Positions 1 to 64,000 of a stretch of 64,000 nt of DNA are shown here, piece by piece. Numbering within the stretch: position 1 is the stretch's first letter; each line of letters starts with the position of its first letter. The translations under genes were made by a program, and so were the position numbers. Source of the stretch: an uncultured Kordiimonas sp. (GTDB lineage Bacteria; Pseudomonadota; Alphaproteobacteria; Sphingomonadales; Kordiimonadaceae); NCBI GenBank assembly GCA_947503625.1, contig CANNEK010000001.1, positions 862,152 through 926,151 of the forward strand, in the 5' to 3' direction. The notes beneath the pieces are model-generated. The model was not told the DNA's origin. It searched no databases and worked only from the letters and a program-made list of their open reading frames with translations.

Positions 1-176
1 TCCTGGCCAGGCCATAGCTTGCCTTCGAGGGAACTACCCGCCACAGTGGTTTCGATTTTCACACAGTCTTCAGCGCCGCTTTGGCCGTAAAAAAGCATTA
101 GAAACGCTACTATCCCGGACAATGCACGCGCTCCCGCAACCCTTTGACTTCTATTAGTTTGTAATCGTTCGGTCAT
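1..176 (-). CDS. Truncated secreted protein, possible S26 signal-peptidase-like
   Basis: An open frame starts at the ATG complementary to 174-176 and runs off the left end after 58 codons. Residues about 16-35 form a hydrophobic segment that looks like a signal peptide or membrane anchor, followed by a mature start around AEDCVKIETTV. The stretch VAGSSLEGKLWPGQ resembles the region around the catalytic Ser of S26 signal peptidases (V-x-G-x-S-M-x-x-x-L-x-x-G), but Leu replaces the usual Met and the general-base Lys region is beyond the edge. It is divergent from the gene at 252. The frame and start are clear; the family assignment is only a suggestion. Confidence 0.5.
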   Translation of the reverse strand, partial: MTERLQTNRSQRVAGARALSGIVAFLMLFYGQSGAEDCVKIETTVAGSSLEGKLWPGQ

Positions 177-251
177 TACCTCATCTTATATTGACAAACA
201 TGCCTTATAAATAAAAAGTTCCGCTTCCAGTTTTTTCAGGTGATTGTGGCT

Positions 252-851
252 ATGACACTGCGTGTGCTGATTTTGTTTGCTCTCTACTCCCTCTCAGGGG
301 CTTCTTATGTCTTTGCTCAGGATGCAACAGGGCAAAGTGACGAAGCCGCCCGTGAAAGAGAACGAGACCCCCGGTTTGTTCAAAACACACGGGGTAACAT
401 CCCCATACCGACCAATCCGGAAGAATTACGCCTGGTCTCTCTTGACCTCTGGCTCAAGTTTCGTCGTACTAACCAGCGATTGTATAGTTACATCAATGAA
501 GCGGCAGAGTTCCGTGCCTATTCCTATTTGTGCAAGAGACATGATTTAAATGTAAATCTCGAACCGATAAACCAACTGGTAGATCGCCACCTTCAGCAGA
601 TTATTATAGCTCACTATGATGAACCGGATTACGCCGTTCTGGAAAAGCTTTCCAAAGCGGAACAAGCGGAACTGATGACGGACATATCCGGCGATCTGTA
701 TGCCTTTGAATATGGTTATCGCGTAGCACAACAAAATTCTGTCATCGAAACCGCTGGCAGCACAACGAACAACTACTGCTCCCAGGCCGAGAAAACATAT
801 TATCAAAAGTATATTGCTTTACTTGCAACAGCGCGTCGTCAGACAAACTGA
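252..851 (+). CDS. Small secreted protein of unknown function
   Basis: The protein is about 199 residues. ATG 252 is chosen because an AGGTG sequence lies about 10 bases upstream; an in-frame GTG at 240 has no clear ribosome site. Residues 1-23 are a typical signal peptide ending in SYVFAQ, so the product is expected in the periplasm. The mature part is rich in charged residues and Tyr, looks mostly helical, and has two Cys (in YLCKRH and NNYCSQ) that could form a disulfide. No catalytic motif was recognised. It is divergent from the truncated secreted gene to its left. Real coding is supported by the signal peptide and uninterrupted length. Confidence 0.7.
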   Translation: MTLRVLILFALYSLSGASYVFAQDATGQSDEAARERERDPRFVQNTRGNIPIPTNPEELRLVSLDLWLKFRRTNQRLYSYINEAAEFRAYSYLCKRHDLNVNLEPINQLVDRHLQQIIIAHYDEPDYAVLEKLSKAEQAELMTDISGDLYAFEYGYRVAQQNSVIETAGSTTNNYCSQAEKTYYQKYIALLATARRQTN

Positions 852-914
852 CTGCAACGATAGGTAACGCTTTATTCCACCAGCAATAGTTACTTCGCGC
901 TGAACAAAAAAAAA

Positions 915-944
915 TTGGCAATAAGTGTACTAATACAATAAGAT
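915..944 (+). promoter_or_regulatory. Candidate sigma-70 promoter for the small RNA
   Basis: TTGGCA (915-920) matches five of six bases of the -35 consensus. TAAGAT (939-944), 18 bases further on, matches four of six of the -10. The predicted start falls near 950-951, exactly where the 10-base stem of the structured RNA begins. Assigned by eye; the -10 is weak. Confidence 0.35.
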
Positions 945-950
945 TGCCTC

Positions 951-1041
951 TGCTGAAATCCCGTGCGAGAGACGCTATCGTGTCTCAGGGGGCGCCATGA
1001 TTTCAGCAAAATAAGCCTTCATGTTTACGAAGGCTTTTTTT
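951..1041 (+). ncRNA. Candidate small RNA or 5' leader with terminator
   Basis: A perfect 10-base stem pairs TGCTGAAATC (951-960) with GATTTCAGCA (999-1008). The enclosed region contains a second pairing, GAGAC (969-973) with GTCTC (982-986), followed by a G-rich run. Six bases later comes an intrinsic terminator: AGCCTTC (1014-1020) pairs with GAAGGCT (1029-1035), followed by six T. The element is about 90 nucleotides and lies just before the NUDIX gene at 1063. It could be an independent small RNA, or a leader controlling that gene by attenuation. I do not recognise a known riboswitch class in it. Confidence 0.45.
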
Positions 1042-1062
1042 GGGGGGTATTAGGTAAAATTT

Positions 1063-1731
1063 ATGGCTTATACATATGAATACCCTCATCCTGCCGTAAC
1101 AACAGATATTGTGATTCTGACGGTGTTGGATGGGGCATTAAAGGTACTATTAATAAAGCGTGGTATGGAGCCCTTTAAAGGGCAATGGGCATTACCAGGC
1201 GGGTTTCTCAAAATGGATGAGAGCATCGACACCTGCGCCATGCGGGAGCTTGAAGAAGAAGCAGGCATTTCTGATGTTTATCTCGAACAACTCTACACCT
1301 TTGGTAGCGTGGATCGTGATCCGCGTGAACGTGTTATCAGTGTTGCCTATTATGCGTTGATACCGGGTGAGAATGTTGAACTGAAAGCCGGGACCGACGC
1401 CGTTGAGGCAAAATGGTTTGCCGTGAAGGATCTGCCAGAGTTGTCATTTGATCATTTGAACATTATCGATATCGCAAAAAGCCGTCTTGCGGCCAAAATG
1501 GACTATTCAACCATCGGTCTTAAACTGATGCCGGAAGAGTTCACACTGTCCTATCTTCAGGATGTGTACGAAAAAGCAACCGATAAACCGCGAGACAAGC
1601 GCAATTTCAGAAAATGGATATTCTCACTGGATGTGATTGAGGCGACGGGTAAGAAATACTCGAATGGCCCGCATCGCCCGGCGATGCTGTACCGGGTTAT
1701 AAATCCTGAAGAAGTTAAAAACATACGATAA
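1063..1731 (+). CDS. NUDIX hydrolase with C-terminal winged helix, NrtR-like
   Basis: The protein is 222 residues. Residues 14-140 form a NUDIX domain with a complete box, G-x5-E-x7-REL-x-EE-x-G-I, starting at the second Gly of LPGGFLKMDE. Hydrolysis of a nucleoside diphosphate-linked compound is therefore possible. The last 70 residues (FTLSYLQDVYEKA onward, with a basic RDKRNFRKWIF segment) resemble the winged-helix DNA-binding domain of the NrtR family, which represses NAD-synthesis genes. Many true NrtR proteins have a degraded NUDIX box; this one is intact, so enzyme and regulator roles are both open. It follows a structured RNA with a terminator, suggesting conditional expression. Confidence 0.85.
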   Translation: MAYTYEYPHPAVTTDIVILTVLDGALKVLLIKRGMEPFKGQWALPGGFLKMDESIDTCAMRELEEEAGISDVYLEQLYTFGSVDRDPRERVISVAYYALIPGENVELKAGTDAVEAKWFAVKDLPELSFDHLNIIDIAKSRLAAKMDYSTIGLKLMPEEFTLSYLQDVYEKATDKPRDKRNFRKWIFSLDVIEATGKKYSNGPHRPAMLYRVINPEEVKNIR

Positions 1732-1772
1732 GGATTCCCGCACTGAGACGCCTGCGAGCGAGCATCAGATAC

Positions 1773-1804
1773 AAAAAAGGGCACCTGATCGGTGCCCTTT
1801 TTTT
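1773..1804. terminator. Bidirectional intrinsic terminator
   Basis: A run of A, then AAGGGCACC, loop TGATC, and GGTGCCCTT followed by T. It has a T tract on either strand and sits between the convergent NUDIX gene and the TonB receptor gene, so it can serve both. Confidence 0.85.
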
Positions 1805-1820
1805 CAGTCTTTTTCGTTGA

Positions 1821-4415
1821 TCAGAACCTGAAGCCCAGTTCAACACCATAAGAACGACGGGCACCCGGAGCATTAAACGAGCCACCAAATTCCGGCGCTG
1901 GAATAACCTCTTCAAGATACCGCGTGTTGGTCAGATTGCGGGCAAACCCAATCAAGGACCAGTTCTCACCCTGAATACCCGCACGCACGTCCAGCGTGGT
2001 ATAGCTGTCGCGGCGAGCGTTGCTGAAATCTGCGATACCCAAACCACCTGAGTCTGGCCCAAAGATCGACAAGGCAAACAAAGGATTGAAGATTGTCGCG
2101 TTTTGACCACCTTGCTGTGTATGGAACCATGTCGGCCCAATGATGGTAACATCAGCCCTTGCCATGAAACTATAGTCTTCGTTCACGTCAAAATCGAACT
2201 GCGACCCGAAATTCATGGTGTAGTCAGGCGTGTAAGGCGCTTTGTTACCAACCGTGTCAGGTCTGGAACTGTTGGCCTTGATCTCACTCTCGGTAACACT
2301 TACGCCACCATAGAGGTTCCACCATTCGGTAACCCGCGCATTTGCGCCCAGTTCAAACCCGTAGAGCTCCAATTCATCAATGTTGGATACCACACGCAGC
2401 AAGCCAAATGTGCCGACATAGAATTCGAAGAACTGGCTGTCGGTGACATCTGTATAATAAGCTGCACCTTCCAGTGTTAAGCGGCCATCGAACAAACGGG
2501 ACTTAAAGCCTGCCTCGAACGCGCTGGACGTCTCTTTATCGTATTGGTCGGAAACAGTTGGCAGCGTGTCACCAATCTGGTCAGCAAAATCCGATATCTG
2601 ATCGTTGATGAAACTATTGATGAAGATATCGACAGTGGCCTGGCTACCGGCATTGTTAAAACCGCCCGCCTTGAAACCAACACCCCAGCTTGCAAACAAG
2701 GTTGTTTGGTCTGTCACGTCCCACGTCAGCGACAGTTTGGGCTGGAACTCTTCAAACGTGCGTTCCTGATCGGCAATCACCCCGGACGGATTAACCAGAC
2801 TGCTCAGACCCGGGTTCAGGGGGTCATTGAATATGCCATCAAAGTTGAGGTCAATCACGGATGAGGTAAGGTCGGTGGGCACAAGATTTGATACCTGCCG
2901 CTCTTCCCGGTCGTAGCGAAGCGCTGCTGAAAACTCAATATCATCATTGACGTCATACTGGATCTGACCAAACACGGCGTATACCGTGCTGTCAAAATCA
3001 TCATACACCAGTGCTTCTGTTTTGTTCGGGCCAGACGCCTGCACAAGACCCCGGATCGGCTCTTCTCCGCTATCACGGTTGAGGGACACGCCTACCTCAC
3101 GATCAATATTCAGGAAGTACAGGCCAGCCATCCAGCGCAAGTCCTGGCTGTCGTCTGACGCCAGACGAAGCTCAAAACTCAAATCCTTCTGGTTGCGGAC
3201 CTGTTCCTGAATGCCGTCACATGTGGTTGGTGTGTAAGGGCCAAAGAACGAGCCGGAAAAATCAGGAGTAAAGATGACACCGACAGGCGTTGTACCCAAA
3301 ATCTGCGGCGCTGGAAGCGTCACACCAGCCGCATTAAGATCTGCTGTTGAAGCCTGACATGCAGCATCGTTGTTAAAGAAACCAAAGGCAGCTGATGTAC
3401 CGTCTGCGATCAGGTCATTTTCTATGTCACTGTATAAAACCCAGCCGGTAAGGGTCATTCCGTCCATATCATAATCAAACTTGCTCGAAAACTCGAACGC
3501 CGTCTGGTTATTGTCGGAAACGACATTGGGCTGAAACACGAATTCATGGTCATTCACATCTTCGTTCGCAAGCGGGGCATTGGCACCTGCTGCAAAGTTC
3601 GGAAGATGGAACGTCGCGTTAAATGTGATCGAACTTGCGTCTACTTCGCCGTAGCGGATTTTACTGTCAATTTCGAGGTTGTCAGTCGGCGTCCACACCA
3701 ATCGACCGTCAACATTATATCCTTCAAAGCGATCAACAATCGCATCATCATTCTGGAAACTGTTCCGGAAGAAGCCATCGGTTTTCCTGTAATCTCCGCC
3801 AAGACGAAACGCCATCTTGCCATCTACAAGAGGCCCCTCAACAGCGGCGGCAATATCGTAGCTTGAGTTATTGCCGTAACTGCCTTCAGCTTGCAGGCCG
3901 AACTCGTCGCCCGGCTTGCTTGTGGTCGCGATAATGGCGCCCGCTGCTGCGTTGCGGCCATAAATTGCACCTTGCGGACCTTTAAAAATTTCGATCTGGC
4001 TAAGGTTGGTAAATTCTCTATTGAAAGCCGCAGGGTTGGTCATCAATACGCCGTCGAGGACAAAAGCAAAGCTATTTTCCGCGTCACGGGCGCCGTTAAT
4101 ACCCCGGATATTAACCTGTGTATCACCAACTTCAGCGGCATCCACGATGGTCACACCCGGTGTCAATTGAATGAAATCTTCGGCGCGCTCAACACCTGCA
4201 TCACGAATGGTCGCTGCAGATACGACCGAAACCGTGCCCGGCACGTCCTTAAGGTTTTCCGAACGACGACGTGCCGTGACAACAATCTCGTCAAGTGCGA
4301 AGCTGTCGTCGTCATCCTGCTGTGCAGCTGACGGCCCACTTAGAAAGGTTGTCGCTAAAACTGCTATAGTGGATACTCCCGCAAACGAACGCCTGCGGTG
4401 TTTCTGTAAATTCAT
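1821..4415 (-). CDS. TonB-dependent outer-membrane receptor
   Basis: The protein is 864 residues. ATG at 4415 is chosen because a strong GGAGGAGGGG ribosome site lies just upstream; an in-frame TTG at 4430 would place that site inside the gene. It has a signal peptide (about 31 residues, ending PSAAQQ), a TonB box DEIVVTA, a plug domain (VSVVSAATIRDAGVERAEDF, then the IEIFKGPQGAIYGRNAAAGAI signature) and a large beta barrel ending in GVELGFRF with the usual terminal Phe. It imports a scarce or bulky substrate using proton-motive energy. It is divergent from the FCD-type GntR gene and shares its promoter region with two GTATAC operators, so it probably feeds the degradation genes downstream of that regulator. 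Confidence 0.95.
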   Translation of the reverse strand: MNLQKHRRRSFAGVSTIAVLATTFLSGPSAAQQDDDDSFALDEIVVTARRRSENLKDVPGTVSVVSAATIRDAGVERAEDFIQLTPGVTIVDAAEVGDTQVNIRGINGARDAENSFAFVLDGVLMTNPAAFNREFTNLSQIEIFKGPQGAIYGRNAAAGAIIATTSKPGDEFGLQAEGSYGNNSSYDIAAAVEGPLVDGKMAFRLGGDYRKTDGFFRNSFQNDDAIVDRFEGYNVDGRLVWTPTDNLEIDSKIRYGEVDASSITFNATFHLPNFAAGANAPLANEDVNDHEFVFQPNVVSDNNQTAFEFSSKFDYDMDGMTLTGWVLYSDIENDLIADGTSAAFGFFNNDAACQASTADLNAAGVTLPAPQILGTTPVGVIFTPDFSGSFFGPYTPTTCDGIQEQVRNQKDLSFELRLASDDSQDLRWMAGLYFLNIDREVGVSLNRDSGEEPIRGLVQASGPNKTEALVYDDFDSTVYAVFGQIQYDVNDDIEFSAALRYDREERQVSNLVPTDLTSSVIDLNFDGIFNDPLNPGLSSLVNPSGVIADQERTFEEFQPKLSLTWDVTDQTTLFASWGVGFKAGGFNNAGSQATVDIFINSFINDQISDFADQIGDTLPTVSDQYDKETSSAFEAGFKSRLFDGRLTLEGAAYYTDVTDSQFFEFYVGTFGLLRVVSNIDELELYGFELGANARVTEWWNLYGGVSVTESEIKANSSRPDTVGNKAPYTPDYTMNFGSQFDFDVNEDYSFMARADVTIIGPTWFHTQQGGQNATIFNPLFALSIFGPDSGGLGIADFSNARRDSYTTLDVRAGIQGENWSLIGFARNLTNTRYLEEVIPAPEFGGSFNAPGARRSYGVELGFRF

Positions 4416-4557
4416 AGTCCCCTCCTCCAATTAGCGCACGATACTTATTAGCTGTTGGTATCCTGTGGTGTGACCTTCCATCACCCACTCCAGCGCGCGC
4501 GTCGTCTCCTTCAAGTGTAACTCTGAACTAAGTCATTATATTGCATCTTCAATATAA

Positions 4558-4567
4558 TTGTATACAT
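4558..4567. promoter_or_regulatory. Candidate operator 1 for the FCD GntR regulator
   Basis: TTGTATACAT matches nine of ten bases of the palindrome TTGTATACAA, which is perfect at 7186-7195. It lies in the divergent region between the TonB receptor and the GntR gene. Palindromes centred on GTATAC fit what is known of FCD-type GntR operators. Confidence 0.6.
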
Positions 4568-4589
4568 TAAAGATAATTTCCTTACGACG

Positions 4590-4599
4590 GAGTATACAA
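4590..4599. promoter_or_regulatory. Candidate operator 2 for the FCD GntR regulator, at its start
   Basis: GAGTATACAA matches eight of ten bases of TTGTATACAA. It lies five bases before the ATG at 4605 and overlaps the ribosome-binding region, the position expected for autorepression. Confidence 0.45.
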
Positions 4600-4604
4600 A
4601 TCAG

Positions 4605-5273
4605 ATGTCGAAAGCGACAGAAAAAGCATATTTGCTCATCCGGGAGAACATCCTGAGCGGCGCATTTTTACCGGGAGCGCACCTCAAAGAGGGTGAACTT
4701 GTGGATCTTTGTGGTGTGAGCCGCACCCCTGTTAGGGATGCTTTGCGGCAACTCGCTACGGACCGCTATGTTGTCACGCGGCGCAATCAGGGAGTTTTTG
4801 TCAATGAGTGGTCGGTTGACGATATCAAGGATATCTTTGAACTCCGCGCCATACTCGAATCAATGGTCGCCGAGCGGGCCGCCGCTCATATCACCGATGA
4901 TCAGTTGGCAGAGTTGCGGGAAATCCAGCAGGCCATTCAATCAATGCTTGATCAGAACGACATACTCAAAATCGAATTTTTCCTGCATCAGAATAAACGC
5001 TTTCACCAGATCCTCATGGACGCAACCCACAGCCGCACACTCGCCGATACATTGGGCCAAATCGTTCAACCACCGCTTATTGCCCAGACCGCCCGTCAGT
5101 ACACGCGGCAGGAACTCCAGAATAGCAACGACCACCATCGGGATATTGCTCTGGCGCTGGAGGCGCGGGACGGAGCCTGGGCGGCATCTGTGATGAAAAC
5201 GCACATTATTGCCGCGCAGCGAAAGTTCATGAACAGCTACCTGACCAGCGAAAAAAACGAAGCTGCAGAATAA
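4605..5273 (+). CDS. GntR-family regulator with FCD ligand domain
   Basis: The protein is 222 residues. Residues 1-70 form the winged-helix domain with the typical pattern LSGAFLPGAHLKEGELVDLCGVSRTPVRDAL. Residues 85-215 form an all-helical FCD domain with ELRAILE and the histidines FHQNKRFHQ and HHRDIA, which in this family often bind a metal and an organic acid. It probably represses the neighbouring catabolic genes until a pathway intermediate binds. GTATAC palindromes in its own promoter and in the promoter between the CoA-transferase and lyase genes support autoregulation and control of both blocks. Confidence 0.92.
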   Translation: MSKATEKAYLLIRENILSGAFLPGAHLKEGELVDLCGVSRTPVRDALRQLATDRYVVTRRNQGVFVNEWSVDDIKDIFELRAILESMVAERAAAHITDDQLAELREIQQAIQSMLDQNDILKIEFFLHQNKRFHQILMDATHSRTLADTLGQIVQPPLIAQTARQYTRQELQNSNDHHRDIALALEARDGAWAASVMKTHIIAAQRKFMNSYLTSEKNEAAE

Positions 5274-5276
5274 GCC

Positions 5277-5918
5277 TTACAGCCAGCCGGATTTCAGTTT
5301 TTCGACAACCTGATCTGTGGTTACCAGATCGGCATATTTGGCACTCAGGTCAAACATATTGGCCTCGTGAATACGCTTGTCGCGGTCGCCGCAGGCGTCT
5401 TCAACAACCAGCGGAATAAAGCCATTCTGGATAGTGTCGAGCGCACTGGCGCGAACACAGCCCGAGGTACTGACCCCTGTAACCACAACAGCATCACATC
5501 CCAACGCAGACAGCGTGCTGGCGAGCGATGTGCCAAAATAGGCACTCGCATATTGCTTGGTAACCACTATCTCACCATCAAGGGGAGCAAGCTTTGGTGG
5601 CGGGTCCGCAAACGGGTTGCCCTTATCAAAACACGTGAGAGCAGAAATCTTCTTGTAGAACAAGCCGCCATCCGCACCGCCTGGCGTGTATTCCACCCGC
5701 GTGTGTGCAATAGGCCGGCCCGCATCGCGAAAAGCTGCTAGCAACCGTCCAACATTTTTTGTCTCGGCCTCAATGCCTGCATATAAGGGCGCAGCCGGGT
5801 CCAGATAAGCCATACACATGTCGATCACCAGAAGCGCAGGCTTTTTGCCAAACCCCAGCGTGCCGCCGAAGCCGGCCCGGGCATAATCTTCCTCAAGCGA
5901 CTGACCGTCTTCCGACAT
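5277..5918 (-). CDS. Isochorismatase-family amidohydrolase
   Basis: The protein is 213 residues. It carries the Asp-Lys-Cys triad of cysteine hydrolases of this fold: Asp in LLVIDMCMAYLDP, Lys in VVTKQYASAYFGT and Cys in VTGVSTSGCVRAS. The STSGCVRA loop resembles N-carbamoylsarcosine and maleamate amidohydrolases more than true isochorismatases, so hydrolysis of an amide or carbamoyl group is likely. Its ATG shares one base with the CoA-transferase stop (TGATG), so the two are translationally coupled. It ends three bases after the convergent GntR gene. The substrate is unknown; the cluster also encodes a hydantoinase/oxoprolinase pair, so it may act after ring opening. Confidence 0.88.
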   Translation of the reverse strand: MSEDGQSLEEDYARAGFGGTLGFGKKPALLVIDMCMAYLDPAAPLYAGIEAETKNVGRLLAAFRDAGRPIAHTRVEYTPGGADGGLFYKKISALTCFDKGNPFADPPPKLAPLDGEIVVTKQYASAYFGTSLASTLSALGCDAVVVTGVSTSGCVRASALDTIQNGFIPLVVEDACGDRDKRIHEANMFDLSAKYADLVTTDQVVEKLKSGWL

Positions 5919-7114
5919 CAGATAATCCCTGCTTCCCGCATCTGCGCCAACTCTTCCGGCGACTTGCCCAGAAGGTCAGCATAGACCTCTTCATTATGTT
6001 CTCCAAGAGAATGAGGCCCGGCCCAGCGAACCTCGCCCGGTGTTTCCGAAAGCTTTGGAAACACATTTTGCATATAAAGCTCTTCATACTCCGGGTGATC
6101 AACCTTCACAATCGCATCCCGGGCTTCATATTGCGGATCCTTAAGCATGTCCGGTGCTTTAAAGATTTTACCCGCTGGCACGCCGTGCTCATCCATCAGG
6201 CTTTGCATTTCGTCGCTGGTGAAATCCTTGGTCCATTCGGCAATCATATCGTCCAGTTCTTCTTGGCGTGCGCCGCGCGCATGGTGCGTCGCATACTCTT
6301 CGCTTTCCGCCATTTCCGGGCGTCCCATCGCGGCTGCCAGACGTTTGAATACAGTGTCCTGATTGGCAGCAATAAGAATGTCACCGTCCTTGGTGGGATA
6401 AGCGTTTGAAGGCGCCACCTTGGGCAAAACAGAGCCGGTGCGCTCCCGGACGAATCCCTGCTGAGTATATTCAGGCACCACCGATTCCATCATCGCCAGT
6501 ACCGCTTCATAAATGGCGGAATCAACCACCTGGCCCTTGCCGGTCTGATCCCGGTGCCGCAAAGCCATCAAGGCACCCAAACAGGCGTATGTCGCCGCAA
6601 GTGAATCGCCGATCGAGAGGCCGATACGGCTAGGCGGTGTGGACGGGTCGCCCGCCAGATTGCGCATGCCGCCCATCGCTTCACCGATGGAACCATAGCC
6701 CGCACGCTTGGCATAAGGGCCTGTCTGGCCAAAGCCCGACACGCGAATCATAATCAGCTTCGGGTTAATTTTTGAGAGTTCTTCATATCCGAGGCCCCAT
6801 TTTTCCATCGTGCCAGAGCGAAAATTCTCCAAGAGAAAGTCAGTCTTTTTAACCATCTCCCTGAGAAGATCCTGTCCTTCCCTCTCGCGCAGGTTCAGCG
6901 TGACACATTTTTTGTTGCGAGAAACGACAGGCCACCAAAGGGGTGCGCTCTGCCCCCACTTCCGCATGGGGTCACCGATGCCGGGCGCTTCCACCTTGAT
7001 CACTTCCACACCGTGGTCTGCCATCAACTGGCCACAAAAGGGACCGGCAATCAGTTGTCCGAGCTCAATCATCCTAAGGCCCTTGAGGGCGCCAAAATTC
7101 GGGGCACTCGTCAC
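5918..7114 (-). CDS. CaiB/BaiF family III CoA-transferase
   Basis: The protein is 398 residues, normal for the family. The start is a GTG at 7114 with an AGGAGAG ribosome site. Family features are GLRMIELGQLIAGPFCGQLMADHGVEVIKVE at the N-terminus, NKKCVTLNLR, the FRSGTMEKWGLGYE segment, and an Asp in IGLSIGDSLAA at the position of the catalytic Asp. Enzymes of this type move CoA between carboxylic acids, often from succinyl-CoA. The divergent neighbour is an HMG-CoA-lyase-like gene, suggesting that this enzyme activates a hydroxy acid that the lyase then splits. Two GTATAC operators sit in the shared promoter region. The acid substrate is not predictable. Confidence 0.92.
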   Translation of the reverse strand: MTSAPNFGALKGLRMIELGQLIAGPFCGQLMADHGVEVIKVEAPGIGDPMRKWGQSAPLWWPVVSRNKKCVTLNLREREGQDLLREMVKKTDFLLENFRSGTMEKWGLGYEELSKINPKLIMIRVSGFGQTGPYAKRAGYGSIGEAMGGMRNLAGDPSTPPSRIGLSIGDSLAATYACLGALMALRHRDQTGKGQVVDSAIYEAVLAMMESVVPEYTQQGFVRERTGSVLPKVAPSNAYPTKDGDILIAANQDTVFKRLAAAMGRPEMAESEEYATHHARGARQEELDDMIAEWTKDFTSDEMQSLMDEHGVPAGKIFKAPDMLKDPQYEARDAIVKVDHPEYEELYMQNVFPKLSETPGEVRWAGPHSLGEHNEEVYADLLGKSPEELAQMREAGII

Positions 7115-7185
7115 TGTTTCTCTCCTAATGATTTATCTCAACGAACAGGATCGCTATAACAGATAAGAATCGTTTCGTTGGATTT

Positions 7186-7195
7186 TTGTATACAA
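7186..7195. promoter_or_regulatory. Operator 3 for the FCD GntR regulator, perfect palindrome
   Basis: TTGTATACAA, a perfect 10-base palindrome, lies between the divergent CoA-transferase and lyase genes. It is the best copy of the motif also seen twice next to the GntR gene. Confidence 0.65.
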
Positions 7196-7208
7196 TCAGA
7201 TTTCAGAA

Positions 7209-7218
7209 TTGTATACAT
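7209..7218. promoter_or_regulatory. Operator 4 for the FCD GntR regulator
   Basis: TTGTATACAT, identical to the copy at 4558-4567. Its centre is 23 bases from that of operator 3, about two helical turns, which would allow two dimers to bind on the same face. Confidence 0.6.
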
Positions 7219-7267
7219 TTTTCGATGAGGCGCTGACCTATATCATGCGAACTCACAGAGGCATAAA

Positions 7268-8215
7268 ATGACATCATTTGTCGAAATTCTGGAAGTTGGT
7301 CCCAGAGACGGGCTTCAGAATGAAAAAGTTGTATTTTCCACCGCCGACAAACTGCGGATGATCAATGGCGCGATCGCTGCAGGCGTGCGCCGACTTGAAG
7401 TGGCGAGCTTTGTACATCCAAAGCGGGTCCCGCAAATGGCCGACGCCGAGGATGTAATTGCACGCCTTGAGGACCGCAAAGACGTTACCTATATCGGGCT
7501 GGTCCTTAACAAGCGTGGTCTGCTGCGTGGGTTCGCAACCCGCGAAGGCGGCAGGCGCGGCATCGATGAAGCGGGCTGTGTTGCGATCGCAAGCGATACG
7601 TTCGCAGAAAAAAATCAGGGCCAGACATCGGCTGAGTCCGTCGACATCACAAAAGACATGATCAAAATGGCCAAGGCCGAGGGCATGAGTGCGCAGGCAA
7701 CCATCTCGGCCTCGTTCGGCTGCCCCTTTGAAGGCCGGGTGGACCCGGCGCGCGTTGTCGCCATGGCAGAAGACATCGCAGAAGCAGGCCCTCGCGAGAT
7801 AGCGATTGCCGACACCATCGGCGTTGGGTCGCCAAAACGCGTAACTGAATTAATAACAGCCATCCGCGAGCGCCTGCCAGACATGCCCCTGCGCGCCCAT
7901 TTCCATAACACACGCAACACCGGCCTCGCCAACGCATGGGCAGCCTACGAAGCAGGGGTAAAGACACTGGATGCTTCGGTCGGCGGACTGGGCGGTTGTC
8001 CTTTCGCGCCAAAAGCGACCGGCAACATCGGTACAGAAGACCTTGTCTACCTGTTGGCTGAATCCGATGTCGAAACCAATGTAGATATCGAAAAGATGAT
8101 CGCCCTTGCAAACTGGGCCGAGACAATCCTCGGCAGGGTCCCTCCGGCGATGGTCAGTCAGGCTGGCGGGTTCCCGCAGCCGGAAACCACACAAGAAAAC
8201 ACTAGTAACAGTTAA
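7268..8215 (+). CDS. HMG-CoA-lyase-like carbon-carbon lyase
   Basis: The protein is 315 residues, the usual size. It is a TIM barrel with the expected active-site residues: Arg-Asp in VGPRDGLQNE, the metal-binding RAHFHNTRNTG, and the Cys loop VGGLGGCPFAPKATGN. The family splits 3-hydroxy-acyl-CoA esters, classically HMG-CoA to acetoacetate and acetyl-CoA. Its location between a CoA-transferase and hydantoinase-type genes suggests a different branched hydroxyacyl-CoA as substrate. A second paralogue lies at 28011-28958. The two GTATAC palindromes upstream suggest control by the GntR protein at 4605-5273. It is probably co-transcribed with the two genes that follow. Confidence 0.9.
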   Translation: MTSFVEILEVGPRDGLQNEKVVFSTADKLRMINGAIAAGVRRLEVASFVHPKRVPQMADAEDVIARLEDRKDVTYIGLVLNKRGLLRGFATREGGRRGIDEAGCVAIASDTFAEKNQGQTSAESVDITKDMIKMAKAEGMSAQATISASFGCPFEGRVDPARVVAMAEDIAEAGPREIAIADTIGVGSPKRVTELITAIRERLPDMPLRAHFHNTRNTGLANAWAAYEAGVKTLDASVGGLGGCPFAPKATGNIGTEDLVYLLAESDVETNVDIEKMIALANWAETILGRVPPAMVSQAGGFPQPETTQENTSNS

Positions 8216-8259
8216 TTTGGATATTTGTTTCGCGGTCCGCGATTAAGGGAGAATACAGC

Positions 8260-10314
8260 ATGCCTTACAGACTAGGCGTTGACGTGGGGGGCACGTTCAC
8301 AGACCTTCTGCTTATTGACGAGGAAACGGGCGTAACTTGGCGGGATAAAGTGCCGAGCACGCCGCACGATCCGTCTGTTGCCGTAATCAATGGTACGAAA
8401 GCCATTTGCGACCAGGCAAGCATCAGCCCTTCCGATGTTGGACAGTTTCTCCATGGGACAACCGTGGCGACCAACGCCGTTCTTGAAGGAAAAGGCGCAA
8501 AAACCGGTCTGGTTGTAACTGAAGGCTACCGCCAGATCCTGCAGGTCGCACGTTCACTGGTTCCCGGCGGCCTTGCCGCCTGGATTACCTGGCCCAAACC
8601 GGAACCGTTGGCGGCACTTGAATGCACCGTGGAAATTGACGAACGGCTTGACGCCGAAGGCGGCGTGGTCAAGCCGGTTAATCTTGAACAAGCCAGAGCA
8701 GCACTGGAAAGTCTGAAAGGCGAAGGTATAGAAGCACTGACAATATGCACCGTAAATAGCTATATAAACGGTGTGCATGAGCGGGAAATCGGTGAGATTG
8801 CCAAGCAGGTATTCCCGGACATTCCAATTTCGCTCAGTCACGAAGTCTTGCCGGAAATGCAAGAATATGAGCGCGCCCTCACGGCCGTCGCCAACTCGCT
8901 CGTTCGGCCAATAATGGCTATGTATGTCTCCAACCTCCGAAACGAACTACGCAAGCTTGGCATGGATGGCAGGATCAATCTGCTCAGGTCAGATGGAGGC
9001 CTGATGGGGTCTGAAAAATCGGAAGTTCATCCGGTAAACCTTCTTATGTCCGGCCCGGCGGGTGGTGTAACCGGTGCCCTGTGGTCAGCCCGGAATGCCA
9101 ATCTCAAGAATATCCTGACACTTGACGTGGGCGGAACTTCCACGGATGTGGCTCTGATTGAGAACGGAGAACCTCGCCTCCGACGCGAAACCAGCGTCGG
9201 CCACCTGACAGTTCGCGCCTCATCCCTTGATGTAAAAACAGTTGGCGCGGGCGGTGGTTCCATCGCACATGTGCCGGAACTGACAGGAGCACTGCGCGTC
9301 GGACCAGAGTCCGCCGGTGCTGTTCCTGGCCCTGCTGCATACGGCAAGGGCGGCGAGTTGCCAACCGTCACCGATGCGCATGTGGTTCTTGGCAACCTGC
9401 CCTCTGCTTTGCTCGGCGGGTCTTTTAAACTTGATGTCCCGGCGGCAACGAAGGCAGTACAAGCCATTGCCGATGCGTTAAGCGTCACCATTCAGGAAGC
9501 CGCACAGGGCATTATTGATATTGCAAACGAAAATATGTTCGGTGCCTTGCGGCTTGTTTCGGTTCAGCAGGGTTATGACCCGCGCGACTTCGCCCTGATG
9601 GGCTTCGGCGGTGCGGGGTCGCTGCACTCAAACGCTGTCGGTAAATTGATGGGCAGTTACCCGGTTGTTGTGCCGGTAAGCCCCGGCGTTTTATGCGCGA
9701 CAGGTGACGCCACTACCCAGATGCGGTATGAGCACGCCCGCTCTTTCAATCGCACGGTGAAGCAAACCGACGATGCGGAAGTCGCCAAGTGGCTCTCAGA
9801 AATGCGTGAAACCGTCGCCCGCGAGCTTGAAGAAGAAGGCGTTGCGCGCGACGAGCAAACAATCACCTTCGAGGCTGGCGTACGGTATTCCGGCCAGGGC
9901 TTCGAAGTTGATCTGCCCATCAATATCGGAGACTTTGAAGCTGATAAAGGTGTTGCTGCCCTGCAAGCCGCGTTTGATGAAGAACACAAACGCCTGTTTA
10001 CCTTCAACCTCGATGTGGTTCACGAGATTGTAAATCTGCGCGCCATCGCACTAGGTCAGGGTACCGAGATGCCGGCAATCAAACTGCCAACCGGCGATGG
10101 TGACCCGGCAGACGCCAAGGTCAGCGACCACAAGATGTGGGCGAACGGCGCCGAACACGCCGCAACGATCTACGACCGATCCAGGCTGAAGGCTGGCGAC
10201 AAAATACCCGGCCCCTGTATCGTCACAGAGATGGACTCAACCGCTGTTATTCTACCCGACCATGTCGGTGAGGTGGATACCTACGGCAACATTCTCATCA
10301 ATCCAGTAGCATAA
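8260..10314 (+). CDS. hyuA: Hydantoinase/oxoprolinase subunit A
   Basis: The protein is 684 residues, typical for the A subunit. The N-terminus MPYRLGVDVGGTFTDLLLID is the first phosphate-binding loop of the actin/ASKHA fold; the second is LTLDVGGTSTDVALIENG. LRSDGGLMG, MSGPAGGVTGA and GYDPRDFALMGFGGAG are further signatures of the hydantoinase A/oxoprolinase family. Family members use ATP to open cyclic amides (N-methylhydantoin, 5-oxoproline) or to carboxylate ketones (acetone, acetophenone). The B subunit follows after 14 bases. The isochorismatase in the same regulon fits amide chemistry, but a ketone-carboxylase role is also possible. Confidence 0.93.
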   Translation: MPYRLGVDVGGTFTDLLLIDEETGVTWRDKVPSTPHDPSVAVINGTKAICDQASISPSDVGQFLHGTTVATNAVLEGKGAKTGLVVTEGYRQILQVARSLVPGGLAAWITWPKPEPLAALECTVEIDERLDAEGGVVKPVNLEQARAALESLKGEGIEALTICTVNSYINGVHEREIGEIAKQVFPDIPISLSHEVLPEMQEYERALTAVANSLVRPIMAMYVSNLRNELRKLGMDGRINLLRSDGGLMGSEKSEVHPVNLLMSGPAGGVTGALWSARNANLKNILTLDVGGTSTDVALIENGEPRLRRETSVGHLTVRASSLDVKTVGAGGGSIAHVPELTGALRVGPESAGAVPGPAAYGKGGELPTVTDAHVVLGNLPSALLGGSFKLDVPAATKAVQAIADALSVTIQEAAQGIIDIANENMFGALRLVSVQQGYDPRDFALMGFGGAGSLHSNAVGKLMGSYPVVVPVSPGVLCATGDATTQMRYEHARSFNRTVKQTDDAEVAKWLSEMRETVARELEEEGVARDEQTITFEAGVRYSGQGFEVDLPINIGDFEADKGVAALQAAFDEEHKRLFTFNLDVVHEIVNLRAIALGQGTEMPAIKLPTGDGDPADAKVSDHKMWANGAEHAATIYDRSRLKAGDKIPGPCIVTEMDSTAVILPDHVGEVDTYGNILINPVA

Positions 10315-10328
10315 AGGGAGGACGACCA

Positions 10329-12188
10329 ATGCCTGCAACAATCATTGAAACCAATACCACCCCTTTTGCAAAAACCGAGGTGGACACCATCACCCTCGAC
10401 ATTGTCGAGAACGCACTCAGAAATGCCCGCGAAGAAATGGACGCCACCCTTTTCCGCACAGCGATGAGCCCGGGTATCCGCGAGCAGGGCGATGCTTTCC
10501 CTCTGATCGCTGATCGTGAAGGCCTGATGGTCGTTGGCCAGTTCGGCAGCTTTATCGACGGCTTCCTGAAAGGTTATGACGGAAACATCGAGGAAGGCGA
10601 CATGATCTGGCTCGCTGACCCTTATTCCTGTGAAGGTGCGGTGTCCCACAACAACGACTGGCTGATTATCCGCCCGATTTTCGTCGATGGCCGCCTGGTT
10701 AGCTGGGCCTGCATGTTCGGTCACATGACTGACATTGGCGGCAAGGTGCCGGGCAGCATGCCAACTGACGCCACCAGCATCTTCGAGGAAGGCGTGCGTA
10801 TCCCGCCCATAAAGCTCTACAAAAAAGATGTTCTTCAGGAAGACATCCTGACGCTTGTATTGCATCAGGTGCGCATGCCGGAATGGTGCCGCGCAGATCT
10901 GCTGGCCATTGTTGCCAGTTGCCGCGTTGCGGAAAAAAGAGTGCACGAGATCTGCGAACGTTTTGGCGATGACTTTTTCGCTTCTGCAACAGACGAACTT
11001 CTGGCCCGCAACAAAAGGGCCATGGGCCACTTGATCAACACGGCTGTCAGCACCGACAAAGTCAGCTTTGAAGACTATATCTGTGATGATGGCCGTGGTT
11101 TTGGCCCCTACAAAATCAAGTGCACCATGTGGCGTGAAGGTGAAACTGTCATCCTTGATTTCGATGGCACAGACCCGCAAGCCGTTGGTTCCATTAACTT
11201 TTACCTGAACGAAAACATGTTCAAAATGTTCTTCGGTATCTATATGGTTATGGTGTTTGACCCACAGGTGATGTTCAATGATGGCTTCTATGACCTTGTG
11301 GATGTACGCATTCCGCAAGGCAGCTTGCTCAAGCCAAACTTCCCTGCCGCACTTTCGTGCCGCACCCACGCTCTGGGCCGCATCTTTGACATTCTGGGTG
11401 GATTGCTGGGGCAAGGCCAACCGGAATTCCTGAACGCTGCAGGCTTCAGCTCAAGCCCGCACCTGATGTTCTCGGGCTTCGACAAGGACAGTGGCGAATG
11501 GTTCCAGTTGTTCCAGATCGGCTTTGGCGGCATTCCCGGACGCCCGTGGGGTGACGGCCCGGACGGCCACAGCCTGTGGCCCGGGTTTACCAACGTGCCA
11601 AACGAGTTTCTCGAGCGCTATTTCCCGATGCGGATTACCAACTATACGTCCATCCCCGACAGCGGTGGTGCAGGCCTTAACAGAGGCGGCAACGGCATTC
11701 TGATGACTTATCAGTTCCTGAACCAGGGCACAGTTTCCATCCACGATGACCGCTGGTTCACGTATCCTTGGGGCGTCAACGGAGGGGCACCGGGCGAACG
11801 CTCGACCAAGATCATGCGCCGCGCTGACGGCAGTGAAGAAGTCTTGTCGTCCAAATGTGATCGCATCGAAGTTTATGAAGGCGACGAGCTGGACTACATT
11901 ACCTGGGGTGGTGGCGGCTGGGGCAACCCGCTGGAGCGCGACGCGGACCTTGTGGCGCTGGAAGTTCGGCGCGGCCTCGTAAGCATGACAGGCGCATTCG
12001 AGAACTACGGCGTGAAAGTTGGTGATGACGGCAGCGTTGATGCTGCCGCCACCGAGGCCAAACGCGCGGAGCTCGCGAAAGACCAAACCGAAGGCGAAAT
12101 CTTCAATTTCGGCCCGGATATCGAAACCATCCGTGCCAACTGCAAAGCGGAAACAGGCCTGGACGCGCCAATCCAGCCTCAGTGGTAG
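10329..12188 (+). CDS. hyuB: Hydantoinase/oxoprolinase subunit B
   Basis: The protein is 619 residues, preceded by an AGGGAGGA ribosome site. Family features are VENALRNAREEMDATLFRTAMSP near the N-terminus, the DMIWLADPYSC and VSHNNDW segments, HMTDIGGKVPGSMPTDATSIFEEGVRIPP, and SGGAGLNRGGNG with GGGGWGNPLERD near the end. It partners subunit A in an ATP-dependent hydrolase or carboxylase. It is the last gene of the lyase-A-B set, followed by an intrinsic terminator. Nothing in the sequence separates the amide-hydrolase and ketone-carboxylase options. Confidence 0.93.
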   Translation: MPATIIETNTTPFAKTEVDTITLDIVENALRNAREEMDATLFRTAMSPGIREQGDAFPLIADREGLMVVGQFGSFIDGFLKGYDGNIEEGDMIWLADPYSCEGAVSHNNDWLIIRPIFVDGRLVSWACMFGHMTDIGGKVPGSMPTDATSIFEEGVRIPPIKLYKKDVLQEDILTLVLHQVRMPEWCRADLLAIVASCRVAEKRVHEICERFGDDFFASATDELLARNKRAMGHLINTAVSTDKVSFEDYICDDGRGFGPYKIKCTMWREGETVILDFDGTDPQAVGSINFYLNENMFKMFFGIYMVMVFDPQVMFNDGFYDLVDVRIPQGSLLKPNFPAALSCRTHALGRIFDILGGLLGQGQPEFLNAAGFSSSPHLMFSGFDKDSGEWFQLFQIGFGGIPGRPWGDGPDGHSLWPGFTNVPNEFLERYFPMRITNYTSIPDSGGAGLNRGGNGILMTYQFLNQGTVSIHDDRWFTYPWGVNGGAPGERSTKIMRRADGSEEVLSSKCDRIEVYEGDELDYITWGGGGWGNPLERDADLVALEVRRGLVSMTGAFENYGVKVGDDGSVDAAATEAKRAELAKDQTEGEIFNFGPDIETIRANCKAETGLDAPIQPQW

Positions 12189-12210
12189 AACTTGCGGAAA
12201 TTCTTGAGAA

Positions 12211-12237
12211 AAGGCCGGTTAACCCCGGCCTTTTTTT
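12211..12237 (+). terminator. Intrinsic terminator after hyuB
   Basis: AAGGCCGG (12211-12218) pairs with CCGGCCTT (12225-12232), followed by T. It ends the lyase-hyuA-hyuB transcript and could also stop the convergent gene. Confidence 0.85.
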
Positions 12238-12250
12238 ATGATCGACCGGC

Positions 12251-12631
12251 TTAGTGGGCAAAAAGGTGTGTGTAGCTCATGGAAGGTTCAGCCTTCAGCA
12301 TGCTCAGGATGTGCGCCCAGTCCCCGGACTGCACAATGCGGTCATAGTGCTCTCGGTGCAGCGCCTTGCTTTGCCACCGCTCGATGAGCACGAACTTGTT
12401 CGGAACATCCCCATCAAGAAATACAAAGGCTTCTTCAAATCCGGCTTCAGATTGCATGGCAGAACTGACGCCCCGCATGATGTCTTCAAATTCCGCCTGC
12501 CTTTCCGGCCTGACATCAAAATTGATGATCAGATAAACGCCCGCATTTCCCTCGCCGGCCATCACTGTTTTTTCTCCGACAGTTATCGACAAAAGAAAAG
12601 CAACGATCAGCATTCTGATTGAGTATTTCAT
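12251..12631 (-). CDS. Exported ABM-domain protein, quinol-monooxygenase-like
   Basis: The protein is 126 residues. It starts with a signal peptide (hydrophobic MLIVAFLLSITVG, likely cleaved near VMAGEG) and continues with an antibiotic-biosynthesis-monooxygenase fold: IINFDVRPERQAEFEDIMRG, then FVFLDGDVPNKFVLIERWQSKALHREHYD. This dimeric ferredoxin-like fold includes YgiN-type quinol monooxygenases and heme-degrading enzymes. Export is unusual, as most relatives are cytoplasmic. It is divergent from a LysR gene that may regulate it. Catalysis cannot be judged from sequence. Confidence 0.8.
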   Translation of the reverse strand: MKYSIRMLIVAFLLSITVGEKTVMAGEGNAGVYLIINFDVRPERQAEFEDIMRGVSSAMQSEAGFEEAFVFLDGDVPNKFVLIERWQSKALHREHYDRIVQSGDWAHILSMLKAEPSMSYTHLFAH

Positions 12632-12717
12632 TTATGTACCATCTCAAGTTTGTTATTATTACTTTGATAATATGGCTATCAGAGATGTTCGACCTCAGAA
12701 TACGAAATTGATATTTC

Positions 12718-13617
12718 ATGAATGAAACACTGGATTGGCACGACCTTCAGCTTTTTCTGGCTGTTGCAAACGCGAGCGGCCTTGCGGGCGCAGTTCGCAT
12801 AACCGGCTTGTCAGCCCCGACACTGGGCCGCCGCATGACTGCGCTCGAACAAGCTGTGGGCTGTGAGCTTTTTGTGCGCCGCCAGAGCGGATATGAACTG
12901 ACGGCAGACGGCGCTCAGCTTCTGAAGCACGTCCGCAGCATGCAGGAAGCCTCAACAGGCGTGACCCGCTGGCAGGAACAAAGGGACCAGCAGACTGTTA
13001 TCAAGATAACGGCAGGCGCATGGACCAGCCGCTTTATCGCACAAAATCTGGATAGTTTGCCCGCCGACACATGCATCAGGCTCGTGCCTGACAACAACTT
13101 CCTCGACTTGCGCCGGCGGGAAGCCCATCTGGCGATCCGCAACCGCCGACCGACACAACAAGGCCTGGCGGTCCAGAAACTCGGCCGCATTGCTTTCGCG
13201 GTTTACGGAGCGCCTGAGTTCGTGCCGGCGGGCGGCAAAATGCCGGAAACGAATCACCTGCTGGAGGCCTGCCCCTGGATCACCTACGAGCCCGCCAGTT
13301 CTTCCATACCGTCAACACAGTGGCTGAGGGAACGATTGAAAAAGCAGCCTGTCTTGTCCTGCTCCAGCCCCACGCTGGTGCTCGATGCGGCCATCGCGGG
13401 CGCCGGCCTGTGTGTGGTGCCCTGCTTTGTCGGCGACAGCGAGCCGAGCCTGAGGCGATTGTCTGCCCCCATCGAAGAAATCACCCACATTCAACTGCTC
13501 GTAAGCCATGACGAGGACCGGCACCTGAAGCCCGTACGGCAGGTTGCCAAAGCACTGCACAAGCTATTCACCACAAACAAAACCATTTTCGCAGGCGACT
13601 TTCCTAAAGGTCCATAA
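12718..13617 (+). CDS. LysR-family transcriptional regulator
   Basis: The protein is 299 residues. The helix-turn-helix is at residues 5-65 (WHDLQLFLAVANASGLAGAVRITGLSAPTLGRRMTALE), with the typical FVRRQSGYELTADG wing. The rest is the substrate-binding-like effector domain (IAGAGLCVVPCF near residue 230). It resembles the subgroup in which a single regulator controls a divergent gene, here the ABM-domain protein. Its 3' end overlaps the convergent symporter gene by 14 bases. Confidence 0.92.
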   Translation: MNETLDWHDLQLFLAVANASGLAGAVRITGLSAPTLGRRMTALEQAVGCELFVRRQSGYELTADGAQLLKHVRSMQEASTGVTRWQEQRDQQTVIKITAGAWTSRFIAQNLDSLPADTCIRLVPDNNFLDLRRREAHLAIRNRRPTQQGLAVQKLGRIAFAVYGAPEFVPAGGKMPETNHLLEACPWITYEPASSSIPSTQWLRERLKKQPVLSCSSPTLVLDAAIAGAGLCVVPCFVGDSEPSLRRLSAPIEEITHIQLLVSHDEDRHLKPVRQVAKALHKLFTTNKTIFAGDFPKGP

Positions 13618-15103
13618 TCCGGTCAATGTCTTTTGCGATTTCTTCCCGAGGCGTCGCGAGCGACACTATGATGAACAGGATCATAGAGACAAGAAGCGCC
13701 AGAAAGCCCGGGTGCATGGCGTAGGGAAGTGACCAGCCAAACAGCTGGAACGCCAGATTGATCACCAAGCTGAAGATAATCGCCGTGATGGCAGCCGGCC
13801 GTGTCGCGCGTTTCCAATTGAGCCCAATCACCACAATCGGCACGATGGCGGCTGCGAAGGTGCCCCAGCCAAACGCGCCGAGGAGCGCCACCAGCTGCCC
13901 GCTGCCATAGTGGGCGTAGAGGGCAAAGCCTGTTGCGATCAGGGAAATGATGACGGTGGCCCAGCGCGCCGACGCGAGCTCTGCCTTCATCGCCATGCCG
14001 CGCACCGCCTTGGGGATGTCATGCACCACGGCGGCAGCACCAATGTTCAGGAAGGCATCCGCCGTTGACATAATAGCTGCAAACAACCCGGCAAACACGA
14101 TACCTGCCAGCAACGGGTGCGCATACTGGGAGAGGAACACCGGCGCCGCCTGATCCGCCGCCTCCAGAGGCGTTAGCATATCGCCCACCACAACCGCGCG
14201 CATCACAAGGCCGACCGACACCCACAAGAGCACCGCAACGGCATAGCCGAGCATGGACATGGGCAGGATGATTTTATTGTCTTCTATGCGCCGGTTCATC
14301 ATCATTTTGGTGATGATGTGCGGCTGGCCCGCGAGGCCGAAACCAAAGAGGAAAAACCAGCTCAGCACCCCCACCACGCCCACTGTACCAAAAGGCATGA
14401 TCGCTTCCGGGTCGTCGGCAAAGATGGTTTGACTAACCTCTGTCATGCCACCATCCAGCACAGTCGCCGCCGTGACGACCACCAGCACACCCGCCACAAT
14501 CATGATCGAGCCCTGCACCAGATCGGTGTAGACAGACGCGATGATACCGCCCGTGACCGAATAAAATATGAGCACAGAGGTTGAGATGACGGCGCAGGTG
14601 ACGAGGCTGATGTCTGCAAACATAGGCGTCGCTGCCAAGAGAGCCTTCAGCACCATTGCCATGGCAAGGATTTGTGTCGCCATATACCCCATCACACCCA
14701 GCAGGATGGTCACGCCCGTGAGCCCGCGCGCCAGCTCGCTGTTGTATCGGGCCGCAACAATATCAGGCAGCGAAAGCGTGTCTCGCACCTCCGCAATCAT
14801 ACGAATGCGCTTGGCGATCAGGAAAAACCCGATTGCAAAACCAAAGGCCGTGACCGTGCTCATCCACACCGAGCTTAGGCCTGTGGAGTAAACAAGGCCC
14901 GGCCCACCAACAAAACCAAAACCAGATAACGAACTGGAGAAAACCGCGAGCCCGACAACGATGGGGCCAAGGCTGCGCCCGGCGACAAAAAAGTCCCCCG
15001 CTGACTTGGTTTTGCGCATGGCCCACAGGCCAATGCCGATGCAAAGCACCATGTAAAAGAGAACCGAGCCAAGGATGATGGGTTGCCGGAGTTCTTCCAT
15101 CAC
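13604..15103 (-). CDS. Sodium:solute symporter family transporter
   Basis: The protein is 499 residues with about 13 membrane segments. It has the SSS/PutP pattern GDFFVAGRSLGPIVVGLAVFSSSLSGFGFVGGPGLVYSTGLSS, where SSS and the Gly-rich loop form part of the sodium and substrate site, and AGLFAAIMSTADAFLNIGAAAVVHDI, the conserved helix 8 region. It imports a small organic solute (for example an acid or amide) with sodium. It overlaps the small membrane gene upstream by four bases, so the two are coupled and probably form a complex. Divergently placed amidohydrolase genes start 690 bases away and may use the imported compound. Confidence 0.92.
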   Translation of the reverse strand: MMEELRQPIILGSVLFYMVLCIGIGLWAMRKTKSAGDFFVAGRSLGPIVVGLAVFSSSLSGFGFVGGPGLVYSTGLSSVWMSTVTAFGFAIGFFLIAKRIRMIAEVRDTLSLPDIVAARYNSELARGLTGVTILLGVMGYMATQILAMAMVLKALLAATPMFADISLVTCAVISTSVLIFYSVTGGIIASVYTDLVQGSIMIVAGVLVVVTAATVLDGGMTEVSQTIFADDPEAIMPFGTVGVVGVLSWFFLFGFGLAGQPHIITKMMMNRRIEDNKIILPMSMLGYAVAVLLWVSVGLVMRAVVVGDMLTPLEAADQAAPVFLSQYAHPLLAGIVFAGLFAAIMSTADAFLNIGAAAVVHDIPKAVRGMAMKAELASARWATVIISLIATGFALYAHYGSGQLVALLGAFGWGTFAAAIVPIVVIGLNWKRATRPAAITAIIFSLVINLAFQLFGWSLPYAMHPGFLALLVSMILFIIVSLATPREEIAKDIDRIMDL

Positions 15104-15639
15104 CCACCCCCCTCTTGGCGCATGTCTTCAACAAGCGCTTCGAAACTCTCACGGTCGCGGGCCGTGTAGACAAACCGCCCAAAGCCAAACACATAGAAGA
15201 AGGTCAGCAATAGACCAACGGCCCAAACCCCGTATACCGCCAGCGCGCTGGGCAGCGGAAAACCGGCGACATAAAGCAGATCTTCAGGCGCACGAGAAGA
15301 CTGCAGGAACTGCTCGTAGGTTTGCGTGATACCGATCCACACAGCCGCGCTGAGCACAAATACCAGGACCAGCCGGTTGAACATGCCGCGCATCCGCTCG
15401 CCCTCCTGAAACGGCAATAGCAGCAACGATGTCATGGCCGCCAAAACACCAACCTGCAGGAAAAATGCGGGATACATCACAGCCTCATAGCGGGCAGCGC
15501 CGTCGCACGCGACCCTCATGCCGGGAACCACCGGATGCGCCGCTCCTGCCACGCCTGCCGGTTCAGGCGTAACGATAATCCAGACGACCGATATGAGCAC
15601 GATCACAAGCGATACGAGCAGCATATAGATGGCTTTCAT
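15100..15639 (-). CDS. Small membrane protein, likely symporter partner
   Basis: The protein is 179 residues with four predicted membrane helices: residues 4-24 (LLVSLVIVLISVVWIIV), about 55-78, about 90-110 and about 130-155. It is translated just before the SSS symporter (ATGA overlap). Small membrane subunits are known next to some SSS carriers, such as the DUF485 protein beside acetate permease. This one is longer and I do not recognise its family. A role as accessory subunit is inferred from the coupling only. Confidence 0.75.
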   Translation of the reverse strand: MKAIYMLLVSLVIVLISVVWIIVTPEPAGVAGAAHPVVPGMRVACDGAARYEAVMYPAFFLQVGVLAAMTSLLLLPFQEGERMRGMFNRLVLVFVLSAAVWIGITQTYEQFLQSSRAPEDLLYVAGFPLPSALAVYGVWAVGLLLTFFYVFGFGRFVYTARDRESFEALVEDMRQEGGG

Positions 15640-15789
15640 GCAGGGTCCCCTCTTCCCGTGTATCTCAGTGGAAAAGCTGAGCTAAATCAAGCCTGTTGCC
15701 ATTGATGTGTATCATTGAGAAAATGCCCTCGCGCTGTTTCGATGGTGTTGAAGATTTTCCGTACCCACGTTCAGGATTGAGGATACAGG

Positions 15790-16479
15790 ATGGCAAACGA
15801 GCCCACGATGGCCACGTCCGACAAGACGGCCCGCGAGATTTTTGAAGACGTATGGGCCAACCCGGCGCGTGCGAAGTTCGGTTTTGGTGAAAAAATCGCC
15901 ATCGTAAATGTGGACCCACAGAAGGGCTACACACGCCCCGACCTGTTCCCGAAAACAGCTTATATTACCGACCCGAAACAAATGGATTTCGTCAATGAAA
16001 TCTCCGGCCTTGCCCGCGCCAAAGGCTTGCCTGTTGTTTGGACCCACGTAGCCTATATGGACAACGCGGCTGATGCTGGCGTTTGGGGCACTCGCACGGA
16101 TACGCCGGACAGTTTGCAGAACATCAAGTATGGCTCTGAACGGCACGAGTTTGACGACCGGCTAACGATCGATGAAACAGTGGACGCCGTTTATACCAAG
16201 CGCATGCCCTCTGCGTTTTTCGAAACGCCCCTCGCCTCTTTCCTGACCTGGCACAAAGTAGACACGGTCGTGATAACCGGCGGGTCCACATCTGGCTGCA
16301 TCCGGGCAACAGCGGTGGACGCGCTCTCGCATGGCTACAGGGCCATTGTGCCGATCGAATGCGTTGCCGACAAACATGAAAGCTATCATTTCGCCAACCT
16401 GACAGACCTGCAACTCAAGTACGCAGATGTCGTCAAGGTTCAGGACGTGATTGACCAGATCGCGGCCTACAGCGGCTGA
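15790..16479 (+). CDS. Isochorismatase-family amidohydrolase, second copy
   Basis: The protein is 229 residues. The triad is intact: Asp in AIVNVDPQKGYTRPDLF, Lys in AVYTKRMPSAFFETPL and Cys in ITGGSTSGCIRATAVD. As with the first copy at 5277-5918, the STSGC loop points to amide hydrolysis (N-carbamoylsarcosine or maleamate type). A GAGG ribosome site precedes ATG 15790. It is followed after 16 bases by two deacetylase-fold genes of the allantoinase/cyclic-imide-hydrolase type. A sequential ring-opening and deamidation route is a reasonable inference: imide or ureide ring to half-amide to acid plus ammonia. Confidence 0.9.
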   Translation: MANEPTMATSDKTAREIFEDVWANPARAKFGFGEKIAIVNVDPQKGYTRPDLFPKTAYITDPKQMDFVNEISGLARAKGLPVVWTHVAYMDNAADAGVWGTRTDTPDSLQNIKYGSERHEFDDRLTIDETVDAVYTKRMPSAFFETPLASFLTWHKVDTVVITGGSTSGCIRATAVDALSHGYRAIVPIECVADKHESYHFANLTDLQLKYADVVKVQDVIDQIAAYSG

Positions 16480-16495
16480 AGAGGAACGCAGGCTC

Positions 16496-17419
16496 ATGAA
16501 ATACGATCCCGGACTTTATGACTATTGGCCCTACCAGAACCGGCCCAAAATTGTTTGGCCCGGGGCAAAGAAGGTCGCGTTTTGGGTCGCGCCAAACATA
16601 GAGTTCTACGAACTTAATCCGCCTGCCAACCCTCAGCGCAAGTCATGGCCCAGGCCCTACCCCGACATTACACCCTATAGCTACCGCGACCACGGCAACC
16701 GGGTTGGCCACTGGCGATTGATGGAGATGATGGATGAATTTGGCGTGCGCGGTTCGATTTCCCTTTCGGTGGCCATGTGCCAGCATCACCCTGAAATCAT
16801 CGAAGCCTGCGCTGCACGCAAGTGGGAGTTTTTCAGTCACGGCATATACAATACGCGCTACATCTACGGCATGGACCGCGCACAAGAGCAATCGATCCTG
16901 ACAGATTCGATCAAGACGGTGGAAAAGGCAACGGGGCAGCGTATCCGCGGCTATCTGGCCCCGGCCCTGACCCACACCGAGCATACCATCGATCTGCTGG
17001 CCGAAAATGACTTCTGGTACAGCTGCGATCTGTTTCAGGACGATCAGCCGCAACCGCTCAAGACCAAAAATGGCAAAAAACTCGTTTCCATGCCTTACAG
17101 CCTGGAAGTAAACGACCACTATGCCTTCAATGTATATGGCCAAAGCGCGCGCCAGTATGCTGACCTGCTGAAACGACAGTTCGACACCCTGCTGGAAGAA
17201 GGCGAGACAAGCGGCACAGTGATGTGCATACCACTGCATGCCTACCTGATCGGACGTGCGCACCGGATGGGGCCGTTCCGCGAAGTGCTCGACTATATCA
17301 CCGGGCACAAGGACGATGTGTGGGTCACGACCGCCGCCGAGATCGCCGAGTTTTACCTCAACACCTGTTATGACGATGCGCTCAAAAGCATCGAGGCCGC
17401 GCAAAAGGAGGCAAGCTGA
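16496..17419 (+). CDS. PuuE/imidase-like polysaccharide-deacetylase-fold hydrolase 1
   Basis: The protein is 307 residues. ATG 16496 is preferred over an in-frame start at 16451 because that one would overlap the previous gene and GAGGAACG precedes 16496. The NodB-like fold is of the PuuE type: WPGAKKVAFWVAPNIEFYE, YRDHGNRVGHWRLMEMMDEFGVRGSISLS, HHPEIIEACAARKWEFFSHG, then IRGYLAPALTHTEHTIDLLAENDFWYSCDL. Characterised members of this branch are metal-independent allantoinase and cyclic-imide hydrolase, so cyclic-amide opening is more likely than sugar deacetylation. It is translationally coupled to the next gene. Confidence 0.88.
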   Translation: MKYDPGLYDYWPYQNRPKIVWPGAKKVAFWVAPNIEFYELNPPANPQRKSWPRPYPDITPYSYRDHGNRVGHWRLMEMMDEFGVRGSISLSVAMCQHHPEIIEACAARKWEFFSHGIYNTRYIYGMDRAQEQSILTDSIKTVEKATGQRIRGYLAPALTHTEHTIDLLAENDFWYSCDLFQDDQPQPLKTKNGKKLVSMPYSLEVNDHYAFNVYGQSARQYADLLKRQFDTLLEEGETSGTVMCIPLHAYLIGRAHRMGPFREVLDYITGHKDDVWVTTAAEIAEFYLNTCYDDALKSIEAAQKEAS

Positions 17420-18342
17420 TGTCGCTTCCAGAAGACTATCTGAAATACCCGCATCGCAGCCACGGCATGGACCACCAGCTTTATGACTGGTCGAACCTGT
17501 TTAACCGCCGGCCGGTCACGTGGCCCGACGACAAGTCTGTCGCGCTCTGGATCACGGTCGCGCTTGAGTATTTTCCGCTGACCCCCAATGACGGGCCTTT
17601 CAGGGCGCCCGGGCATATGGTAACGCCCTACCCTGACTACAGAACCTATACGACGCGTGACTATGGCAACCGGGTCGGCGTGTTCAGGATCATGAAGGTG
17701 CTTGATGTACTTGGCCTCAAAGCCTCCACCCCGATGAGCGCCAAAACTGCAGAACGCTACCCGGCTCTTTTAAAAGCTGTGTTGGACCGGGACTGGGAAA
17801 TCATCGGCCACGGTGTGGATATGAACAATATCCACTATGGCGGCATGGACGCAGAGAAAGAAGCACAGCAGATCGAGGACGCACTCGTCATGCTTGAAAA
17901 ACATACCGGCACCAAACCTGCCGGATGGTTCTCGCCGGCGCGCAGCGAAAGCGAGAACACACTGAAGCTGTTGGCGGAGCACGGCGTTTCCTATGTCTGT
18001 GACTGGGTCAATGATGACATGCCCTATGAAATGAGCACCGAAAGCGGCGCCATCACGGCGATGCCACACACCATGGAACTGGATGACCGGCAGCTGATGA
18101 TAACGCTGGGGCAAAACGAAGACACCTACCAGGAGCAGATACTGGCTGCTTTTGATCTCCTGCGCTCGGAAGGCAAGAGCTATGGTGGCCGCATCCTGCA
18201 CCTGTCGCTGACGCCCTATGTGATCGGCCAACCCTTCCGCATACATGCGCTGAGGGCTGTGCTTGAGAAAATCATGGCAACAGACGATGTCTGGTCAGCA
18301 ACAGGCGGCGAAATCCTGGAGGTCTGGCGCCAGCGCAAGTAG
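17419..18342 (+). CDS. PuuE/imidase-like polysaccharide-deacetylase-fold hydrolase 2
   Basis: The protein is 307 residues, the same length as its upstream paralogue, and its ATG shares a base with that gene's stop (TGATG). Matching segments are WPDDKSVALWITVALEYF, TTRDYGNRVGVFRIMKVLDVLGLKASTPMS, IIGHGVDMNNIHYGGMD, PAGWFSPARSESENTLKLLAEHGVSYVCDW and ILHLSLTPYVIGQPFR. Two coupled copies suggest either a heteromeric enzyme or two steps with related substrates. It ends ten bases before the convergent exported VOC gene. Substrate unknown; the reasoning for cyclic amides is by family. Confidence 0.88.
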   Translation: MSLPEDYLKYPHRSHGMDHQLYDWSNLFNRRPVTWPDDKSVALWITVALEYFPLTPNDGPFRAPGHMVTPYPDYRTYTTRDYGNRVGVFRIMKVLDVLGLKASTPMSAKTAERYPALLKAVLDRDWEIIGHGVDMNNIHYGGMDAEKEAQQIEDALVMLEKHTGTKPAGWFSPARSESENTLKLLAEHGVSYVCDWVNDDMPYEMSTESGAITAMPHTMELDDRQLMITLGQNEDTYQEQILAAFDLLRSEGKSYGGRILHLSLTPYVIGQPFRIHALRAVLEKIMATDDVWSATGGEILEVWRQRK

Positions 18343-18352
18343 CGATCATCTT

Positions 18353-19378
18353 TTAGTTGCCGACAACCTCATAAAGCTCGATCTTCGTACCGCCGGGTGC
18401 CGTGGCAACAAAAACATCCACAATGCCGATGCCTGACATTGGCAATTCCTTTGCAATGTCCGTCACAGCGTAGCCAAGGCCTGACACCTTTTGCCAAAGG
18501 GCTTCGAGCCCGCTAACCGGGAAGCGCAGCCGCGCTATACCCCGGTTGGGCATGTCCGTTTTGCCGGAAAAATCAGCGCCCATCGCACCTTCGTAGGCCA
18601 GCAGTTCAATACTGCCTTCATTTTTGGCATCGGGATGCAAAATCGATACGTCCCGTACAATTTCTGTTGCGAGATTGTGGGGGATACCAAGCACATTTGG
18701 GCCAGCCTCCTTGGAAGGCGCCTTGTGTTCTATATAAGACTTGAAACCCAGACCCTCACGCCAGAAGCGACGGGCGTCTGCAATGTCCGCCACCACCATT
18801 GTGGCATTGAAAGCCCGCGAGAATTTTCGCAGATTTGCCCATCCTTCAAGCGGCGGGGCAACCCTCTCGATGACAGCGATCCTCACACCGTCTGGCCCGC
18901 GCGGCAACCATTCCTGTACAACAAAAGGCCCAAAGGAAAACTGAACCGGGTCGCTCGGTGCCGCCCAACCCTTGTTCATCAGGGCACTTCGTGCGGCTTC
19001 CATGTCTGTCACACGCATATTGAAGTCAAACAACCCGCCTGTGTCCCAGGACTGGCCGTTGGGTCGAATAAAATCTGCTGGCGCGCCGTCAAACTCCAAG
19101 AGCCGGATAAAGCCGCGTTCCGTGCCGGGGTTGCCGATCACAGTGTAACGCGCCTGCCTGTCCACGCCCCAGAGCGTCAGCCAGCCCGGATCAACATCGC
19201 CACTTTCCCGAACTTCCCAACCGGCGATAGGCGCAAACTCGCCTGTCCAGCGATTGGTGTCTGCTGTCACAATCACGATCTCATGATAGCCGCCGGTCAC
19301 CTGCTGGGCAGAAGCGCCTGTTGACACCAGCCCCAAAAGTAAAAGTGTGTTCCAGAGGATCGGTATTAGCTTTTTCAT
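18353..19378 (-). CDS. Exported two-domain VOC-fold protein
   Basis: The protein is 341 residues from ATG 19378, which overlaps the stop of the upstream hydrolase by four bases; an in-frame GTG at 19390 is less likely. A signal peptide (hydrophobic segment LIPILWNTLLLLGLVSTGASAQQ, residues about 4-26) predicts export. Two VOC (glyoxalase/bleomycin-resistance) modules follow: HEIVIVTADTNRWTGEFAPIAGWEV and NATMVVADIADARRFWREGLGFKSYIEHK. The C-terminal GGTKIELYEVVGN holds a Glu at the usual last metal-ligand position. It belongs to a four-gene operon with two more VOC genes and an alpha/beta hydrolase. Confidence 0.82.
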   Translation of the reverse strand: MKKLIPILWNTLLLLGLVSTGASAQQVTGGYHEIVIVTADTNRWTGEFAPIAGWEVRESGDVDPGWLTLWGVDRQARYTVIGNPGTERGFIRLLEFDGAPADFIRPNGQSWDTGGLFDFNMRVTDMEAARSALMNKGWAAPSDPVQFSFGPFVVQEWLPRGPDGVRIAVIERVAPPLEGWANLRKFSRAFNATMVVADIADARRFWREGLGFKSYIEHKAPSKEAGPNVLGIPHNLATEIVRDVSILHPDAKNEGSIELLAYEGAMGADFSGKTDMPNRGIARLRFPVSGLEALWQKVSGLGYAVTDIAKELPMSGIGIVDVFVATAPGGTKIELYEVVGN

Positions 19379-20160
19379 TGGTCCAGCCACTTTCTGATGC
19401 GTCCTGCAACGTCAGCTGCCGCCACATCGAACAAGTCTCCCTTAAGGTCCGGCCACTCTTCAAGCGTGGCGTCGCGGAACATGCCCGCAGCCAGCCGACT
19501 GTTTTCCGCCAGCATTTCATCGGGGACAGGAACATAAACAGGCTGCCTGATACCTCGAATTGCCACATCGGGATCATAGGAAAAGACGGCGTGAAATCCC
19601 TTGTTCATGCCACCCGCCCCGTTGCGCATGCTTTCCGCAAACAGAGACAGGAAGCGACCGTCAGACTGGCCACCTCTTGCTTTCAAGCCAGCGTCCCAAC
19701 GCTTTGCGATATAGCCCTCTTCCTCGAAATAGGGCCTGTCGCCTGCAAACATCTCCTGTCGCTTCGCACGCCCGTCGATATCCACATAGGGCAGGCCCGG
19801 CAGTACGAGCTTGTGCACGCGATCGGGCACAGCGTCGGCAACGGCAAGAGCGATGAACGAGCCGGTGTGAAAACCCAGAAGGTCCACTTTATCAAGACCA
19901 AGTGCATCCAGCATATCGACAATGGCGACGGCATAGTCTTCCATGGTGGGAGTTTCGAGCGGCATGTCGGACCCGCCATACCCCGGCGTATCCGGGCACA
20001 CGACCAGTCTGTCGGTGGCCATAGCCTGCATGAACGGCTCATAGTACAGACCGGAGTATGGGCTCATGTGAAAACAAACGAGCGGAACGCCACCATTGCC
20101 GGCACGGCGCAAATGCAGCTGTCCAAACGCGCAATCAACATACTGTCTTCGAATTTCCAT
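19375..20160 (-). CDS. Alpha/beta hydrolase with GFHTG nucleophile elbow
   Basis: The protein is 261 residues with the full core fold: PLVCFHMSPYSGLYYEPFMQAMA, VVCPDTPGYGGSDMPLETPTMEDYA and LGLDKVDLLGFHTGSFIALAVA. The elbow that normally reads G-x-S-x-G is GFHTG, with His98 in the nucleophile position. The C-terminal region around LKGDLFDVAAADVAG also lacks an obvious catalytic His. A classical esterase mechanism is therefore unlikely. The paralogue at 34319-35119 has the same GFHTG motif, so this is a conserved feature and not an error. It is the third gene of a VOC operon. A cofactor-free lyase, isomerase or binding role is possible. Confidence 0.85.
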   Translation of the reverse strand: MEIRRQYVDCAFGQLHLRRAGNGGVPLVCFHMSPYSGLYYEPFMQAMATDRLVVCPDTPGYGGSDMPLETPTMEDYAVAIVDMLDALGLDKVDLLGFHTGSFIALAVADAVPDRVHKLVLPGLPYVDIDGRAKRQEMFAGDRPYFEEEGYIAKRWDAGLKARGGQSDGRFLSLFAESMRNGAGGMNKGFHAVFSYDPDVAIRGIRQPVYVPVPDEMLAENSRLAAGMFRDATLEEWPDLKGDLFDVAAADVAGRIRKWLDQ

Positions 20161-20712
20161 CTATTTGTCCGTTTCTTCCGAAATCTTGTAAACCACGATA
20201 AGGTTTCCGTCATGATCATGAAAACCACGCTGACGTCCGGGTCGACCGTCTGACGTGGTAAAAGCGTTTTCATCGAAAAGCATAAGACCCTCGCCCTCGG
20301 CTCGCCTGATGACAGTATCGAATTCCGGGCTTTCGAGCACTATCGCCACACGTGGAAACCGAAAGTGCTCGTGATGGTCCAGCCCATCAACTCCTCTGAC
20401 CTCGGTCAGCGCCAGTATGTTTTTCTGCGAGGGGCTGGAGAACACCGCAAAGCGGAGCGCCGCTGTAGCAGGGATCTGAAATAGGTCGTAAGCATAGCCA
20501 CCTAGCGGCAAAGTCCTGACGGCCTCCAGATTCAGTCCCAGCACATCCCGGTAAACCCGAAAGGCCTGATCGAGGTCGGACACAAGATGGTTGGAGCGCT
20601 GGAAGCGGACCTGGTCATCAGCATAAGCTGTCGAGGTAAAAAGACAGGCGGTCAGAAAGGCCACACCGACAACCAAACACCATGCACCAGTAATATCTCG
20701 ACCGAACCGCAT
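20161..20712 (-). CDS. Exported single-domain VOC protein, possible lipoprotein
   Basis: The protein is 183 residues. The N-terminus is a hydrophobic export signal; FLTACLF contains a lipobox-like L-T-A-C, while TAYADD would be a signal-peptidase I site, so either a lipoprotein or a free periplasmic protein is possible. The VOC domain begins at RFQRSNHLVSDLDQAFRVYRDVLGLNLEAV and ends near HDHDGNLIVVYKI. It is closely related to the next upstream gene (same RFQR-N-VSDLD-VY-LGL pattern), which has no signal, so a cytoplasmic/exported pair arose by duplication. It begins two bases after the upstream stop and abuts the hydrolase gene. Confidence 0.82.
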   Translation of the reverse strand: MRFGRDITGAWCLVVGVAFLTACLFTSTAYADDQVRFQRSNHLVSDLDQAFRVYRDVLGLNLEAVRTLPLGGYAYDLFQIPATAALRFAVFSSPSQKNILALTEVRGVDGLDHHEHFRFPRVAIVLESPEFDTVIRRAEGEGLMLFDENAFTTSDGRPGRQRGFHDHDGNLIVVYKISEETDK

Positions 20713-20713
20713 C

Positions 20714-21181
20714 CTATTCGGGATGCTCGAGGATGAGATATATAACGATCAGGTTGCCATCATGATCGAGAAAGCCAAGCTCGCGGCCTTTGCGCCCATC
20801 TTTCGTAACGAGACTGCCTTCTTCAAAGACGGTCAGGCCCGCTGCTTTTGCCCGCTCCATCACTCCGTCAAAATCGGTGCACTCAAGCACGATCGCCGAC
20901 CGGCTCGGTAGCGGCGTTTCTTTCAGCTCTGTTCCCTTCAACTCGGTCAGAGCCATACAATTTGGCTGGGACGGCGTACCGAGAACAGCAAAACGCATCT
21001 TGGCGGCCCGATCAATCTGGAAGACTTCATAGGAATAGCTGTCTTCAGCCGATTCTTTCACAAACACCAGATCAAGGCCAAGAACCTCTGTGTAAACAGG
21101 AAGCGCGCGATCCAGATCACTTACAATATAGTTGGCTCGTTGAAAACGAACGGGTGGTTTCTCATCATTTGATTGCGTCAT
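20714..21181 (-). CDS. Cytoplasmic VOC-fold protein
   Basis: The protein is 155 residues without a signal peptide. The VOC pattern is VRFQRANYIVSDLDRALPVYTEVLGLDLVFVKE with a closing GFLDHDGNLIVIYLILE. The first metal-ligand position, often His, is Asn (RANYIVSD), so a typical metallo-dioxygenase or glyoxalase site is doubtful. It is the first gene of the leftward VOC-VOC-hydrolase-VOC operon. Its promoter region contains a double copy of the 16-base HutC-type motif, shared with two rightward VOC genes. Confidence 0.84.
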   Translation of the reverse strand: MTQSNDEKPPVRFQRANYIVSDLDRALPVYTEVLGLDLVFVKESAEDSYSYEVFQIDRAAKMRFAVLGTPSQPNCMALTELKGTELKETPLPSRSAIVLECTDFDGVMERAKAAGLTVFEEGSLVTKDGRKGRELGFLDHDGNLIVIYLILEHPE

Positions 21182-21194
21182 CGTCTTCTCTTTT

Positions 21195-21218
21195 GTTATA
21201 TAGATATACTAATATAAC
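21195..21218. promoter_or_regulatory. 16-base AT-rich operator, double overlapping copy
   Basis: GTTATATAGATATACT (21195-21210) and, on the other strand, GTTATATTAGTATATC (21218-21203) overlap, so TGTTATAT and ATATAACA bracket the site. It lies between two divergent VOC operons. It is one of nine promoter-region copies of a motif near GTTATATCNATATNAC and a candidate target of the HutC-type regulator at 37955-38767. Confidence 0.6.
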
Positions 21219-21249
21219 ATTTAACCACGCCGAGTAAAGAAAAGCCGAC

Positions 21250-21723
21250 ATGGAAACATCTCTTGACGACCCACTTTTAAAGCGAACCACAATCCGGGTC
21301 AGAGACATGGATAAAGCCATCGCTTTTTACGAGGGCGTGCTGGGCATGAAGCAATATTACAATAATGAGGTATTGCTGGACCGCCATTTCCTGCCGGGCG
21401 AAAAACCGGGTGACAAGATCCATCTGGTGATTATGCAGGGCAAGGACCCGGTGATCGGCATGATTGGCTTGCTGAAATGGCTTGAGCCGCAGCAATCGCC
21501 GCCACCGGTTACCTATGATTTCGAGTTTGGCCAGCCTGTATTTGTCGTGCAGTGCCCCGACGCGAAAGCGCTGTATGAAAAAGCCAGGACCATGGGCTGC
21601 GAGATCCGGTCGGCGCTTAGCGAAACGGAGTACCCGGCTGCCGCTGGCGGCACGGTAAAGGTTCGATCCGTAGGGTTATTTGACCCCGACGGTCATTTCT
21701 TTGAATGCAATCAACGCCTGTAG
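21250..21723 (+). CDS. VOC-fold protein (rightward copy 1)
   Basis: The protein is 157 residues. The VOC pattern is LKRTTIRVRDMDKAIAFYEGVLGMKQYYNNEVLLDRHFLPG and RSVGLFDPDGHFFECNQRL, which keeps the final Glu. The first-ligand position is Thr (RTTIRVRD), so metal binding at that corner may be lost. It is a close paralogue of the next gene, with the same DPVIGMIGLL segment. It is the first of two genes expressed from the promoter carrying the double 16-base motif. Substrate unknown. Confidence 0.85.
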   Translation: METSLDDPLLKRTTIRVRDMDKAIAFYEGVLGMKQYYNNEVLLDRHFLPGEKPGDKIHLVIMQGKDPVIGMIGLLKWLEPQQSPPPVTYDFEFGQPVFVVQCPDAKALYEKARTMGCEIRSALSETEYPAAAGGTVKVRSVGLFDPDGHFFECNQRL

Positions 21724-21748
21724 GGCAAATCCATTAGGGAGCAAACGA

Positions 21749-22213
21749 ATGTCAGCAATGATCAAACGCACAACACTCAAAGTGCGCGACATGGAAAAAT
21801 CGGTCGCCTTTTATGAAGGGGTAATCGGCATGTCGAAATACTACGACAATGAAATCACCCTGTCGGGGGACCTGTTACCCGGTGGTGGCAAGGGTGATGT
21901 GACACGCCTCGTGATCATGAAAGGTGATGACCCGGTTATTGGCATGATCGGCCTTCTTGAATGGCTGGATCCCAAACCGGATGCGCCGGAAATCCCGTAC
22001 ACGTTTGATTTTGGCAACCCGGTATTTGTTGCTGCTGTAGACGATGCCGAAGATGCCTATGGCAAAGCCCAGGCTTTGGAATGTGTTATCAGAGCCCCTT
22101 TAAGTGAGGGTGAATACCCGGGCGCTGACGGCGGCATTGTAAAGGTCCGGTCCGTCGGTGTTTTTGACCCCGATGGCCATTTCTTTGAGCTGAACCAGCG
22201 CCTCGAAGGCTGA
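21749..22213 (+). CDS. VOC-fold protein (rightward copy 2)
   Basis: The protein is 154 residues from ATG 21749, which has a GGGAG ribosome site. An upstream in-frame ATG at 21680 lies inside the previous gene and is not used here. It shares IKRTTLKVRDMEKSVAFYEGVIGM, GDDPVIGMIGLLEWLDP and FDPDGHFFELNQRLEG with its neighbour, so the pair is a tandem duplication and could form a heterodimer, as VOC proteins often dimerise. It ends two bases before the convergent MFS gene. Confidence 0.86.
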   Translation: MSAMIKRTTLKVRDMEKSVAFYEGVIGMSKYYDNEITLSGDLLPGGGKGDVTRLVIMKGDDPVIGMIGLLEWLDPKPDAPEIPYTFDFGNPVFVAAVDDAEDAYGKAQALECVIRAPLSEGEYPGADGGIVKVRSVGVFDPDGHFFELNQRLEG

Positions 22214-22215
22214 CG

Positions 22216-23580
22216 CTAGTCGATAAACTTGGCAAGTTCGGCGCGGTAGGCCTTGCCGATTATGCCGGAGAACAGCAAAATGGTGCCGCTGTATAGCAGC
22301 GGTACCAGTGCCATTGAGTAGCGGATCATGCTCTCGTCACCGAACACAAAATCCGTAAACAGCGGCACAACGGATGGCCCGATCAAAAGGCCTGTCATGC
22401 TGATAAACATGTAGTACAACGCCACGGCCTGCCCTCGCAGTTCGCTTGGCAGTATGGCCAATAGCGCGGTAATACCGCCGGCTGTAACCATCGTAAAACC
22501 AACGTTAGCCACCTGAGACACCACAAACGCCGCCCAGACATTGGGCAGCAGTGGAAAAATAACGCTTGAAACCACCAGAACTGCCAGACCAGCCTGAGTT
22601 ACCACAAAGGGCATGTCATGACGCCCCTTTTGATTGAAATGGTCTATTGTCCAGCCCCAAAACATCACTGATGCAGGCGCGAGGATGATCAACACCGAAC
22701 CATTGTACTGGCTGAACGTAGCAGCGCTCCAGCCCCAGGTCCGCTCAAACAAAGGCGGTAGCCACATGCTGGTATAAGCAATAGCCGTCATGCCTGATAC
22801 CATTACAGTGACGCCGAGCAACGGCAGTTTATTCTGCCAGATGTACCCAAGAGCCTGACGGAATGTAGCAGCACCTGCGCCGCCTGTAGCTGACAGCTTG
22901 GTTGCTTTGCGCTTCGGTTCCTTGACAGTGAGAAACACCAGACCCAGCAACACACCGGGGAACCCGACTGCCAGAAAAACAACTTGCCAGGGCCGGTCTA
23001 TACCAAAGCTTGCAAGAGCAGTCAGATCTGCTGTTTCAGCATACTCAAGGATTGTGCCGACCACCAGATACGCTATAGCCGACCCAACACCAAGTGCCAT
23101 CGAATAGAAGGCAATTGCCTTCCCGCGCCGTTCGGGCGAGAATAGATCTGAGATCAGGGACATGGCACTGGGGCTAAGCGCTGCTTCACCAAACCCGACG
23201 GTCATACGGGCAATAAACAACTGCGTGAAATTTCGTGCAACACCGGTCGCCATCGTGGCAACCGACCACAAAATAGCACCCATCGCTACCACAAGTTTAC
23301 GCGGTTTTCGATCAACCAGCCAACCGAGCGGAATGCCCATGGTGGCATAAAAAATGGCAAACGCCGCACCACCCAACAGCCCCATATTGGTATCAGAAAG
23401 GCCGAGATCCGCCTTCATCGGCTCAAGCACAAGGCCCAGCACAATCCTGTCTATATAAGAGAAAATATAAGCGATGGTGAGCAGGATAACTACGTACCAA
23501 CTATATCTGGCGTTTGGATATCCGTCATCAGCATCACCGTCGGACTTTTGAGTTTCTGGTTGTTTTGCCGCGTCAGTCAT
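22216..23580 (-). CDS. MFS transporter
   Basis: The protein is 454 residues with 12 predicted membrane helices. It carries the MFS loop signature GIPLGWLVDRKPRKLVVAMG between helices 2 and 3 and YIFSYIDRIVLGLVLEPMKADLGLSDTNMGLLGGAAFAIFYA at the N-terminus, typical of spinster-like and organic-acid carriers found in sphingomonads and relatives. It probably moves the pathway substrate or an intermediate over the inner membrane. Its promoter contains the 16-base motif at 23631-23646, which it shares with the divergent membrane protein. Confidence 0.92.
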   Translation of the reverse strand: MTDAAKQPETQKSDGDADDGYPNARYSWYVVILLTIAYIFSYIDRIVLGLVLEPMKADLGLSDTNMGLLGGAAFAIFYATMGIPLGWLVDRKPRKLVVAMGAILWSVATMATGVARNFTQLFIARMTVGFGEAALSPSAMSLISDLFSPERRGKAIAFYSMALGVGSAIAYLVVGTILEYAETADLTALASFGIDRPWQVVFLAVGFPGVLLGLVFLTVKEPKRKATKLSATGGAGAATFRQALGYIWQNKLPLLGVTVMVSGMTAIAYTSMWLPPLFERTWGWSAATFSQYNGSVLIILAPASVMFWGWTIDHFNQKGRHDMPFVVTQAGLAVLVVSSVIFPLLPNVWAAFVVSQVANVGFTMVTAGGITALLAILPSELRGQAVALYYMFISMTGLLIGPSVVPLFTDFVFGDESMIRYSMALVPLLYSGTILLFSGIIGKAYRAELAKFID

Positions 23581-23630
23581 TTGCCATACTCCCCGCTGTG
23601 GCCAGACGTCCTTTCACTGATTCGTTAATT

Positions 23631-23646
23631 GTTATATCGATATCAC
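23631..23646. promoter_or_regulatory. 16-base AT-rich operator copy
   Basis: GTTATATCGATATCAC is a near-perfect palindrome centred on CG; 14 of 16 bases equal its own reverse complement. It lies between the divergent MFS gene and the membrane protein gene. Confidence 0.65.
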
Positions 23647-23736
23647 AACTTTTACCAGCCCATTGACGTGCATCAATGCAAAAAAGACCTTCGATCCCGA
23701 CATTACAGGCCAACAAAGGGTACCAACAGGGGACAC

Positions 23737-24459
23737 ATGATGGACACCTATCTGAACATTCTGGGCATGGAAATACCGCTGCATGACTTGCTGCGCTGGG
23801 TCCATATTATTCTGGCGGCCTATTGGCTGGGAGGAGAATGGGGCGTCTTCAACGCGTCTACATTCGTGGCGGATCGCACGCTGACACTGGAAGAGCGTCG
23901 CCGTCATATGAAAACAGCGGTGATGATTGATATCCTGCCGCGCTCCGCCATCATCTGGCTGCTGCCAGTTGGTTTTCATATGGCCAGCAACTATGGTCTT
24001 TCGCCTGTAAGCGGTGTTTGGGTAACGGTAGTCTGGATTCTGACCGCAGCGTGGTGGTGGTTCCTTATCTGGGGTGCTTTCAAAAATGCAGGCACCGAAA
24101 AATATGTTCAGCTGACCGAAGTCGACAACAAAATCCGCTGGGTTTTAATCCCCTCGCTGATATTTGCCGGTCTTTACACGGTCTTTACCGACAAAGTTCT
24201 GTTTACCGGCGAGGAAGCGGGCCAATACTGGTTTGCCTTCAAAATGTCCTTCTTCGGTTTCATTCTGATTATCGGGCTGTACCTGAGATACGTGATGACT
24301 GACTGGGTCGGCATGTTCCGCAAACTTGAGGAAGACGGTCCGAACGATGAGATCGAAGACCATATCTATGGCACGCTTCAACAAGCTCGCAAGGCGGCTT
24401 ACCTCTACTGGATAAGCATTGGCACCATGGCGTTTGTCGGCGTTACAAAAGCCTTCTAG
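23737..24459 (+). CDS. Integral membrane protein with W-x-H signature
   Basis: The protein is 240 residues from ATG 23737 with CAGGGG upstream; a frame opening at 23629 overlaps the operator and is not the start. There are about five to six membrane helices. The first contains LLRWVHIILAAYWLGGEWGVF, a W-x-H...W-x-G pattern seen in small membrane proteins related to the urate hydroxylase PuuD N-terminus, CopD and HemJ families, where the His can bind heme. It may be a membrane redox or accessory protein. A terminator follows and the next gene has its own motif copy. Confidence 0.75.
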   Translation: MMDTYLNILGMEIPLHDLLRWVHIILAAYWLGGEWGVFNASTFVADRTLTLEERRRHMKTAVMIDILPRSAIIWLLPVGFHMASNYGLSPVSGVWVTVVWILTAAWWWFLIWGAFKNAGTEKYVQLTEVDNKIRWVLIPSLIFAGLYTVFTDKVLFTGEEAGQYWFAFKMSFFGFILIIGLYLRYVMTDWVGMFRKLEEDGPNDEIEDHIYGTLQQARKAAYLYWISIGTMAFVGVTKAF

Positions 24460-24482
24460 GTTGTGCTAATCTGGCAGGAAAA

Positions 24483-24508
24483 GGCAGGCGTTCCAGCCTG
24501 CTTTTTTT
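24483..24508 (+). terminator. Intrinsic terminator
   Basis: GCAGGC (24484-24489) pairs with GCCTGC (24496-24501), flanked by AA and a run of seven T. It separates the membrane protein gene from the next transcript. Confidence 0.75.
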
Positions 24509-24559
24509 GATCCAAAATCAGTACCTGCGCCATCACAACCGGAATCAATTGATCATATT

Positions 24560-24575
24560 GTTATATCAATATACT
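24560..24575. promoter_or_regulatory. 16-base AT-rich operator copy
   Basis: GTTATATCAATATACT lies 35 bases upstream of the DUF1838-like gene start and just upstream of its GGAGAG ribosome site. Confidence 0.62.
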
Positions 24576-24609
24576 ATTTACTTGGAAATCACCTGAGAGG
24601 AGAGATCAG

Positions 24610-25530
24610 ATGTTAGAGATAGTGAAATCAGGGCGAACAGCGCTGGCCAAAACCATGGCGGCAGCCCTTGTCGCCGGAACAGCGGCGACAGGCGCTATGG
24701 CTGTTGACCTATCAACACCAGAAGGGGCAATTGCTGCAAATCGCAAGATCCAGTGCTCGACCGAAGACAACAAACCAATTGTTTACACCTGGGAAGGCTC
24801 GGTCTTTTCCCGCCGGATGGGCGAAGCAGACCAGCGTATGTTTGGTACAGTCGGTATGAACATCCGCACATGTGTTGCAGTGGATGGTGGTAACAAAGGC
24901 ACGGGATACCGTTTGGTATCGAAAGAAATCCTGCTGTATCTGGACCCCAAAACCGGAGAGCCGATGGACAAGTGGAACAATCCATGGACCGGAACAGAAG
25001 TTGATGTGATCCATGTTGCAAACGACCCGGTAAACCAGCGCCCGAGTTTCCCTTACGATGAAGAGGGCAATCCAAGGGCACGCTGGTACGCTCGCAATCA
25101 GGGCGATAGCTGGTTTTTGACAGCCCCGATTCCACTTTTCTACCACAACGAACTTGGCGGCGAATATCAGGCCTATGTAGGCGGTGCCTACCACGCAACT
25201 GAACTCTTCAATTTCATGGGGGATCTGGAAAGCCTTACAAGCGACGATACAGACACCGCTGACGTCAAGGTTGGTTGGGTTCGCATCTCTGACTGGTTAC
25301 CGTGGATGGAGATGCAGGGTCGTGAAGGTATCATCTACATTCATGCTGCAGGTCAAAAAGTTGACAGTTACGACGATTTGCCGGATGTGATGAAGCGATA
25401 CATCGCTGAGAACGAACCGACATACACGACACCGCCTCCTGGTGATGATGACCGCCCGAACGAAACAAGCTGGACCTACTTCAAGAAGAAGGTTCCCGGC
25501 GGCAAACTGCCACGCGGCGGTCATAACTAG
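24610..25530 (+). CDS. Exported DUF1838-like protein
   Basis: The protein is 306 residues. Residues 1-33 are a signal peptide ending ATGAMAVD. The mature part matches my memory of the DUF1838 family: KPIVYTWEGSVFSRRMGE, FGTVGMNIRTCV, LVSKEILLYLDPKTGEPMDKWNNPWTG and VDVIHVANDPVNQRP, plus a Trp-rich region WVRISDWLPWMEMQGREG. The function of this family is not known to me. It heads an operon with the LeuC/LeuD-like hydro-lyase that starts 21 bases after it, so it may act on the substrate before uptake or bind it. Confidence 0.8.
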   Translation: MLEIVKSGRTALAKTMAAALVAGTAATGAMAVDLSTPEGAIAANRKIQCSTEDNKPIVYTWEGSVFSRRMGEADQRMFGTVGMNIRTCVAVDGGNKGTGYRLVSKEILLYLDPKTGEPMDKWNNPWTGTEVDVIHVANDPVNQRPSFPYDEEGNPRARWYARNQGDSWFLTAPIPLFYHNELGGEYQAYVGGAYHATELFNFMGDLESLTSDDTDTADVKVGWVRISDWLPWMEMQGREGIIYIHAAGQKVDSYDDLPDVMKRYIAENEPTYTTPPPGDDDRPNETSWTYFKKKVPGGKLPRGGHN

Positions 25531-25551
25531 AATTGGACACAATAGAAAACT

Positions 25552-27000
25552 ATGGCGAAAACACTGTTCGATAAATTATGGGATGCGCATGTTGTCACCG
25601 ACCTCGGAGGCAACAATGCCCTTCTCTATATCGACCGCGTGTTCATTCATGAACGCACAGGCAGTGTTGCCCTGAAAAGCTTGCAGGAAAGTGGGCGTAC
25701 CGTTCGCTTTCCTGCCAATGCGTTCGGTACGATGGATCATATTGTGGACACTGTACCTAACCGCAGCGACAAAACCATGATGCCCAGCGGAGAGGACTTT
25801 ATCACCGCCATGCGCGAAGGCTGCCACTGGGCGGGTATCAAGCTTTTTGATATCAATGACAAAGACCAGGGCATTGTTCATGTTATCTCGCCCGAGCAAG
25901 GTATCGTGTTACCCGGCTTGTCTCTCGTTTGCCCTGACAGTCACACTTGTTCGCAGGGCGCATTCGGCGCACTTGCCTGGGGTATAGGTTCTACCGAAGC
26001 CGAGCATGCGCTTGCCACATCAACACTGCGCGTGAACAAACCGAAGCAAATGCGCATCCGGATTGACGGCAAACTTCCTGAAGGCCTTTCTGCCAAAGAT
26101 GTCATTTTACACATCATTGGTCAGATTGGTGCGGGCGGCGCCAGTGGTCATGCCATTGAGTTTTGTGGACCGGTGGTGGACCAGATGGACATGGAAGCCC
26201 GCATGACCCTGTGCAACATGGGCGCAGAACTTTCTGCCTTTACAGCTGTAATTTCTCCCGACGCCAAAGCCATCGAATTTCTGAAAGGCCGGCCCTATGC
26301 ACCCAAAGGCAGGGAATGGGACAATGCGCTGCAGAAATGGCAGGCGCTACACAGCGACACAGCCGCAACTTTCGATAAAGACATTAGCCTTGATATAAGC
26401 GATTTAAGGGAAACTGTGACATGGGGCACGAGCCCGCAACACGCCATTGAGATAACCGCCAAGATTCCTTCGCCGAATATGGCGGGCAGCAGTGTCGATC
26501 GCGAATCTGTTACCAAGGCCCTTGATTACATCGGGCTCAAGCCTGGCATGCCAATCGCTGGTATTCCTGTCACTGGCGCATTTATCGGGTCTTGCACCAA
26601 CGGTCGCCTTTCTGATCTACGCCGCGCCGCAGCCGTCCTGAAAGGCAAAAAAGTAGCAGACAGTGTGAAGGCCATTTGTGTGCCTGGTTCAATGCTGGTG
26701 AAAGCCGCCGCAGAAAAAGAAGGTCTGGACAGGATATTTATTGAAGCAGGTTTCGAATGGCGGTTACCGGGTTGCTCCATGTGTTTTTACGCCGGAGGGG
26801 AAAGCTTCGGCCATATGGAGAGAGTTATATCAACCACCAATCGGAACTTCGAGAACCGGCAGGGGCCAAAAACACGCACGCACCTTGCCAGTCCGGCCAC
26901 CGTTGCGGCCTCTGCCATCGCGGGCAAGATATGCAGCTTCAAAGACATTGAAACAACCGCTTCTTCGCTCGAACCCGAACCCGTACCAATGGTGAATTAA
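25552..27000 (+). CDS. leuC: LeuC-like hydro-lyase large subunit (aconitase family)
   Basis: The protein is 482 residues, close to LeuC. It has TLFDKLWDAHVV, CPDSHTCSQGAFGALAWGIGSTEAEHALAT and the three [4Fe-4S] cysteines in FIGSCTNGRLSDLR and PGCSMCFYAGGESF. The last motif differs from the GCSMCLAMN of leucine-pathway enzymes, and no leuA or leuB is nearby. A catabolic role is therefore more likely: hydration or isomerisation of a substituted maleate or malate, comparable to dimethylmalate dehydratase or citraconate hydratase. The small subunit follows after three bases. The symbol is by homology only. Confidence 0.85.
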   Translation: MAKTLFDKLWDAHVVTDLGGNNALLYIDRVFIHERTGSVALKSLQESGRTVRFPANAFGTMDHIVDTVPNRSDKTMMPSGEDFITAMREGCHWAGIKLFDINDKDQGIVHVISPEQGIVLPGLSLVCPDSHTCSQGAFGALAWGIGSTEAEHALATSTLRVNKPKQMRIRIDGKLPEGLSAKDVILHIIGQIGAGGASGHAIEFCGPVVDQMDMEARMTLCNMGAELSAFTAVISPDAKAIEFLKGRPYAPKGREWDNALQKWQALHSDTAATFDKDISLDISDLRETVTWGTSPQHAIEITAKIPSPNMAGSSVDRESVTKALDYIGLKPGMPIAGIPVTGAFIGSCTNGRLSDLRRAAAVLKGKKVADSVKAICVPGSMLVKAAAEKEGLDRIFIEAGFEWRLPGCSMCFYAGGESFGHMERVISTTNRNFENRQGPKTRTHLASPATVAASAIAGKICSFKDIETTASSLEPEPVPMVN

Positions 27001-27003
27001 GCC

Positions 27004-27624
27004 ATGGAAAAATTCACCAAAATCACCGCTATCGCCGCGCCGGTTATGCGAACAAACATTGATACTGATATCATTATTCCCTCACGGGAAATGAAGCGTG
27101 TTTCCAAAAAAGGGTTATCAAATGGCCTGTTTGCGGGCTGGCGCTATAGCGATATTGACGCACGGACCCCAAACCCTGAATTCGTACTAAACAAGCCCGG
27201 TTACTTTGGTACTCAAATACTGATCGCAGGCGAGAACTTCGGTTGCGGTTCCTCCCGGGAACATGCGGTTTGGGCACTGGCAGAATATGGCATCAGAGCG
27301 ATCATCGCACCGTCCTTCAGTGCAATTTTCCAGAGCAACTGCATTCAGAATGGATTGTTACCGATCACCCTGTCCTCAGACGATGTTACGGGACTTGCCG
27401 ATCAGGCGAGCGGCGGGTCAGCGGGAGTGTTCTCGGTTGACCTTCTGGAAAACACCATTACTGATCCTGCATCCCGCATACACCCATTTAAAATCGGCAC
27501 AAACCAACGCCAGACATTGCTGGACGGTCTTGACCCGATAGACCGAACGCTGAAGATGAAATCGGAAATCGAGAGATTTGAACTCGCTCACTTCAATGAA
27601 AACAGCTGGGCGGACTTACGATAA
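27004..27624 (+). CDS. leuD: LeuD-like hydro-lyase small subunit
   Basis: The protein is 206 residues, standard for LeuD. It has RTNIDTDIIIPSREMKRVSKKGL, the substrate-loop and swivel signature ENFGCGSSREHAVWALAEYGIRAIIAPSFSAIFQSNCIQNGLLPI. It completes the active site of the large subunit encoded just upstream. It lies three bases after that gene and ends seven bases before a convergent YciI-like gene. As for the large subunit, the leucine pathway is doubtful because of context. Confidence 0.88.
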   Translation: MEKFTKITAIAAPVMRTNIDTDIIIPSREMKRVSKKGLSNGLFAGWRYSDIDARTPNPEFVLNKPGYFGTQILIAGENFGCGSSREHAVWALAEYGIRAIIAPSFSAIFQSNCIQNGLLPITLSSDDVTGLADQASGGSAGVFSVDLLENTITDPASRIHPFKIGTNQRQTLLDGLDPIDRTLKMKSEIERFELAHFNENSWADLR

Positions 27625-27630
27625 AACGGT

Positions 27631-27969
27631 TTATCTGTATGTTATCCCGCCAACGGCCTCACCCAGCGCACCCCGGAACAGATGAAACTCAACTGTCTCC
27701 CAGATCGGAGCCTTGAAGTACGGGTCGGCTTCCAGCCAATTGCGGGCGGTGTCTATTTGATCAGTTTTATAGATCAGCGTTGATCCAATAATAGTTTTTT
27801 GATCTTCCGCAAAAACGGGGCCAGCCACCAGTATATGATCCTGAATATTCTCCACGTGATTAAGATGCCCGAGCATGAACTCTTCTCGTGCATCAATCGC
27901 CTCTTGCCCGGGCTTGTCTTTACAAACAGCCATAACAAACAAAGTGCGTTTTGGATCAGCCTGCGTCAT
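27631..27969 (-). CDS. YciI-like small protein
   Basis: The protein is 112 residues with the ferredoxin-like YciI/YCII pattern: TLFVMAVCKDKPGQEAIDAREEFMLGHLNHVENIQDHILVAGPVFAEDQKTIIGSTLIYKTDQIDTARNWLEADPYFKAPIWETVEFHLFRGALG. The His-Asp pair proposed as an active site in this family is present as HLNHVENIQDHI and DPYFKA. Members include a dehydrochlorinase-like and lactone-type enzymes, but most are uncharacterised. It follows the lyase gene after 41 bases and is probably co-transcribed. Confidence 0.82.
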   Translation of the reverse strand: MTQADPKRTLFVMAVCKDKPGQEAIDAREEFMLGHLNHVENIQDHILVAGPVFAEDQKTIIGSTLIYKTDQIDTARNWLEADPYFKAPIWETVEFHLFRGALGEAVGGITYR

Positions 27970-28010
27970 TCGTTCTCTCCAGATCAGGTTGTTGTTTACA
28001 ACACCGGCTT

Positions 28011-28958
28011 TCAGGCTGGCGCATATCCGTGGGGGTAGCCTTTGGGCAGACCGGCATCAGGCACAAACCCGTAAAGTGGCTCGCCGGGCAAAGCGCCTTC
28101 AACGATCTTGCGCACCTCAAGCAGCTTATCAAGGTCAATCCCTGTGGACAGGCCCATGCTATCCAGCATGTACACAAGGTCTTCCGTGACAATATTGCCA
28201 CTGGCACCGGGCGCAAACGGGCACCCACCAATTCCGCCGAGTGATGCATCAAGGGTGGTAATCCCGACATCAAGAGCTGCCATCACATTCGCAAGGCCGA
28301 CGCCTCGCGTGTTGTGAAGGTGCAGACCCGTAAGCTTGTCATCGCCGACGGCTGCTTTCACAGCCTTTGTCAGACGCCTGACCTGCCCCGGGTTGGCATA
28401 GCCCGTTGTGTCAGACAATCCTACTTCACTGCAGCCTCGGGCCATCAAAGCCTCGGCCAACTGGACAACTGTCCGTTCAGGGATTGGCCCTTCCAGCGTG
28501 CAGCCAAATGCGGTTGATAATCCACCTTCAAACACAGGCCTTTCATCCGCTGGCAGCGTATCGATCAACTCGACGATCCGGGACACCTCGTCCAGCATTT
28601 GCGCGTGTGTTCGGCGCACATTTTTTAAACTGTGCGTTTCACTAACCGACAGCGGAATAGTAATTTTATCAGCCCCGGCCCTGATGGCATTTTCGGCACC
28701 GCGAAAATTCGGCACGAGCACTGCAACCGTCAGGTTCGGTATTGTCTTGGCAAACGCAACCAGTTCTGCTGTGTCGGCTAGTTGCGGTAGAATTTTCGCT
28801 GGCACGAACGAACCAACCTCAATTTCCGGGACGCCAGCCTCCGCCTCGGCTTTCACCCACGCTTTTTTTGCATCAAGCGGCATGATTCTGTCTATACTCT
28901 GCAGACCATCACGCGGACCAACTTCGCTAATTTCAATATCGATCGACGGTTTACTCAC
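28011..28958 (-). CDS. HMG-CoA-lyase-like carbon-carbon lyase, second copy
   Basis: The protein is 315 residues from a GTG at 28958, chosen for the GGAG site nine bases upstream; an in-frame TTG at 28985 is the alternative. Active-site residues are intact: VGPRDGLQ, GLHLHNTRGVG and LGGIGGCPFAPGASGN. It is paralogous to the gene at 7268-8215. The divergent neighbour is a CoA-transferase, and a 16-base motif lies between them, so the pair can activate and then split a hydroxy acid delivered by the LeuCD-like hydro-lyase. Products would be acetyl- or propionyl-CoA and a keto acid, by analogy. Confidence 0.9.
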   Translation of the reverse strand: MSKPSIDIEISEVGPRDGLQSIDRIMPLDAKKAWVKAEAEAGVPEIEVGSFVPAKILPQLADTAELVAFAKTIPNLTVAVLVPNFRGAENAIRAGADKITIPLSVSETHSLKNVRRTHAQMLDEVSRIVELIDTLPADERPVFEGGLSTAFGCTLEGPIPERTVVQLAEALMARGCSEVGLSDTTGYANPGQVRRLTKAVKAAVGDDKLTGLHLHNTRGVGLANVMAALDVGITTLDASLGGIGGCPFAPGASGNIVTEDLVYMLDSMGLSTGIDLDKLLEVRKIVEGALPGEPLYGFVPDAGLPKGYPHGYAPA

Positions 28959-29044
28959 TGTGTTACTCCGGCCTTTTTCAGGCAATTACGGGGGCTTAGC
29001 AATGATGGCGCTACTGAATTTCCGGTTGAACCATCGTTTTAATT

Positions 29045-29060
29045 GCTCTATTGATATAAC
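29045..29060. promoter_or_regulatory. 16-base AT-rich operator copy (minus orientation)
   Basis: On the minus strand this reads GTTATATCAATAGAGC; its left nine bases match the site at 24560 exactly, and the right half is degraded. It lies between the divergent lyase and CoA-transferase genes. Confidence 0.52.
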
Positions 29061-29140
29061 AATTGAGGTTTTGCGATCAAGCATCAATTTGATTGCACTA
29101 GTTTTCCCTCTGCTGCAATCGTCGGGAATGAAGGGGCACC

Positions 29141-30331
29141 ATGACGGACAACCAGCAACTGCCGCTAGCCGGCATCAAGGTTATCGAGTTCACACACATG
29201 GTGATGGGCCCGACTGTCGGCGTTATGCTCGGCGACCTTGGCGCAGATGTCATCAAAATCGAACCAACCAAGGGCGACAACACGCGGAGACTGGTTGGAT
29301 CCGGTTCCGGCTACTTCCCGATGTACAACCGGAACAAACGCAGTATCTGCCTCGATATGAAATCGGCCGAAGGCAAAGACATTGCCTACAAGCTGATTGC
29401 TGATGCAGATATCGTGATCGAAAATTTTCGGCCCGGGGCCATGCAGAAACTGGGATTTGACTATGATTCTCTGCGGAAAATTAATGAGCGCCTGATTTAC
29501 TGCTCCGAAAAGGGGTTCCTGAAAGGCCCTTATGAAGAGCGCACCGCGCTTGATGAAGTGGCGCAGATGATGGGCGGTCTTGCCTACATGACTGGCCCCC
29601 CCGGCAGACCGCTGCGCGCCGGTGCCAGCGTGATCGATGTTACAGGCGGGATGTTCGGCGTTATCGCCATACTGGCTGCTATTGAAGAGCGCCACAGAAC
29701 CGGCAAAGGCCAGTATGTCAAAAGCTCGCTCTATGAAACCACAGCTTATCTCGTCGGCCAGCATATGGCACAGTATGCAGTTACCGGCACCCCGGCGCAG
29801 CCAATGCCGGCCCGGATTTCTTCCTGGGCCATTTACGACGTGTTTGAAACCGCCGACGACGACAATGTTTTTGTCGGGGTTGTAAGTGACACACAGTGGG
29901 TCGCCTTTTGCGAAGCGTTTGGTTTACCCGAGATGGCCGACAATGCCGATTACGCTACCAACCCCGAAAGGGTAAAACGCCGTGATAGCCTGATGCCAAC
30001 GGTGCGGGCACTTTTCCGTCAGTTCACCAAAACAGAGTTGATGACAAAGCTGGAGACAACGGGCCTTCCATTCGCTCCCATTGCCAAACCTCAGGATTTG
30101 ATTGACGATCCCCACCTCAATGCAGAAGGCGGCCTCATTGAAGTGACGCTGGAAGATGGTCAAAAAGCGAAACTGCCCGCATTGCCGATCGAGATGAAAG
30201 GCCAGAGGCTCGCGTTGCGTTCGGACCTTCCACAAATAGGCGAACACACCAGTGATGTTCTGGCTGAACTGGGCTATGATGATGAGACAATAGCCGCAAT
30301 GGCCAACGAGGGCAAAATCCGGTTAGGTTGA
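29141..30331 (+). CDS. CaiB/BaiF family III CoA-transferase, second copy
   Basis: The protein is 396 residues with GIKVIEFTHMVMGPTVGVMLGDLGADVIKIEP, NKRSICLDMKSAEGK, ENFRPGAMQKLGFDYDSL and a catalytic-position Asp in GASVIDVTGGMFG. A GGGG ribosome site precedes ATG 29141. It transfers CoA to an organic acid. Together with the divergent lyase and the upstream LeuCD-like pair it forms a plausible hydrate-activate-cleave sequence. A frame of about 330 codons crossing this start on the same strand (28408-29403) is antisense to the lyase and is not a gene. Confidence 0.92.
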   Translation: MTDNQQLPLAGIKVIEFTHMVMGPTVGVMLGDLGADVIKIEPTKGDNTRRLVGSGSGYFPMYNRNKRSICLDMKSAEGKDIAYKLIADADIVIENFRPGAMQKLGFDYDSLRKINERLIYCSEKGFLKGPYEERTALDEVAQMMGGLAYMTGPPGRPLRAGASVIDVTGGMFGVIAILAAIEERHRTGKGQYVKSSLYETTAYLVGQHMAQYAVTGTPAQPMPARISSWAIYDVFETADDDNVFVGVVSDTQWVAFCEAFGLPEMADNADYATNPERVKRRDSLMPTVRALFRQFTKTELMTKLETTGLPFAPIAKPQDLIDDPHLNAEGGLIEVTLEDGQKAKLPALPIEMKGQRLALRSDLPQIGEHTSDVLAELGYDDETIAAMANEGKIRLG

Positions 30332-30624
30332 TGGCAAAGAACGAGCATACGCTTAAGGCAATCGCGGACGCTGCAACGCAGAAGCGACCACGCTATTTTA
30401 ACGACCCTGCCACGGATGAGTTGCTGGCAATAGTTCTGGAACTCGCCGAGGACAACTGTGTGCTGCGCGACAGACTACAGTCTGCCGAAGCGATCAGCAC
30501 CGGCATCAATCGCCTGATTGATGACTACAATGTGTCGGAGCAGGAAACGCAAGAGCGCCTCGACGCCCACAGCGAAACCATGAATACTCTGTTCGGGCGC
30601 ATTGCCGAATTGGTTGAAAAATAA
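30331..30624 (+). CDS. Small protein of unknown function, coiled-coil-like
   Basis: The protein is 97 residues. ATG 30331 shares a base with the CoA-transferase stop (TGATG), which supports translation. It is hydrophilic, lacks signal or membrane segments, and its second half (LAEDNCVLRDRLQSAEAISTGINRLIDDYNVSEQETQERLDAH) looks like a long helix or coiled coil. I do not recognise a family. Small helical partners are common next to CoA-transferases and oxygenases in such clusters, but no role can be assigned. Confidence 0.68.
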   Translation: MAKNEHTLKAIADAATQKRPRYFNDPATDELLAIVLELAEDNCVLRDRLQSAEAISTGINRLIDDYNVSEQETQERLDAHSETMNTLFGRIAELVEK

Positions 30625-30628
30625 GCCT

Positions 30629-31741
30629 TCAGGCAGCCTTTTGCGCCGTCACCACATACCATGAAAGCGGGCCATCAAGCTGATCCAGATAATGCGCTTT
30701 TACACTATTCTCGCCAAAGCCCGCACCTGTCAGCAACGAAGGAATATCCGCCTCGGCATAATCAAGCCAAAAGGGTTCGCCGTTATTTTCTTTCTGCCAT
30801 TCAGACAAAAACTGAACGAAGGGCGGCAAACGATCCGTTTGAACAGCAACATCCTGATGCAGACAAAGTCCGCCCGGTGCAAGCAGCCGTGCGCATTCCC
30901 GCATTACAGGTTCCTGATGGCTGGCTGCGGTTTCATGCAGCATATTGTGTGAAACAATCAGGTCGAATGAGCCGTCCTCAAATGGCAGGTCACCCGCATC
31001 TGCAAGATGGAATGTAACAGAAGCCCCCAGTGCATCAGCGCGCGCTTTGGCATATCGCAACATAGCTGGCGAAACATCTACGGCATGCACCTCCGCTTGC
31101 GGAAACTCTGCCGGGTAGTAGCTTGTTTGCGCTCCGGCCGAACAACCAAGCTCCAAAATCCGCTTGGGAGCAAAATCCGGCCTTGTTTCGTGAATAAAAT
31201 TGATGATCCGCTGAGCTTTCGAATCGTTCGCACCTATATTCTGGCCAAGCGCGTATATGTTTCCGCCCATCTCATACAAAAGTCCGGCACCCAGGTCCCC
31301 GTCAAAGCGGTCCAGCAGGTAACCGCCCGGTTGGCAATGGATATCAGCTTTGCGGATATAGTCGGGTGGACTGAAAGAATTCGACGCCTCAACTTTTGCG
31401 ACACCTATCTGCGTGCTCGCCGCGGTTGCTATGCGGTCATAATCAGCATCGATCTGTTCAGCAAGCATAGCCCACATACGGTGCTGGGACGCCCGGTTCA
31501 GGCTCGACCACAGTTTATAAAGCTCCAGCCGCTTCAAGGCTTCACGAAAATCAGCCGACTTCGCCACAGGCCGGCCCAGTTCAGCTTCAGCTTCCGGTTT
31601 GACGACTTTTTCATAGGCATTCATCAAAGCGGGTTGCAAAACCCTGCCAACAGCACGCTTCATCGCCAGAACCGCAATCCGCCTGCTGGTTCCATCATGA
31701 TCCGTTCGAGGCATGAGATCGTGGGTTAAACTTCGGGACAT
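30629..31741 (-). CDS. Class I SAM-dependent methyltransferase
   Basis: The protein is 370 residues. An N-terminal helical domain of about 190 residues is followed by a Rossmann methyltransferase: ILELGCSAGAQTSYYPAEFP (motif I), VHAVDVSPAMLRYAKARA (motif II) and DAGDLPFEDGSFDLIVSHNMLHE (motifs III-IV). The helical front part resembles that of O-methyltransferases that dimerise. Demethylation/methylation of a substrate carboxyl or hydroxyl is possible. It is divergent from an MFS gene, with a 16-base motif in the shared promoter. Confidence 0.88.
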   Translation of the reverse strand: MSRSLTHDLMPRTDHDGTSRRIAVLAMKRAVGRVLQPALMNAYEKVVKPEAEAELGRPVAKSADFREALKRLELYKLWSSLNRASQHRMWAMLAEQIDADYDRIATAASTQIGVAKVEASNSFSPPDYIRKADIHCQPGGYLLDRFDGDLGAGLLYEMGGNIYALGQNIGANDSKAQRIINFIHETRPDFAPKRILELGCSAGAQTSYYPAEFPQAEVHAVDVSPAMLRYAKARADALGASVTFHLADAGDLPFEDGSFDLIVSHNMLHETAASHQEPVMRECARLLAPGGLCLHQDVAVQTDRLPPFVQFLSEWQKENNGEPFWLDYAEADIPSLLTGAGFGENSVKAHYLDQLDGPLSWYVVTAQKAA

Positions 31742-31775
31742 AGGTGCTTGTTCCAGAATTAGAGTTTGCTTGGTT

Positions 31776-31791
31776 GTTATAGATATATAAC
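31776..31791. promoter_or_regulatory. 16-base AT-rich operator copy, best palindrome
   Basis: GTTATAGATATATAAC is palindromic except for one base pair. It lies between the divergent methyltransferase and MFS genes. Confidence 0.62.
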
Positions 31792-31839
31792 ATATATTGC
31801 GCGCGACAAAGATATTTCCACGGGATCAGGGGCCAGCAA

Positions 31840-33159
31840 ATGCAAGCACTAAAATCATCGTTCATTTGGGGCTGGGGCCTTGGATCAGTTGGGCTGGCGG
31901 TGGTGCATAACACGCTGAATGTACTTCTGATGGCGTACCTGATTCGAGTGGTCGGGATTGAGCCGGCACTGGCAGGCACCATTGTGCTTGCAACCAAAAT
32001 GCTCGATGTCCTTACCGATATGCCTGTTGGCTGGTTTTCTGACAGAACACAGTCATCCATGGGCAGGCGGCGACCCTTCCTTCTTGCCGCGGCATTGGTC
32101 ACCCCCATCGCCGCCTACAGCCTGTTTAGCGCTGGCCCCGGGGCGCAAACCCAGGTCATCATTAGCCTGCTGCTCCTGAGCGCTGTTGGTTACACTTTAT
32201 TCAACGTACCCTACCTTTCCATGCCTGCTGAAATGACCAAAAGCCCTGATGTACGCACCAGCATGGTGGGTATACGTTCGTCGGCCATTGCCGTTGGCAC
32301 CTTTTTTGGTATATCGCTTGCCCCCATTATCGTCGGAAAGCTCGGCGGTGGTGCCACTGGTTATGATGGTCTGGCATTGGTAATGGCCGTAACAATATTC
32401 GCAGCATTCTTTGGTTGTTTCATGAGCCTTAAGGGAGCGCCGGATCACGCATCCGCTGAGCCCCCGGCACCCCTGCTCGCACAACTGAGGTCCATTGTCA
32501 GGGGGCGCAGTTATCAGATGTTGTTGTCTATCAAAATATTGCACCTTCTGGGGTTGGCAGTAGGCTCTGGTAGCCTGTTTTTCTTTTTTGCTTCAGCCCT
32601 GCAGTATGACGCAACGATGCTCGGCATATATGGCGGGGTCACTACCTTGACCTGGACACTCGTCATGCCTTTCTGGACCAGCCTCGCAAACCGTATCGGC
32701 AAACGCAAAGGATACATGCTTGCAACGGCTTTTTACACGCTGGTTACGCTGACATGGCTACTGGCGGAACCACAGGAGCCATTTGCGTTGCTTGTCACAC
32801 GGGCCATTGCTTTTGGCGTGCTGTCAGGAGGCATGCTGCTGATGGGAAACGGGATGCTGCAGGACATTATGGATGATGATTACCGCCGCCACGGCGAACG
32901 CCGTAACGGTGTGTTTGCCGCGAGTTATAGCCTGACGGAAAAAATAACATCTGGACTCGCTGCGCAAATTCTGGGTTTTATTCTATCATTTACAGGGTAT
33001 CAACGCGGTGCGGCAGAGCAAACGGCAGACGCGATTGGCGGCCTTTACTTCACCGTCGGCATCGTTCCAACAGTTTGCATGGGGTTAAGCCTCATCGCGA
33101 TATACTATTACACGCTGCATGAAGATGATTTACGCGCTCAGGATTCCAAAGCACCCTGA
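31840..33159 (+). CDS. MFS transporter of the GPH/MFS_2 type
   Basis: The protein is 439 residues with 12 predicted helices. The segment MLDVLTDMPVGWFSDRTQSSMGRRRPFLLAAALVTPIAAY is the GPH (glycoside-pentoside-hexuronide:cation) signature D-x-x-x-G-x-x-S-D-R-T-x-S-x-G-R-R-R-P. Characterised members move sugars, glucuronides or other glycosides with a cation. It is a second inner-membrane carrier in the putative regulon. It ends three bases from the convergent oxidoreductase gene. Confidence 0.9.
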   Translation: MQALKSSFIWGWGLGSVGLAVVHNTLNVLLMAYLIRVVGIEPALAGTIVLATKMLDVLTDMPVGWFSDRTQSSMGRRRPFLLAAALVTPIAAYSLFSAGPGAQTQVIISLLLLSAVGYTLFNVPYLSMPAEMTKSPDVRTSMVGIRSSAIAVGTFFGISLAPIIVGKLGGGATGYDGLALVMAVTIFAAFFGCFMSLKGAPDHASAEPPAPLLAQLRSIVRGRSYQMLLSIKILHLLGLAVGSGSLFFFFASALQYDATMLGIYGGVTTLTWTLVMPFWTSLANRIGKRKGYMLATAFYTLVTLTWLLAEPQEPFALLVTRAIAFGVLSGGMLLMGNGMLQDIMDDDYRRHGERRNGVFAASYSLTEKITSGLAAQILGFILSFTGYQRGAAEQTADAIGGLYFTVGIVPTVCMGLSLIAIYYYTLHEDDLRAQDSKAP

Positions 33160-33162
33160 GCG

Positions 33163-34206
33163 CTAGTCATCGCCGGATACATGGACGATCTGCTTGCCAA
33201 CATTCTTGCCTTCATAAAGGCGCATCAGCGCCGTCGGCATCATCTCAAGCCCCTCCAGCCGGTCTTCCTGATAGGTGAGATCACCTTTGGCAATCCAGTT
33301 GGCCATTTTTGCCTCGGCTTCCTCGAACATCGGCTCATAGTCATAAACAAAGAACCCCTGCATCCTGGCACGCATATGGCCAACTTCCCCCCAGTTGCGC
33401 AGCCTGTAAGGCTCATCGTTTAAATATTCTGAAATACGCCCGCAGCAGATGATGCGCGCATAACGGTTCAGGTGCATAAGTACGGCATCGAGAATTGAAC
33501 CACCAACATTGTCAAAGAAGATATCGACACCATCCGGTGCCGCTTCCTTTAAATCACTATCCAAATCGCCATTTTTGTAATTGATCGCAGCATGACAGCC
33601 CAGCTTTTCAATCAAAACCCGGCACTTTTCGTCAGAGCCAGCGATGCCAACAACCCGGCATCCCATAAGGCGCGCCAGCTGAACAGCAATGTTGCCCACA
33701 CCGCCCAATGCGCCGGAAACAACAACGGTCTCACCCGGTTTGAGCTTGCCTATGTCCTTCAGTGAACAATAGGATGTGAAACCCGTCATTCCAAGAACAC
33801 CAAGGCCTGTCGCAATCGGTGCCACCTTCTGGCGTATCGGAAACATCAAACTGCCCGGTGCGCCATTAGCGACAGCATAATCCTGCCAGCCAAGTTTGCC
33901 CTGCACAATGGTGCCGCTAGGCCACTCGGGGTTTTTGCTTTCTACTATCTCGCCCACACCGCGCCCCCGCATGACGTCTCCGATCTCCAGGGGTGCTTCA
34001 ATGCCGGCACCGTCAATCATATAGTTGCGCATCACAGGTGCCACCGACAAATATCGGGTGCGGATCAGGAACTCTCCATCTCCAATTGCCGGAATACTTC
34101 CATCGACAAGGCCGAAGTCACTTTCCCGAACCGGTCGACCAATGGGACGTGCCGCAAGGCACCATTGTCGGTTGATTGTCTCTGAGCGGGTGTCCGGCAT
34201 AAGCAT
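33163..34206 (-). CDS. NADP-dependent MDR oxidoreductase, PTGR/quinone-reductase-like
   Basis: The protein is 347 residues from ATG 34206, chosen for AAGGAG six bases upstream; the open frame extends to 34281. It is a medium-chain dehydrogenase without zinc ligands. It has LSVAPVMRNYM near the N-terminus, the nucleotide-binding VVVSGALGGVGNIAVQLARLMGCRVVGIAGS and the GVDIFFDNVGGSILDAVL segment typical of prostaglandin/leukotriene reductases and YncB-like enzymes, which reduce alpha,beta-unsaturated ketones. A paralogue lies at 49326-50348. It is divergent from an alpha/beta hydrolase. Confidence 0.9.
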   Translation of the reverse strand: MLMPDTRSETINRQWCLAARPIGRPVRESDFGLVDGSIPAIGDGEFLIRTRYLSVAPVMRNYMIDGAGIEAPLEIGDVMRGRGVGEIVESKNPEWPSGTIVQGKLGWQDYAVANGAPGSLMFPIRQKVAPIATGLGVLGMTGFTSYCSLKDIGKLKPGETVVVSGALGGVGNIAVQLARLMGCRVVGIAGSDEKCRVLIEKLGCHAAINYKNGDLDSDLKEAAPDGVDIFFDNVGGSILDAVLMHLNRYARIICCGRISEYLNDEPYRLRNWGEVGHMRARMQGFFVYDYEPMFEEAEAKMANWIAKGDLTYQEDRLEGLEMMPTALMRLYEGKNVGKQIVHVSGDD

Positions 34207-34318
34207 GTCTCCTTGAGTGACAATCCTGACAATACGGACGGACCGTTCCATGATGTAAGTCATTCCCGGACATTTGGACAAACGGCATGCTCCCGGTAAA
34301 GCCTGTTGGAGGGAACAG

Positions 34319-35119
34319 ATGCAAAAACGCCGTTATGCAGATGTCAGTTTTGGTCAAATTCATTACCGCACGGCCGGAAAAGGGCCTGCACTCGTTCTAT
34401 TACACCAGAGTCCACGCTCATCTGCCGAATACACGGAATTGATGGAGGAACTCTCTGAAGACTATACGGTTTATGCGCCCGACAACCCCGGCAATGGTCA
34501 ATCGGATCCATTGCCTGTAGATGTGCCCGGGATGGAAAACTATGCGGATGCTCTCATTGAATTCCTCGACGCGGTGAAACTGGAGTCCGTTCTGGTTTAT
34601 GGCTTTCACACAGGTGCCAGCATAGCCACAGCAGCCGCAGCCCGCCATCCGTCACGCATACGGTACGCTGTCGCAAATGGCCTGTCTGTTTTTCGCGGAA
34701 CAGAAAAAGAAGACCTGCTCGCAAACTACTGCCCGCCACTTGTTCCCAAAGCGGACGGAAGTCATCTGGCATGGCTCTGGGAAAGATTCCAAAGCCAAGC
34801 CAGGTTTTTCCCGTGGTATAAAACAAGCGATGATGCCAGAATTGACGTTCCACCCTATTCTCCGGAGCGCTGCCAGGTCATGGTGGAAGACTTTCTGCTC
34901 GCCGGAAACAACTATATAGCGCCCTATAACGCCGCATTCATGTTTGACCCCGTAGCAGCGGGAATGCTGCCCGCCGATAATCTCCTGGTCATGTCAACTG
35001 AAGCTGATCCGCTGTTCAAATGCCTGAAACTGCTTCCAACAAAGCAAGCTGTGTATCGTGGCACCAGTCATCAAGATTGTTTGGTGCAGGCGTTCCGCCA
35101 GCTCAAAAATCATCGCTAG
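34319..35119 (+). CDS. Alpha/beta hydrolase with GFHTG nucleophile elbow, second copy
   Basis: The protein is 266 residues from ATG 34319 with a GGAGGG site. The core fold is evident: ALVLLHQSPRSSAEYTELMEEL, VYAPDNPGNGQSDPLPVDVPGMENYADAL, and LESVLVYGFHTGASIATAAA. His97 takes the place of the nucleophile Ser, as in the paralogue at 19375-20160. Here a His in GTSHQDCL near the end could still be a catalytic His. The shared GFHTG makes this a distinct subfamily. It lies between an oxidoreductase and a TonB receptor, inside the putative HutC regulon region. Confidence 0.85.
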   Translation: MQKRRYADVSFGQIHYRTAGKGPALVLLHQSPRSSAEYTELMEELSEDYTVYAPDNPGNGQSDPLPVDVPGMENYADALIEFLDAVKLESVLVYGFHTGASIATAAAARHPSRIRYAVANGLSVFRGTEKEDLLANYCPPLVPKADGSHLAWLWERFQSQARFFPWYKTSDDARIDVPPYSPERCQVMVEDFLLAGNNYIAPYNAAFMFDPVAAGMLPADNLLVMSTEADPLFKCLKLLPTKQAVYRGTSHQDCLVQAFRQLKNHR

Positions 35120-35245
35120 CCAACTTACTCTCGCCTTGCCACACCAAGAGGTTGCGCGACTTTAGATATATTTTCTGCAATTAACCTTCATTCTAGAATG
35201 GGGTTTGAACAATCATGGCAAGCATAGAGATTTAATTGACATAGT

Positions 35246-35261
35246 ATTATATCAATAGTAC
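35246..35261. promoter_or_regulatory. 16-base AT-rich operator copy
   Basis: ATTATATCAATAGTAC lies 112 bases upstream of the TonB receptor start. The 35120-35372 gap holds nothing else recognisable apart from a GGAGGGGAAGG ribosome site before 35373. Confidence 0.52.
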
Positions 35262-35372
35262 AAATTAAACATGCTTAGATGCATCTTGTTGCGCAATGAT
35301 ATTTCGCGGCGGACAAAAAAGCATCGAGCCGGGAGTATTCGAATCCACAGTTCCTTAACGGAGGGGAAGGAA

Positions 35373-37784
35373 ATGAACAGCAAAAACAGACTAATGGCGT
35401 CTGTGGCAATGAGCATTGTGCTCGCAGCGCCAAGTCTTTCGACTGCAGCAATTGCCCAGGAAGCAAATTCTGACGAATTCGCGATTGATGAAATCACCAT
35501 CACGGCGCGGAAGCGCGAGCAAAGCCTGCAAGATACACCTATCGCAATATCTGCATTTAACACCGAGCAAATGTTTCAGGCAGGGTTTAACAACATTCTG
35601 GATGTTGCCCGGGCAACACCTGGCTTGTTCATTGAAGGGTTCAATGACCGGAACGCTCGTGTCGCCACCTCACCAAGGTTCCGCGGCATCACGGTCGACA
35701 ATAGTGACCCGTTGCTGCGTACCGCCTCGATTTTTATTGACGGTATTTTTGTGACGGGTGGTATCCAGGGCATTGGGGTGCAGGAACTGGAACGCGTCGA
35801 GATTATTAAAGGGCCTCAGTCGGCATTGTTTGGCCGAAACACATTTGCCGGTGCGATCAACTATATTACCAAGGATCCCGGCGAAGAGTTCAAAATAAAC
35901 GTATCCGGCCTTGCCGCTACCCGCGATGAATATCGTGGTCAGTTCGGTATGGAAGGTGCGATCACTGACAATCTTACCGGTCGGTTGAATGCCAGCTACG
36001 ATTTTGTTGGCGGTCACTATAGAAACAATAACGATCGCAGTCAGGAACTTGGCGAAGAAAGCACCTGGTCTGTTTCCGGAACGCTTCTCTTCAGACCTAA
36101 CGACAACTTCCGGATTAAAGCACGTGGCCTCTATTACGAAGACAATGATGGCCCGGCTGCTGTTGCACGTGTTGGCGGTTTTGCCGAACACAATTTTGGC
36201 GGTTTTGACGACGGTAATGGCGGCACGACAGAACGTGCGTTTCAGGGCACACTACGCATCCCGGGTGATGACGAAGTAGCGGCCAATACAACTGCCGCTG
36301 ATTTTGATGCTGCACTTGCGGCCCTTGCTCGTCTGGGTACCGCAACAGACGTTGGCATTACGCTCGAAGACCTTGGTGGTTTCGGACTGAGCCGCCAAGC
36401 CTATCGCGGTAGCCTTGATTCCACTTACGATTTCGAAAATGGCATGTCTCTGGACGTTCTGTTTGGTTACAATAAGGAAGAATATCTGTTCTTCGGTGAT
36501 TTCGATAGCACCGGCACATACGGGTTCAACACTTCCGGTACCAGCGACCTTGAAGACATCAGCATCGAAGCGCGCCTGTCCGGCACAGCATTCAATGACA
36601 AGCTGACCTGGACAGTTGGCGGTAACTATCTGGATATTGATATCCTGACTGCAGGTGGTTTTTATGACGGCCTTCTGGATTTCTGGTTCGCAGGTGTAAT
36701 CGCGCCAGCAAATGAAACCGGGGCCAAAACCAAGGGCATTTTTGCGATTTTGGATTATCAGGTTAACGACCAGGTACAACTTATCTTCGAAGGCCGGTAT
36801 CAGGATGACGAAATCACCAACGCCGCAGTGAATAATGGCGTTGCTTCCTTCGATAAATTCCTGCCAAAAATTGTGTTGAATTATACACCGAATGACGACA
36901 CCACTCTTTACGCAAACTACAGCGTGGGCAACTTGCCTGGCGGTTTCAACGCAGAAGTTGCCGAATTGGATGCAGAACAACTGCGCCAACTGGAAATTGA
37001 CAACCCTGGCATCGACGCTTCCTTTAATGAGGAAAAGCTCGAGAACTTCGAGTTGGGCTGGAAACAATATTTCGATGACCGTCGCGGCGTGTTCAACCTT
37101 GCTGCTTTCTACATGAAGCGAAGTGATCAGATTTTCTCCGGCTTTGCCTTCATCGATGAAACTGACCCGAACGCACCAAACCCGGTTCGCACGGTTGCCT
37201 TTACCGGCAACGGCGCAACAACCAACATTTATGGTGTTGAACTTGACACAACCATTAACCTGACCGAAGCCCTGACATTCCAGGGATCATTGTCCTACAT
37301 TGATGCCAAGATCGCCAGCTTCCCTGAAGGTGCCGGTTCTGGTGACTTCGGTGATGTATTTGGCGACGATGCCAGTGTCGAGGGGCAACGTGCGCCGCGC
37401 TTCCCGAAATGGGCGTGGTCTGCAAACATGACCTATGAGAAGCCAATTCAAGGCAAGTTCATGGGCATGGATGATCCTGTCTGGTTCACTCGCGCGGACA
37501 CTTTCTACACAGGCAGCTTCTTTGACAGCAACACTAACCTCGCAGAAACAGAGACAGCACTGGATGTAAACCTCCGGACAGGCCTGCGGGTTGACAATGT
37601 ATCTGTTGAGTTCTTTGTGACAAACCTGTTCAACGAGGATGCACCGCCATCAGCGAACAATATTGCCGACACCAGTTCGGACGTGCGCTTCGGCAGTGGC
37701 TTCTTTGACTTCACGCAAGAGAGTATCCACGTGGCACTGCGCCGCAAGCGTCAGGTTGGCATTCGCTTCAACTACGAATTCTAG
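35373..37784 (+). CDS. TonB-dependent outer-membrane receptor, second copy
   Basis: The protein is 803 residues from ATG 35373, preceded by GGAGGGGAAGG; the open frame begins at 35271 but has no ribosome site there. It has a signal peptide ending AAIAQE, TonB box DEITITA, plug domain with VEIIKGPQSALFGRNTFAGAINYITKDP, and a beta barrel ending in VGIRFNYEF. It belongs to the same broad group as the receptor at 1821-4415. With a 16-base motif upstream and the HutC gene next door, it is the likely outer-membrane entry point for the regulon's substrate. Confidence 0.95.
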   Translation: MNSKNRLMASVAMSIVLAAPSLSTAAIAQEANSDEFAIDEITITARKREQSLQDTPIAISAFNTEQMFQAGFNNILDVARATPGLFIEGFNDRNARVATSPRFRGITVDNSDPLLRTASIFIDGIFVTGGIQGIGVQELERVEIIKGPQSALFGRNTFAGAINYITKDPGEEFKINVSGLAATRDEYRGQFGMEGAITDNLTGRLNASYDFVGGHYRNNNDRSQELGEESTWSVSGTLLFRPNDNFRIKARGLYYEDNDGPAAVARVGGFAEHNFGGFDDGNGGTTERAFQGTLRIPGDDEVAANTTAADFDAALAALARLGTATDVGITLEDLGGFGLSRQAYRGSLDSTYDFENGMSLDVLFGYNKEEYLFFGDFDSTGTYGFNTSGTSDLEDISIEARLSGTAFNDKLTWTVGGNYLDIDILTAGGFYDGLLDFWFAGVIAPANETGAKTKGIFAILDYQVNDQVQLIFEGRYQDDEITNAAVNNGVASFDKFLPKIVLNYTPNDDTTLYANYSVGNLPGGFNAEVAELDAEQLRQLEIDNPGIDASFNEEKLENFELGWKQYFDDRRGVFNLAAFYMKRSDQIFSGFAFIDETDPNAPNPVRTVAFTGNGATTNIYGVELDTTINLTEALTFQGSLSYIDAKIASFPEGAGSGDFGDVFGDDASVEGQRAPRFPKWAWSANMTYEKPIQGKFMGMDDPVWFTRADTFYTGSFFDSNTNLAETETALDVNLRTGLRVDNVSVEFFVTNLFNEDAPPSANNIADTSSDVRFGSGFFDFTQESIHVALRRKRQVGIRFNYEF

Positions 37785-37895
37785 AACTAGTGGCCTCGGG
37801 TAACGCCCCGGGGCCAAGGTAAAGCTTTTGTATTGAGTAAAGTCTCGGTCCGAACGGAAGTACTCCTCCCAAGGACCAATCCTTCAAGAAAACTT

Positions 37896-37928
37896 AAAGC
37901 CAGCTTCCGGGAAGCTGGCTTTTTTTTA
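37896..37928. terminator. Strong intrinsic terminator
   Basis: AAAGCCAGCTTC (37896-37907) pairs with GAAGCTGGCTTT (37911-37922) around a three-base loop, followed by T. It stops the TonB receptor transcript and, with A on the left side, may also serve the convergent regulator gene. Confidence 0.88.
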
Positions 37929-37954
37929 TCCGGTTAGGTGGAATTGGCCGAATA

Positions 37955-38767
37955 CTAGTGTTCGGTTTTCCAGAAATTAGACTCTTCGCCTTCCACACGC
38001 GAAAGGGTCATATTCATTTGATACAGATCCGGCCTGTACAACACTGTAATGAACTCGACAGGTTTGTCGTTCGCGTCAAAAACCACCCGCGTTACTTTCA
38101 GGAGCGGGCTGCCGACATTCACACTGAGCATCGACGCTGTTTTACCGTCAGCTAATGTTGCTGTAATCGACTGGCGGGCTCGGGATATCTGTACGCCAGC
38201 ACGCTCCAGCAGCGCCAGAAGCGGTTGGTTTTCCATTTCTTCGCGTTTGAAAGAACGACCAATTTCTTCCGGCACGTAAGTCTCGACGAAAGAAAAAGGC
38301 GTATCATCTTTATGGCGCACCCGGATAGCCCGCTGCACTTTTGCACCGGGTGTTATCTCCAGCGCTTCGGCAGCACGTGGCGGGGCCGCAACATAATCGA
38401 ATTCATGTATGGTGACTTGCGTTTCCAGAACGATAGTCAAAAGATTTTCGAGCAGGCCATCCATCGATTCTGCGCTTTTTGAAGGCACAGGTGCCGAGAA
38501 AGTTACAACCGTTCCCCTGCCACGCTGCCGAGCCACCAGACCATCCGCAGCCAGCTCGTCCAGAGCGCGTTTGGCAGTAATACGCGAAACATTGAATATC
38601 TTCTCCAATTCGTGTTCGCTTGGAATGAGCGTGCCTTCAGCATAGTCACCCGAAACCACCTTCTCACGCAGAAGGACGTAAATCTGGTGATAAAGCGGCG
38701 TGGGCAAATTCTCGTTAACCCGCTCGGTACTTGAAAAAGCGACCCCCGAATTTTTGTTTTTACTCAT
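37955..38767 (-). CDS. GntR-family regulator, HutC subfamily
   Basis: The protein is 270 residues from ATG 38767, preceded by TGGGGGC; an earlier ATG at 38848 is in frame but has no ribosome site. The winged helix spans residues about 20-90 (TPLYHQIYVLLREKVVSGDYAEGTLIPSEHELEKIFNVSRITAKRALDELAADGLVARQRGRGT). A UTRA ligand domain follows (VQRAIRVRHKDDTPFSFVETYVPEEIG; LLALLERAGVQISRARQSITA). This architecture responds to a small catabolic intermediate. A 16-base motif in front of the gene and eight more at nearby catabolic promoters make it the candidate master regulator of the 21-58 kb block. Confidence 0.92.
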   Translation of the reverse strand: MSKNKNSGVAFSSTERVNENLPTPLYHQIYVLLREKVVSGDYAEGTLIPSEHELEKIFNVSRITAKRALDELAADGLVARQRGRGTVVTFSAPVPSKSAESMDGLLENLLTIVLETQVTIHEFDYVAAPPRAAEALEITPGAKVQRAIRVRHKDDTPFSFVETYVPEEIGRSFKREEMENQPLLALLERAGVQISRARQSITATLADGKTASMLSVNVGSPLLKVTRVVFDANDKPVEFITVLYRPDLYQMNMTLSRVEGEESNFWKTEH

Positions 38768-38902
38768 TTTGCCCCCATTTTGCGCGACATCATGCGCACT
38801 TGTTATCTCATTACACAAAGCCTTGCTGGCTTTGAGCAGAATTGCCATTGGAATATACCATTGACCTTGATCAACGTATTCGCTTCGGACGCTGGCTATA
38901 TT

Positions 38903-38918
38903 GTTATATCATTTTGAT
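38903..38918. promoter_or_regulatory. 16-base AT-rich operator copy, half-site strong
   Basis: GTTATATCATTTTGAT has a full left half and a weak right half. It lies between the HutC gene and the divergent DUF1330/aldehyde dehydrogenase genes, as expected for autoregulation. Confidence 0.5.
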
Positions 38919-38999
38919 GTAGCTGGCAAATTCAGAAACGACACCTTGGTGGCAGCTTTAAATCATAGTTTCAACAAGTTATTCCGGGGAGAGAAAACC

Positions 39000-39296
39000 A
39001 TGGCAGCCTATATGGTCGTGTTGGCAGAAATTCAGGATATGCAAAGCTTTCGGTCTTACGGAGAGCGTGCTGCAGAACTCGTGGAGCAGTTTGGTGGTGA
39101 ATACATCGCGCGCGGCGCCAAACAAAGCGAATGCCTTGAGGGCGACTGGCCCGAAGAAACCAAAGTTGTTATATCGAAATGGCCCTCTTTCGACGCAGCC
39201 AAAGCGTTCTGGAATTCACCTGAATACGCGGAGGCAAAAAAGCTCAGAGAAGGTAACTCGACTGTGCGTGTGCGTCTGGTTGAAACACTTGATTAG
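39000..39296 (+). CDS. DUF1330-family small protein
   Basis: The protein is 98 residues from the ATG at 39000, with GGGGAGAG upstream. The DUF1330 pattern is AAYMVVLAEIQDMQSFRSYGERAAELVEQFGGEYIARGAK, then VVISKWPSFDAAKAFWNSPEYAEAKKLRE. This dimeric ferredoxin-like fold resembles ABM-domain proteins; function is not established. It begins the transcript with the aldehyde dehydrogenase gene 33 bases downstream and is divergent from the HutC regulator. Confidence 0.88.
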   Translation: MAAYMVVLAEIQDMQSFRSYGERAAELVEQFGGEYIARGAKQSECLEGDWPEETKVVISKWPSFDAAKAFWNSPEYAEAKKLREGNSTVRVRLVETLD

Positions 39297-39329
39297 CCAA
39301 AACGGCCTGCCAACTTTCGGAGAAATTTC

Positions 39330-40757
39330 ATGAGCCTGCCCGTTAGAAATCCTCATAGTGGCCTGGTTGACTATTCCATCGAACCTGTATCCGCAGACGC
39401 TGTTGCAAGCACGTGTAAAAGCCTGCGAAAGGCCCAGCCGGCCTGGCTGGAAAGAGATTTCAAGGGTCGGGCTACAATTCTTCGCGAATTTGGAAAAGCC
39501 ATCAAGGACAACAAAGCAGAGATTCTGGAAGCCCTGACAGACGATACAGGCAGGGCTTATATATCAGCAATGGAGATCGACGGCATACCCGGCGCTGTCG
39601 AGCGCTGGATCAAGTGCGCCGAGGAACTTAAAGACGATAAAGGGCGTTCAGGCGCCATGCCTTTCATTGAATATTCCGTTGGATACAGGCCGTATAAACT
39701 CGTGGGCGTCATCAGTCCATGGAACTTTCCGCTAACGCTGTCTTTCATCGACGCCCTGCCCGCACTGATGGCCGGTGCCGCAGTTATCATCAAGCCCAGT
39801 GAAGTGACGCCACGGTTTGCGGAGCCGGTTAGAAAAGTCATTGCCAGCATCGAAGGGTTATCGGATGTCCTGAACATAGTCGATGGTGACGGTATAACAG
39901 GCGCAGCCCTTGTCGATAATGTTGATATCATCTGCTTTACAGGTAGCGTGGCGACCGGCCGCAAAGTTGGTGAACAGGCAGCGCGAAACTTCATTCCCTC
40001 TTTTCTTGAACTTGGCGGAAAAGACCCGGCCATCGTTCTGGAGAGCGCCGACATTGATCGCGCATCAACATCCTTGTTGCGAGCTTCCGTTTTGAACACA
40101 GGTCAGGCCTGTCAGTCGATCGAACGGATTTATGTTGCACGAGCTATCCATGACGAGTTTCTGGAAAAACTGGTGAAAAAAGCGAAAGCTGTCACGATAA
40201 ATGCAACCAACATCAACAGCGGCGAGATAGGGCCTGTTATCTTCGAAAAACAGGCCACGATCATCGCGGCCCAGATTGAAGATGCAAAAGCAAAAGGCGC
40301 AACGGTTCATACTGGCGGCAAGATCGAGCAACATGGCGGTAACTGGTGCAGGCCCACTGTGCTCACGGGCGTCACTGATGACATGAAAATAATGCAGGAC
40401 GAAACTTTCGGCCCGCTCCTGCCCGTTATACCATTTGATACAGTCGAAGAGGCTATCGCTATGGCCAACGACAGTGACTTTGGCCTTAGTGCGGCCGTTT
40501 ATGCGGGTGCAGCAGAAGAAGCAATAAAGGTTGGAAGACAGATTGAGGCAGGAGGGATCAGCATCAATGACGGCTCGCTAACGGGCATGATGCACGAGGC
40601 TGAGAAAAACTCTTTCAAACTAAGCGGCATGGGAGCTTCGCGCATGGGGCGCTCGGGTTTCCTGCGCTTCTTCCGCCGGCAATCCCTGATGGTGAATACT
40701 GCCGACGCCGTTGCCGAGATCGGCATGTTTGATGAAGCAAACGCCAACAGAGAGTAG
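39330..40757 (+). CDS. NAD(P)-dependent aldehyde dehydrogenase
   Basis: The protein is 475 residues, typical length. It has the cofactor loop VISPWNFPLTLSFIDALPALMAGAAVIIKPSE, FTGSVATGRKV, the general-base Glu in FLELGGKDPAIV, and the catalytic Cys in NTGQACQSIERIYV. It oxidises an aldehyde to the acid (or acyl-CoA) in the cytoplasm. It is in the operon controlled by the divergent HutC promoter and could handle an aldehyde released by the pathway, for instance by the amine oxidase or a lyase. Confidence 0.93.
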   Translation: MSLPVRNPHSGLVDYSIEPVSADAVASTCKSLRKAQPAWLERDFKGRATILREFGKAIKDNKAEILEALTDDTGRAYISAMEIDGIPGAVERWIKCAEELKDDKGRSGAMPFIEYSVGYRPYKLVGVISPWNFPLTLSFIDALPALMAGAAVIIKPSEVTPRFAEPVRKVIASIEGLSDVLNIVDGDGITGAALVDNVDIICFTGSVATGRKVGEQAARNFIPSFLELGGKDPAIVLESADIDRASTSLLRASVLNTGQACQSIERIYVARAIHDEFLEKLVKKAKAVTINATNINSGEIGPVIFEKQATIIAAQIEDAKAKGATVHTGGKIEQHGGNWCRPTVLTGVTDDMKIMQDETFGPLLPVIPFDTVEEAIAMANDSDFGLSAAVYAGAAEEAIKVGRQIEAGGISINDGSLTGMMHEAEKNSFKLSGMGASRMGRSGFLRFFRRQSLMVNTADAVAEIGMFDEANANRE

Positions 40758-40833
40758 GCACAGGGCAAAAGCGCGATATCTGTTGATAAATGTCATGGCT
40801 GTTACTCGTAGCGTTTCTCTAGACTTTTGATGT

Positions 40834-40886
40834 TCCGTTGAGAGGAAAACGGACACCAGCATCGCTGGCGCTCCTGGGGTAGGAGC
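40834..40886 (+). other. Three tandem small hairpins in the leader of the metal-transporter operon
   Basis: Three adjacent hairpins precede the start at 40894: TCCGT/ACGGA (40834-40853), CCAGC/GCTGG (40856-40868) and GCTCCT/AGGAGC (40870-40886). The last sequesters an AGGAGC that could serve as the ribosome site, though a second AGAGGA follows. A metal-responsive or translational control element is possible. It does not match a cobalamin riboswitch that I can recognise. Confidence 0.3.
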
Positions 40887-40893
40887 AAGAGGA

Positions 40894-41625
40894 ATGGGGA
40901 ATATGACTGCTGAATTGACCTTTTTGGTGTCAACTGCGGCGTCAATCGCGTTTTTACATACGCTCATTGGCCCGGATCACTATTTGCCGTTTGTTGCACT
41001 TGGTAAAGCACGAGGCTGGACCGCCCGCAAAATGGCTCTTGTGACCATTGGCTGCGGCCTTGGCCATTCCGTCGGATCCATTGTGCTTGGCCTGATCGGC
41101 ATTTCATTAGGCTTTGCGCTCAATAGTATGGAGGTGATTGAAGGACTGCGCGGTGACATTGCAGCATGGGCGCTTATGTCTTTTGGTCTTCTGTATCTGA
41201 TCTGGGGCCTGCGCAAAGCACATCTGGAAAAGGCACACAGCCACTATCACGTTCACGCGGACGGAACAGCGCATAGTCATTTGCATACACACCAGACCAG
41301 CCACGCACACGTGCACGACGAGAAGGCGAACACGACCAGATTGCGCATAGCGCCGTGGTCGATCTTTATCATATTCGTTCTGGGGCCTTGTGAACCCTTG
41401 ATCCCGCTGATGCTCTATCCGGCAGCCACGGCATCGGTGTTGGGGATGACGCTGGTCGTTGGCACATTTGTTCTGGTTACCGTAACCACCATGACAGCTG
41501 TTGCCATGGCCGTGTTTAACGGGCTCAGCTTTATACCGGCGAACACACTTCAGCGATACACTCATGCGATCGCAGGCGGCACCATTGCCACATGCGGATT
41601 TGCCATTGTTGGGCTTGGACTATAG
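40894..41625 (+). CDS. NicO/UreH-like membrane metal transporter with His-rich loop
   Basis: The protein is 243 residues with about six membrane helices. FLHTLIGPDHYLPF in the first helix matches the H-x(4-5)-D-H motif of nickel/cobalt transporters (NicO/RcnA, UreH). The loop at residues 108-146 is extremely His-rich (HSHYHVHADG, HSHLHTHQTSHAHVH), typical of metal-loading segments. It therefore probably moves nickel, cobalt or another divalent cation. It leads an operon with an amidohydrolase, CoA-transferase, small protein and a cupin that also has a His-rich tail, suggesting metal supply for one of these enzymes. Confidence 0.8.
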   Translation: MGNMTAELTFLVSTAASIAFLHTLIGPDHYLPFVALGKARGWTARKMALVTIGCGLGHSVGSIVLGLIGISLGFALNSMEVIEGLRGDIAAWALMSFGLLYLIWGLRKAHLEKAHSHYHVHADGTAHSHLHTHQTSHAHVHDEKANTTRLRIAPWSIFIIFVLGPCEPLIPLMLYPAATASVLGMTLVVGTFVLVTVTTMTAVAMAVFNGLSFIPANTLQRYTHAIAGGTIATCGFAIVGLGL

Positions 41626-41636
41626 GGGAAGCATTC

Positions 41637-42545
41637 ATGAGCGATCACGGCTATAAAGCCATAGACTCAGTCGTCAATATCTGGACACCTGAAGCGTTGT
41701 CGCACCGGCCCGGCTGGACCGACGAGTTTTTCATCGGCAAGATGAAAGGCCAGCATGACGAAGTCGGTATCAGCCTTGAAAAAATGATCGATGATATGGA
41801 TGCCGCCGGCATTGAATATGGCTTCCTGGTTGCAGCCAAAGCCGGTCGACCCGGCCTTCCCGGTTGCTACCACATGCCACCTGAAGTCGTCGCAGAGGCG
41901 ATTAAAAAATACCCGAAACGCTTTCTTGGTCTGATCGGCATTGATCCGTTTCAGGGCATGGACGGTGTGCGCGCGATGGAATACGCCGTTAAAGAGCTGG
42001 GCTTCATCGGCGCTCATCTTTATCCGCACTGGTTCAACCTGGAACCAAACGCAGCTCAATATTATCCTTTCTATGCAAAGTGCATCGAGCTGGATATTCC
42101 AATCCAGATGCAGGTCGGGCAATCCCTCATCTATTCAAAAGAGTATCGTTGCCGGTCCGTTGGACGACCGATTTACCTGGATGACATTGCCTGTGACCTA
42201 CCCGAACTGAAGTTGATTGGCACGCATGTAGGCATCCCGTGGCATGACGAAATGATCGCAATGTCGTGGAAGCATGAAAACGTCTTCATCGCAACAGATG
42301 CGCACAGCCCCAAATACTGGCCCGAGAGTGTCTGGAAATACATCAACAGCTATGGGCAGAACAAAGTGATTTTCGGATCGGACTTCCCGGTATTGCGCTT
42401 TGGACGCACAGTACAGGAAATTGACGACTACGGCCTGAAACCCGCAGTGCGCAAAAAGTTCATGCGCAACAACGTTGTTCGTATTTATGGGCTGGACAAG
42501 CTCGGCATCATGCCCGCTCCTGAAGATAAAGCAGGGGGTGACTGA
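41637..42545 (+). CDS. ACMSD-like amidohydrolase lacking the HxH motif
   Basis: The protein is 302 residues from ATG 41637 with AGGGGAAG upstream. It has the TIM-barrel fold of the amidohydrolase_2 family: AIKKYPKRFLGLIGIDPFQGMDGVRAMEYAVKELGFIGAHLYPHWF, LIGTHVGIPWHDEM, and NKVIFGSDFPVLRFG with the conserved Asp. The N-terminal D-x-H-x-H metal motif is replaced by D-S-V-V-N (residues 10-14), so a standard metal site is missing two ligands. Family members decarboxylate or hydrolyse ring-derived acids. Its stop overlaps the CoA-transferase ATG. Confidence 0.85.
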   Translation: MSDHGYKAIDSVVNIWTPEALSHRPGWTDEFFIGKMKGQHDEVGISLEKMIDDMDAAGIEYGFLVAAKAGRPGLPGCYHMPPEVVAEAIKKYPKRFLGLIGIDPFQGMDGVRAMEYAVKELGFIGAHLYPHWFNLEPNAAQYYPFYAKCIELDIPIQMQVGQSLIYSKEYRCRSVGRPIYLDDIACDLPELKLIGTHVGIPWHDEMIAMSWKHENVFIATDAHSPKYWPESVWKYINSYGQNKVIFGSDFPVLRFGRTVQEIDDYGLKPAVRKKFMRNNVVRIYGLDKLGIMPAPEDKAGGD

Positions 42546-43753
42546 TGCCGGGAGCACTGGACGGCATAAAGGTTGTTGAATTCACCAGCGTAGTACTCGG
42601 GCCCTGGGCCTGTCAGATGCTGGGGGATATGGGGGCCGATGTTGTAAAGGTAGAACCGCCTGCCGGCGACACCAATCGCAATCTGGGGCCTTACCGGGAA
42701 ACCGGGAATATGTGCGCCCTTTACATGACCTGCAACCGCAACAAACGTTCCATCGTGCTCGACCTGAAATCTGACAAAGGCCGGGAAGCAGCCTTCAAGC
42801 TTGTCTCGGGTGCCGACGTAATGGTGCACAATTTTCGGCCCACCGCGATGGAAAAACTTGGCCTTGACTATGATGCAGTAAAAGCAGTGAATCCTGATAT
42901 TATTTATTGCGCAACGTATGGCTTCAGCCGCAAAGGCCGCTACGGCAACCGCGGTGCACTGGATGATGGCATTCAGGCAGTTTCAGGCCTGTCCATGCTG
43001 ATGGCTCGCGCAATTGGCGATGGTGAACCCCGCTATCTGCCAACCGTCATCGCAGACAAAACAACGGGCCTCACTGTCGTGAATGCTGTGTGCGCGGCTC
43101 TATTCTCTCGCGAACGTACTGGCAAGGGCCAATCAATCGAAGTGCCGATGTTCGAATCCACCGTTTCATTCCTGATGGCGGAACACCAGTGGGGACAAAC
43201 GTTCGAGCCGGCAATGGGTACTGCTGGATACGCGCGACTACTTGCTGACAACAGAAAGCCATACAAAACCAAAGACGGGTTCATTTCGATGCTGCCCTAT
43301 TGGGACAATCACTGGAAAACATTCTGCGGCATTATCAAACGACCGGACATGATTACCGACCCCCGATTTGACCGCATGAAAAACCGGCTGGTCAATATCA
43401 ATGAAATGCACGCGCAAATCAGTGCAGCGTTACTGGAACGCACGACCGATGAATGGGTTACAGCCCTTGAGCAAACCAATGTTCCTTTCATGGTGGTGAA
43501 CACGCTGGACGACCTGATTGACGACCCACATCTTGTCGAAAGCGGCTATTGGCAGATGTTTGACCACCCCACTGAAGGCAAAATCCGCATGGGGTCCGCA
43601 CCATATAATTTTTCCGAAACGCCTGCATCCATTCGGCGACTGCCACCACATCTTGGTGAGCACAGCCGCGAAATTTTGGCTGAAGCAGGTTATTCGCCAG
43701 AGGAAGTCGCGGAGATGTTGAAAAACGGCACAACCCGTTCAGCGGATATTTAG
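42545..43753 (+). CDS. CaiB/BaiF family III CoA-transferase, third copy
   Basis: The protein is 402 residues. Features are GIKVVEFTSVVLGPWACQMLGDMGADVVKVEPPAGDTNR, NKRSIVLDLKSDKGREA, VHNFRPTAMEKLGLDYDAV, and Asp in PTVIADKTTGLTVVNA at the catalytic position. ATG 42545 shares its first base with the amidohydrolase stop, so the two are co-translated. The product of the amidohydrolase-like enzyme may be its substrate. This is the third family III CoA-transferase in the window. Confidence 0.92.
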   Translation: MPGALDGIKVVEFTSVVLGPWACQMLGDMGADVVKVEPPAGDTNRNLGPYRETGNMCALYMTCNRNKRSIVLDLKSDKGREAAFKLVSGADVMVHNFRPTAMEKLGLDYDAVKAVNPDIIYCATYGFSRKGRYGNRGALDDGIQAVSGLSMLMARAIGDGEPRYLPTVIADKTTGLTVVNAVCAALFSRERTGKGQSIEVPMFESTVSFLMAEHQWGQTFEPAMGTAGYARLLADNRKPYKTKDGFISMLPYWDNHWKTFCGIIKRPDMITDPRFDRMKNRLVNINEMHAQISAALLERTTDEWVTALEQTNVPFMVVNTLDDLIDDPHLVESGYWQMFDHPTEGKIRMGSAPYNFSETPASIRRLPPHLGEHSREILAEAGYSPEEVAEMLKNGTTRSADI

Positions 43754-43774
43754 TTCAATTGATAGGAGGGAAGC

Positions 43775-44047
43775 ATGAGCAAACACGTTCAGGATGAAAA
43801 ACCACCGATGACCGCAGAGGCCAAATCCTGGCTTGAAAAGGAAATCGCGTCACAGGAAGACCGATACAAGGCCATCGTTGAGGAACAGGACGGCCTGATC
43901 CCGGAACGGGAAAAATGGTATGCAGAGTTTCTGGAAATTGTTCAAACCCGCGGCTTCAGTGTGACCGGCGATACCCGCAGGCCGATACCCAAGGAAGAAG
44001 TTCCTGAAAAACCCGACCGCCCAGACGCAATGCGCGTCGTTTGGTAA
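43775..44047 (+). CDS. Small hydrophilic protein of unknown function
   Basis: The protein is 90 residues with a GGAGGG ribosome site ahead of ATG 43775. It is charged, without signal or membrane segment, mostly helical (AEAKSWLEKEIASQEDRYKAIVEEQDGLIPEREKWYAEFLEIVQTRG) and ends in a Pro-rich tail. I do not recognise a family. It is 21 bases after the CoA-transferase and 25 before the cupin gene on the same strand, so it is part of that operon and may be a small subunit of a neighbouring enzyme. Confidence 0.72.
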   Translation: MSKHVQDEKPPMTAEAKSWLEKEIASQEDRYKAIVEEQDGLIPEREKWYAEFLEIVQTRGFSVTGDTRRPIPKEEVPEKPDRPDAMRVVW

Positions 44048-44072
44048 CCGGAAACAGGAAAGGAACAGACCC

Positions 44073-45170
44073 ATGGCACGTCCACATATGGAACCCTATG
44101 TTGAGTTTAATGAAGACTACCGGCTGTTTGATTTCGCCGGCTATAAGGGAGCACACTACAAGGTGCTATCCCTTGACACCGATACCGGCGCCAGTTCACT
44201 GAAAGTTCGCTACGACGGCGGCTACAATCGCAAACCCGGCCTGTGCTATTCCGATATGGAAATCTTCGTACTGAATGGAGAACTGAAAGTCGGAACCGAA
44301 ACCTGGGTAGAAGGCCACTATGCTTTCATTCCCGCCGGCGTTGCTCTGGGTGCGATTGAAGTGTCCCAGGGCGCGGAAGCTATCGTCTGGTATAATGACA
44401 GCGAACCGACCTTCGAGGAAAGTGATCGTGATCACCCGCTCGCACTCAAGGAAGGCTTTATCTCGGTTAACAGCTATCTTGGTCGACCCTGGGCCAGCGG
44501 ATCAATTGTCTCACCTGCTACAGCAACCGGCTGCATGCTGAAACTTCTACGTTTTGATCCGATTACGGAGGCGATGACATTCCTGTATTGCATGACACCC
44601 GAGTTCATGCAGGACAACATCAGCTATCATGACTGCGCCGAAGAGAGCTACCATATCTGGGGCACCAGCTGGATGATGCAATTTGGTGACCTGCCCACTG
44701 GTGGTTATTTCTGGCGTCCACCCTATATCAACCATGGCTCATTCCGGTCGAAGCTCGGGTGTATTGCGATTGGCCGTACAGACAGTAAGCTTCACAACTA
44801 TTTCCACTTCAACCCCTGGACCAACCCGGACGACAATCAGGCGCGCGCAGCCTCTTTCCTCTATCGCCAGCGCCCGCAATTGTTCCAGTGGGTAGCATCA
44901 GGCGGGCACAATCACCCGCACGGACCGCAAGGGCAGCTGAAGACCCAAAAGCCGCCGCACGACTTTGAAAACCCAGCTTATGGCAAACGACCGGATGTAA
45001 GCGCGCTGGCCAACCAAAGCTACACCTTCAGGGAAATGGACCATCTGCACGCTGATGAATATGTCCATAAAGTGCATCATGCCCACAAGACTGGCGACGA
45101 CCATGATCACGATCATGAGCATGGCCATGCCCATCATCATGGTGACGGTGATATCGATCACAAGCACTAG
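44073..45170 (+). CDS. Cupin-fold protein with His-rich C-terminal tail
   Basis: The protein is 365 residues. Residues about 25-110 form a cupin: VRYDGGYNRKPGLCYSDMEIFVLNGELKVGTETWVEGHYAFIPAGVALG, similar to DUF4437/ChrR-type cupins. A second cupin-like half follows (YWRPPY-type segment YFWRPPYINHGSF). The last 40 residues are dominated by His and Asp (HDHDHEHGHAHHHGDG), a tail typical of metal chaperoning. A metal-dependent oxygenase or hydrolase is possible. It closes the operon that begins with the His-rich NicO-like transporter. Confidence 0.8.
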   Translation: MARPHMEPYVEFNEDYRLFDFAGYKGAHYKVLSLDTDTGASSLKVRYDGGYNRKPGLCYSDMEIFVLNGELKVGTETWVEGHYAFIPAGVALGAIEVSQGAEAIVWYNDSEPTFEESDRDHPLALKEGFISVNSYLGRPWASGSIVSPATATGCMLKLLRFDPITEAMTFLYCMTPEFMQDNISYHDCAEESYHIWGTSWMMQFGDLPTGGYFWRPPYINHGSFRSKLGCIAIGRTDSKLHNYFHFNPWTNPDDNQARAASFLYRQRPQLFQWVASGGHNHPHGPQGQLKTQKPPHDFENPAYGKRPDVSALANQSYTFREMDHLHADEYVHKVHHAHKTGDDHDHDHEHGHAHHHGDGDIDHKH

Positions 45171-45205
45171 GATAACTGAAACCAGTTGACCCCGGGAAAC
45201 GGTCA

Positions 45206-45227
45206 GGGCGGCGCATCTGCGTCGCCC
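45206..45227 (+). terminator. Possible terminator hairpin after the cupin gene
   Basis: GGGCGGCGCA (45206-45215) pairs with TGCGTCGCCC (45218-45227), allowing one G-T pair and opening of the end pair to give a loop. Only a weak T-rich stretch follows, so termination strength is uncertain. Confidence 0.45.
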
Positions 45228-45325
45228 TTAATCTATATTTCCGTTTATCTTTTTTTCTGATACCGTCAGCGCATCAAGTCACGGATTGTGCCCATGCGGC
45301 CCGCCAACGCCCGGAGAAATACGGC

Positions 45326-46048
45326 ATGCGCCCAGCGCCCCAGAGCGGTGAAATTCTTTGTCACAGCTGCCCTGCCCGAAAAAGCAGGCTGTGCTCGTCG
45401 TTGGATGAACAGGCAATATACGAACTGGACGCCATTGCGACCCGCATTGAGATCAAACCAGGTGGTTATCTGTTCGAAGAAGAAGACCCAAGCGACTATG
45501 TCTACAATATCAGTACCGGCATCGGGTTGCTGGAACGCCTGTCAAGCGACGGACGAAGGCAAATTATGGCTTTTCTGTTTCCGGGAGATTTCGCAGGGTT
45601 GCTGCCTGACGCAATCGCAAGCGTTAGTGCCAAAGCTCTCAGCAGATTAAGTGCCTGTCGTTGGCATATTCGCGACCTTGATGCGCTGATGGAACGCCAT
45701 CCGGAACTAGAGCATCGCCTGCGCCGCATTGGTGGCCGTGTGCTTGCCACAACACTGGATCAGGTTTTTGTACTTGGCTGTAAAAATGCCCGCGAAAAGC
45801 TGGCCTATTTTCTGCTGCACATGGAGCACCGGCAAAAGGCGGCTCTGGGGCCACGAGAAACCTTGCACCTCCCGATGACCCGTGTTGATATCGCAGACTA
45901 TTTGGGCATTACAGTTGAAACCGTGAGCCGCGTATTCTCGAAAATTAAACGCGAAGGCCTAATAGACCTGCCCGACCCCAACAATGTGATCATCAGACAG
46001 CGGGAACAACTGGAAGACATCGCAGAATATTATCCAAACGGTCACTAA
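45326..46048 (+). CDS. Crp/Fnr-family regulator with FNR-type cysteine cluster
   Basis: The protein is 240 residues from ATG 45326, preceded by GGAG. An N-terminal C-x2-C-x7-C (Cys12, 15, 23 in LCHSCPARKSRLC) is followed by a cyclic-nucleotide-like beta barrel with a further Cys in LSACRWHI. This suits an oxygen-labile [4Fe-4S] cluster as in FnrN/FnrL. The C-terminal winged helix is MTRVDIADYLGITVETVSRVFSKIKREGLI, matching the FNR recognition helix E-x-x-S-R. It probably switches genes at low oxygen and is convergent with the hybrid kinase. Confidence 0.88.
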   Translation: MRPAPQSGEILCHSCPARKSRLCSSLDEQAIYELDAIATRIEIKPGGYLFEEEDPSDYVYNISTGIGLLERLSSDGRRQIMAFLFPGDFAGLLPDAIASVSAKALSRLSACRWHIRDLDALMERHPELEHRLRRIGGRVLATTLDQVFVLGCKNAREKLAYFLLHMEHRQKAALGPRETLHLPMTRVDIADYLGITVETVSRVFSKIKREGLIDLPDPNNVIIRQREQLEDIAEYYPNGH

Positions 46049-46060
46049 CGCCTTCCCCGG

Positions 46061-47878
46061 TCAACCTTGTAAAGCTGGCGAAACGAGTTTCTCAACAACT
46101 GCGCGAAGTTCGGCAACGTTAATCGGCTTTCCTACAATGGCATCAAAACCGGCTTCCTCGTAGCGACGCATATCATCAGGCAGTGTGTTTGCTGTCAGGG
46201 CGACAATCGGCAGCGATGACCTGGTCTCTTGCTTGATAATTTTGTGCGCCTCCAGCCCATCCATGACCGGCATCTGGATGTCCATGAGAATGAGATCATA
46301 TTCATTGCCGTTTTCGCGCACATTTTCAACGGCTTCCAACCCGTTGACAACAGCAACCCCTGACCAGCCTTCCCGCCTGATCAGGCGGCCAACCAATTCC
46401 CGGTTCACCGGGTTGTCTTCAGCATACAATATGCGAACAAGGCCGGGTTCATCCCCCGGTTCAGGCGACCGGAGTTCCCCGAACGCTTCAGCGGCAGCAC
46501 TACGGGAATTGTCTGAGACAAATTGCCTGTCACCCTTTGACTGTGATCTGTCCGGCAAATCCATTAATTCCACGGCAGGCAACGTCAGCTCGAACCAGAA
46601 AGTGGACCCTTCCCCAACGGTACTGGTGGCTCCGATCCTTCCCTTCATCAGATCGACCAGATCCCGGATAATCGCCAGACCGAGTCCTGTGCCTCCGGTC
46701 GTACGAGTGGAACTTGAATCCGCCTGTTCAAAGCGGTCAAATAGTTTGTGCAATCGATCGTCAGCAATACCAACACCTGTATCCCGCACAGTCCACTTCA
46801 ATGTGATTTCTGCCCCGGGTTTCATCACTTCAAGCGTAATATCTATGCGCCCGTTTTCGGTAAACTTGAGGGCGTTCTCAAGCAAGTTCAGCAAGATCTG
46901 GCCGATGCGAATATTATCGCCCCGCACCGGAATCCTTGCCTGCTCTGGAAGATCAAGACTGAGTGTGATGTTTTTCTGGCGAACGCGATGATCGAAGATC
47001 GACGTAATATCTTTGGTAAGCAACACTGCGTCTAGCGGCTCCGAGTTGAGAAACAGTTTTCCAGCTTCCAGTTTGGCAATATCCAGAATGTCGTTAACGA
47101 CCATTAAAAGATAGTGAGCACTTTTGCGCGCCGTACCCAGGTAATGCGCTTGCTCGGCTGACAATTTGGTGTCTTCCATCAAGTCAATCATGCCGATGAC
47201 ACCCGTTAGAGGCGTACGCAATTCATGGGTCATGTTGGCTAGAAACTGGTCTTTCGCCTGATTGGACAGGGCCAATTTTCGAGCATTGTGTGAATGCACC
47301 ACCTCCAGTTCGATAAGTTTTCGAATAGTTGGCATGCGCACAAAAAAAGCAACCGCGGATAGCGCCAGTCCTCCTATCAGGATAGCGATGTAAGGCGTAA
47401 CATTTGCGACCTGCAGATCAAACAGGCACCACGCGAAAATGATCAAAAAAGGTACGACAAAAGTCAGCCAGATCATGAAAGTGGAGGAAGCCAGCCCGAA
47501 GGCAACCAACACCATGGCGGAGAAGAAAAACTGGTTCAGATTGCCGGTTGTATGAAGGATATAAAAAACATTGAAGGTAACAAGCGTGCCAAGCAAGATG
47601 GTTAGCGGGCGCACCAGCGACGGACGCAGTTCATTCCGCCATTGTGCCAACAGAATACCAGAGCACAACAAAACCCCTGCCGCCAGGACGACTGAAGCAA
47701 TCAATGCCTGGCCAACGGAATAGAGAACGAAAGACGCTACCATCCGTGTCATAAAAACAGCGCCGACAGCAAGCGCCAACACCCTCAAGGTTGCCAACTC
47801 GAAAGCTATCTGTTTGTCATGCACCTGTTTCTGAACATCTGCGGCATCTGCACGCAGATCAAGATCTGTTTCGGCCAT
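46061..47878 (-). CDS. Hybrid sensor histidine kinase with receiver domain
   Basis: The protein is 605 residues from ATG 47878. Five to six membrane helices occupy residues about 25-185 with no large periplasmic loop, so the signal is probably sensed in the membrane. A HisKA domain follows with phospho-His in FLANMTHELRTPLTGVIGMIDL, then HATPase (NLLENALKFTENG, DTGVGIADDRLHKLFDRFEQAD, GGTGLGLAIIRDLVDLMKG). The C-terminal receiver has VRILYAEDNPVNRELVGRLI and phospho-Asp in YDLILMDIQMPVMDG. No separate output regulator lies next to it; an unlinked phosphotransfer protein may follow. Confidence 0.93.
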   Translation of the reverse strand: MAETDLDLRADAADVQKQVHDKQIAFELATLRVLALAVGAVFMTRMVASFVLYSVGQALIASVVLAAGVLLCSGILLAQWRNELRPSLVRPLTILLGTLVTFNVFYILHTTGNLNQFFFSAMVLVAFGLASSTFMIWLTFVVPFLIIFAWCLFDLQVANVTPYIAILIGGLALSAVAFFVRMPTIRKLIELEVVHSHNARKLALSNQAKDQFLANMTHELRTPLTGVIGMIDLMEDTKLSAEQAHYLGTARKSAHYLLMVVNDILDIAKLEAGKLFLNSEPLDAVLLTKDITSIFDHRVRQKNITLSLDLPEQARIPVRGDNIRIGQILLNLLENALKFTENGRIDITLEVMKPGAEITLKWTVRDTGVGIADDRLHKLFDRFEQADSSSTRTTGGTGLGLAIIRDLVDLMKGRIGATSTVGEGSTFWFELTLPAVELMDLPDRSQSKGDRQFVSDNSRSAAAEAFGELRSPEPGDEPGLVRILYAEDNPVNRELVGRLIRREGWSGVAVVNGLEAVENVRENGNEYDLILMDIQMPVMDGLEAHKIIKQETRSSLPIVALTANTLPDDMRRYEEAGFDAIVGKPINVAELRAVVEKLVSPALQG

Positions 47879-48153
47879 CCACACCCCCCAAAGTGTAGTC
47901 TTGCCTGCTCATTTTGGCGCAAGATGATAATTTAATGAAGAAAATTCTACTTTTTCTTTACAATCAGTTGAGAAATTCCCAGACGCGTCGCGGCAACGCA
48001 ACAGGACCACAAGGCTCTGTACCAACCAGACACCAGACCACCTGACAGGCACCTGCCGGGCCACCCGTAGAAATTGGGTTACCATCTCAGGATAACCATT
48101 TGTTATCTATTATTAATTTTATAGAGATCACAACTGCTGATGCAGGTGAACAA

Positions 48154-49212
48154 TCAGATTACGCCGTCATCGTCCATTTTTTTGATCGAAGCCTGCTGTG
48201 CACCTATGAAATGGGCACGGTCAGGTGTTTTAACCAATCCGTCCTGATCAAGAAGACTGTTGGCGGGCTGTGTTCCCAGTGTGGCATAGGTTTCAGCAAA
48301 AAGTTCGAGTCTTTGACGCGCCAGCATATTACTCATGCCCGGGCGGCGGCGGTGTTTCCGCAGCGCGTTCAGGTCAATGCAGGCATGCGCTGTCATGGTC
48401 TGGCCCCAGCCGCTTTCCGCTTGCACGATACCTTTGTAGTCAACGATGGAAGATCGGCCATCAGTGGCAGAAAACGGCAGATCATGGCCCCTAATACCAC
48501 CAGCATTTGCAGACACCACGTAAGCTAGATTTTCAAGCGCGCGCGCTTTTCTTGCTATTGCTTTTGGCGTGTCCGAAACCGAGCCCATCTCGCCGGTTGC
48601 ATGCAAAAAAACCTCTGCCCCCCTAAGCGCCAGCGCCCGGGCAATTTCCGGATAGAGAATTTCCTCAGACGCGATAGCCGCCAGATTGCCTATTTCGGTT
48701 CTGGCAACAGGAAACACACCGTCCATGCCATAGATATCAAGATACTTGTCCCAAACGTCATGCGGCGTGGGCGCAAACATCGAGTTAAGACGACGATATC
48801 GCAGCACGACATCCCCGTTAGGGCCAATGATAAAACAAGCCTGAAAATACAGGTTGGGGAAATGAACATCCCGTTCGTAGGCGTTGCCCATCAAATAGAG
48901 TGTGTTATCCTGCGCGACTTTCCCCAGGGCTTCGTATTCAGGACCGTCAACATCAATAGCCGCTTTGTCTGCCCAGCCGGGAACCGTATCTCCCAGCGGG
49001 TAAGCCGTAAGCACATACTCCGGCAGGACAATCAGCTTTGTATCAGGGCCGACAAATTGTTTGGTTGCCTTCACTTCACCAGCGAGCCGTTCAATTGTTG
49101 CCATCATTGACGCCCGCGCTTCTTCTTTTGTCGGCAGGTTGTTCACGGCATCACATGCTGTTTGCAGCGCAGCGGCATAATAGCTTGGGCCCAGTAATTG
49201 CTGATCGTTCAT
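48154..49212 (-). CDS. Nitrilase-superfamily protein without the catalytic Cys
   Basis: The protein is 352 residues, with GAGGTG before ATG 49212. The carbon-nitrogen hydrolase fold is clear: LIVLPEYVLTAYPLGD holds the Glu (residue 65), and NLAAIASEEILYPEIARALALRGAEVFLHATGEMG covers the nucleophile strand. At the place of Cys in the family pattern C-x-E-x-x-F-P-E there is Ser182, and the Lys position of the YRKLN-like segment is Arg (LRYRRLN, about 141). Two of three triad residues are thus changed. It may use Ser, or be a non-catalytic binding or regulatory protein. It is divergent from the MDR oxidoreductase across a 16-base motif. Confidence 0.82.
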   Translation of the reverse strand: MNDQQLLGPSYYAAALQTACDAVNNLPTKEEARASMMATIERLAGEVKATKQFVGPDTKLIVLPEYVLTAYPLGDTVPGWADKAAIDVDGPEYEALGKVAQDNTLYLMGNAYERDVHFPNLYFQACFIIGPNGDVVLRYRRLNSMFAPTPHDVWDKYLDIYGMDGVFPVARTEIGNLAAIASEEILYPEIARALALRGAEVFLHATGEMGSVSDTPKAIARKARALENLAYVVSANAGGIRGHDLPFSATDGRSSIVDYKGIVQAESGWGQTMTAHACIDLNALRKHRRRPGMSNMLARQRLELFAETYATLGTQPANSLLDQDGLVKTPDRAHFIGAQQASIKKMDDDGVI

Positions 49213-49290
49213 ACGTCACCTCTTGTTTAGCCAGACTATAACCAACTCTCTCGCAATAGCACTTGTTTTACATCAAGATTAATCTAAAAT

Positions 49291-49306
49291 GATATATAGA
49301 TATGAC
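49291..49306. promoter_or_regulatory. 16-base AT-rich operator copy (minus orientation)
   Basis: On the minus strand this reads GTCATATCTATATATC. It lies between the divergent nitrilase-like and oxidoreductase genes and 20 bases before the start at 49326. Confidence 0.55.
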
Positions 49307-49325
49307 ATTTGATGCGGAGCCAATC

Positions 49326-50348
49326 ATGACCGAGCCGATGAACCAGCAAATTCGCCTGAGAGCAACACCTGAGGGCATCCCCACGGCAGACCATTTCGTC
49401 CTGGCCGAAAGTGCGATCACACCTCCGGCTGACGGTGAGATTGTGTGTCGCAATCTGTATCTGTCGCTTGACCCATATATGCGCAGCCAAATCGCGGGTC
49501 GCCATATTTCCGGCAGCATCGCACCGGGTGATGTGCTGCGCGGCGAAACCATAGGGGAAGTGGTTGAAAGCAGGCATCCTGACTTCAAGCCCGGCGATCA
49601 TGTTCTGGTGCCTGGCGGATGGCAAACATACAGCACAGTTGCACCGGTGACAGACCCAATGCGGCCTGATGGCACCCGCAAACTTGACCCCCGGATCAAA
49701 CCGCCTTCGCTAGCGCTTGGTATCCTGGGCATGCCGGGCCTGACCGCATATGCGGGGCTGAAACATCTGGGCGAGCCGAAAGAAGGCGACGTGGTTGTCG
49801 TGTCTGCCGCATCTGGCGCCGTCGGGTCCATGGTCGGCCAGTATGCCAAGTCACTTGGTTGCACGGTTATCGGGATTGCGGGCAGCGCCGACAAATGCAA
49901 GTGGCTGACCGAAACAGCGGGCTTCGATGGATGCATCAACTATAAGGAAGAAAGTGTCGCGGACGGCGTAGACCGGCTGTGCCCAAAAGGCGTGGACATC
50001 TATTTCGATAATGTCGGCGGCGAAACCCTGGATGCAGTGGCCTGGCGCCTTGCCATCGGGGCGCGAATTATTCTGTGTGGTCTCATTTCCCAGGTAAACT
50101 CAGGCGCCCCTATCGTGGGGCCAAGCCCGGGCGCAATCATCAAGGCGCGTGCCAATATGCGCGGTTTGGTCGTGTATGATTTCTGGGATCAGATGGACGA
50201 TATGATTGATACGTTCGTGCCACTGATTGAGGCAGGCAAGATGCACTTTCTTGAAGACGTCAGTAACGGCATTGAAGCGGCACCTGACGCCTTCGCCCGG
50301 CTGATGAACGGCAAGAATTTTGGCAAAACCATCATAAAGCTCACCTAA
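49326..50348 (+). CDS. NADP-dependent MDR oxidoreductase, second copy
   Basis: The protein is 340 residues. ATG 49326 is chosen because GCGGAG lies eight bases upstream; an ATG at 49302 falls inside the operator. The zinc-free MDR features are LYLSLDPYMRSQIAGR, ILGMPGLTAYAGLKHLGEPKEGDVVVVSAASGAVGSMVGQYAKSLGCTVIGIAGS and GVDIYFDNVGGETLDAVAW. It likely reduces an alpha,beta-unsaturated carbonyl, as the paralogue at 33163-34206. An alpha/beta hydrolase follows 78 bases later. Confidence 0.91.
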   Translation: MTEPMNQQIRLRATPEGIPTADHFVLAESAITPPADGEIVCRNLYLSLDPYMRSQIAGRHISGSIAPGDVLRGETIGEVVESRHPDFKPGDHVLVPGGWQTYSTVAPVTDPMRPDGTRKLDPRIKPPSLALGILGMPGLTAYAGLKHLGEPKEGDVVVVSAASGAVGSMVGQYAKSLGCTVIGIAGSADKCKWLTETAGFDGCINYKEESVADGVDRLCPKGVDIYFDNVGGETLDAVAWRLAIGARIILCGLISQVNSGAPIVGPSPGAIIKARANMRGLVVYDFWDQMDDMIDTFVPLIEAGKMHFLEDVSNGIEAAPDAFARLMNGKNFGKTIIKLT

Positions 50349-50426
50349 GAGGCTCGACCTTCCCGCCTGGTCGAGTTAACTTCTCGTCAGGAATGAAGTT
50401 TGCAACCGTGGGGTTAGGTGGGGTCT

Positions 50427-51557
50427 ATGAAGTATTTTAAGTCGGCTGGCAAATATGTCGGCTTGCCGCTGCTGTTATTGCTTGCAGGAGCTGTCGTTGG
50501 TGCGGCCATCATTATCGATACTGGCAAAACCTACAATGACGACGCCAACTGGTTTGATTCACCAAACGGTATTGATGAAGCAGAAATGGTCACGCTGGGC
50601 GGCGTTGAGCAATATGTTCGCATCCGTAGCCGCGACAAGGCAAACCCTGTAATGCTTGACCTGCATGGCGGCCCGGGCTGGCCCCAGACCGGCATGTCGT
50701 ACCGGAACCTGCGTCCGCTCACGGAATATTTCACCCTTGTGGAATGGGACCAGCGAGGTACTGTTCGGTCTCCGGTGGCCGATCCAGCGCTAAACCCCAC
50801 AAGCTACGACCGAATGGTCGATGATACGGTTGAGCTAATTGAGCACCTTCAACAGCAACTGAATGTCGAAAAGGTCACGCTCGTCGGTCATAGCTGGGGC
50901 GCCATGCTGGGCCTTGGTGTCGTCCAGAAGCGACCAGACATCATTTCAGCCTATGTCGGTGTTGGGCAGGCCCTGAGCTGGAAAGGCGGCTTTGACGAGT
51001 CACGCCGTTTGAACATCGAGGCTGCGGAACGCGCTGGCGATACTGCTACCGCCAACCGCTTGCGCGCCCTTACCGATACATGGCCGGGCAAAGATGATTT
51101 TGATGGCATCATGGGGCGCATCAGCACAATCCAGGAACCGCTCACGGACTTCGGCACGTCTCTGCATGCTTCAAAAAGCAACAGTTTCTTCACGTCGGAT
51201 ATTGCGCATGATCTGTTGTTCTCACCAGAGGTGTCCTTCATGCAGGCTATGGGACTGCTGAGCGGTGAAAGCCAGACCACAAAGCAGCTGTTTGCCGATC
51301 TGCATGACCGTGATCTTCGGCTTCAATTCGGAACACGATATCAGGTTCCCATGTTCCTGTTTCAGGGAGAGCACGACTGGCAAACACCAACAAGCTTTGT
51401 TCGTCCCTGGTTTGAGACGCTGGAAGCACCGCACAAAGAATATGTGAATTTCGAGCATTCTGCTCACATCGTCATCAACGAGCAACCCGGAAAATACCTG
51501 CATGAGATGATCACGCGGGTTCGTCCCTTCTCGCTCCTGCAAAGTGCCGCAAATTAA
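50427..51557 (+). CDS. Alpha/beta hydrolase, proline-iminopeptidase-like, membrane-anchored
   Basis: The protein is 376 residues from ATG 50427, with AGGTGGGG upstream. Residues 8-30 are one hydrophobic helix, either an uncleaved signal or anchor, so the enzyme faces the periplasm. HGGPGWPQ (oxyanion hole), VEWDQRGTVRS, and VTLVGHSWGAMLGLGVV with the nucleophile Ser are those of prolyl aminopeptidases (S33 family). A His in NFEHSAHIVINEQP fits the triad. Unlike the two GFHTG paralogues this one is catalytically complete. Its end overlaps the convergent flavoprotein gene by four bases. Confidence 0.88.
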   Translation: MKYFKSAGKYVGLPLLLLLAGAVVGAAIIIDTGKTYNDDANWFDSPNGIDEAEMVTLGGVEQYVRIRSRDKANPVMLDLHGGPGWPQTGMSYRNLRPLTEYFTLVEWDQRGTVRSPVADPALNPTSYDRMVDDTVELIEHLQQQLNVEKVTLVGHSWGAMLGLGVVQKRPDIISAYVGVGQALSWKGGFDESRRLNIEAAERAGDTATANRLRALTDTWPGKDDFDGIMGRISTIQEPLTDFGTSLHASKSNSFFTSDIAHDLLFSPEVSFMQAMGLLSGESQTTKQLFADLHDRDLRLQFGTRYQVPMFLFQGEHDWQTPTSFVRPWFETLEAPHKEYVNFEHSAHIVINEQPGKYLHEMITRVRPFSLLQSAAN

Positions 51558-53125
51558 ATCAGCCCCAACGCACCGGGGTTGATCTGCCCCGTCGGATCAA
51601 GCTGCTTTTTCAGTCCTTCAACCACAGCATAGCTGCCGGGTTCCAGCCCTTCACGGTACGGGTATGCCTTTCCTATCTGCATGTGAACAGCGCCTCGTTC
51701 CAGAAACAGCTTGTTCAGCGCTGCACGAACTTTCATCACAACAGCATTGCCTTCCGGGCGCCCGCCAAAGTCCTGAAAGTTCTTTTTCGCGCTGTCTTCC
51801 ACAACTTCTTCCTGAATTTCCATGCGTTCGTCAGGCCAGAAAAACACTGGCTCAAGCACACAAGTGCTGGTGCCGATGGTTGCGATCAGATAGCCGGTAT
51901 TAATGCCATGTGCGTCCATTTCTTCCCGATGATCAGCAAAACACTGCTCCACAGCCGCCATTGTTTCCGGGCCTTTCGAGTGTGGCACAAGCCCGTGAAC
52001 CGGTAACCAGCGCTCTCCCTCGGGGCCAACCATATTGTTGAGCGGGGTAAAAGGGTTGGCGCTGATGATTTTGGGAATGGAGTTTTCCAGTTTTTCGCCG
52101 CCCGCTTTCCGGCAAATCTCTTCAATTTGTGCCAGCGCATCGTCAGCACCGGCGGCACTGTGGGCCTCGGTGATAAAATGATAGCTATACTGTGCATCAT
52201 CCATAAACGAGCGGCCCGCGAGCGCCAGTTTGGCACCATCCTTAAGGGCCTTAAACGCACCACCAGATGACTTCATAACATTGGTAAGAGTTTTCACATC
52301 GCTGGCGAGGCTTTGGCGTTTCATCCGCTGGCTCTGCAAATAAGGGTCAAACCCGAAACTCTCTGTTGCAAGGCCACGGCGCGATACTTCGCTTGCCGCC
52401 CCGAACAAGGATGGATGGTCCTTGAAATTGAAGGATGCGAAGCGTTTGTGTGGCGGGTCCGTGATCAGCTTCAGTGTTACAGTGGCTTTCAGCCCCAACG
52501 AGCCGGCGTCCGCTGTAAACAGGCCTGTCAGGTCCGGCCCATAGTGCCGCATAAACGGGCTGGAATTCACCTGAGCGCCTGCACCGGTTTTCAAAATACT
52601 GCCATCCGCCAGCACAACCTCGAAACCAATAGCACTATCAGCCGCTGTACCGTGCACACCGGAACCGAAGAAGATACTGTTTTGGCTCATGCCACCGCCA
52701 ACGGTTGCCCGTATACCTGAGAGAGTTCCCCAAAAGGGCGGTCGCACGCCTGTATCTTTCAACTTTTCATGCATATCCACCCACTTACACCCGGCCTCAA
52801 CAGTAACGTACATGTCTGTCAGGTTCACTTCGAGGACACGGTTCATACGTGCCATATCCACGGTGATCGCTTTTGAGTTGGTCGGCAGATAACCACTAGT
52901 ATAACTCATGCCACCGCCACGAGGGAAAACCGAATACCCCGCTTCTACGGCGGCTTTTACAGCCGCGGCCAGCTCTTCCTTGTCGCCCGGCCGGATCACC
53001 GCGTTGGTAACAAAATCAGCGCGCTTGCTTACGTCCTGTGAGTAAAAACGCCGGTCTGCTTCATCAAGAAGCAAGTTATCAGGGCCAAGGATTTGGATCA
53101 GGCGATCCTGGAGAGAAGCGTCCAT
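51554..53125 (-). CDS. FAD-linked oxidase, GlcD/lactate-dehydrogenase-like
   Basis: The protein is 523 residues. The N-terminal FAD_binding_4 (PCMH) domain includes AVIRPGDKEELAAAVKAAVEAGYSVFPRGGGMSYTSGYLPTNSKAITVDMARMNRVLEV and GVRPPFWGTLSGIRATVGGGMSQNSIFFGSGVHGTAAD. The C-terminal half looks like the FAD-oxidase substrate domain ending GSYAVVEGLKKQLDPTGQINPGALGLI. Enzymes of this kind oxidise 2-hydroxy acids or vanillyl-type alcohols and pass electrons to quinones or cytochromes. It follows the TRAP transporter genes on the same strand after 13 bases, so it probably oxidises the imported acid. Confidence 0.9.
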   Translation of the reverse strand: MDASLQDRLIQILGPDNLLLDEADRRFYSQDVSKRADFVTNAVIRPGDKEELAAAVKAAVEAGYSVFPRGGGMSYTSGYLPTNSKAITVDMARMNRVLEVNLTDMYVTVEAGCKWVDMHEKLKDTGVRPPFWGTLSGIRATVGGGMSQNSIFFGSGVHGTAADSAIGFEVVLADGSILKTGAGAQVNSSPFMRHYGPDLTGLFTADAGSLGLKATVTLKLITDPPHKRFASFNFKDHPSLFGAASEVSRRGLATESFGFDPYLQSQRMKRQSLASDVKTLTNVMKSSGGAFKALKDGAKLALAGRSFMDDAQYSYHFITEAHSAAGADDALAQIEEICRKAGGEKLENSIPKIISANPFTPLNNMVGPEGERWLPVHGLVPHSKGPETMAAVEQCFADHREEMDAHGINTGYLIATIGTSTCVLEPVFFWPDERMEIQEEVVEDSAKKNFQDFGGRPEGNAVVMKVRAALNKLFLERGAVHMQIGKAYPYREGLEPGSYAVVEGLKKQLDPTGQINPGALGLI

Positions 53126-53138
53126 GAAAAGTTCCTAC

Positions 53139-54398
53139 TTATTTTACCAAAAACAATGATAGCGACGGCGTAAAAGTGACGATCAGCAAGCCGATAATCA
53201 TCAGAGCGAGAAACGGCAGGACCGATTTGGCGATCAGCCAGAAGTCTTCCCGGAAGGCCGTCATGGCAACAATCAGATTGAGGCCCAGCGGCGGCGTGAG
53301 ATAACCGATCTCGAGGTTCGTGATCATAATGACGCCGAAGTGCACAGGGTCCACACCCTGTGAAAGTGCCAAAGGCATCAAAAGCGGTGATATAATCAGG
53401 ATCGCGGAACCGATATCCATAAAACAGCCCACTGCCAGTAACAGTACCATCGTGATTAACAGGAATGAGACAGGATCAGAGACCAGTTCCGTCATCCAGC
53501 CCACAAGGGCAGTCGGGATTTGCTCGTAGGCCATAAATGTGTTGATCGAAAGTGCCATCATCAACAATGGAAACAGGCTACCCATCATGGTTGCTGTTTC
53601 AAGCGAAGTGTCTTTCAGTTCGGCAATCGTCATGTCGCGGTGGATAAACAGTTCCACCAGCACAGCGTAAAACACGGCCACGGCTGCGGACTCTGTTGCC
53701 GTGAACCAACCTGCGTAAATGCCGCCAAGAATCACAACTGGCATAAAGAGAGCGAAAATCCCGTTTTTCAGTGCGTTCCACAGCGCCCCGACATTGAACG
53801 GTGCACGCTCCTTCGACCAGTTTACTATCATGGAGTAGACGATGAAGATGGACGTCAGCAGTATCGCCGGACCTATACCCGCTTTAAACAGATCGGCAAT
53901 GGAAGTCTCCGTCATCACACCATAAAGAATGAGCGGGATAGAGGGCGGTACAATGATACCGAGCGTACCGGCAGCACACAGCGCACCAAGTGCGAACTTC
54001 TTGCTGTAGCCTGCATCAATCAATGCCGGGTACATCACAGAACCAACAGCAATCAGCGTTACGGTGCTGGAACCCGAAATAGCGGCAAAAAACGCGCACG
54101 AGAGTATAGTGGCAATCGCCAGCCCGCCCGGTATAGGGTTCATTGCTTCACGCATGATCGCAATCAGGCGTTTGGCGATAGATCCACGCGACATGATATT
54201 GCCAGCAAGAATAAACAGTGGAATTGACAGCAGCACTTCCTGATCAGCCGCCGCCCAGGCATCGAGAACGACATAGTCCAGCTTGCCGTCACCCCATGCG
54301 AGGTACGAAAAAGCCGCAGCAAACATCAGCATGATGACGATGCGCTGCCGCAGCACCAGCATCACGATTAGCGAGGAAGTTAGGGCAAGCGCACTCAT
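53139..54398 (-). CDS. TRAP transporter large permease (DctM type)
   Basis: The protein is 419 residues with about 12 membrane helices. DctM features are EVLLSIPLFILAGNIMSRGSIAKRLIAIMREAMNPIPGGLAIATILSCAFFAAISGSSTVTLIAVGSVMYPALIDAGYSKKFALGALCAAGTLGIIVPPSIPLILYG and EIGYLTPPLGLNLIVAM. It is the ion-coupled permease of a tripartite system for carboxylic acids. Its ATGA start overlaps the small-subunit stop by four bases. Confidence 0.94.
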   Translation of the reverse strand: MSALALTSSLIVMLVLRQRIVIMLMFAAAFSYLAWGDGKLDYVVLDAWAAADQEVLLSIPLFILAGNIMSRGSIAKRLIAIMREAMNPIPGGLAIATILSCAFFAAISGSSTVTLIAVGSVMYPALIDAGYSKKFALGALCAAGTLGIIVPPSIPLILYGVMTETSIADLFKAGIGPAILLTSIFIVYSMIVNWSKERAPFNVGALWNALKNGIFALFMPVVILGGIYAGWFTATESAAVAVFYAVLVELFIHRDMTIAELKDTSLETATMMGSLFPLLMMALSINTFMAYEQIPTALVGWMTELVSDPVSFLLITMVLLLAVGCFMDIGSAILIISPLLMPLALSQGVDPVHFGVIMITNLEIGYLTPPLGLNLIVAMTAFREDFWLIAKSVLPFLALMIIGLLIVTFTPSLSLFLVK

Positions 54399-54952
54399 AA
54401 CTTGCCTCCTGTACCTTTAATCTCGGCCTGCAGATCCGCTGGCACGCTGTCAAGGCTCGCGGCATCCTCGAGCTGAGGTCGCAGTTCAGGTATCAGCCCA
54501 AAGATGCTGTGCCGAATGGCGGCAACAAAGAACACCAGCGGGATCAACGCCTGCATGGGCCAGACGGGAATACGCAACATCCGCGTGGCTTCACCCAGTT
54601 CATACGTCTCCATCACAACGCCAACACCAACAATGGCAAACGCTAGACAGAAGGCTGCCGTCAGAAGTTCTTGTATCCGTGTGATGGCGGTATCCCAATG
54701 ATCAGGCAACCAATTGTCGGCAAATTTGGGGCGCAGGTGTCGACGCGCATCAGACGCAAGGCCAAAGCTTACAAACGCTGTGGCTATCATGGCAAACACG
54801 CCGATGCGCGGCGCGCCTGCGATACCAACACCGGTCAGCTTACGGCTGAAAACATCGGCGATGATGATCAGTGTCATGACGGCAAATGCCATCAAAGTGA
54901 TAGCGCGCTCGGTTTTTGATACGACGGCCAGAAACTTCTTTGCAATTTCCAT
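54395..54952 (-). CDS. TRAP transporter small permease (DctQ type)
   Basis: The protein is 185 residues with four membrane helices, standard for DctQ. ERAITLMAFAVMTLIIIADVFSRKLTG and FVSFGLASDARRHLRPKFADNWLP are characteristic. The C-terminal tail is hydrophilic. Its ATG shares a base with the stop of the binding-protein gene, and its stop overlaps the DctM start, so P-Q-M are co-translated. Confidence 0.92.
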   Translation of the reverse strand: MEIAKKFLAVVSKTERAITLMAFAVMTLIIIADVFSRKLTGVGIAGAPRIGVFAMIATAFVSFGLASDARRHLRPKFADNWLPDHWDTAITRIQELLTAAFCLAFAIVGVGVVMETYELGEATRMLRIPVWPMQALIPLVFFVAAIRHSIFGLIPELRPQLEDAASLDSVPADLQAEIKGTGGKL

Positions 54953-56034
54953 CAGTCTGCCCCCCCGATCGGCGCTGCCGGTGCATCGAATTCGCCAGCC
55001 GCCAAACGGGCACGATAGTCGGCACGGCCTTTCAGCATTGCCTGATAAATCATTGCAGACTGCCCACCAACCCGCTCCACAATGCGTGCCGCATTATCTT
55101 TTGTTGCATCAACCCAAAGAGCGCGATCTTCATCACCCAGGGTATGGATGCTCACGGCAGGATCGGCGTCAACTTTTTTACCCAAAGACTCTGTCATCGC
55201 CCGCACACCTGCGCGCGCAGCTGCAGAGCTCGGGAAGGCGTTTTCGATCAACTCCTGATCTGTCGGGCTCAGGCTGTTGAACCACTTGTAATTCATCACA
55301 ACAACACCGGTATCGTATGAATGGCGCGTCAGTGTCAGATGAGACGCTTCTTTGTCCAGACCGGTGATTGCGTAGAGCAGCATGTTGGTTTCACCCCCAT
55401 CTACAAGGCCTGTCTGCAATGACGGGATCAGGTCGGGAAATGGCATCTGGATCATGTCACCACCAATAGATTGCATCAGAACCTGCGACGCCTCTGACGC
55501 CTGCGATCTCAAGGCATAGCCCTCTGCGTCTATTGGCCGAAGGATCGGCGTCTTGCCGAAAAAATTCATCCAGCCAACATCGACCCAACGGACAAGAATA
55601 AGGTTCCGTTCTGCAAACAGCGGCTGGAATACATCCAGAAGATGTTCGTCCATCACATAATCAAGTTCTGTGCGATCCTTGAAAAAGAAAGGCGTCAGCA
55701 AAACCGAGAGTTCAGGGACAATTGCAGAAGCGCCGCCAATAGTGAAGCCGCCAAACTGAATGCGGTTGCGGCGGATGTTGCTCATGGTGACCGGCTCTCC
55801 GCCGGTTTCACCCCTGATCAGGAGCTTGATAGCAACCTCGCCATTGGATCGACCTTCGGCGTTGCGCCTGAATATCTGCCAATCATTATCCCACGGCGAA
55901 CCCGGCGCGGCGAAAGCCCCCACCGTTACCGTCAACCTTGGCTCCGGCGTTTCCTGAGCCACAAGCGTTGTAGCTGATACCGCCCCGAAAAACGCCAACC
56001 AGACTGCCGACTTTATTACTCTCAACACTTTCAT
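54952..56034 (-). CDS. TRAP transporter substrate-binding protein (DctP type)
   Basis: The protein is 360 residues from ATG 56034. In-frame ATG codons also occur at 56046 and 56076; GAGGGG sits very close to 56034, so the exact start is uncertain. It has a signal peptide ending TLVAQE, FAAPGSPWDNDWQIFRRNAEGRSNGEVAIKLLIRGETGGEP, FGGFTIGGASAIVPELSVLLTPFFFKDRTELDYVMD, and the conserved Arg in AEGYALRSQASEASQ that binds a substrate carboxylate. It catches an organic acid in the periplasm. It is closest in layout to TRAP-DctP family proteins and leads the P-Q-M set. Confidence 0.9.
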   Translation of the reverse strand: MKVLRVIKSAVWLAFFGAVSATTLVAQETPEPRLTVTVGAFAAPGSPWDNDWQIFRRNAEGRSNGEVAIKLLIRGETGGEPVTMSNIRRNRIQFGGFTIGGASAIVPELSVLLTPFFFKDRTELDYVMDEHLLDVFQPLFAERNLILVRWVDVGWMNFFGKTPILRPIDAEGYALRSQASEASQVLMQSIGGDMIQMPFPDLIPSLQTGLVDGGETNMLLYAITGLDKEASHLTLTRHSYDTGVVVMNYKWFNSLSPTDQELIENAFPSSAAARAGVRAMTESLGKKVDADPAVSIHTLGDEDRALWVDATKDNAARIVERVGGQSAMIYQAMLKGRADYRARLAAGEFDAPAAPIGGAD

Positions 56035-56065
56035 CCCCTCAGAGCACATCTGTAGACCGTAAAGC

Positions 56066-56953
56066 CTACTGCACAATCTTCATGGTTACCAAATGATCAT
56101 ACTCGGTCGGCCATCGATAGTCCGGCGCACCGTCCAGGAACTTTGCAGCATGGTCTTTTGATGTCACAGCATCAATCATGCTCCAGCCCGTGGGCCCGGC
56201 AAGCTCGGCAAACTCCGCGGGCTCGAAGCCTGAAACAATTGGCTCGCCGCGAGCGCGGGTATAGTCCATTAACCGCTGAAGATCAGCGGCAGTTTCCGGA
56301 ATAGTGGCCAGAAATTCAGGCTTAAACAGGCGACCGTCCATAAAATCTGCGACGAGCATGCTGTCTGACGCCGCGATGCCTGCCAGCCCTTCCAGCGACC
56401 GAACAATTGTCTCCCGGTCCAGATAGATCAGCACACCCTGCCAGCTGAAAAAAACTGGCTTCGCCGGATCAAAACCCGCTTCCAGCAGGCGATCTTCTAC
56501 CTTTTGTTCCGCGAAGTTAACCGCAACATACTGGTGATCAACTGTAACCTTCTTTCCGCAGGACGCCATTCTGGCGCGCTTGGCAGCCTGACTTTCCGGC
56601 GTGTCCACCTCAAAAACAGTCACGCCTGCAAAACGGGCGTCTGCCCGCAAGGCAAAGGTATCAAAACCGGCCCCTAGCAAAACATACTGGCTGACACCTG
56701 CCTTAACCGCATCAACGAGCCGGTTTTCACAGTACCGGGCACGGGAAAGCACACTGAGCGAGGACTTCAAATGCCTGAACATGCCCTGCCTCATGAAATA
56801 GTTGCGCAGTAAACCATTGCTGCACTTCAGGCGGAACATCAGACCAAGCATCCGGCTTGCGTAAGGGTCATCAAAAAGCTTGGCTTCAGGGCCATAGTGG
56901 TAGGCTGCACGCACCGCCGCCACCATTTCCGCTGTTTTGCTTGCCTGTCGCAT
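56066..56953 (-). CDS. SAM-dependent methyltransferase, LCMT/TIGR00027-like
   Basis: The protein is 295 residues. It has SRARYCENRLVDAVKAGVSQYVLLGAGFDTFALRAD (motif I with a preceding R-x-R-x-x-x-x-D), FEVDTPESQAAKRARMA (acidic SAM-binding residues) and FFSWQGVLIYLDRETIVRSLEGL. This is the leucine-carboxyl-methyltransferase-like group that methylates small-molecule or C-terminal carboxylates. It precedes the TRAP genes on the same strand and follows the VOC gene after ten bases, so it belongs to the operon under the motif at 57962. Confidence 0.87.
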   Translation of the reverse strand: MRQASKTAEMVAAVRAAYHYGPEAKLFDDPYASRMLGLMFRLKCSNGLLRNYFMRQGMFRHLKSSLSVLSRARYCENRLVDAVKAGVSQYVLLGAGFDTFALRADARFAGVTVFEVDTPESQAAKRARMASCGKKVTVDHQYVAVNFAEQKVEDRLLEAGFDPAKPVFFSWQGVLIYLDRETIVRSLEGLAGIAASDSMLVADFMDGRLFKPEFLATIPETAADLQRLMDYTRARGEPIVSGFEPAEFAELAGPTGWSMIDAVTSKDHAAKFLDGAPDYRWPTEYDHLVTMKIVQ

Positions 56954-56963
56954 CCGATTTGCC

Positions 56964-57875
56964 TCAACCGATCTCGATGAGCTCGATCAGCTCTCCCGCA
57001 GCGCCAATACAACTGGCCGTGCGCCTGCCGTCATACATGGCACCGCTTTGATGACGCGGCGGTGTTATAAACTCGACATTGATCTCATCAAGTGACTGAA
57101 CCATATAGCTTACAACAGCAATACCGGGAGGAAGCATGCCTTCTGCTTTCTTGCGCTCGATAGTGCCGTTTGGATACTGGTCAATTTCATTGTTGACCAA
57201 GCGACCGACCCCTGTGGTGGTGATATCGGTTTTATGGTCTGTACCAAGCCCAAATGCATTGTTAATCACGGTGTAGGTAAGGTTGTAGCTGTCACCTTCT
57301 CGCCAGCCGAATGTGGTCGTATAAAATTCAATAGCCTTTTCGCGGTCAGGTGTGGCCAGCACCATGATAAAAATATGGTCCACCGGCGCAGCTGCCTTCG
57401 GCAGGTCTTCATTGGGCATATTGCCACGCACTTCGTTCAGGAACAGTACTTCATTCGCAGGCCCGATCGCCTGCATCGGAATAAAAATGTTGGAAATCTC
57501 CAGCTCAACCGGCGGGCCAATCACCTCGAACGGTGATGCTTCCAGTTTTGCGTACAAGGCATAAACATCTTCCACGCATATTTCCATAGCGTTCCAGCCA
57601 TACGTACGAAGCGGCGTATAGGCTGGCATATCAGGATTTTCAACAATACGAACGTACACCGGTGTAGCGCTCGACGATCCCATAACAAAATAGGGCTGAC
57701 CAGCCATACCGGGTGCGCCCCATCCTGCCGCCATGTCATCTGGAACCGTATTTTCTTCAACGACAGACCAACCGAAATACTCGCTATAGGTTTCGGCAAG
57801 CCTGGCAGCATCAGGTGCACTTACCGTCGCGGCCTTGATCAGCCCCTCAGTATCGAAAGAAGATGTATTTGTCAT
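56964..57875 (-). CDS. Two-domain VOC-fold protein
   Basis: The protein is 303 residues without a signal peptide. Two VOC modules are seen: KAATVSAPDAARLAETYSEYFGWSVVEENT (N-terminal) and DHIFIMVLATPDREKAIEFYTTTFGWREGDSYN (C-terminal), ending with CIGAAGELIELIEIG, which keeps a terminal Glu. It is the sixth VOC gene of the window and is first in the VOC-methyltransferase-TRAP-flavoprotein operon. Its promoter region, shared with the amine-oxidase gene, contains the 16-base motif. Extradiol cleavage, isomerisation and hydrolysis are all known for this fold. Confidence 0.84.
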   Translation of the reverse strand: MTNTSSFDTEGLIKAATVSAPDAARLAETYSEYFGWSVVEENTVPDDMAAGWGAPGMAGQPYFVMGSSSATPVYVRIVENPDMPAYTPLRTYGWNAMEICVEDVYALYAKLEASPFEVIGPPVELEISNIFIPMQAIGPANEVLFLNEVRGNMPNEDLPKAAAPVDHIFIMVLATPDREKAIEFYTTTFGWREGDSYNLTYTVINNAFGLGTDHKTDITTTGVGRLVNNEIDQYPNGTIERKKAEGMLPPGIAVVSYMVQSLDEINVEFITPPRHQSGAMYDGRRTASCIGAAGELIELIEIG

Positions 57876-57961
57876 CGGATCCCACTATCCCAGATTTATC
57901 CTGATCGTGGCGAAAAACGCGCTGAAACAACAATGACGTATGTCAATATTTCACAACAAAT

Positions 57962-57977
57962 GTTATAGATGTATATC
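57962..57977. promoter_or_regulatory. 16-base AT-rich operator copy
   Basis: GTTATAGATGTATATC agrees with the site at 31776-31791 at 13 of 16 bases. It lies between the divergent VOC and amine-oxidase genes and is the rightmost copy seen. Confidence 0.52.
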
Positions 57978-58069
57978 ATTTTATAGCAAGAGATTTGATC
58001 TATGTCTTGGGAGGCAATTCCTGAGGCGATTAAAGTCAGCCGATATTCAACTGTCCGGGGGATGCACTT

Positions 58070-59533
58070 ATGACCAGATTCTCTATTAATCGTCGCCGTC
58101 TGTTACTCACAGGTGCCGCAGCAGTTGCCGCCCCGGCGCTCGGCTCCCTTGCCTTCGCCCGCAATCTTGATTGCGACGTTGCCATCGTTGGTGCCGGCCT
58201 GTCCGGTCTGAATGCTGCACGGCATCTCGAAGAAGAAGGCCTGCGCGTACTGGTTCTTGAAGCACAAAACCATGTTGGTGGCCGGGTTCTTTCGTTTGAT
58301 GACATGGACGGTATACAGGAAGCTGGCGGCCAGTCCATCGGCATCGGTTATGCCCGTATGGTTGCGGCTGCTGACGACCTTGGCCTCTCGCGATACAACC
58401 CCGGAACTTCAAATCCGGTATTGCGCCGCCGCGGCACCACTATGTTCTATCAGGGGCAGTCTTTCGCCAGCGCCGAAGAATGGGGCAAAAGCGAGCTCAA
58501 CCCGTTTGAGGGCGACGACCGCAACCAATTCCCGTGGCAGCGCATGCGGGCTCTCGTTGGTCAATTGAACCCGGTCAAAAACGCGGAAGACTGGCTCGAC
58601 AGCACGTATCACCCTTATGATATCTCATTGAATGCGACGCTGAAGAAAGCTGGTCTTACAGACGCGCAAATCCAGCTGATTGCAAACGTTAACCCGACAT
58701 ACGGTGATGGCGGAGACAGCATTTCCGCGATGATGCATTTCTATGCCGCTGCCTGGATCAGGCGACAATTTGCTTTCATCGACCCAGGCACGACGCCCAC
58801 GTTCCAAATCACCGGTGGCAACCAGATGATACCGAAGGGCATGGCATCGAACCTGAAAGCCCCGGTGCGTCATGGCTTCAAGCTGGGCTCTGTCGACCAA
58901 ACCGGGGGCACCGTCAGCCTTACCAGCACAAACGGACAAAAGGTGCGGGCAAAGGCTGTGATTTTGACCCTACCTTTGAAAGCTCTTTCAAAAGTGGACT
59001 TCGCGGACGACATGCCCCGTGAGCGCATGGTTTCGATCAGGGCAGTGCCCTACTCACGTGTGTATCAGGGCTTTTTTGCCATCGAAAAACCGTTCTGGGA
59101 GGATGATGGACTTCCCCTTACCTACTGGACTGACACACCGGTCGGGCGGCTGTTTGTTTCTGCTGGCGAGGATGATGGCCCCGCATACGTAAAAAGCTGG
59201 TCAACGGGCCTGGCAGCGAAACAGCTGGACGGCATGAATGATGATATGGCCCTGGCAATGCTGCAACGGGAAATTCACCGCATCAGGCCTTCAACCAAAG
59301 GTAAAATCAGGCCGGTCAAAACATGGTCCTGGCAACAAAACGAGTTTGCTGGCGGCACCTATGCGGCTTGGGCACCCGGCCAGGTTACCGGCATTGTTCC
59401 AACAATAGGCAAACCCGTGGGCAACATGTTTTTTGCTGGCGAGCATACCGCTCAGCTGGACAGAGGCATGGAAGGAGCGATGGAATCGGGTGAACGGGCG
59501 GCTTTCGAAGTTCTGGAAAAACTGGAAGGTTAA
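58070..59533 (+). CDS. Tat-exported flavin monoamine oxidase
   Basis: The protein is 487 residues. The N-terminus has a twin-arginine signal (INRRRLLLTGAAAVAAPALG), so it is exported folded with FAD. The FAD fold starts at DVAIVGAGLSGLNAARHLEEEGLRVLVLEAQNHVGGRV, the amine-oxidase GG-doublet signature, and ends with GNMFFAGEHTAQLDRGMEGAMESGERAAFEVL. It oxidises an amine (or a similar C-N or C-C bond) to an imine in the periplasm, giving an aldehyde after hydrolysis. The aldehyde dehydrogenase in the same putative regulon could take it further. It is divergent from the VOC gene across a 16-base motif. Confidence 0.92.
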   Translation: MTRFSINRRRLLLTGAAAVAAPALGSLAFARNLDCDVAIVGAGLSGLNAARHLEEEGLRVLVLEAQNHVGGRVLSFDDMDGIQEAGGQSIGIGYARMVAAADDLGLSRYNPGTSNPVLRRRGTTMFYQGQSFASAEEWGKSELNPFEGDDRNQFPWQRMRALVGQLNPVKNAEDWLDSTYHPYDISLNATLKKAGLTDAQIQLIANVNPTYGDGGDSISAMMHFYAAAWIRRQFAFIDPGTTPTFQITGGNQMIPKGMASNLKAPVRHGFKLGSVDQTGGTVSLTSTNGQKVRAKAVILTLPLKALSKVDFADDMPRERMVSIRAVPYSRVYQGFFAIEKPFWEDDGLPLTYWTDTPVGRLFVSAGEDDGPAYVKSWSTGLAAKQLDGMNDDMALAMLQREIHRIRPSTKGKIRPVKTWSWQQNEFAGGTYAAWAPGQVTGIVPTIGKPVGNMFFAGEHTAQLDRGMEGAMESGERAAFEVLEKLEG

Positions 59534-59546
59534 AGATATCTGGTTT

Positions 59547-60323
59547 CTAATCGGAACCCTGAACGCTTTTCATTAGTTCAGCTTGACCACCATTACGTTT
59601 CCATACCCGTATGGCACGATCAAGACCTTCTGCGCGATTAACGCAAGCACCGTTTTTATTGACAGCCATGTGAATGTCCAGCCGCATGTTGGTATTCGGT
59701 AATTCAGTGACATCCACATCCAACTCGGAAGCGCGGTTCAACGTCGCCTGATATTCACCCAAAACCACATCAATTGCGCCGTTTGTGAGTTTGTTCATCA
59801 ACTCTTCGGGCGTGTCCCATACGGCCTCGCCGTGCAGCCGTGTCAAATAGGCGGGTATTGGCCAAACACCTTTAAGCGCCCTGTTCACACCGACCTTTGG
59901 GTGTTCAACGGTAAGGGCGTCACTCCCGGTTAAGTAAAAAGGCCCCCACCGATAATTGATCCAGGGACCAACAAACTGCATGGTTTTCTCGCGCTCGCTG
60001 GTACGCATGGCAACCGCCAGAATATCAATTTTTCCGGCTTCAAATTGTTCCAGTATGTTCGACCAGCGGTCAACGGGATGCTTCACAATAGTCAGCATTG
60101 CTTCAGCAAAAATTTCAGTAGCGGCGTCAACAAGAGGGCCTACATAATGGCCCTCATGGACACTGGCCCAACTACCCAGTTTTTCAGGAAAAGCCACAAC
60201 ACACTGTTGCCCCGCAGCAGGGCTGGCAAGCGCAAGGCAGCACACCAAAAAGATAGCTATTTTCCTGCGTCTATCAATCGCCTTTGAGTGGCGACAAACA
60301 GTCAACTTCATTATCGCTTTCAT
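59547..60323 (-). CDS. Periplasmic solute-binding-protein-like (family 3) protein 1
   Basis: The protein is 258 residues. ATG 60323 overlaps the stop of the upstream gene by four bases (ATGA). A signal peptide (KIAIFLVCCLALASPAAGQQ) precedes a family-3 binding-protein fold: YVGPLVDAATEIFAEAMLTIVKHPVDRWSNILEQFEAGKIDILAVAMRTSEREKTMQFVGPWI and LMNKLTNGAIDVVLGEYQATLNRA. No permease or ATPase gene is nearby, so it may be a sensor ligand protein or work with distant parts. It is paralogous to the gene before it. Confidence 0.84.
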   Translation of the reverse strand: MKAIMKLTVCRHSKAIDRRRKIAIFLVCCLALASPAAGQQCVVAFPEKLGSWASVHEGHYVGPLVDAATEIFAEAMLTIVKHPVDRWSNILEQFEAGKIDILAVAMRTSEREKTMQFVGPWINYRWGPFYLTGSDALTVEHPKVGVNRALKGVWPIPAYLTRLHGEAVWDTPEELMNKLTNGAIDVVLGEYQATLNRASELDVDVTELPNTNMRLDIHMAVNKNGACVNRAEGLDRAIRVWKRNGGQAELMKSVQGSD

Positions 60324-61153
60324 TTTGCCCGCCCTCTGGCAGATTTCATGATATCGGCAAAGTTTTTGGCAAGCGGCGACGCTGTTGAATATGCCAGCGC
60401 TATGTCAGACTGGCTCCATTCAGCAAGCGCAACATTCAAAGCGTCTTTTTTATGCATGCAAGGTGCATCTTTTCGGATTGCAACGTAGGACAACATCTCA
60501 AATTCGATGCCCGGCACCCGTTCCAGTTCCTGCTTCATCTTGTCCTGAAGATAACCAACACCAATCACCGGGCCATAAATCATGTCGATATAGCCAGTTT
60601 CAAGCATACGACCCAAACGTTCCAGGGGCATGCCTATTATCTGCCCGTTAATATCTTTCACTGCTTGCTGTACCGGCGCGAGGTCCGCGTAGGTATTAAA
60701 CACACCCACTTTCGGGTTGGTGGTATCCACCTGAGGCTCGCCGCTTTTCTGGTATGCATACCACTTGGAACGAAATATCGGCCCAAGAAATTCAAGGACT
60801 TCTGCCCGTTCAGGCGTTTCAAGCGCCACTGATAACCCGTGACCATTTCCTCGCATCACTTGCTCAGTGGCACGGGACCAGGGCACAAAGGGCTCAGGGG
60901 CCAGATGAACACCTGCCGACTTGAAAGCTGATGTCAATTGTCTGGAAAACTCGGAAGTAGGCATCTCACCAAAATCGGCAGCATAGTCTTCCCAGCTTTT
61001 GGTAAAATGTATTCTGCAAGTCGGCATTCCGCCTTTTTCACTGGATATTGACGGTTGCTGATAGTCAGCTTCCTGTGCTGAGACGGAATGCGTCAATAAC
61101 ATCAGCACCAAAAGAAAAGCGGTATTAAGGGTTATTTTTTTCTTCGATTGCAT
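60320..61153 (-). CDS. Periplasmic solute-binding-protein-like (family 3) protein 2
   Basis: The protein is 277 residues with a signal peptide ending HSVSAQEA. The family-3 fold is seen in YAADFGEMPTSEFSRQLTSAFKSAGVHLAPEPFVPWSRATEQVMRGNGHGLSVALETPERAEVLEFLGPIF and LGRMLETGYIDMIYGPVIGVGYLQ. It is coupled to the next gene by an ATGA overlap. The pair lacks transporter partners. It is divergent from the SOS mutasome genes, and the LexA box at 61351 lies in the shared 240-base gap. Confidence 0.84.
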   Translation of the reverse strand: MQSKKKITLNTAFLLVLMLLTHSVSAQEADYQQPSISSEKGGMPTCRIHFTKSWEDYAADFGEMPTSEFSRQLTSAFKSAGVHLAPEPFVPWSRATEQVMRGNGHGLSVALETPERAEVLEFLGPIFRSKWYAYQKSGEPQVDTTNPKVGVFNTYADLAPVQQAVKDINGQIIGMPLERLGRMLETGYIDMIYGPVIGVGYLQDKMKQELERVPGIEFEMLSYVAIRKDAPCMHKKDALNVALAEWSQSDIALAYSTASPLAKNFADIMKSARGRAK

Positions 61154-61350
61154 TGGCTTGCTCTATAAACCCTCAAGGCTTTTTTCAATAAAGCATCGCC
61201 AAGTGCAATGTTGCATGATCAGGCTTTGAAACTGCCCTTACGAACGGTGCTCTTCCCGTTTATCACTCAATCTTCTTAATAATCGGTTTATCAACTTCGA
61301 AGAGGCCTTTCCAAGGTTATGTATGGCTTGACTCTCGCGACAAAAAATGA

Positions 61351-61373
61351 GAACAAATAGTGAACATTTGTTC
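61351..61373 (+). promoter_or_regulatory. LexA box, composite
   Basis: GAAC (61351-61354), seven bases, GAAC (61362-61365) is the alphaproteobacterial LexA site GAAC-N7-GAAC. The second GAAC also starts a perfect palindrome, GAACATTTGTTC (61362-61373). A TTGACT at 61328-61333 could be the -35, which would put the -10 inside the box. It lies 20 bases before the imuA start, so these genes should be induced by DNA damage. Confidence 0.88.
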
Positions 61374-61393
61374 TAGAAGATAACCTTTATATT

Positions 61394-62314
61394 ATGCCTA
61401 TTAACGCCATAAACGATAATGCCAGCACTACCCATATTGGCTGTCACGACGCAGCCGACATAAGGCAGAAAAATAGCTCTGAGTGTCACAAACCCGATCT
61501 TTTGTCGTCTCTGCGCGCTGAACTCGCCCGGCTTGATCCGGCGAAAAATGGTCCTGTCATTTTACAAACTGAACCACAACAAACCGACGAATCATCAGAT
61601 GCAGGCGAACACCACAAAACGGAAAGGCTCCCTGCGGGCTGGTTACATGAACTATGGGCACCGCACCCCCGAGATCATGCCACAGCAATGGCCTGGGCCC
61701 TTTCTGAAATAACGCATAGCGATAAACCAGTCTTGTGGATAACAAGCCGCACCATGCTTCGCGAACAGGGTCTGCCGTATGGACCAGGCCTGTTCGCGCA
61801 GGGATTTGATCCGTCCCGGTTCATTCTGGTACGTGTGCAATCGGAAAAGGATGGGCTTTGGGCACTTGAGGAAGCGATAAAATCTTCAGCGTTTGCAGGC
61901 ATTGTCGGAGAATTTGAAGACATTGACCTGACCAGCAGCAGGCGGCTTTCTTTGGCAATCCAAACACATGACACGCACTGTATTTTGCTGATGCGCTGCG
62001 CGGTGGAACCACAAAGCGTTGCTTATAGCCGCTGGCGTGTCACACCGATTGCCAGCGCAACTGGTAGTATCACCTCAAGCAATCTACCGGGAGTGCCCCG
62101 GTTAAAAGCGTCACTGTGCAAGCATCGTGGCGGAGAACTCCCTCATCAATCAATTCTGGAGTGGCAGGATGCGACGCATCGCTTCCATATGGTTACCCCA
62201 ATGGCCAATCAACCGTTGGTGCCGGGCTCGGGTGCAAACAGCCCCCCTGCAACAACCCCCAATGACAGCAATGGGGCAACCGACAAACACCTTCGCGCTT
62301 ACGCACACAGTTAA
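61394..62314 (+). CDS. imuA: ImuA, RecA-like SOS mutasome protein
   Basis: The protein is 306 residues. After a divergent N-terminus with LLSSLRAELARLDP it has the ImuA/SulA-like segment LPAGWLHELWAPHPRDHATAMAWALSEITHSDKPVLWITSRTMLREQGLPYGPGLFAQGFDPSRFILVRVQSEKDGLWALEEAIKSSAFAGIVGEFEDIDLTSSRRLSLAIQ. The protein is thought to link RecA and ImuB in translesion synthesis. It sits behind a LexA box and overlaps imuB by 146 bases. The C-terminal 60 residues are low in recognisable structure and coincide with that overlap. Confidence 0.85.
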   Translation: MPINAINDNASTTHIGCHDAADIRQKNSSECHKPDLLSSLRAELARLDPAKNGPVILQTEPQQTDESSDAGEHHKTERLPAGWLHELWAPHPRDHATAMAWALSEITHSDKPVLWITSRTMLREQGLPYGPGLFAQGFDPSRFILVRVQSEKDGLWALEEAIKSSAFAGIVGEFEDIDLTSSRRLSLAIQTHDTHCILLMRCAVEPQSVAYSRWRVTPIASATGSITSSNLPGVPRLKASLCKHRGGELPHQSILEWQDATHRFHMVTPMANQPLVPGSGANSPPATTPNDSNGATDKHLRAYAHS

Positions 62315-63791
62315 CCAGACACAAAAACTGTATGCCGTATCTCTGGCAGCACAAACGCAAGGGTTAATACAAAATATGTCGCTCGCAGAGGCGCGGGCCA
62401 TTGTTCCTGCACTGGATACTGCCCCTGCCAACGAGGACGCCGATGCAAGGGCCCTGAACATGTTTGCCCGTTGGTGTGACCGCTATACGCCACTGTTTGC
62501 CCTGGATGGCGCTGATGGTTTGCTACTAGATATTACCGGCTGTGATCATCTTTTTGGTGGGGAACAGGCCTTGATCGATGATTTGTCACACAGGATGGAA
62601 AAGGCCGGCATTATAGCCCAGTTTGCCATTGCAGACACAGTCGGTTCTGCCTGGGCATTAGCCCGCTATGCCCCCGGTTATATTCTACCGAAAAGCGACA
62701 TTCAGGAAAAAGTGGCGGCATTGAACAGCCTGCCTGTCAAAGCTTTGCGGCTGGACAGACGCAGTGTCGTAACTCTGCACAGACTGGGTTTGAAAAGAAT
62801 CGGGGACCTCACAAAACTGCCACGCCCGGCGCTGGCCCGACGTTTCAGGGGCGCACCGGCAAAAGATGTTACCGACCTTCTCAACCGGCTTGATCAGGCC
62901 CTTGGCACCAAAGCAGAAGCGGTTGTGCCCCTGCAGCCCTTGCCCGTCTGGCGCCTTCGTCATGCATTCTCTGAACCCGTCATGCATTTAGAGGCAATTG
63001 AACTGGCCTTGCCCACCCTGATTAACAATCTGATGCCCATCCTGGCGCAGGCAGAAATGGGGGTGAGACGACTTATACTCAGTGCTTTCCGGGTCGATGG
63101 CAGTGTCCAGCATATCCGTATTGGCACCAGCAGACCCACACGCGATCAGACACATCTAAAACGATTGTTCACAGAAAAACTCGACACTCTTCAGTCCGGG
63201 TTCGGGTTTGACCTTCTGATGCTGTCAGTCAGCGAAAGTGAAAAACTGCCACCAAAACAGATTGCCACTTTGCGGGATACCCAGATGGAGGAGACTGCCC
63301 ATGTTCTGGACCGATTGAGCGCACGACTGGGGGCTGGTGCCGTGATACAGCTGAAACATCGTCACAGTCATATCCCGGAACGGGCACAATCCTACAGTCC
63401 GGCTTATAATGGGCCACTTGAGTGGGAAACAATTCCACAAAATCTTGCACCCCGGCCTTTACGCCTGCTGCCACACCCTGAAGCCATGCAGGTGATGGCG
63501 GAAGTGCCGGAGGGCGCACCACGCCGGTTTCGCTGGCGGCGGGTCAACCACCGCGTTTTGAAAGCCGAAGGCCCGGAGCGGCTTGCCTGTGAATGGTGGT
63601 TAACAGGTGAAACCGAGACATCGGAAGACCTGACCCGTGACTATTACCGCATTGAAGTAGAAGGCGGGGCGCGGTTTTGGGTCTTTCGGCGCGGGCTTTA
63701 TGCTGTAGCTGGCGTACGCCCTGCTGAAACCATAGATGACCCTTTAAACGGCACAGACCCGCAGTGGTTTATGCACGGCTTTTTTGCCTGA
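62169..63791 (+). CDS. imuB: ImuB, Y-family polymerase-like SOS mutasome protein
   Basis: The protein is 540 residues from ATG 62169, chosen because MRRIASIWLPQWPINRW is the family N-terminus; an earlier in-frame ATG at 62127 is less likely. The gene overlaps imuA by 146 bases in another frame. Y-family features are SLAEARAIVPAL, ALDGADGLLLDITGCDHLFGGEQAL and the helix-hairpin-helix-like LHRLGLKRIGDLTKLPRPALARRF. Catalytic acidic residues normally found at the N-terminus (DxxxFF) are absent, as in known ImuB, which acts as a clamp-binding hub for DnaE2 and not as a polymerase. Confidence 0.93.
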   Translation: MRRIASIWLPQWPINRWCRARVQTAPLQQPPMTAMGQPTNTFALTHTVNQTQKLYAVSLAAQTQGLIQNMSLAEARAIVPALDTAPANEDADARALNMFARWCDRYTPLFALDGADGLLLDITGCDHLFGGEQALIDDLSHRMEKAGIIAQFAIADTVGSAWALARYAPGYILPKSDIQEKVAALNSLPVKALRLDRRSVVTLHRLGLKRIGDLTKLPRPALARRFRGAPAKDVTDLLNRLDQALGTKAEAVVPLQPLPVWRLRHAFSEPVMHLEAIELALPTLINNLMPILAQAEMGVRRLILSAFRVDGSVQHIRIGTSRPTRDQTHLKRLFTEKLDTLQSGFGFDLLMLSVSESEKLPPKQIATLRDTQMEETAHVLDRLSARLGAGAVIQLKHRHSHIPERAQSYSPAYNGPLEWETIPQNLAPRPLRLLPHPEAMQVMAEVPEGAPRRFRWRRVNHRVLKAEGPERLACEWWLTGETETSEDLTRDYYRIEVEGGARFWVFRRGLYAVAGVRPAETIDDPLNGTDPQWFMHGFFA

Positions 63792-63800
63792 AGATCTACC

Positions 63801-64000
63801 ATGTACACAGAATTACACAGCACAAGTAACTTCAGTTTCCTCCGCGGTGCGTCACACCCGGAAGAACTGGTGATTATGGCAAAGCTAGCCGGATTGCAGG
63901 GTATTGCCATCACAGACCGAAACAGTTTGGCCGGGGTGGTGCGAGCGCACAAGGCCGCCAAAGAACATGGCATTGCGTTCCTTCCAGCCTGCCGGCTTGA
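63801..64000 (+). CDS. dnaE2: DnaE2 error-prone DNA polymerase III alpha, 5' part
   Basis: The frame begins at ATG 63801, ten bases after the imuB stop, and runs off the right end after 66 complete codons. The start [24 protein letters not shown] is the PHP-domain N-terminus of DnaE/DnaE2, followed by [28 protein letters not shown]. The first metal-site His of PHP domains (often LHxHS) reads LHSTSNF, as usual for DnaE2. It completes the imuA-imuB-dnaE2 cassette that does mutagenic translesion synthesis. Confidence 0.92.

What the first reader, a model, noticed from the sequence alone, without database searches (positions are those of the whole stretch)
21195..57977. A 16-base motif at nine promoter regions defines a 37-kb HutC-type regulon
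GTTATATCNATATNAC-like palindromes occur at 21195 (double), 23631, 24560, 29045, 31776, 35246, 38903, 49291 and 57962. Each is between divergent genes or just before an operon, and one lies before the HutC-type GntR gene (37955-38767). HutC proteins are known to bind short AT-rich palindromes and to autoregulate. I infer that one regulator controls uptake (TonB, MFS, TRAP), VOC enzymes, CoA-transferase and lyase, and oxidoreductases as a single undescribed catabolic system.
Basis: partly seen in the sequence, partly recalled or inferred. Interest (0 to 1): 0.85.

Follow-up and report, generated by a model that had tools for sequence, protein, structure and literature searches.

The report
HutC-type regulator's nine-operator catabolic regulon
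In a marine Kordiimonas-like bacterium, one gene switch of the HutC type appears to sit on nine matching DNA sites inside a 37-kb cluster of nutrient-breakdown genes, and many distant relatives of the switch carry the same site in front of their own gene, which makes this an untested but well-supported control circuit for a probably undescribed breakdown pathway.

Summary
The motif is real. All nine reported sites exist; one is misregistered (38903; best at 38895). By my gene table all nine are intergenic, seven between divergent genes. Seven of nine are much better conserved than their flanks among Kordiimonas relatives. The HutC assignment holds: it is the only UTRA protein found in the genome, and in loci not used for training 39 of 56 orthologues (43-57% identity) have the site within 350 bp upstream, against 16 of 5,600 shuffles. 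The operator is a 16-bp palindrome, GWTATAWYRWTATAWC, often with a third 8-bp unit; none of the nine has the usual HutC GT-N4-AC core. At two promoters it fills the spacer between -35-like and -10-like hexamers, which suggests repression. Neighbouring genes suggest the chemistry: a cyclic imide or amide is opened, deamidated to a branched maleate, hydrated by a LeuCD-type enzyme and cleaved by a lyase. Two lyase types (34 and 13 of 80 loci) never co-occur within the flanks searched. Binding, inducer and substrate are untested; chlorophyll- or haem-derived maleimides are a speculative candidate.

The parts
37955..38767 (-). HutC-type (GntR wHTH + UTRA) regulator, proposed autorepressor; 270 aa
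   Evidence: Pfam GntR 2.1e-18 and UTRA 4.9e-33; only UTRA match in the genome; orthologues
   Evidence: 20.1 bits; 88% identical to relatives against 38% for the rest of the intergenic region, 5 rows; a promoter-like pair on the minus strand (TTGCCA-N18-AACAAT, 38929-38900) overlaps it
21195..21218 (.). 24-bp triple-unit operator between divergent VOC genes
   Evidence: 17.1 and 20.0 bits; 94% vs 70%, 3 rows
23631..23646 (.). operator between divergent MFS gene (22216-23580, -) and gene of unknown family (23728-24459, +; start chosen by me)
   Evidence: 19.0 bits; 92% vs 70%, 4 rows
24552..24575 (.). 24-bp triple-unit operator before DUF1838-leuC-leuD-like operon; covers the 17-bp spacer of TTGATC-N17-TACTAT and overlaps both hexamers
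   Evidence: 18.0 and 18.5 bits; 93% vs 54%, 4 rows; promoter read by eye
29045..29060 (.). operator between divergent HMG-CoA-lyase-like and CoA-transferase III genes
   Evidence: 16.9 bits; 95% vs 55%, 5 rows
31776..31791 (.). operator between divergent methyltransferase and MFS_2 transporter genes
   Evidence: 18.2 bits; 100% vs 48%, 4 rows
35238..35261 (.). 24-bp triple-unit operator before TonB-dependent receptor; covers the 17-bp spacer of TTGACA-N17-TACAAA
   Evidence: 17.2 and 14.3 bits; 98% vs 37%, 5 rows; promoter read by eye
49291..49306 (.). operator between divergent carbon-nitrogen hydrolase and zinc-type oxidoreductase genes
   Evidence: 19.4 bits; letters no better conserved than flanks (77% vs 72%), but matrix score 17.2-20.8 bits in 4 of 4 rows
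57962..57977 (.). operator between divergent VOC-LCM-TRAP operon and amine-oxidase-like gene
   Evidence: 14.4 bits; 56% vs 54%; site kept in 2 of 3 relatives aligned, absent in G070; G052, not in that alignment, has a 17.2-bit site beside its VOC gene
24610..27624 (+). DUF1838, LeuC-like and LeuD-like hydratase subunits
28011..28985 (-). HMG-CoA-lyase-like enzyme, proposed acyl-CoA lyase
29141..30331 (+). CoA-transferase family III
35271..37784 (+). TonB-dependent outer-membrane receptor (true start probably further downstream)
39330..43753 (+). aldehyde dehydrogenase, unknown gene, amidohydrolase (Amidohydro_2) and second CoA-transferase III, downstream of the hutC/DUF1330 operator
48154..49212 (-). 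carbon-nitrogen hydrolase
51554..57875 (-). FAD_binding_4 oxidoreductase, TRAP transporter (DctM, DctQ, DctP), LCM methyltransferase and VOC enzyme

Best explanation
The 16-bp palindromes are operators of the HutC-type protein at 37955-38767, which represses its own gene and eight other promoter regions in a 37-kb catabolic cluster. A dimer would bind GWTATAWYRWTATAWC; a third 8-bp unit at three promoters would allow extra contacts. At the TonB and DUF1838 promoters the site covers the spacer between the -35-like and -10-like hexamers, so binding should exclude RNA polymerase; a pathway intermediate bound by the UTRA domain would lift repression. The chemistry that the clade's neighbourhoods point to is cyclic imide or amide opening, deamidation to a branched maleate-type diacid, hydration by a LeuCD-type enzyme, and cleavage either directly (PEP-mutase/isocitrate-lyase family) or after CoA transfer (CoA-transferase III + HMG-CoA-lyase-like). 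Shown by computation: sites, their conservation, the link to HutC orthologues, gene content. Inferred: binding, repression, inducer, every reaction and the substrate. The confidence given is for HutC being the regulator; I put the generic imide/amide route at about 0.45.
For: 39 of 56 loci outside the training set carry a site of 12 bits or more within 350 bp upstream of hutC; site density there is 151-fold that in the rest of the same loci; 16 of 5,600 shuffled upstream regions have one. Footprints: 88-100% identity inside versus 37-70% outside for seven of nine operators. One UTRA protein in the genome. HutC, the deacetylase-family gene (90% or more) and DUF1838 occur in the same 5 of 19 genus genomes. 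TTGACA-N17-TACAAA around the TonB operator in 4 of 5 genomes, TACAAG in the fifth; TTGATC/TTGATT-N17-TACTAT/TATTAT at DUF1838 in 4 of 4 (read by eye). Lyase modules: 34 and 13 of 80 loci, 0 with both. The isochorismatase keeps Asp, Lys and Cys aligned with its solved relatives (that these are the catalytic residues is recalled), and in 5 of 29 loci a site lies 55-255 bp before its first aligned codon.
Against: 17 of 56 outside loci have no site at the threshold, among them three Bordetella loci. Of nine weaker homologues in the order, two (35% and 37%) have strong upstream sites and seven do not, including two at 38%; identity alone does not predict the site. G014 has a site before its amidase operon but no HutC match at E 1e-20; its assembly has 800 contigs and 6% contamination. 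None of the nine operators has the published HutC core GT-N4-AC. The promoter scan of 20900-39400 found no excess of sigma-70-like sites over shuffles (15 against 15.8) and did not list the two spacer promoters, though two listed pairs overlap the operators at 21195 and 38895. No site precedes the isochorismatase-deacetylase operon here or in the four Kordiimonas relatives. At 49291 and 57962 the letters are no better conserved than the flanks, and the latter site is absent in G070. No binding or expression data exist.
Confidence: 0.87

Rival explanations
1. The motif is the operator of another regulator of the cluster, for example the CRP/FNR-type protein at 45326-46048, and HutC is itself only a target.
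For: A CRP-type homologue accompanies HutC in 18 of 80 named loci and is 95% identical in three Kordiimonas relatives, 71% in a fourth.
Against: In the outside loci (56 used, 39 with the upstream site) the listing shows no homologue of this CRP-type gene (tblastn E 1e-15, half the length, flanks up to 10 kb). No matrix hit of 10 bits lies before the CRP-type gene.
Confidence: 0.05
2. HutC binds these sites but as an activator, or as an activator at some and a repressor at others.
For: Several sites lie 50-130 bp from start codons, where activation is possible. The promoter scan gives no clear promoter at most of those it covered.
Against: At the TonB and DUF1838 promoters the operator lies between the hexamers in all Kordiimonas genomes aligned. 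NagR of this subfamily blocks transcription (start of abstract of PMC4333415); that most others do is recalled.
Confidence: 0.08
3. The regulon is real but the pathway is something other than imide or cyclic-amide catabolism, for example a terpene-like or aromatic route in which the LeuCD, CoA-transferase and lyase genes act on other branched hydroxy-diacids.
For: Kordiimonas carries many other enzymes under the same sites: VOC, oxidoreductases, amidohydrolase, methyltransferases. The amidase operon has no site of its own here.
Against: The amidase-deacetylase triad is complete in 26 of 29 loci found by its central gene and has a HutC-type site before it in five of them. Hydantoinase A/B stands in its place near many divergent HutC orthologues.
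Confidence: 0.4
4. The motif is a by-product of AT-rich intergenic DNA and promoter hexamers.
For: The half-sites resemble TATA-like sequence, and the reversed pattern is more frequent genome-wide (105 against 46 places).
Against: 23 matches against 2.07 in shuffles; 10 of 46 genome places in 0.9% of the genome; sites in upstream regions of up to 71% GC; 39 of 56 outside loci against 16 of 5,600 shuffles.
Confidence: 0.01

Closest known systems
HutC subfamily of GntR regulators (NagR/YvoA, DasR, PhnF, TreR, HutC)
   Same: GntR winged helix plus UTRA domain; NagR/YvoA and DasR among the nearest solved structures; sites between divergent genes; extra half-boxes 7-12 nt from the site centre are reported for GntR-family sites (PMC4494728, section 17 read)
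   Different: Published HutC consensus is NyGTMTAKACNy with GT and AC 4 nt apart in most (PMC4494728, passages); here no operator has GT-N4-AC and the palindrome is GW-TATA-N4-TATA-WC
Unusual HutC-subfamily operators such as FarR, NagQ and SdhR
   Same: Also depart from the consensus; SdhR is listed with a palindrome of additional symmetry (PMC4494728, passages)
   Different: Different sequences; none in the passages I saw has the 8-bp-unit palindrome found here
Dimethylmaleate hydratase / dimethylmalate lyase module of nicotinate fermentation (recalled; not tested as homologues)
   Same: LeuD/DmdB-family small subunit (TIGR02087) and a lyase whose solved relatives include 2,3-dimethylmalate lyase occur near HutC orthologues
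   Different: Best solved relatives of that lyase are 2-methylisocitrate lyases; here joined to amidase, deacetylase or hydantoinase genes and a HutC regulator; Kordiimonas has a CoA-transferase and HMG-CoA-lyase-like pair instead
Cyclic imide hydrolase plus amidase of fungal nicotinate breakdown (HxnM, HxnN)
   Same: Imide ring opening by an enzyme said to be related to PuuE-type proteins, then amide hydrolysis (PMC9304392, passages)
   Different: Here two tandem PuuE-type proteins and an isochorismatase-family amidase, with LeuCD-type genes nearby

Membership tests
HutC subfamily of GntR regulators | N-terminal GntR winged helix-turn-helix | tested here: met
   Pfam GntR E 2.1e-18
HutC subfamily of GntR regulators | C-terminal UTRA (chorismate-lyase-like) domain | tested here: met
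   UTRA E 4.9e-33
HutC subfamily of GntR regulators | operators matching NyGTMTAKACNy (GT-N4-AC); usual but not required, exceptions are published | tested here: not met
   0 of 9 operators contain GT-N4-AC
HutC subfamily of GntR regulators | autoregulation | tested here: inconclusive
   operator upstream of hutC here and in 39 of 56 outside loci; action on the gene not tested
HutC subfamily of GntR regulators | binds a small-molecule inducer | not testable with these tools
   needs the protein
Histidine-utilization repressor HutC (TIGR02018) | score above the curated cut-off | tested here: not met
   113 bits against a cut-off of 220
Cyclic imide catabolic pathway | isochorismatase-family amidase with catalytic residues | tested here: met
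   Asp42, Lys137 and Cys170 align with Asp, Lys and Cys of 4l07; their catalytic role is recalled, substrate unknown
Cyclic imide catabolic pathway | imidase activity of the deacetylase-family pair | not testable with these tools
   PuuE-like by sequence, both far below the allantoinase cut-off
Cyclic imide catabolic pathway | regulation of these genes by the same operator | tested here: inconclusive
   no site in this genome or four Kordiimonas relatives; site before the operon in 5 of 29 loci

The most novel reading that the evidence does not exclude
This HutC clade is the sensor of an undescribed, widespread (mainly alphaproteobacterial, often marine) pathway that feeds on alkyl-substituted maleimides and related pyrrolinones, such as the oxidation products of chlorophyll, haem and bilins. 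The ring-opening module (PuuE-type pair or hydantoinase A/B) and the lyase module (PEP-mutase type or CoA-transferase plus HMG-CoA-lyase type) would be interchangeable around an aconitase-family alkylmaleate hydratase.
Probability: 0.17. Interest if true: 0.85.

Novelty: new variant of a known kind. Interest (0 to 1): 0.6.

Why it matters
It gives an uncharacterised regulator clade a concrete operator, so binding and induction can be tested directly with short DNA fragments. The operator departs from the published HutC consensus, which bears on how GntR-type winged helices choose DNA. The operator also serves as a tag for finding pathway genes: it ties cyclic-amide opening enzymes to aconitase-family hydratases and two alternative lyases in many lineages, pointing to a catabolic route that none of the papers listed by my searches appeared to describe (capped lists). 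If the substrates are tetrapyrrole-derived maleimides, it would help explain what bacteria do with chlorophyll and haem residues.

Tried and rejected
A distant genomic match (G000:C1:100571, 15.0 bits, before a TIR-TPR gene) looked like a further target, but the upstream regions of the orthologue in four relatives have no comparable site (best 6.3 bits); treated as chance. The match at 39168 lies inside DUF1330 and scores 8.1 bits; dropped. The whole-genus pattern scan listed places for only two of 19 genomes, so I could not test clustering in genomes without HutC. The consensus promoter scan gave no excess over shuffles and covered only 20900-39400. I considered CRP-type binding and put it low: the outside HutC loci carry the site without that gene. 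I considered ureide catabolism because of the PuuE similarity; both deacetylase-family proteins score far below the allantoinase cut-off (124 and 133 bits against 424.6).

Ten paper searches were made. I saw listings and starts of abstracts only, and most lists were capped (for example 15 of 66, 12 of 5,627; one search found 0). None of the listed papers appeared to describe this regulon or route. Passages were read of PMC4494728 (plus outline and section 17), PMC4333415, PMC9304392 and PMC7318184.

Rows dropped or doubtful: two of my window proteins (YCII27630, PTGR49302) were set in the wrong frame and contained stops because of my coordinates; their identities are not used, though PTGR49302's position delimits one intergenic region (the start is nearer 49326). 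Flanks of relatives end at tblastn alignment ends, not true starts. L110 (too little upstream DNA) was skipped. The outside set is L103-L161 without L126 and L152; L082-L102, L126 and L152 (59% identity or more) were left out because most come from genomes used for the matrix. The 80 loci are the best of 421. Clusters that looked like antisense ORFs were not followed.
Full report
What was claimed. The finding describes GTTATATCNATATNAC-like palindromes at nine promoter regions between 21195 and 57977 and infers that a HutC-type GntR regulator controls the genes as one catabolic system.

The observation. Aligning the sites gave a symmetric matrix whose consensus is GWTATAWYRWTATAWC: strong G at position 1, TATA at 3-6, loose centre, TATA at 11-14, C at 16. 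At 10 bits it finds 13 hits in the window (0.7 expected) and 142 in all 24 regions scanned (24.0 expected; one region, G003, has none), but it was refined on these same regions. With up to 3 mismatches to the perfect palindrome there are 12 places, 7 in the window, one of them the coding match at 39168. The patterns read backwards give 12 and 105 places genome-wide, so it is the concentration in this cluster, not the genome total, that is notable. Register corrections: 38903 becomes 38895-38910; 24560 and 35246 are the right-hand parts of 24-bp triple units at 24552-24575 and 35238-35261, like 21195-21218. By my gene table all nine regions are intergenic, seven between divergent genes.

Conservation in close relatives. 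The window's genome is Kordiimonas-like, judged by the titles of its nearest named relatives. Four genomes of the same genus carry HutC at 83-94% identity with much of the cluster around it. In alignments of the nine intergenic regions (3 to 5 rows each, this genome included), seven sites are 88-100% identical while the rest of the region is 37-70% identical. The sites at 49291 and 57962 drift in letters (77% against 72%, 56% against 54%); the first keeps its matrix score in all 4 rows, the second is absent in G070. The regulator occurs in 5 of 19 genus genomes; the deacetylase-family gene at 90% or more and DUF1838 occur in the same five, and G085 has a 37% homologue of the former. The amidohydrolase is at 89% or more in four of the five, with a 49% homologue elsewhere in the fifth and 35-36% homologues in three others.

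The regulator. The protein at 37955-38767 has a GntR winged helix and a UTRA domain; YvoA/NagR and DasR are among its nearest solved relatives. It is not the histidine-utilization HutC by curated score (113 against 220 bits). It is the only UTRA match in the genome. A scan of named genomes with an alignment of 18 orthologues found 421 relatives and kept the best 80. I set aside L082-L102, L126 and L152 (59% identity or more, most from genomes used for the matrix). Of the remaining 57 one had too little upstream DNA; of 56 loci with orthologues of 43-57% identity, 39 have a site of 12 bits or more within 350 bp upstream, against 16 of 5,600 shuffled regions, and site density there is 151 times that in the rest of the same loci. 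Seventeen have none at that threshold, including three Bordetella loci. Among nine weaker homologues from the order (30-44%), two (35% and 37%) have strong upstream sites and seven have none; of these seven, the two at 42% and 44% have a site just after hutC, before the next genes, and two at 38% have no upstream site. The site thus goes with this group of regulators, but not strictly by identity.

Operator form. None of the nine operators has GT-N4-AC, the core published for most HutC-subfamily sites (PMC4494728, passages). The unit GATATATC is itself palindromic and recurs at 8-bp steps, which makes the 24-bp triples. Extra half-boxes 7-12 nt from the site centre are described for the GntR family in the same paper (section 17), so the triple looks like an extended case of a known feature.

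How it probably acts. Read by eye, the TonB promoter has TTGACA-N17-TACAAA in four of five genomes (TACAAG in the fifth), and the DUF1838 promoter has TTGATC or TTGATT, 17 bases, then TACTAT or TATTAT in all four aligned, with the operator covering the spacer. This fits exclusion of RNA polymerase. The consensus scan of 20900-39400 does not list these two promoters and finds no excess over shuffles (15 against 15.8); two of its listed pairs overlap the operators at 21195 and 38895. The promoter reading is therefore an inference.

What the genes do. Under or beside the sites lie LeuC/LeuD-like hydratase subunits, a CoA-transferase III, an HMG-CoA-lyase-like enzyme, TonB, MFS and TRAP uptake systems, VOC enzymes and oxidoreductases. 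At 15790-18342 lies an operon of an isochorismatase-family amidase and two PuuE-type proteins; the triad is complete in 26 of 29 loci found through its central gene. The amidase aligns best with 4l07, with Asp, Lys and Cys conserved; I recall that entry as a maleamate amidase and these residues as the catalytic ones. No site precedes this operon here or in the four Kordiimonas relatives, but one lies 55-255 bp before its first aligned codon in 5 of the 29 loci. Four of those five genomes have a HutC match; G014 has none at E 1e-20, in a fragmented assembly.

Modules across lineages. In the 80 named loci, with flanks of at most 10 kb, hydantoinase A or B homologues occur in 34, PuuE-type proteins in 11, both in 1; a PEP-mutase/isocitrate-lyase type protein in 34, an HMG-CoA-lyase-like protein of 60% or more in 13, both in 0. 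Twenty-four loci show none in that tally, in which a lone HMG-CoA-lyase-like gene does not count; in many the contig or flank ends. Together with LeuC/HacA- and LeuD/DmdB-type subunits this suggests ring opening of a cyclic imide or amide, deamidation, hydration of a branched maleate and cleavage of the resulting malate. The PEP-mutase-type protein is closest to 2-methylisocitrate lyases, with 2,3-dimethylmalate lyase among its relatives. Methyl-, methylethyl- and methylvinylmaleimide and haematinic acid are named among chlorophyll or haem degradation products in PMC7318184; that study found haematinic acid in leaves but could not detect the maleimides, which it cites from others (passages). 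They are candidates, nothing more.

Known or new. The regulator is a HutC-subfamily protein by domains, with an operator that departs from the usual one. None of the papers listed by the searches named in Tried and rejected appeared to describe this regulon or route; the lists were capped and the library lacks most subscription papers, so this is weak evidence of novelty.

Verdict. Binding, inducer and chemistry remain to be tested.

Noticed in passing
15790-18342: Isochorismatase-family amidase followed by two tandem PuuE-type (polysaccharide deacetylase family) proteins; the triad is complete in 26 of 29 loci of the order found by its central gene.
   Followed up: partly
G000:C1:950380-952145 (beyond the window): Two further DUF1838 genes about 24 kb past the window end; such second and third copies (41-45% identity) occur in the same five genus genomes that have HutC.
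   Followed up: no
45326-46048: CRP/FNR-type regulator that accompanies HutC in 18 of 80 named loci; its role is unknown.
   Followed up: partly
L112:10793-20735: In a distant alphaproteobacterium, branched-chain-type ABC transporter genes, an aconitase-family subunit, a PEP-mutase-type lyase and the amidase triad follow HutC in one direction.
   Followed up: partly
62127-63791: impB/mucB/samB-family (Y-family polymerase-like) protein next to the cluster.
   Followed up: no
60579-60594: A weak motif match (10.3 bits) inside the coding region 60320-61153; probably chance.
   Followed up: no
G014 (L170): A 19.3-bit site 55 bp before the amidase operon in a genome where no HutC match was found at E 1e-20; missing sequence or another regulator.
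   Followed up: no
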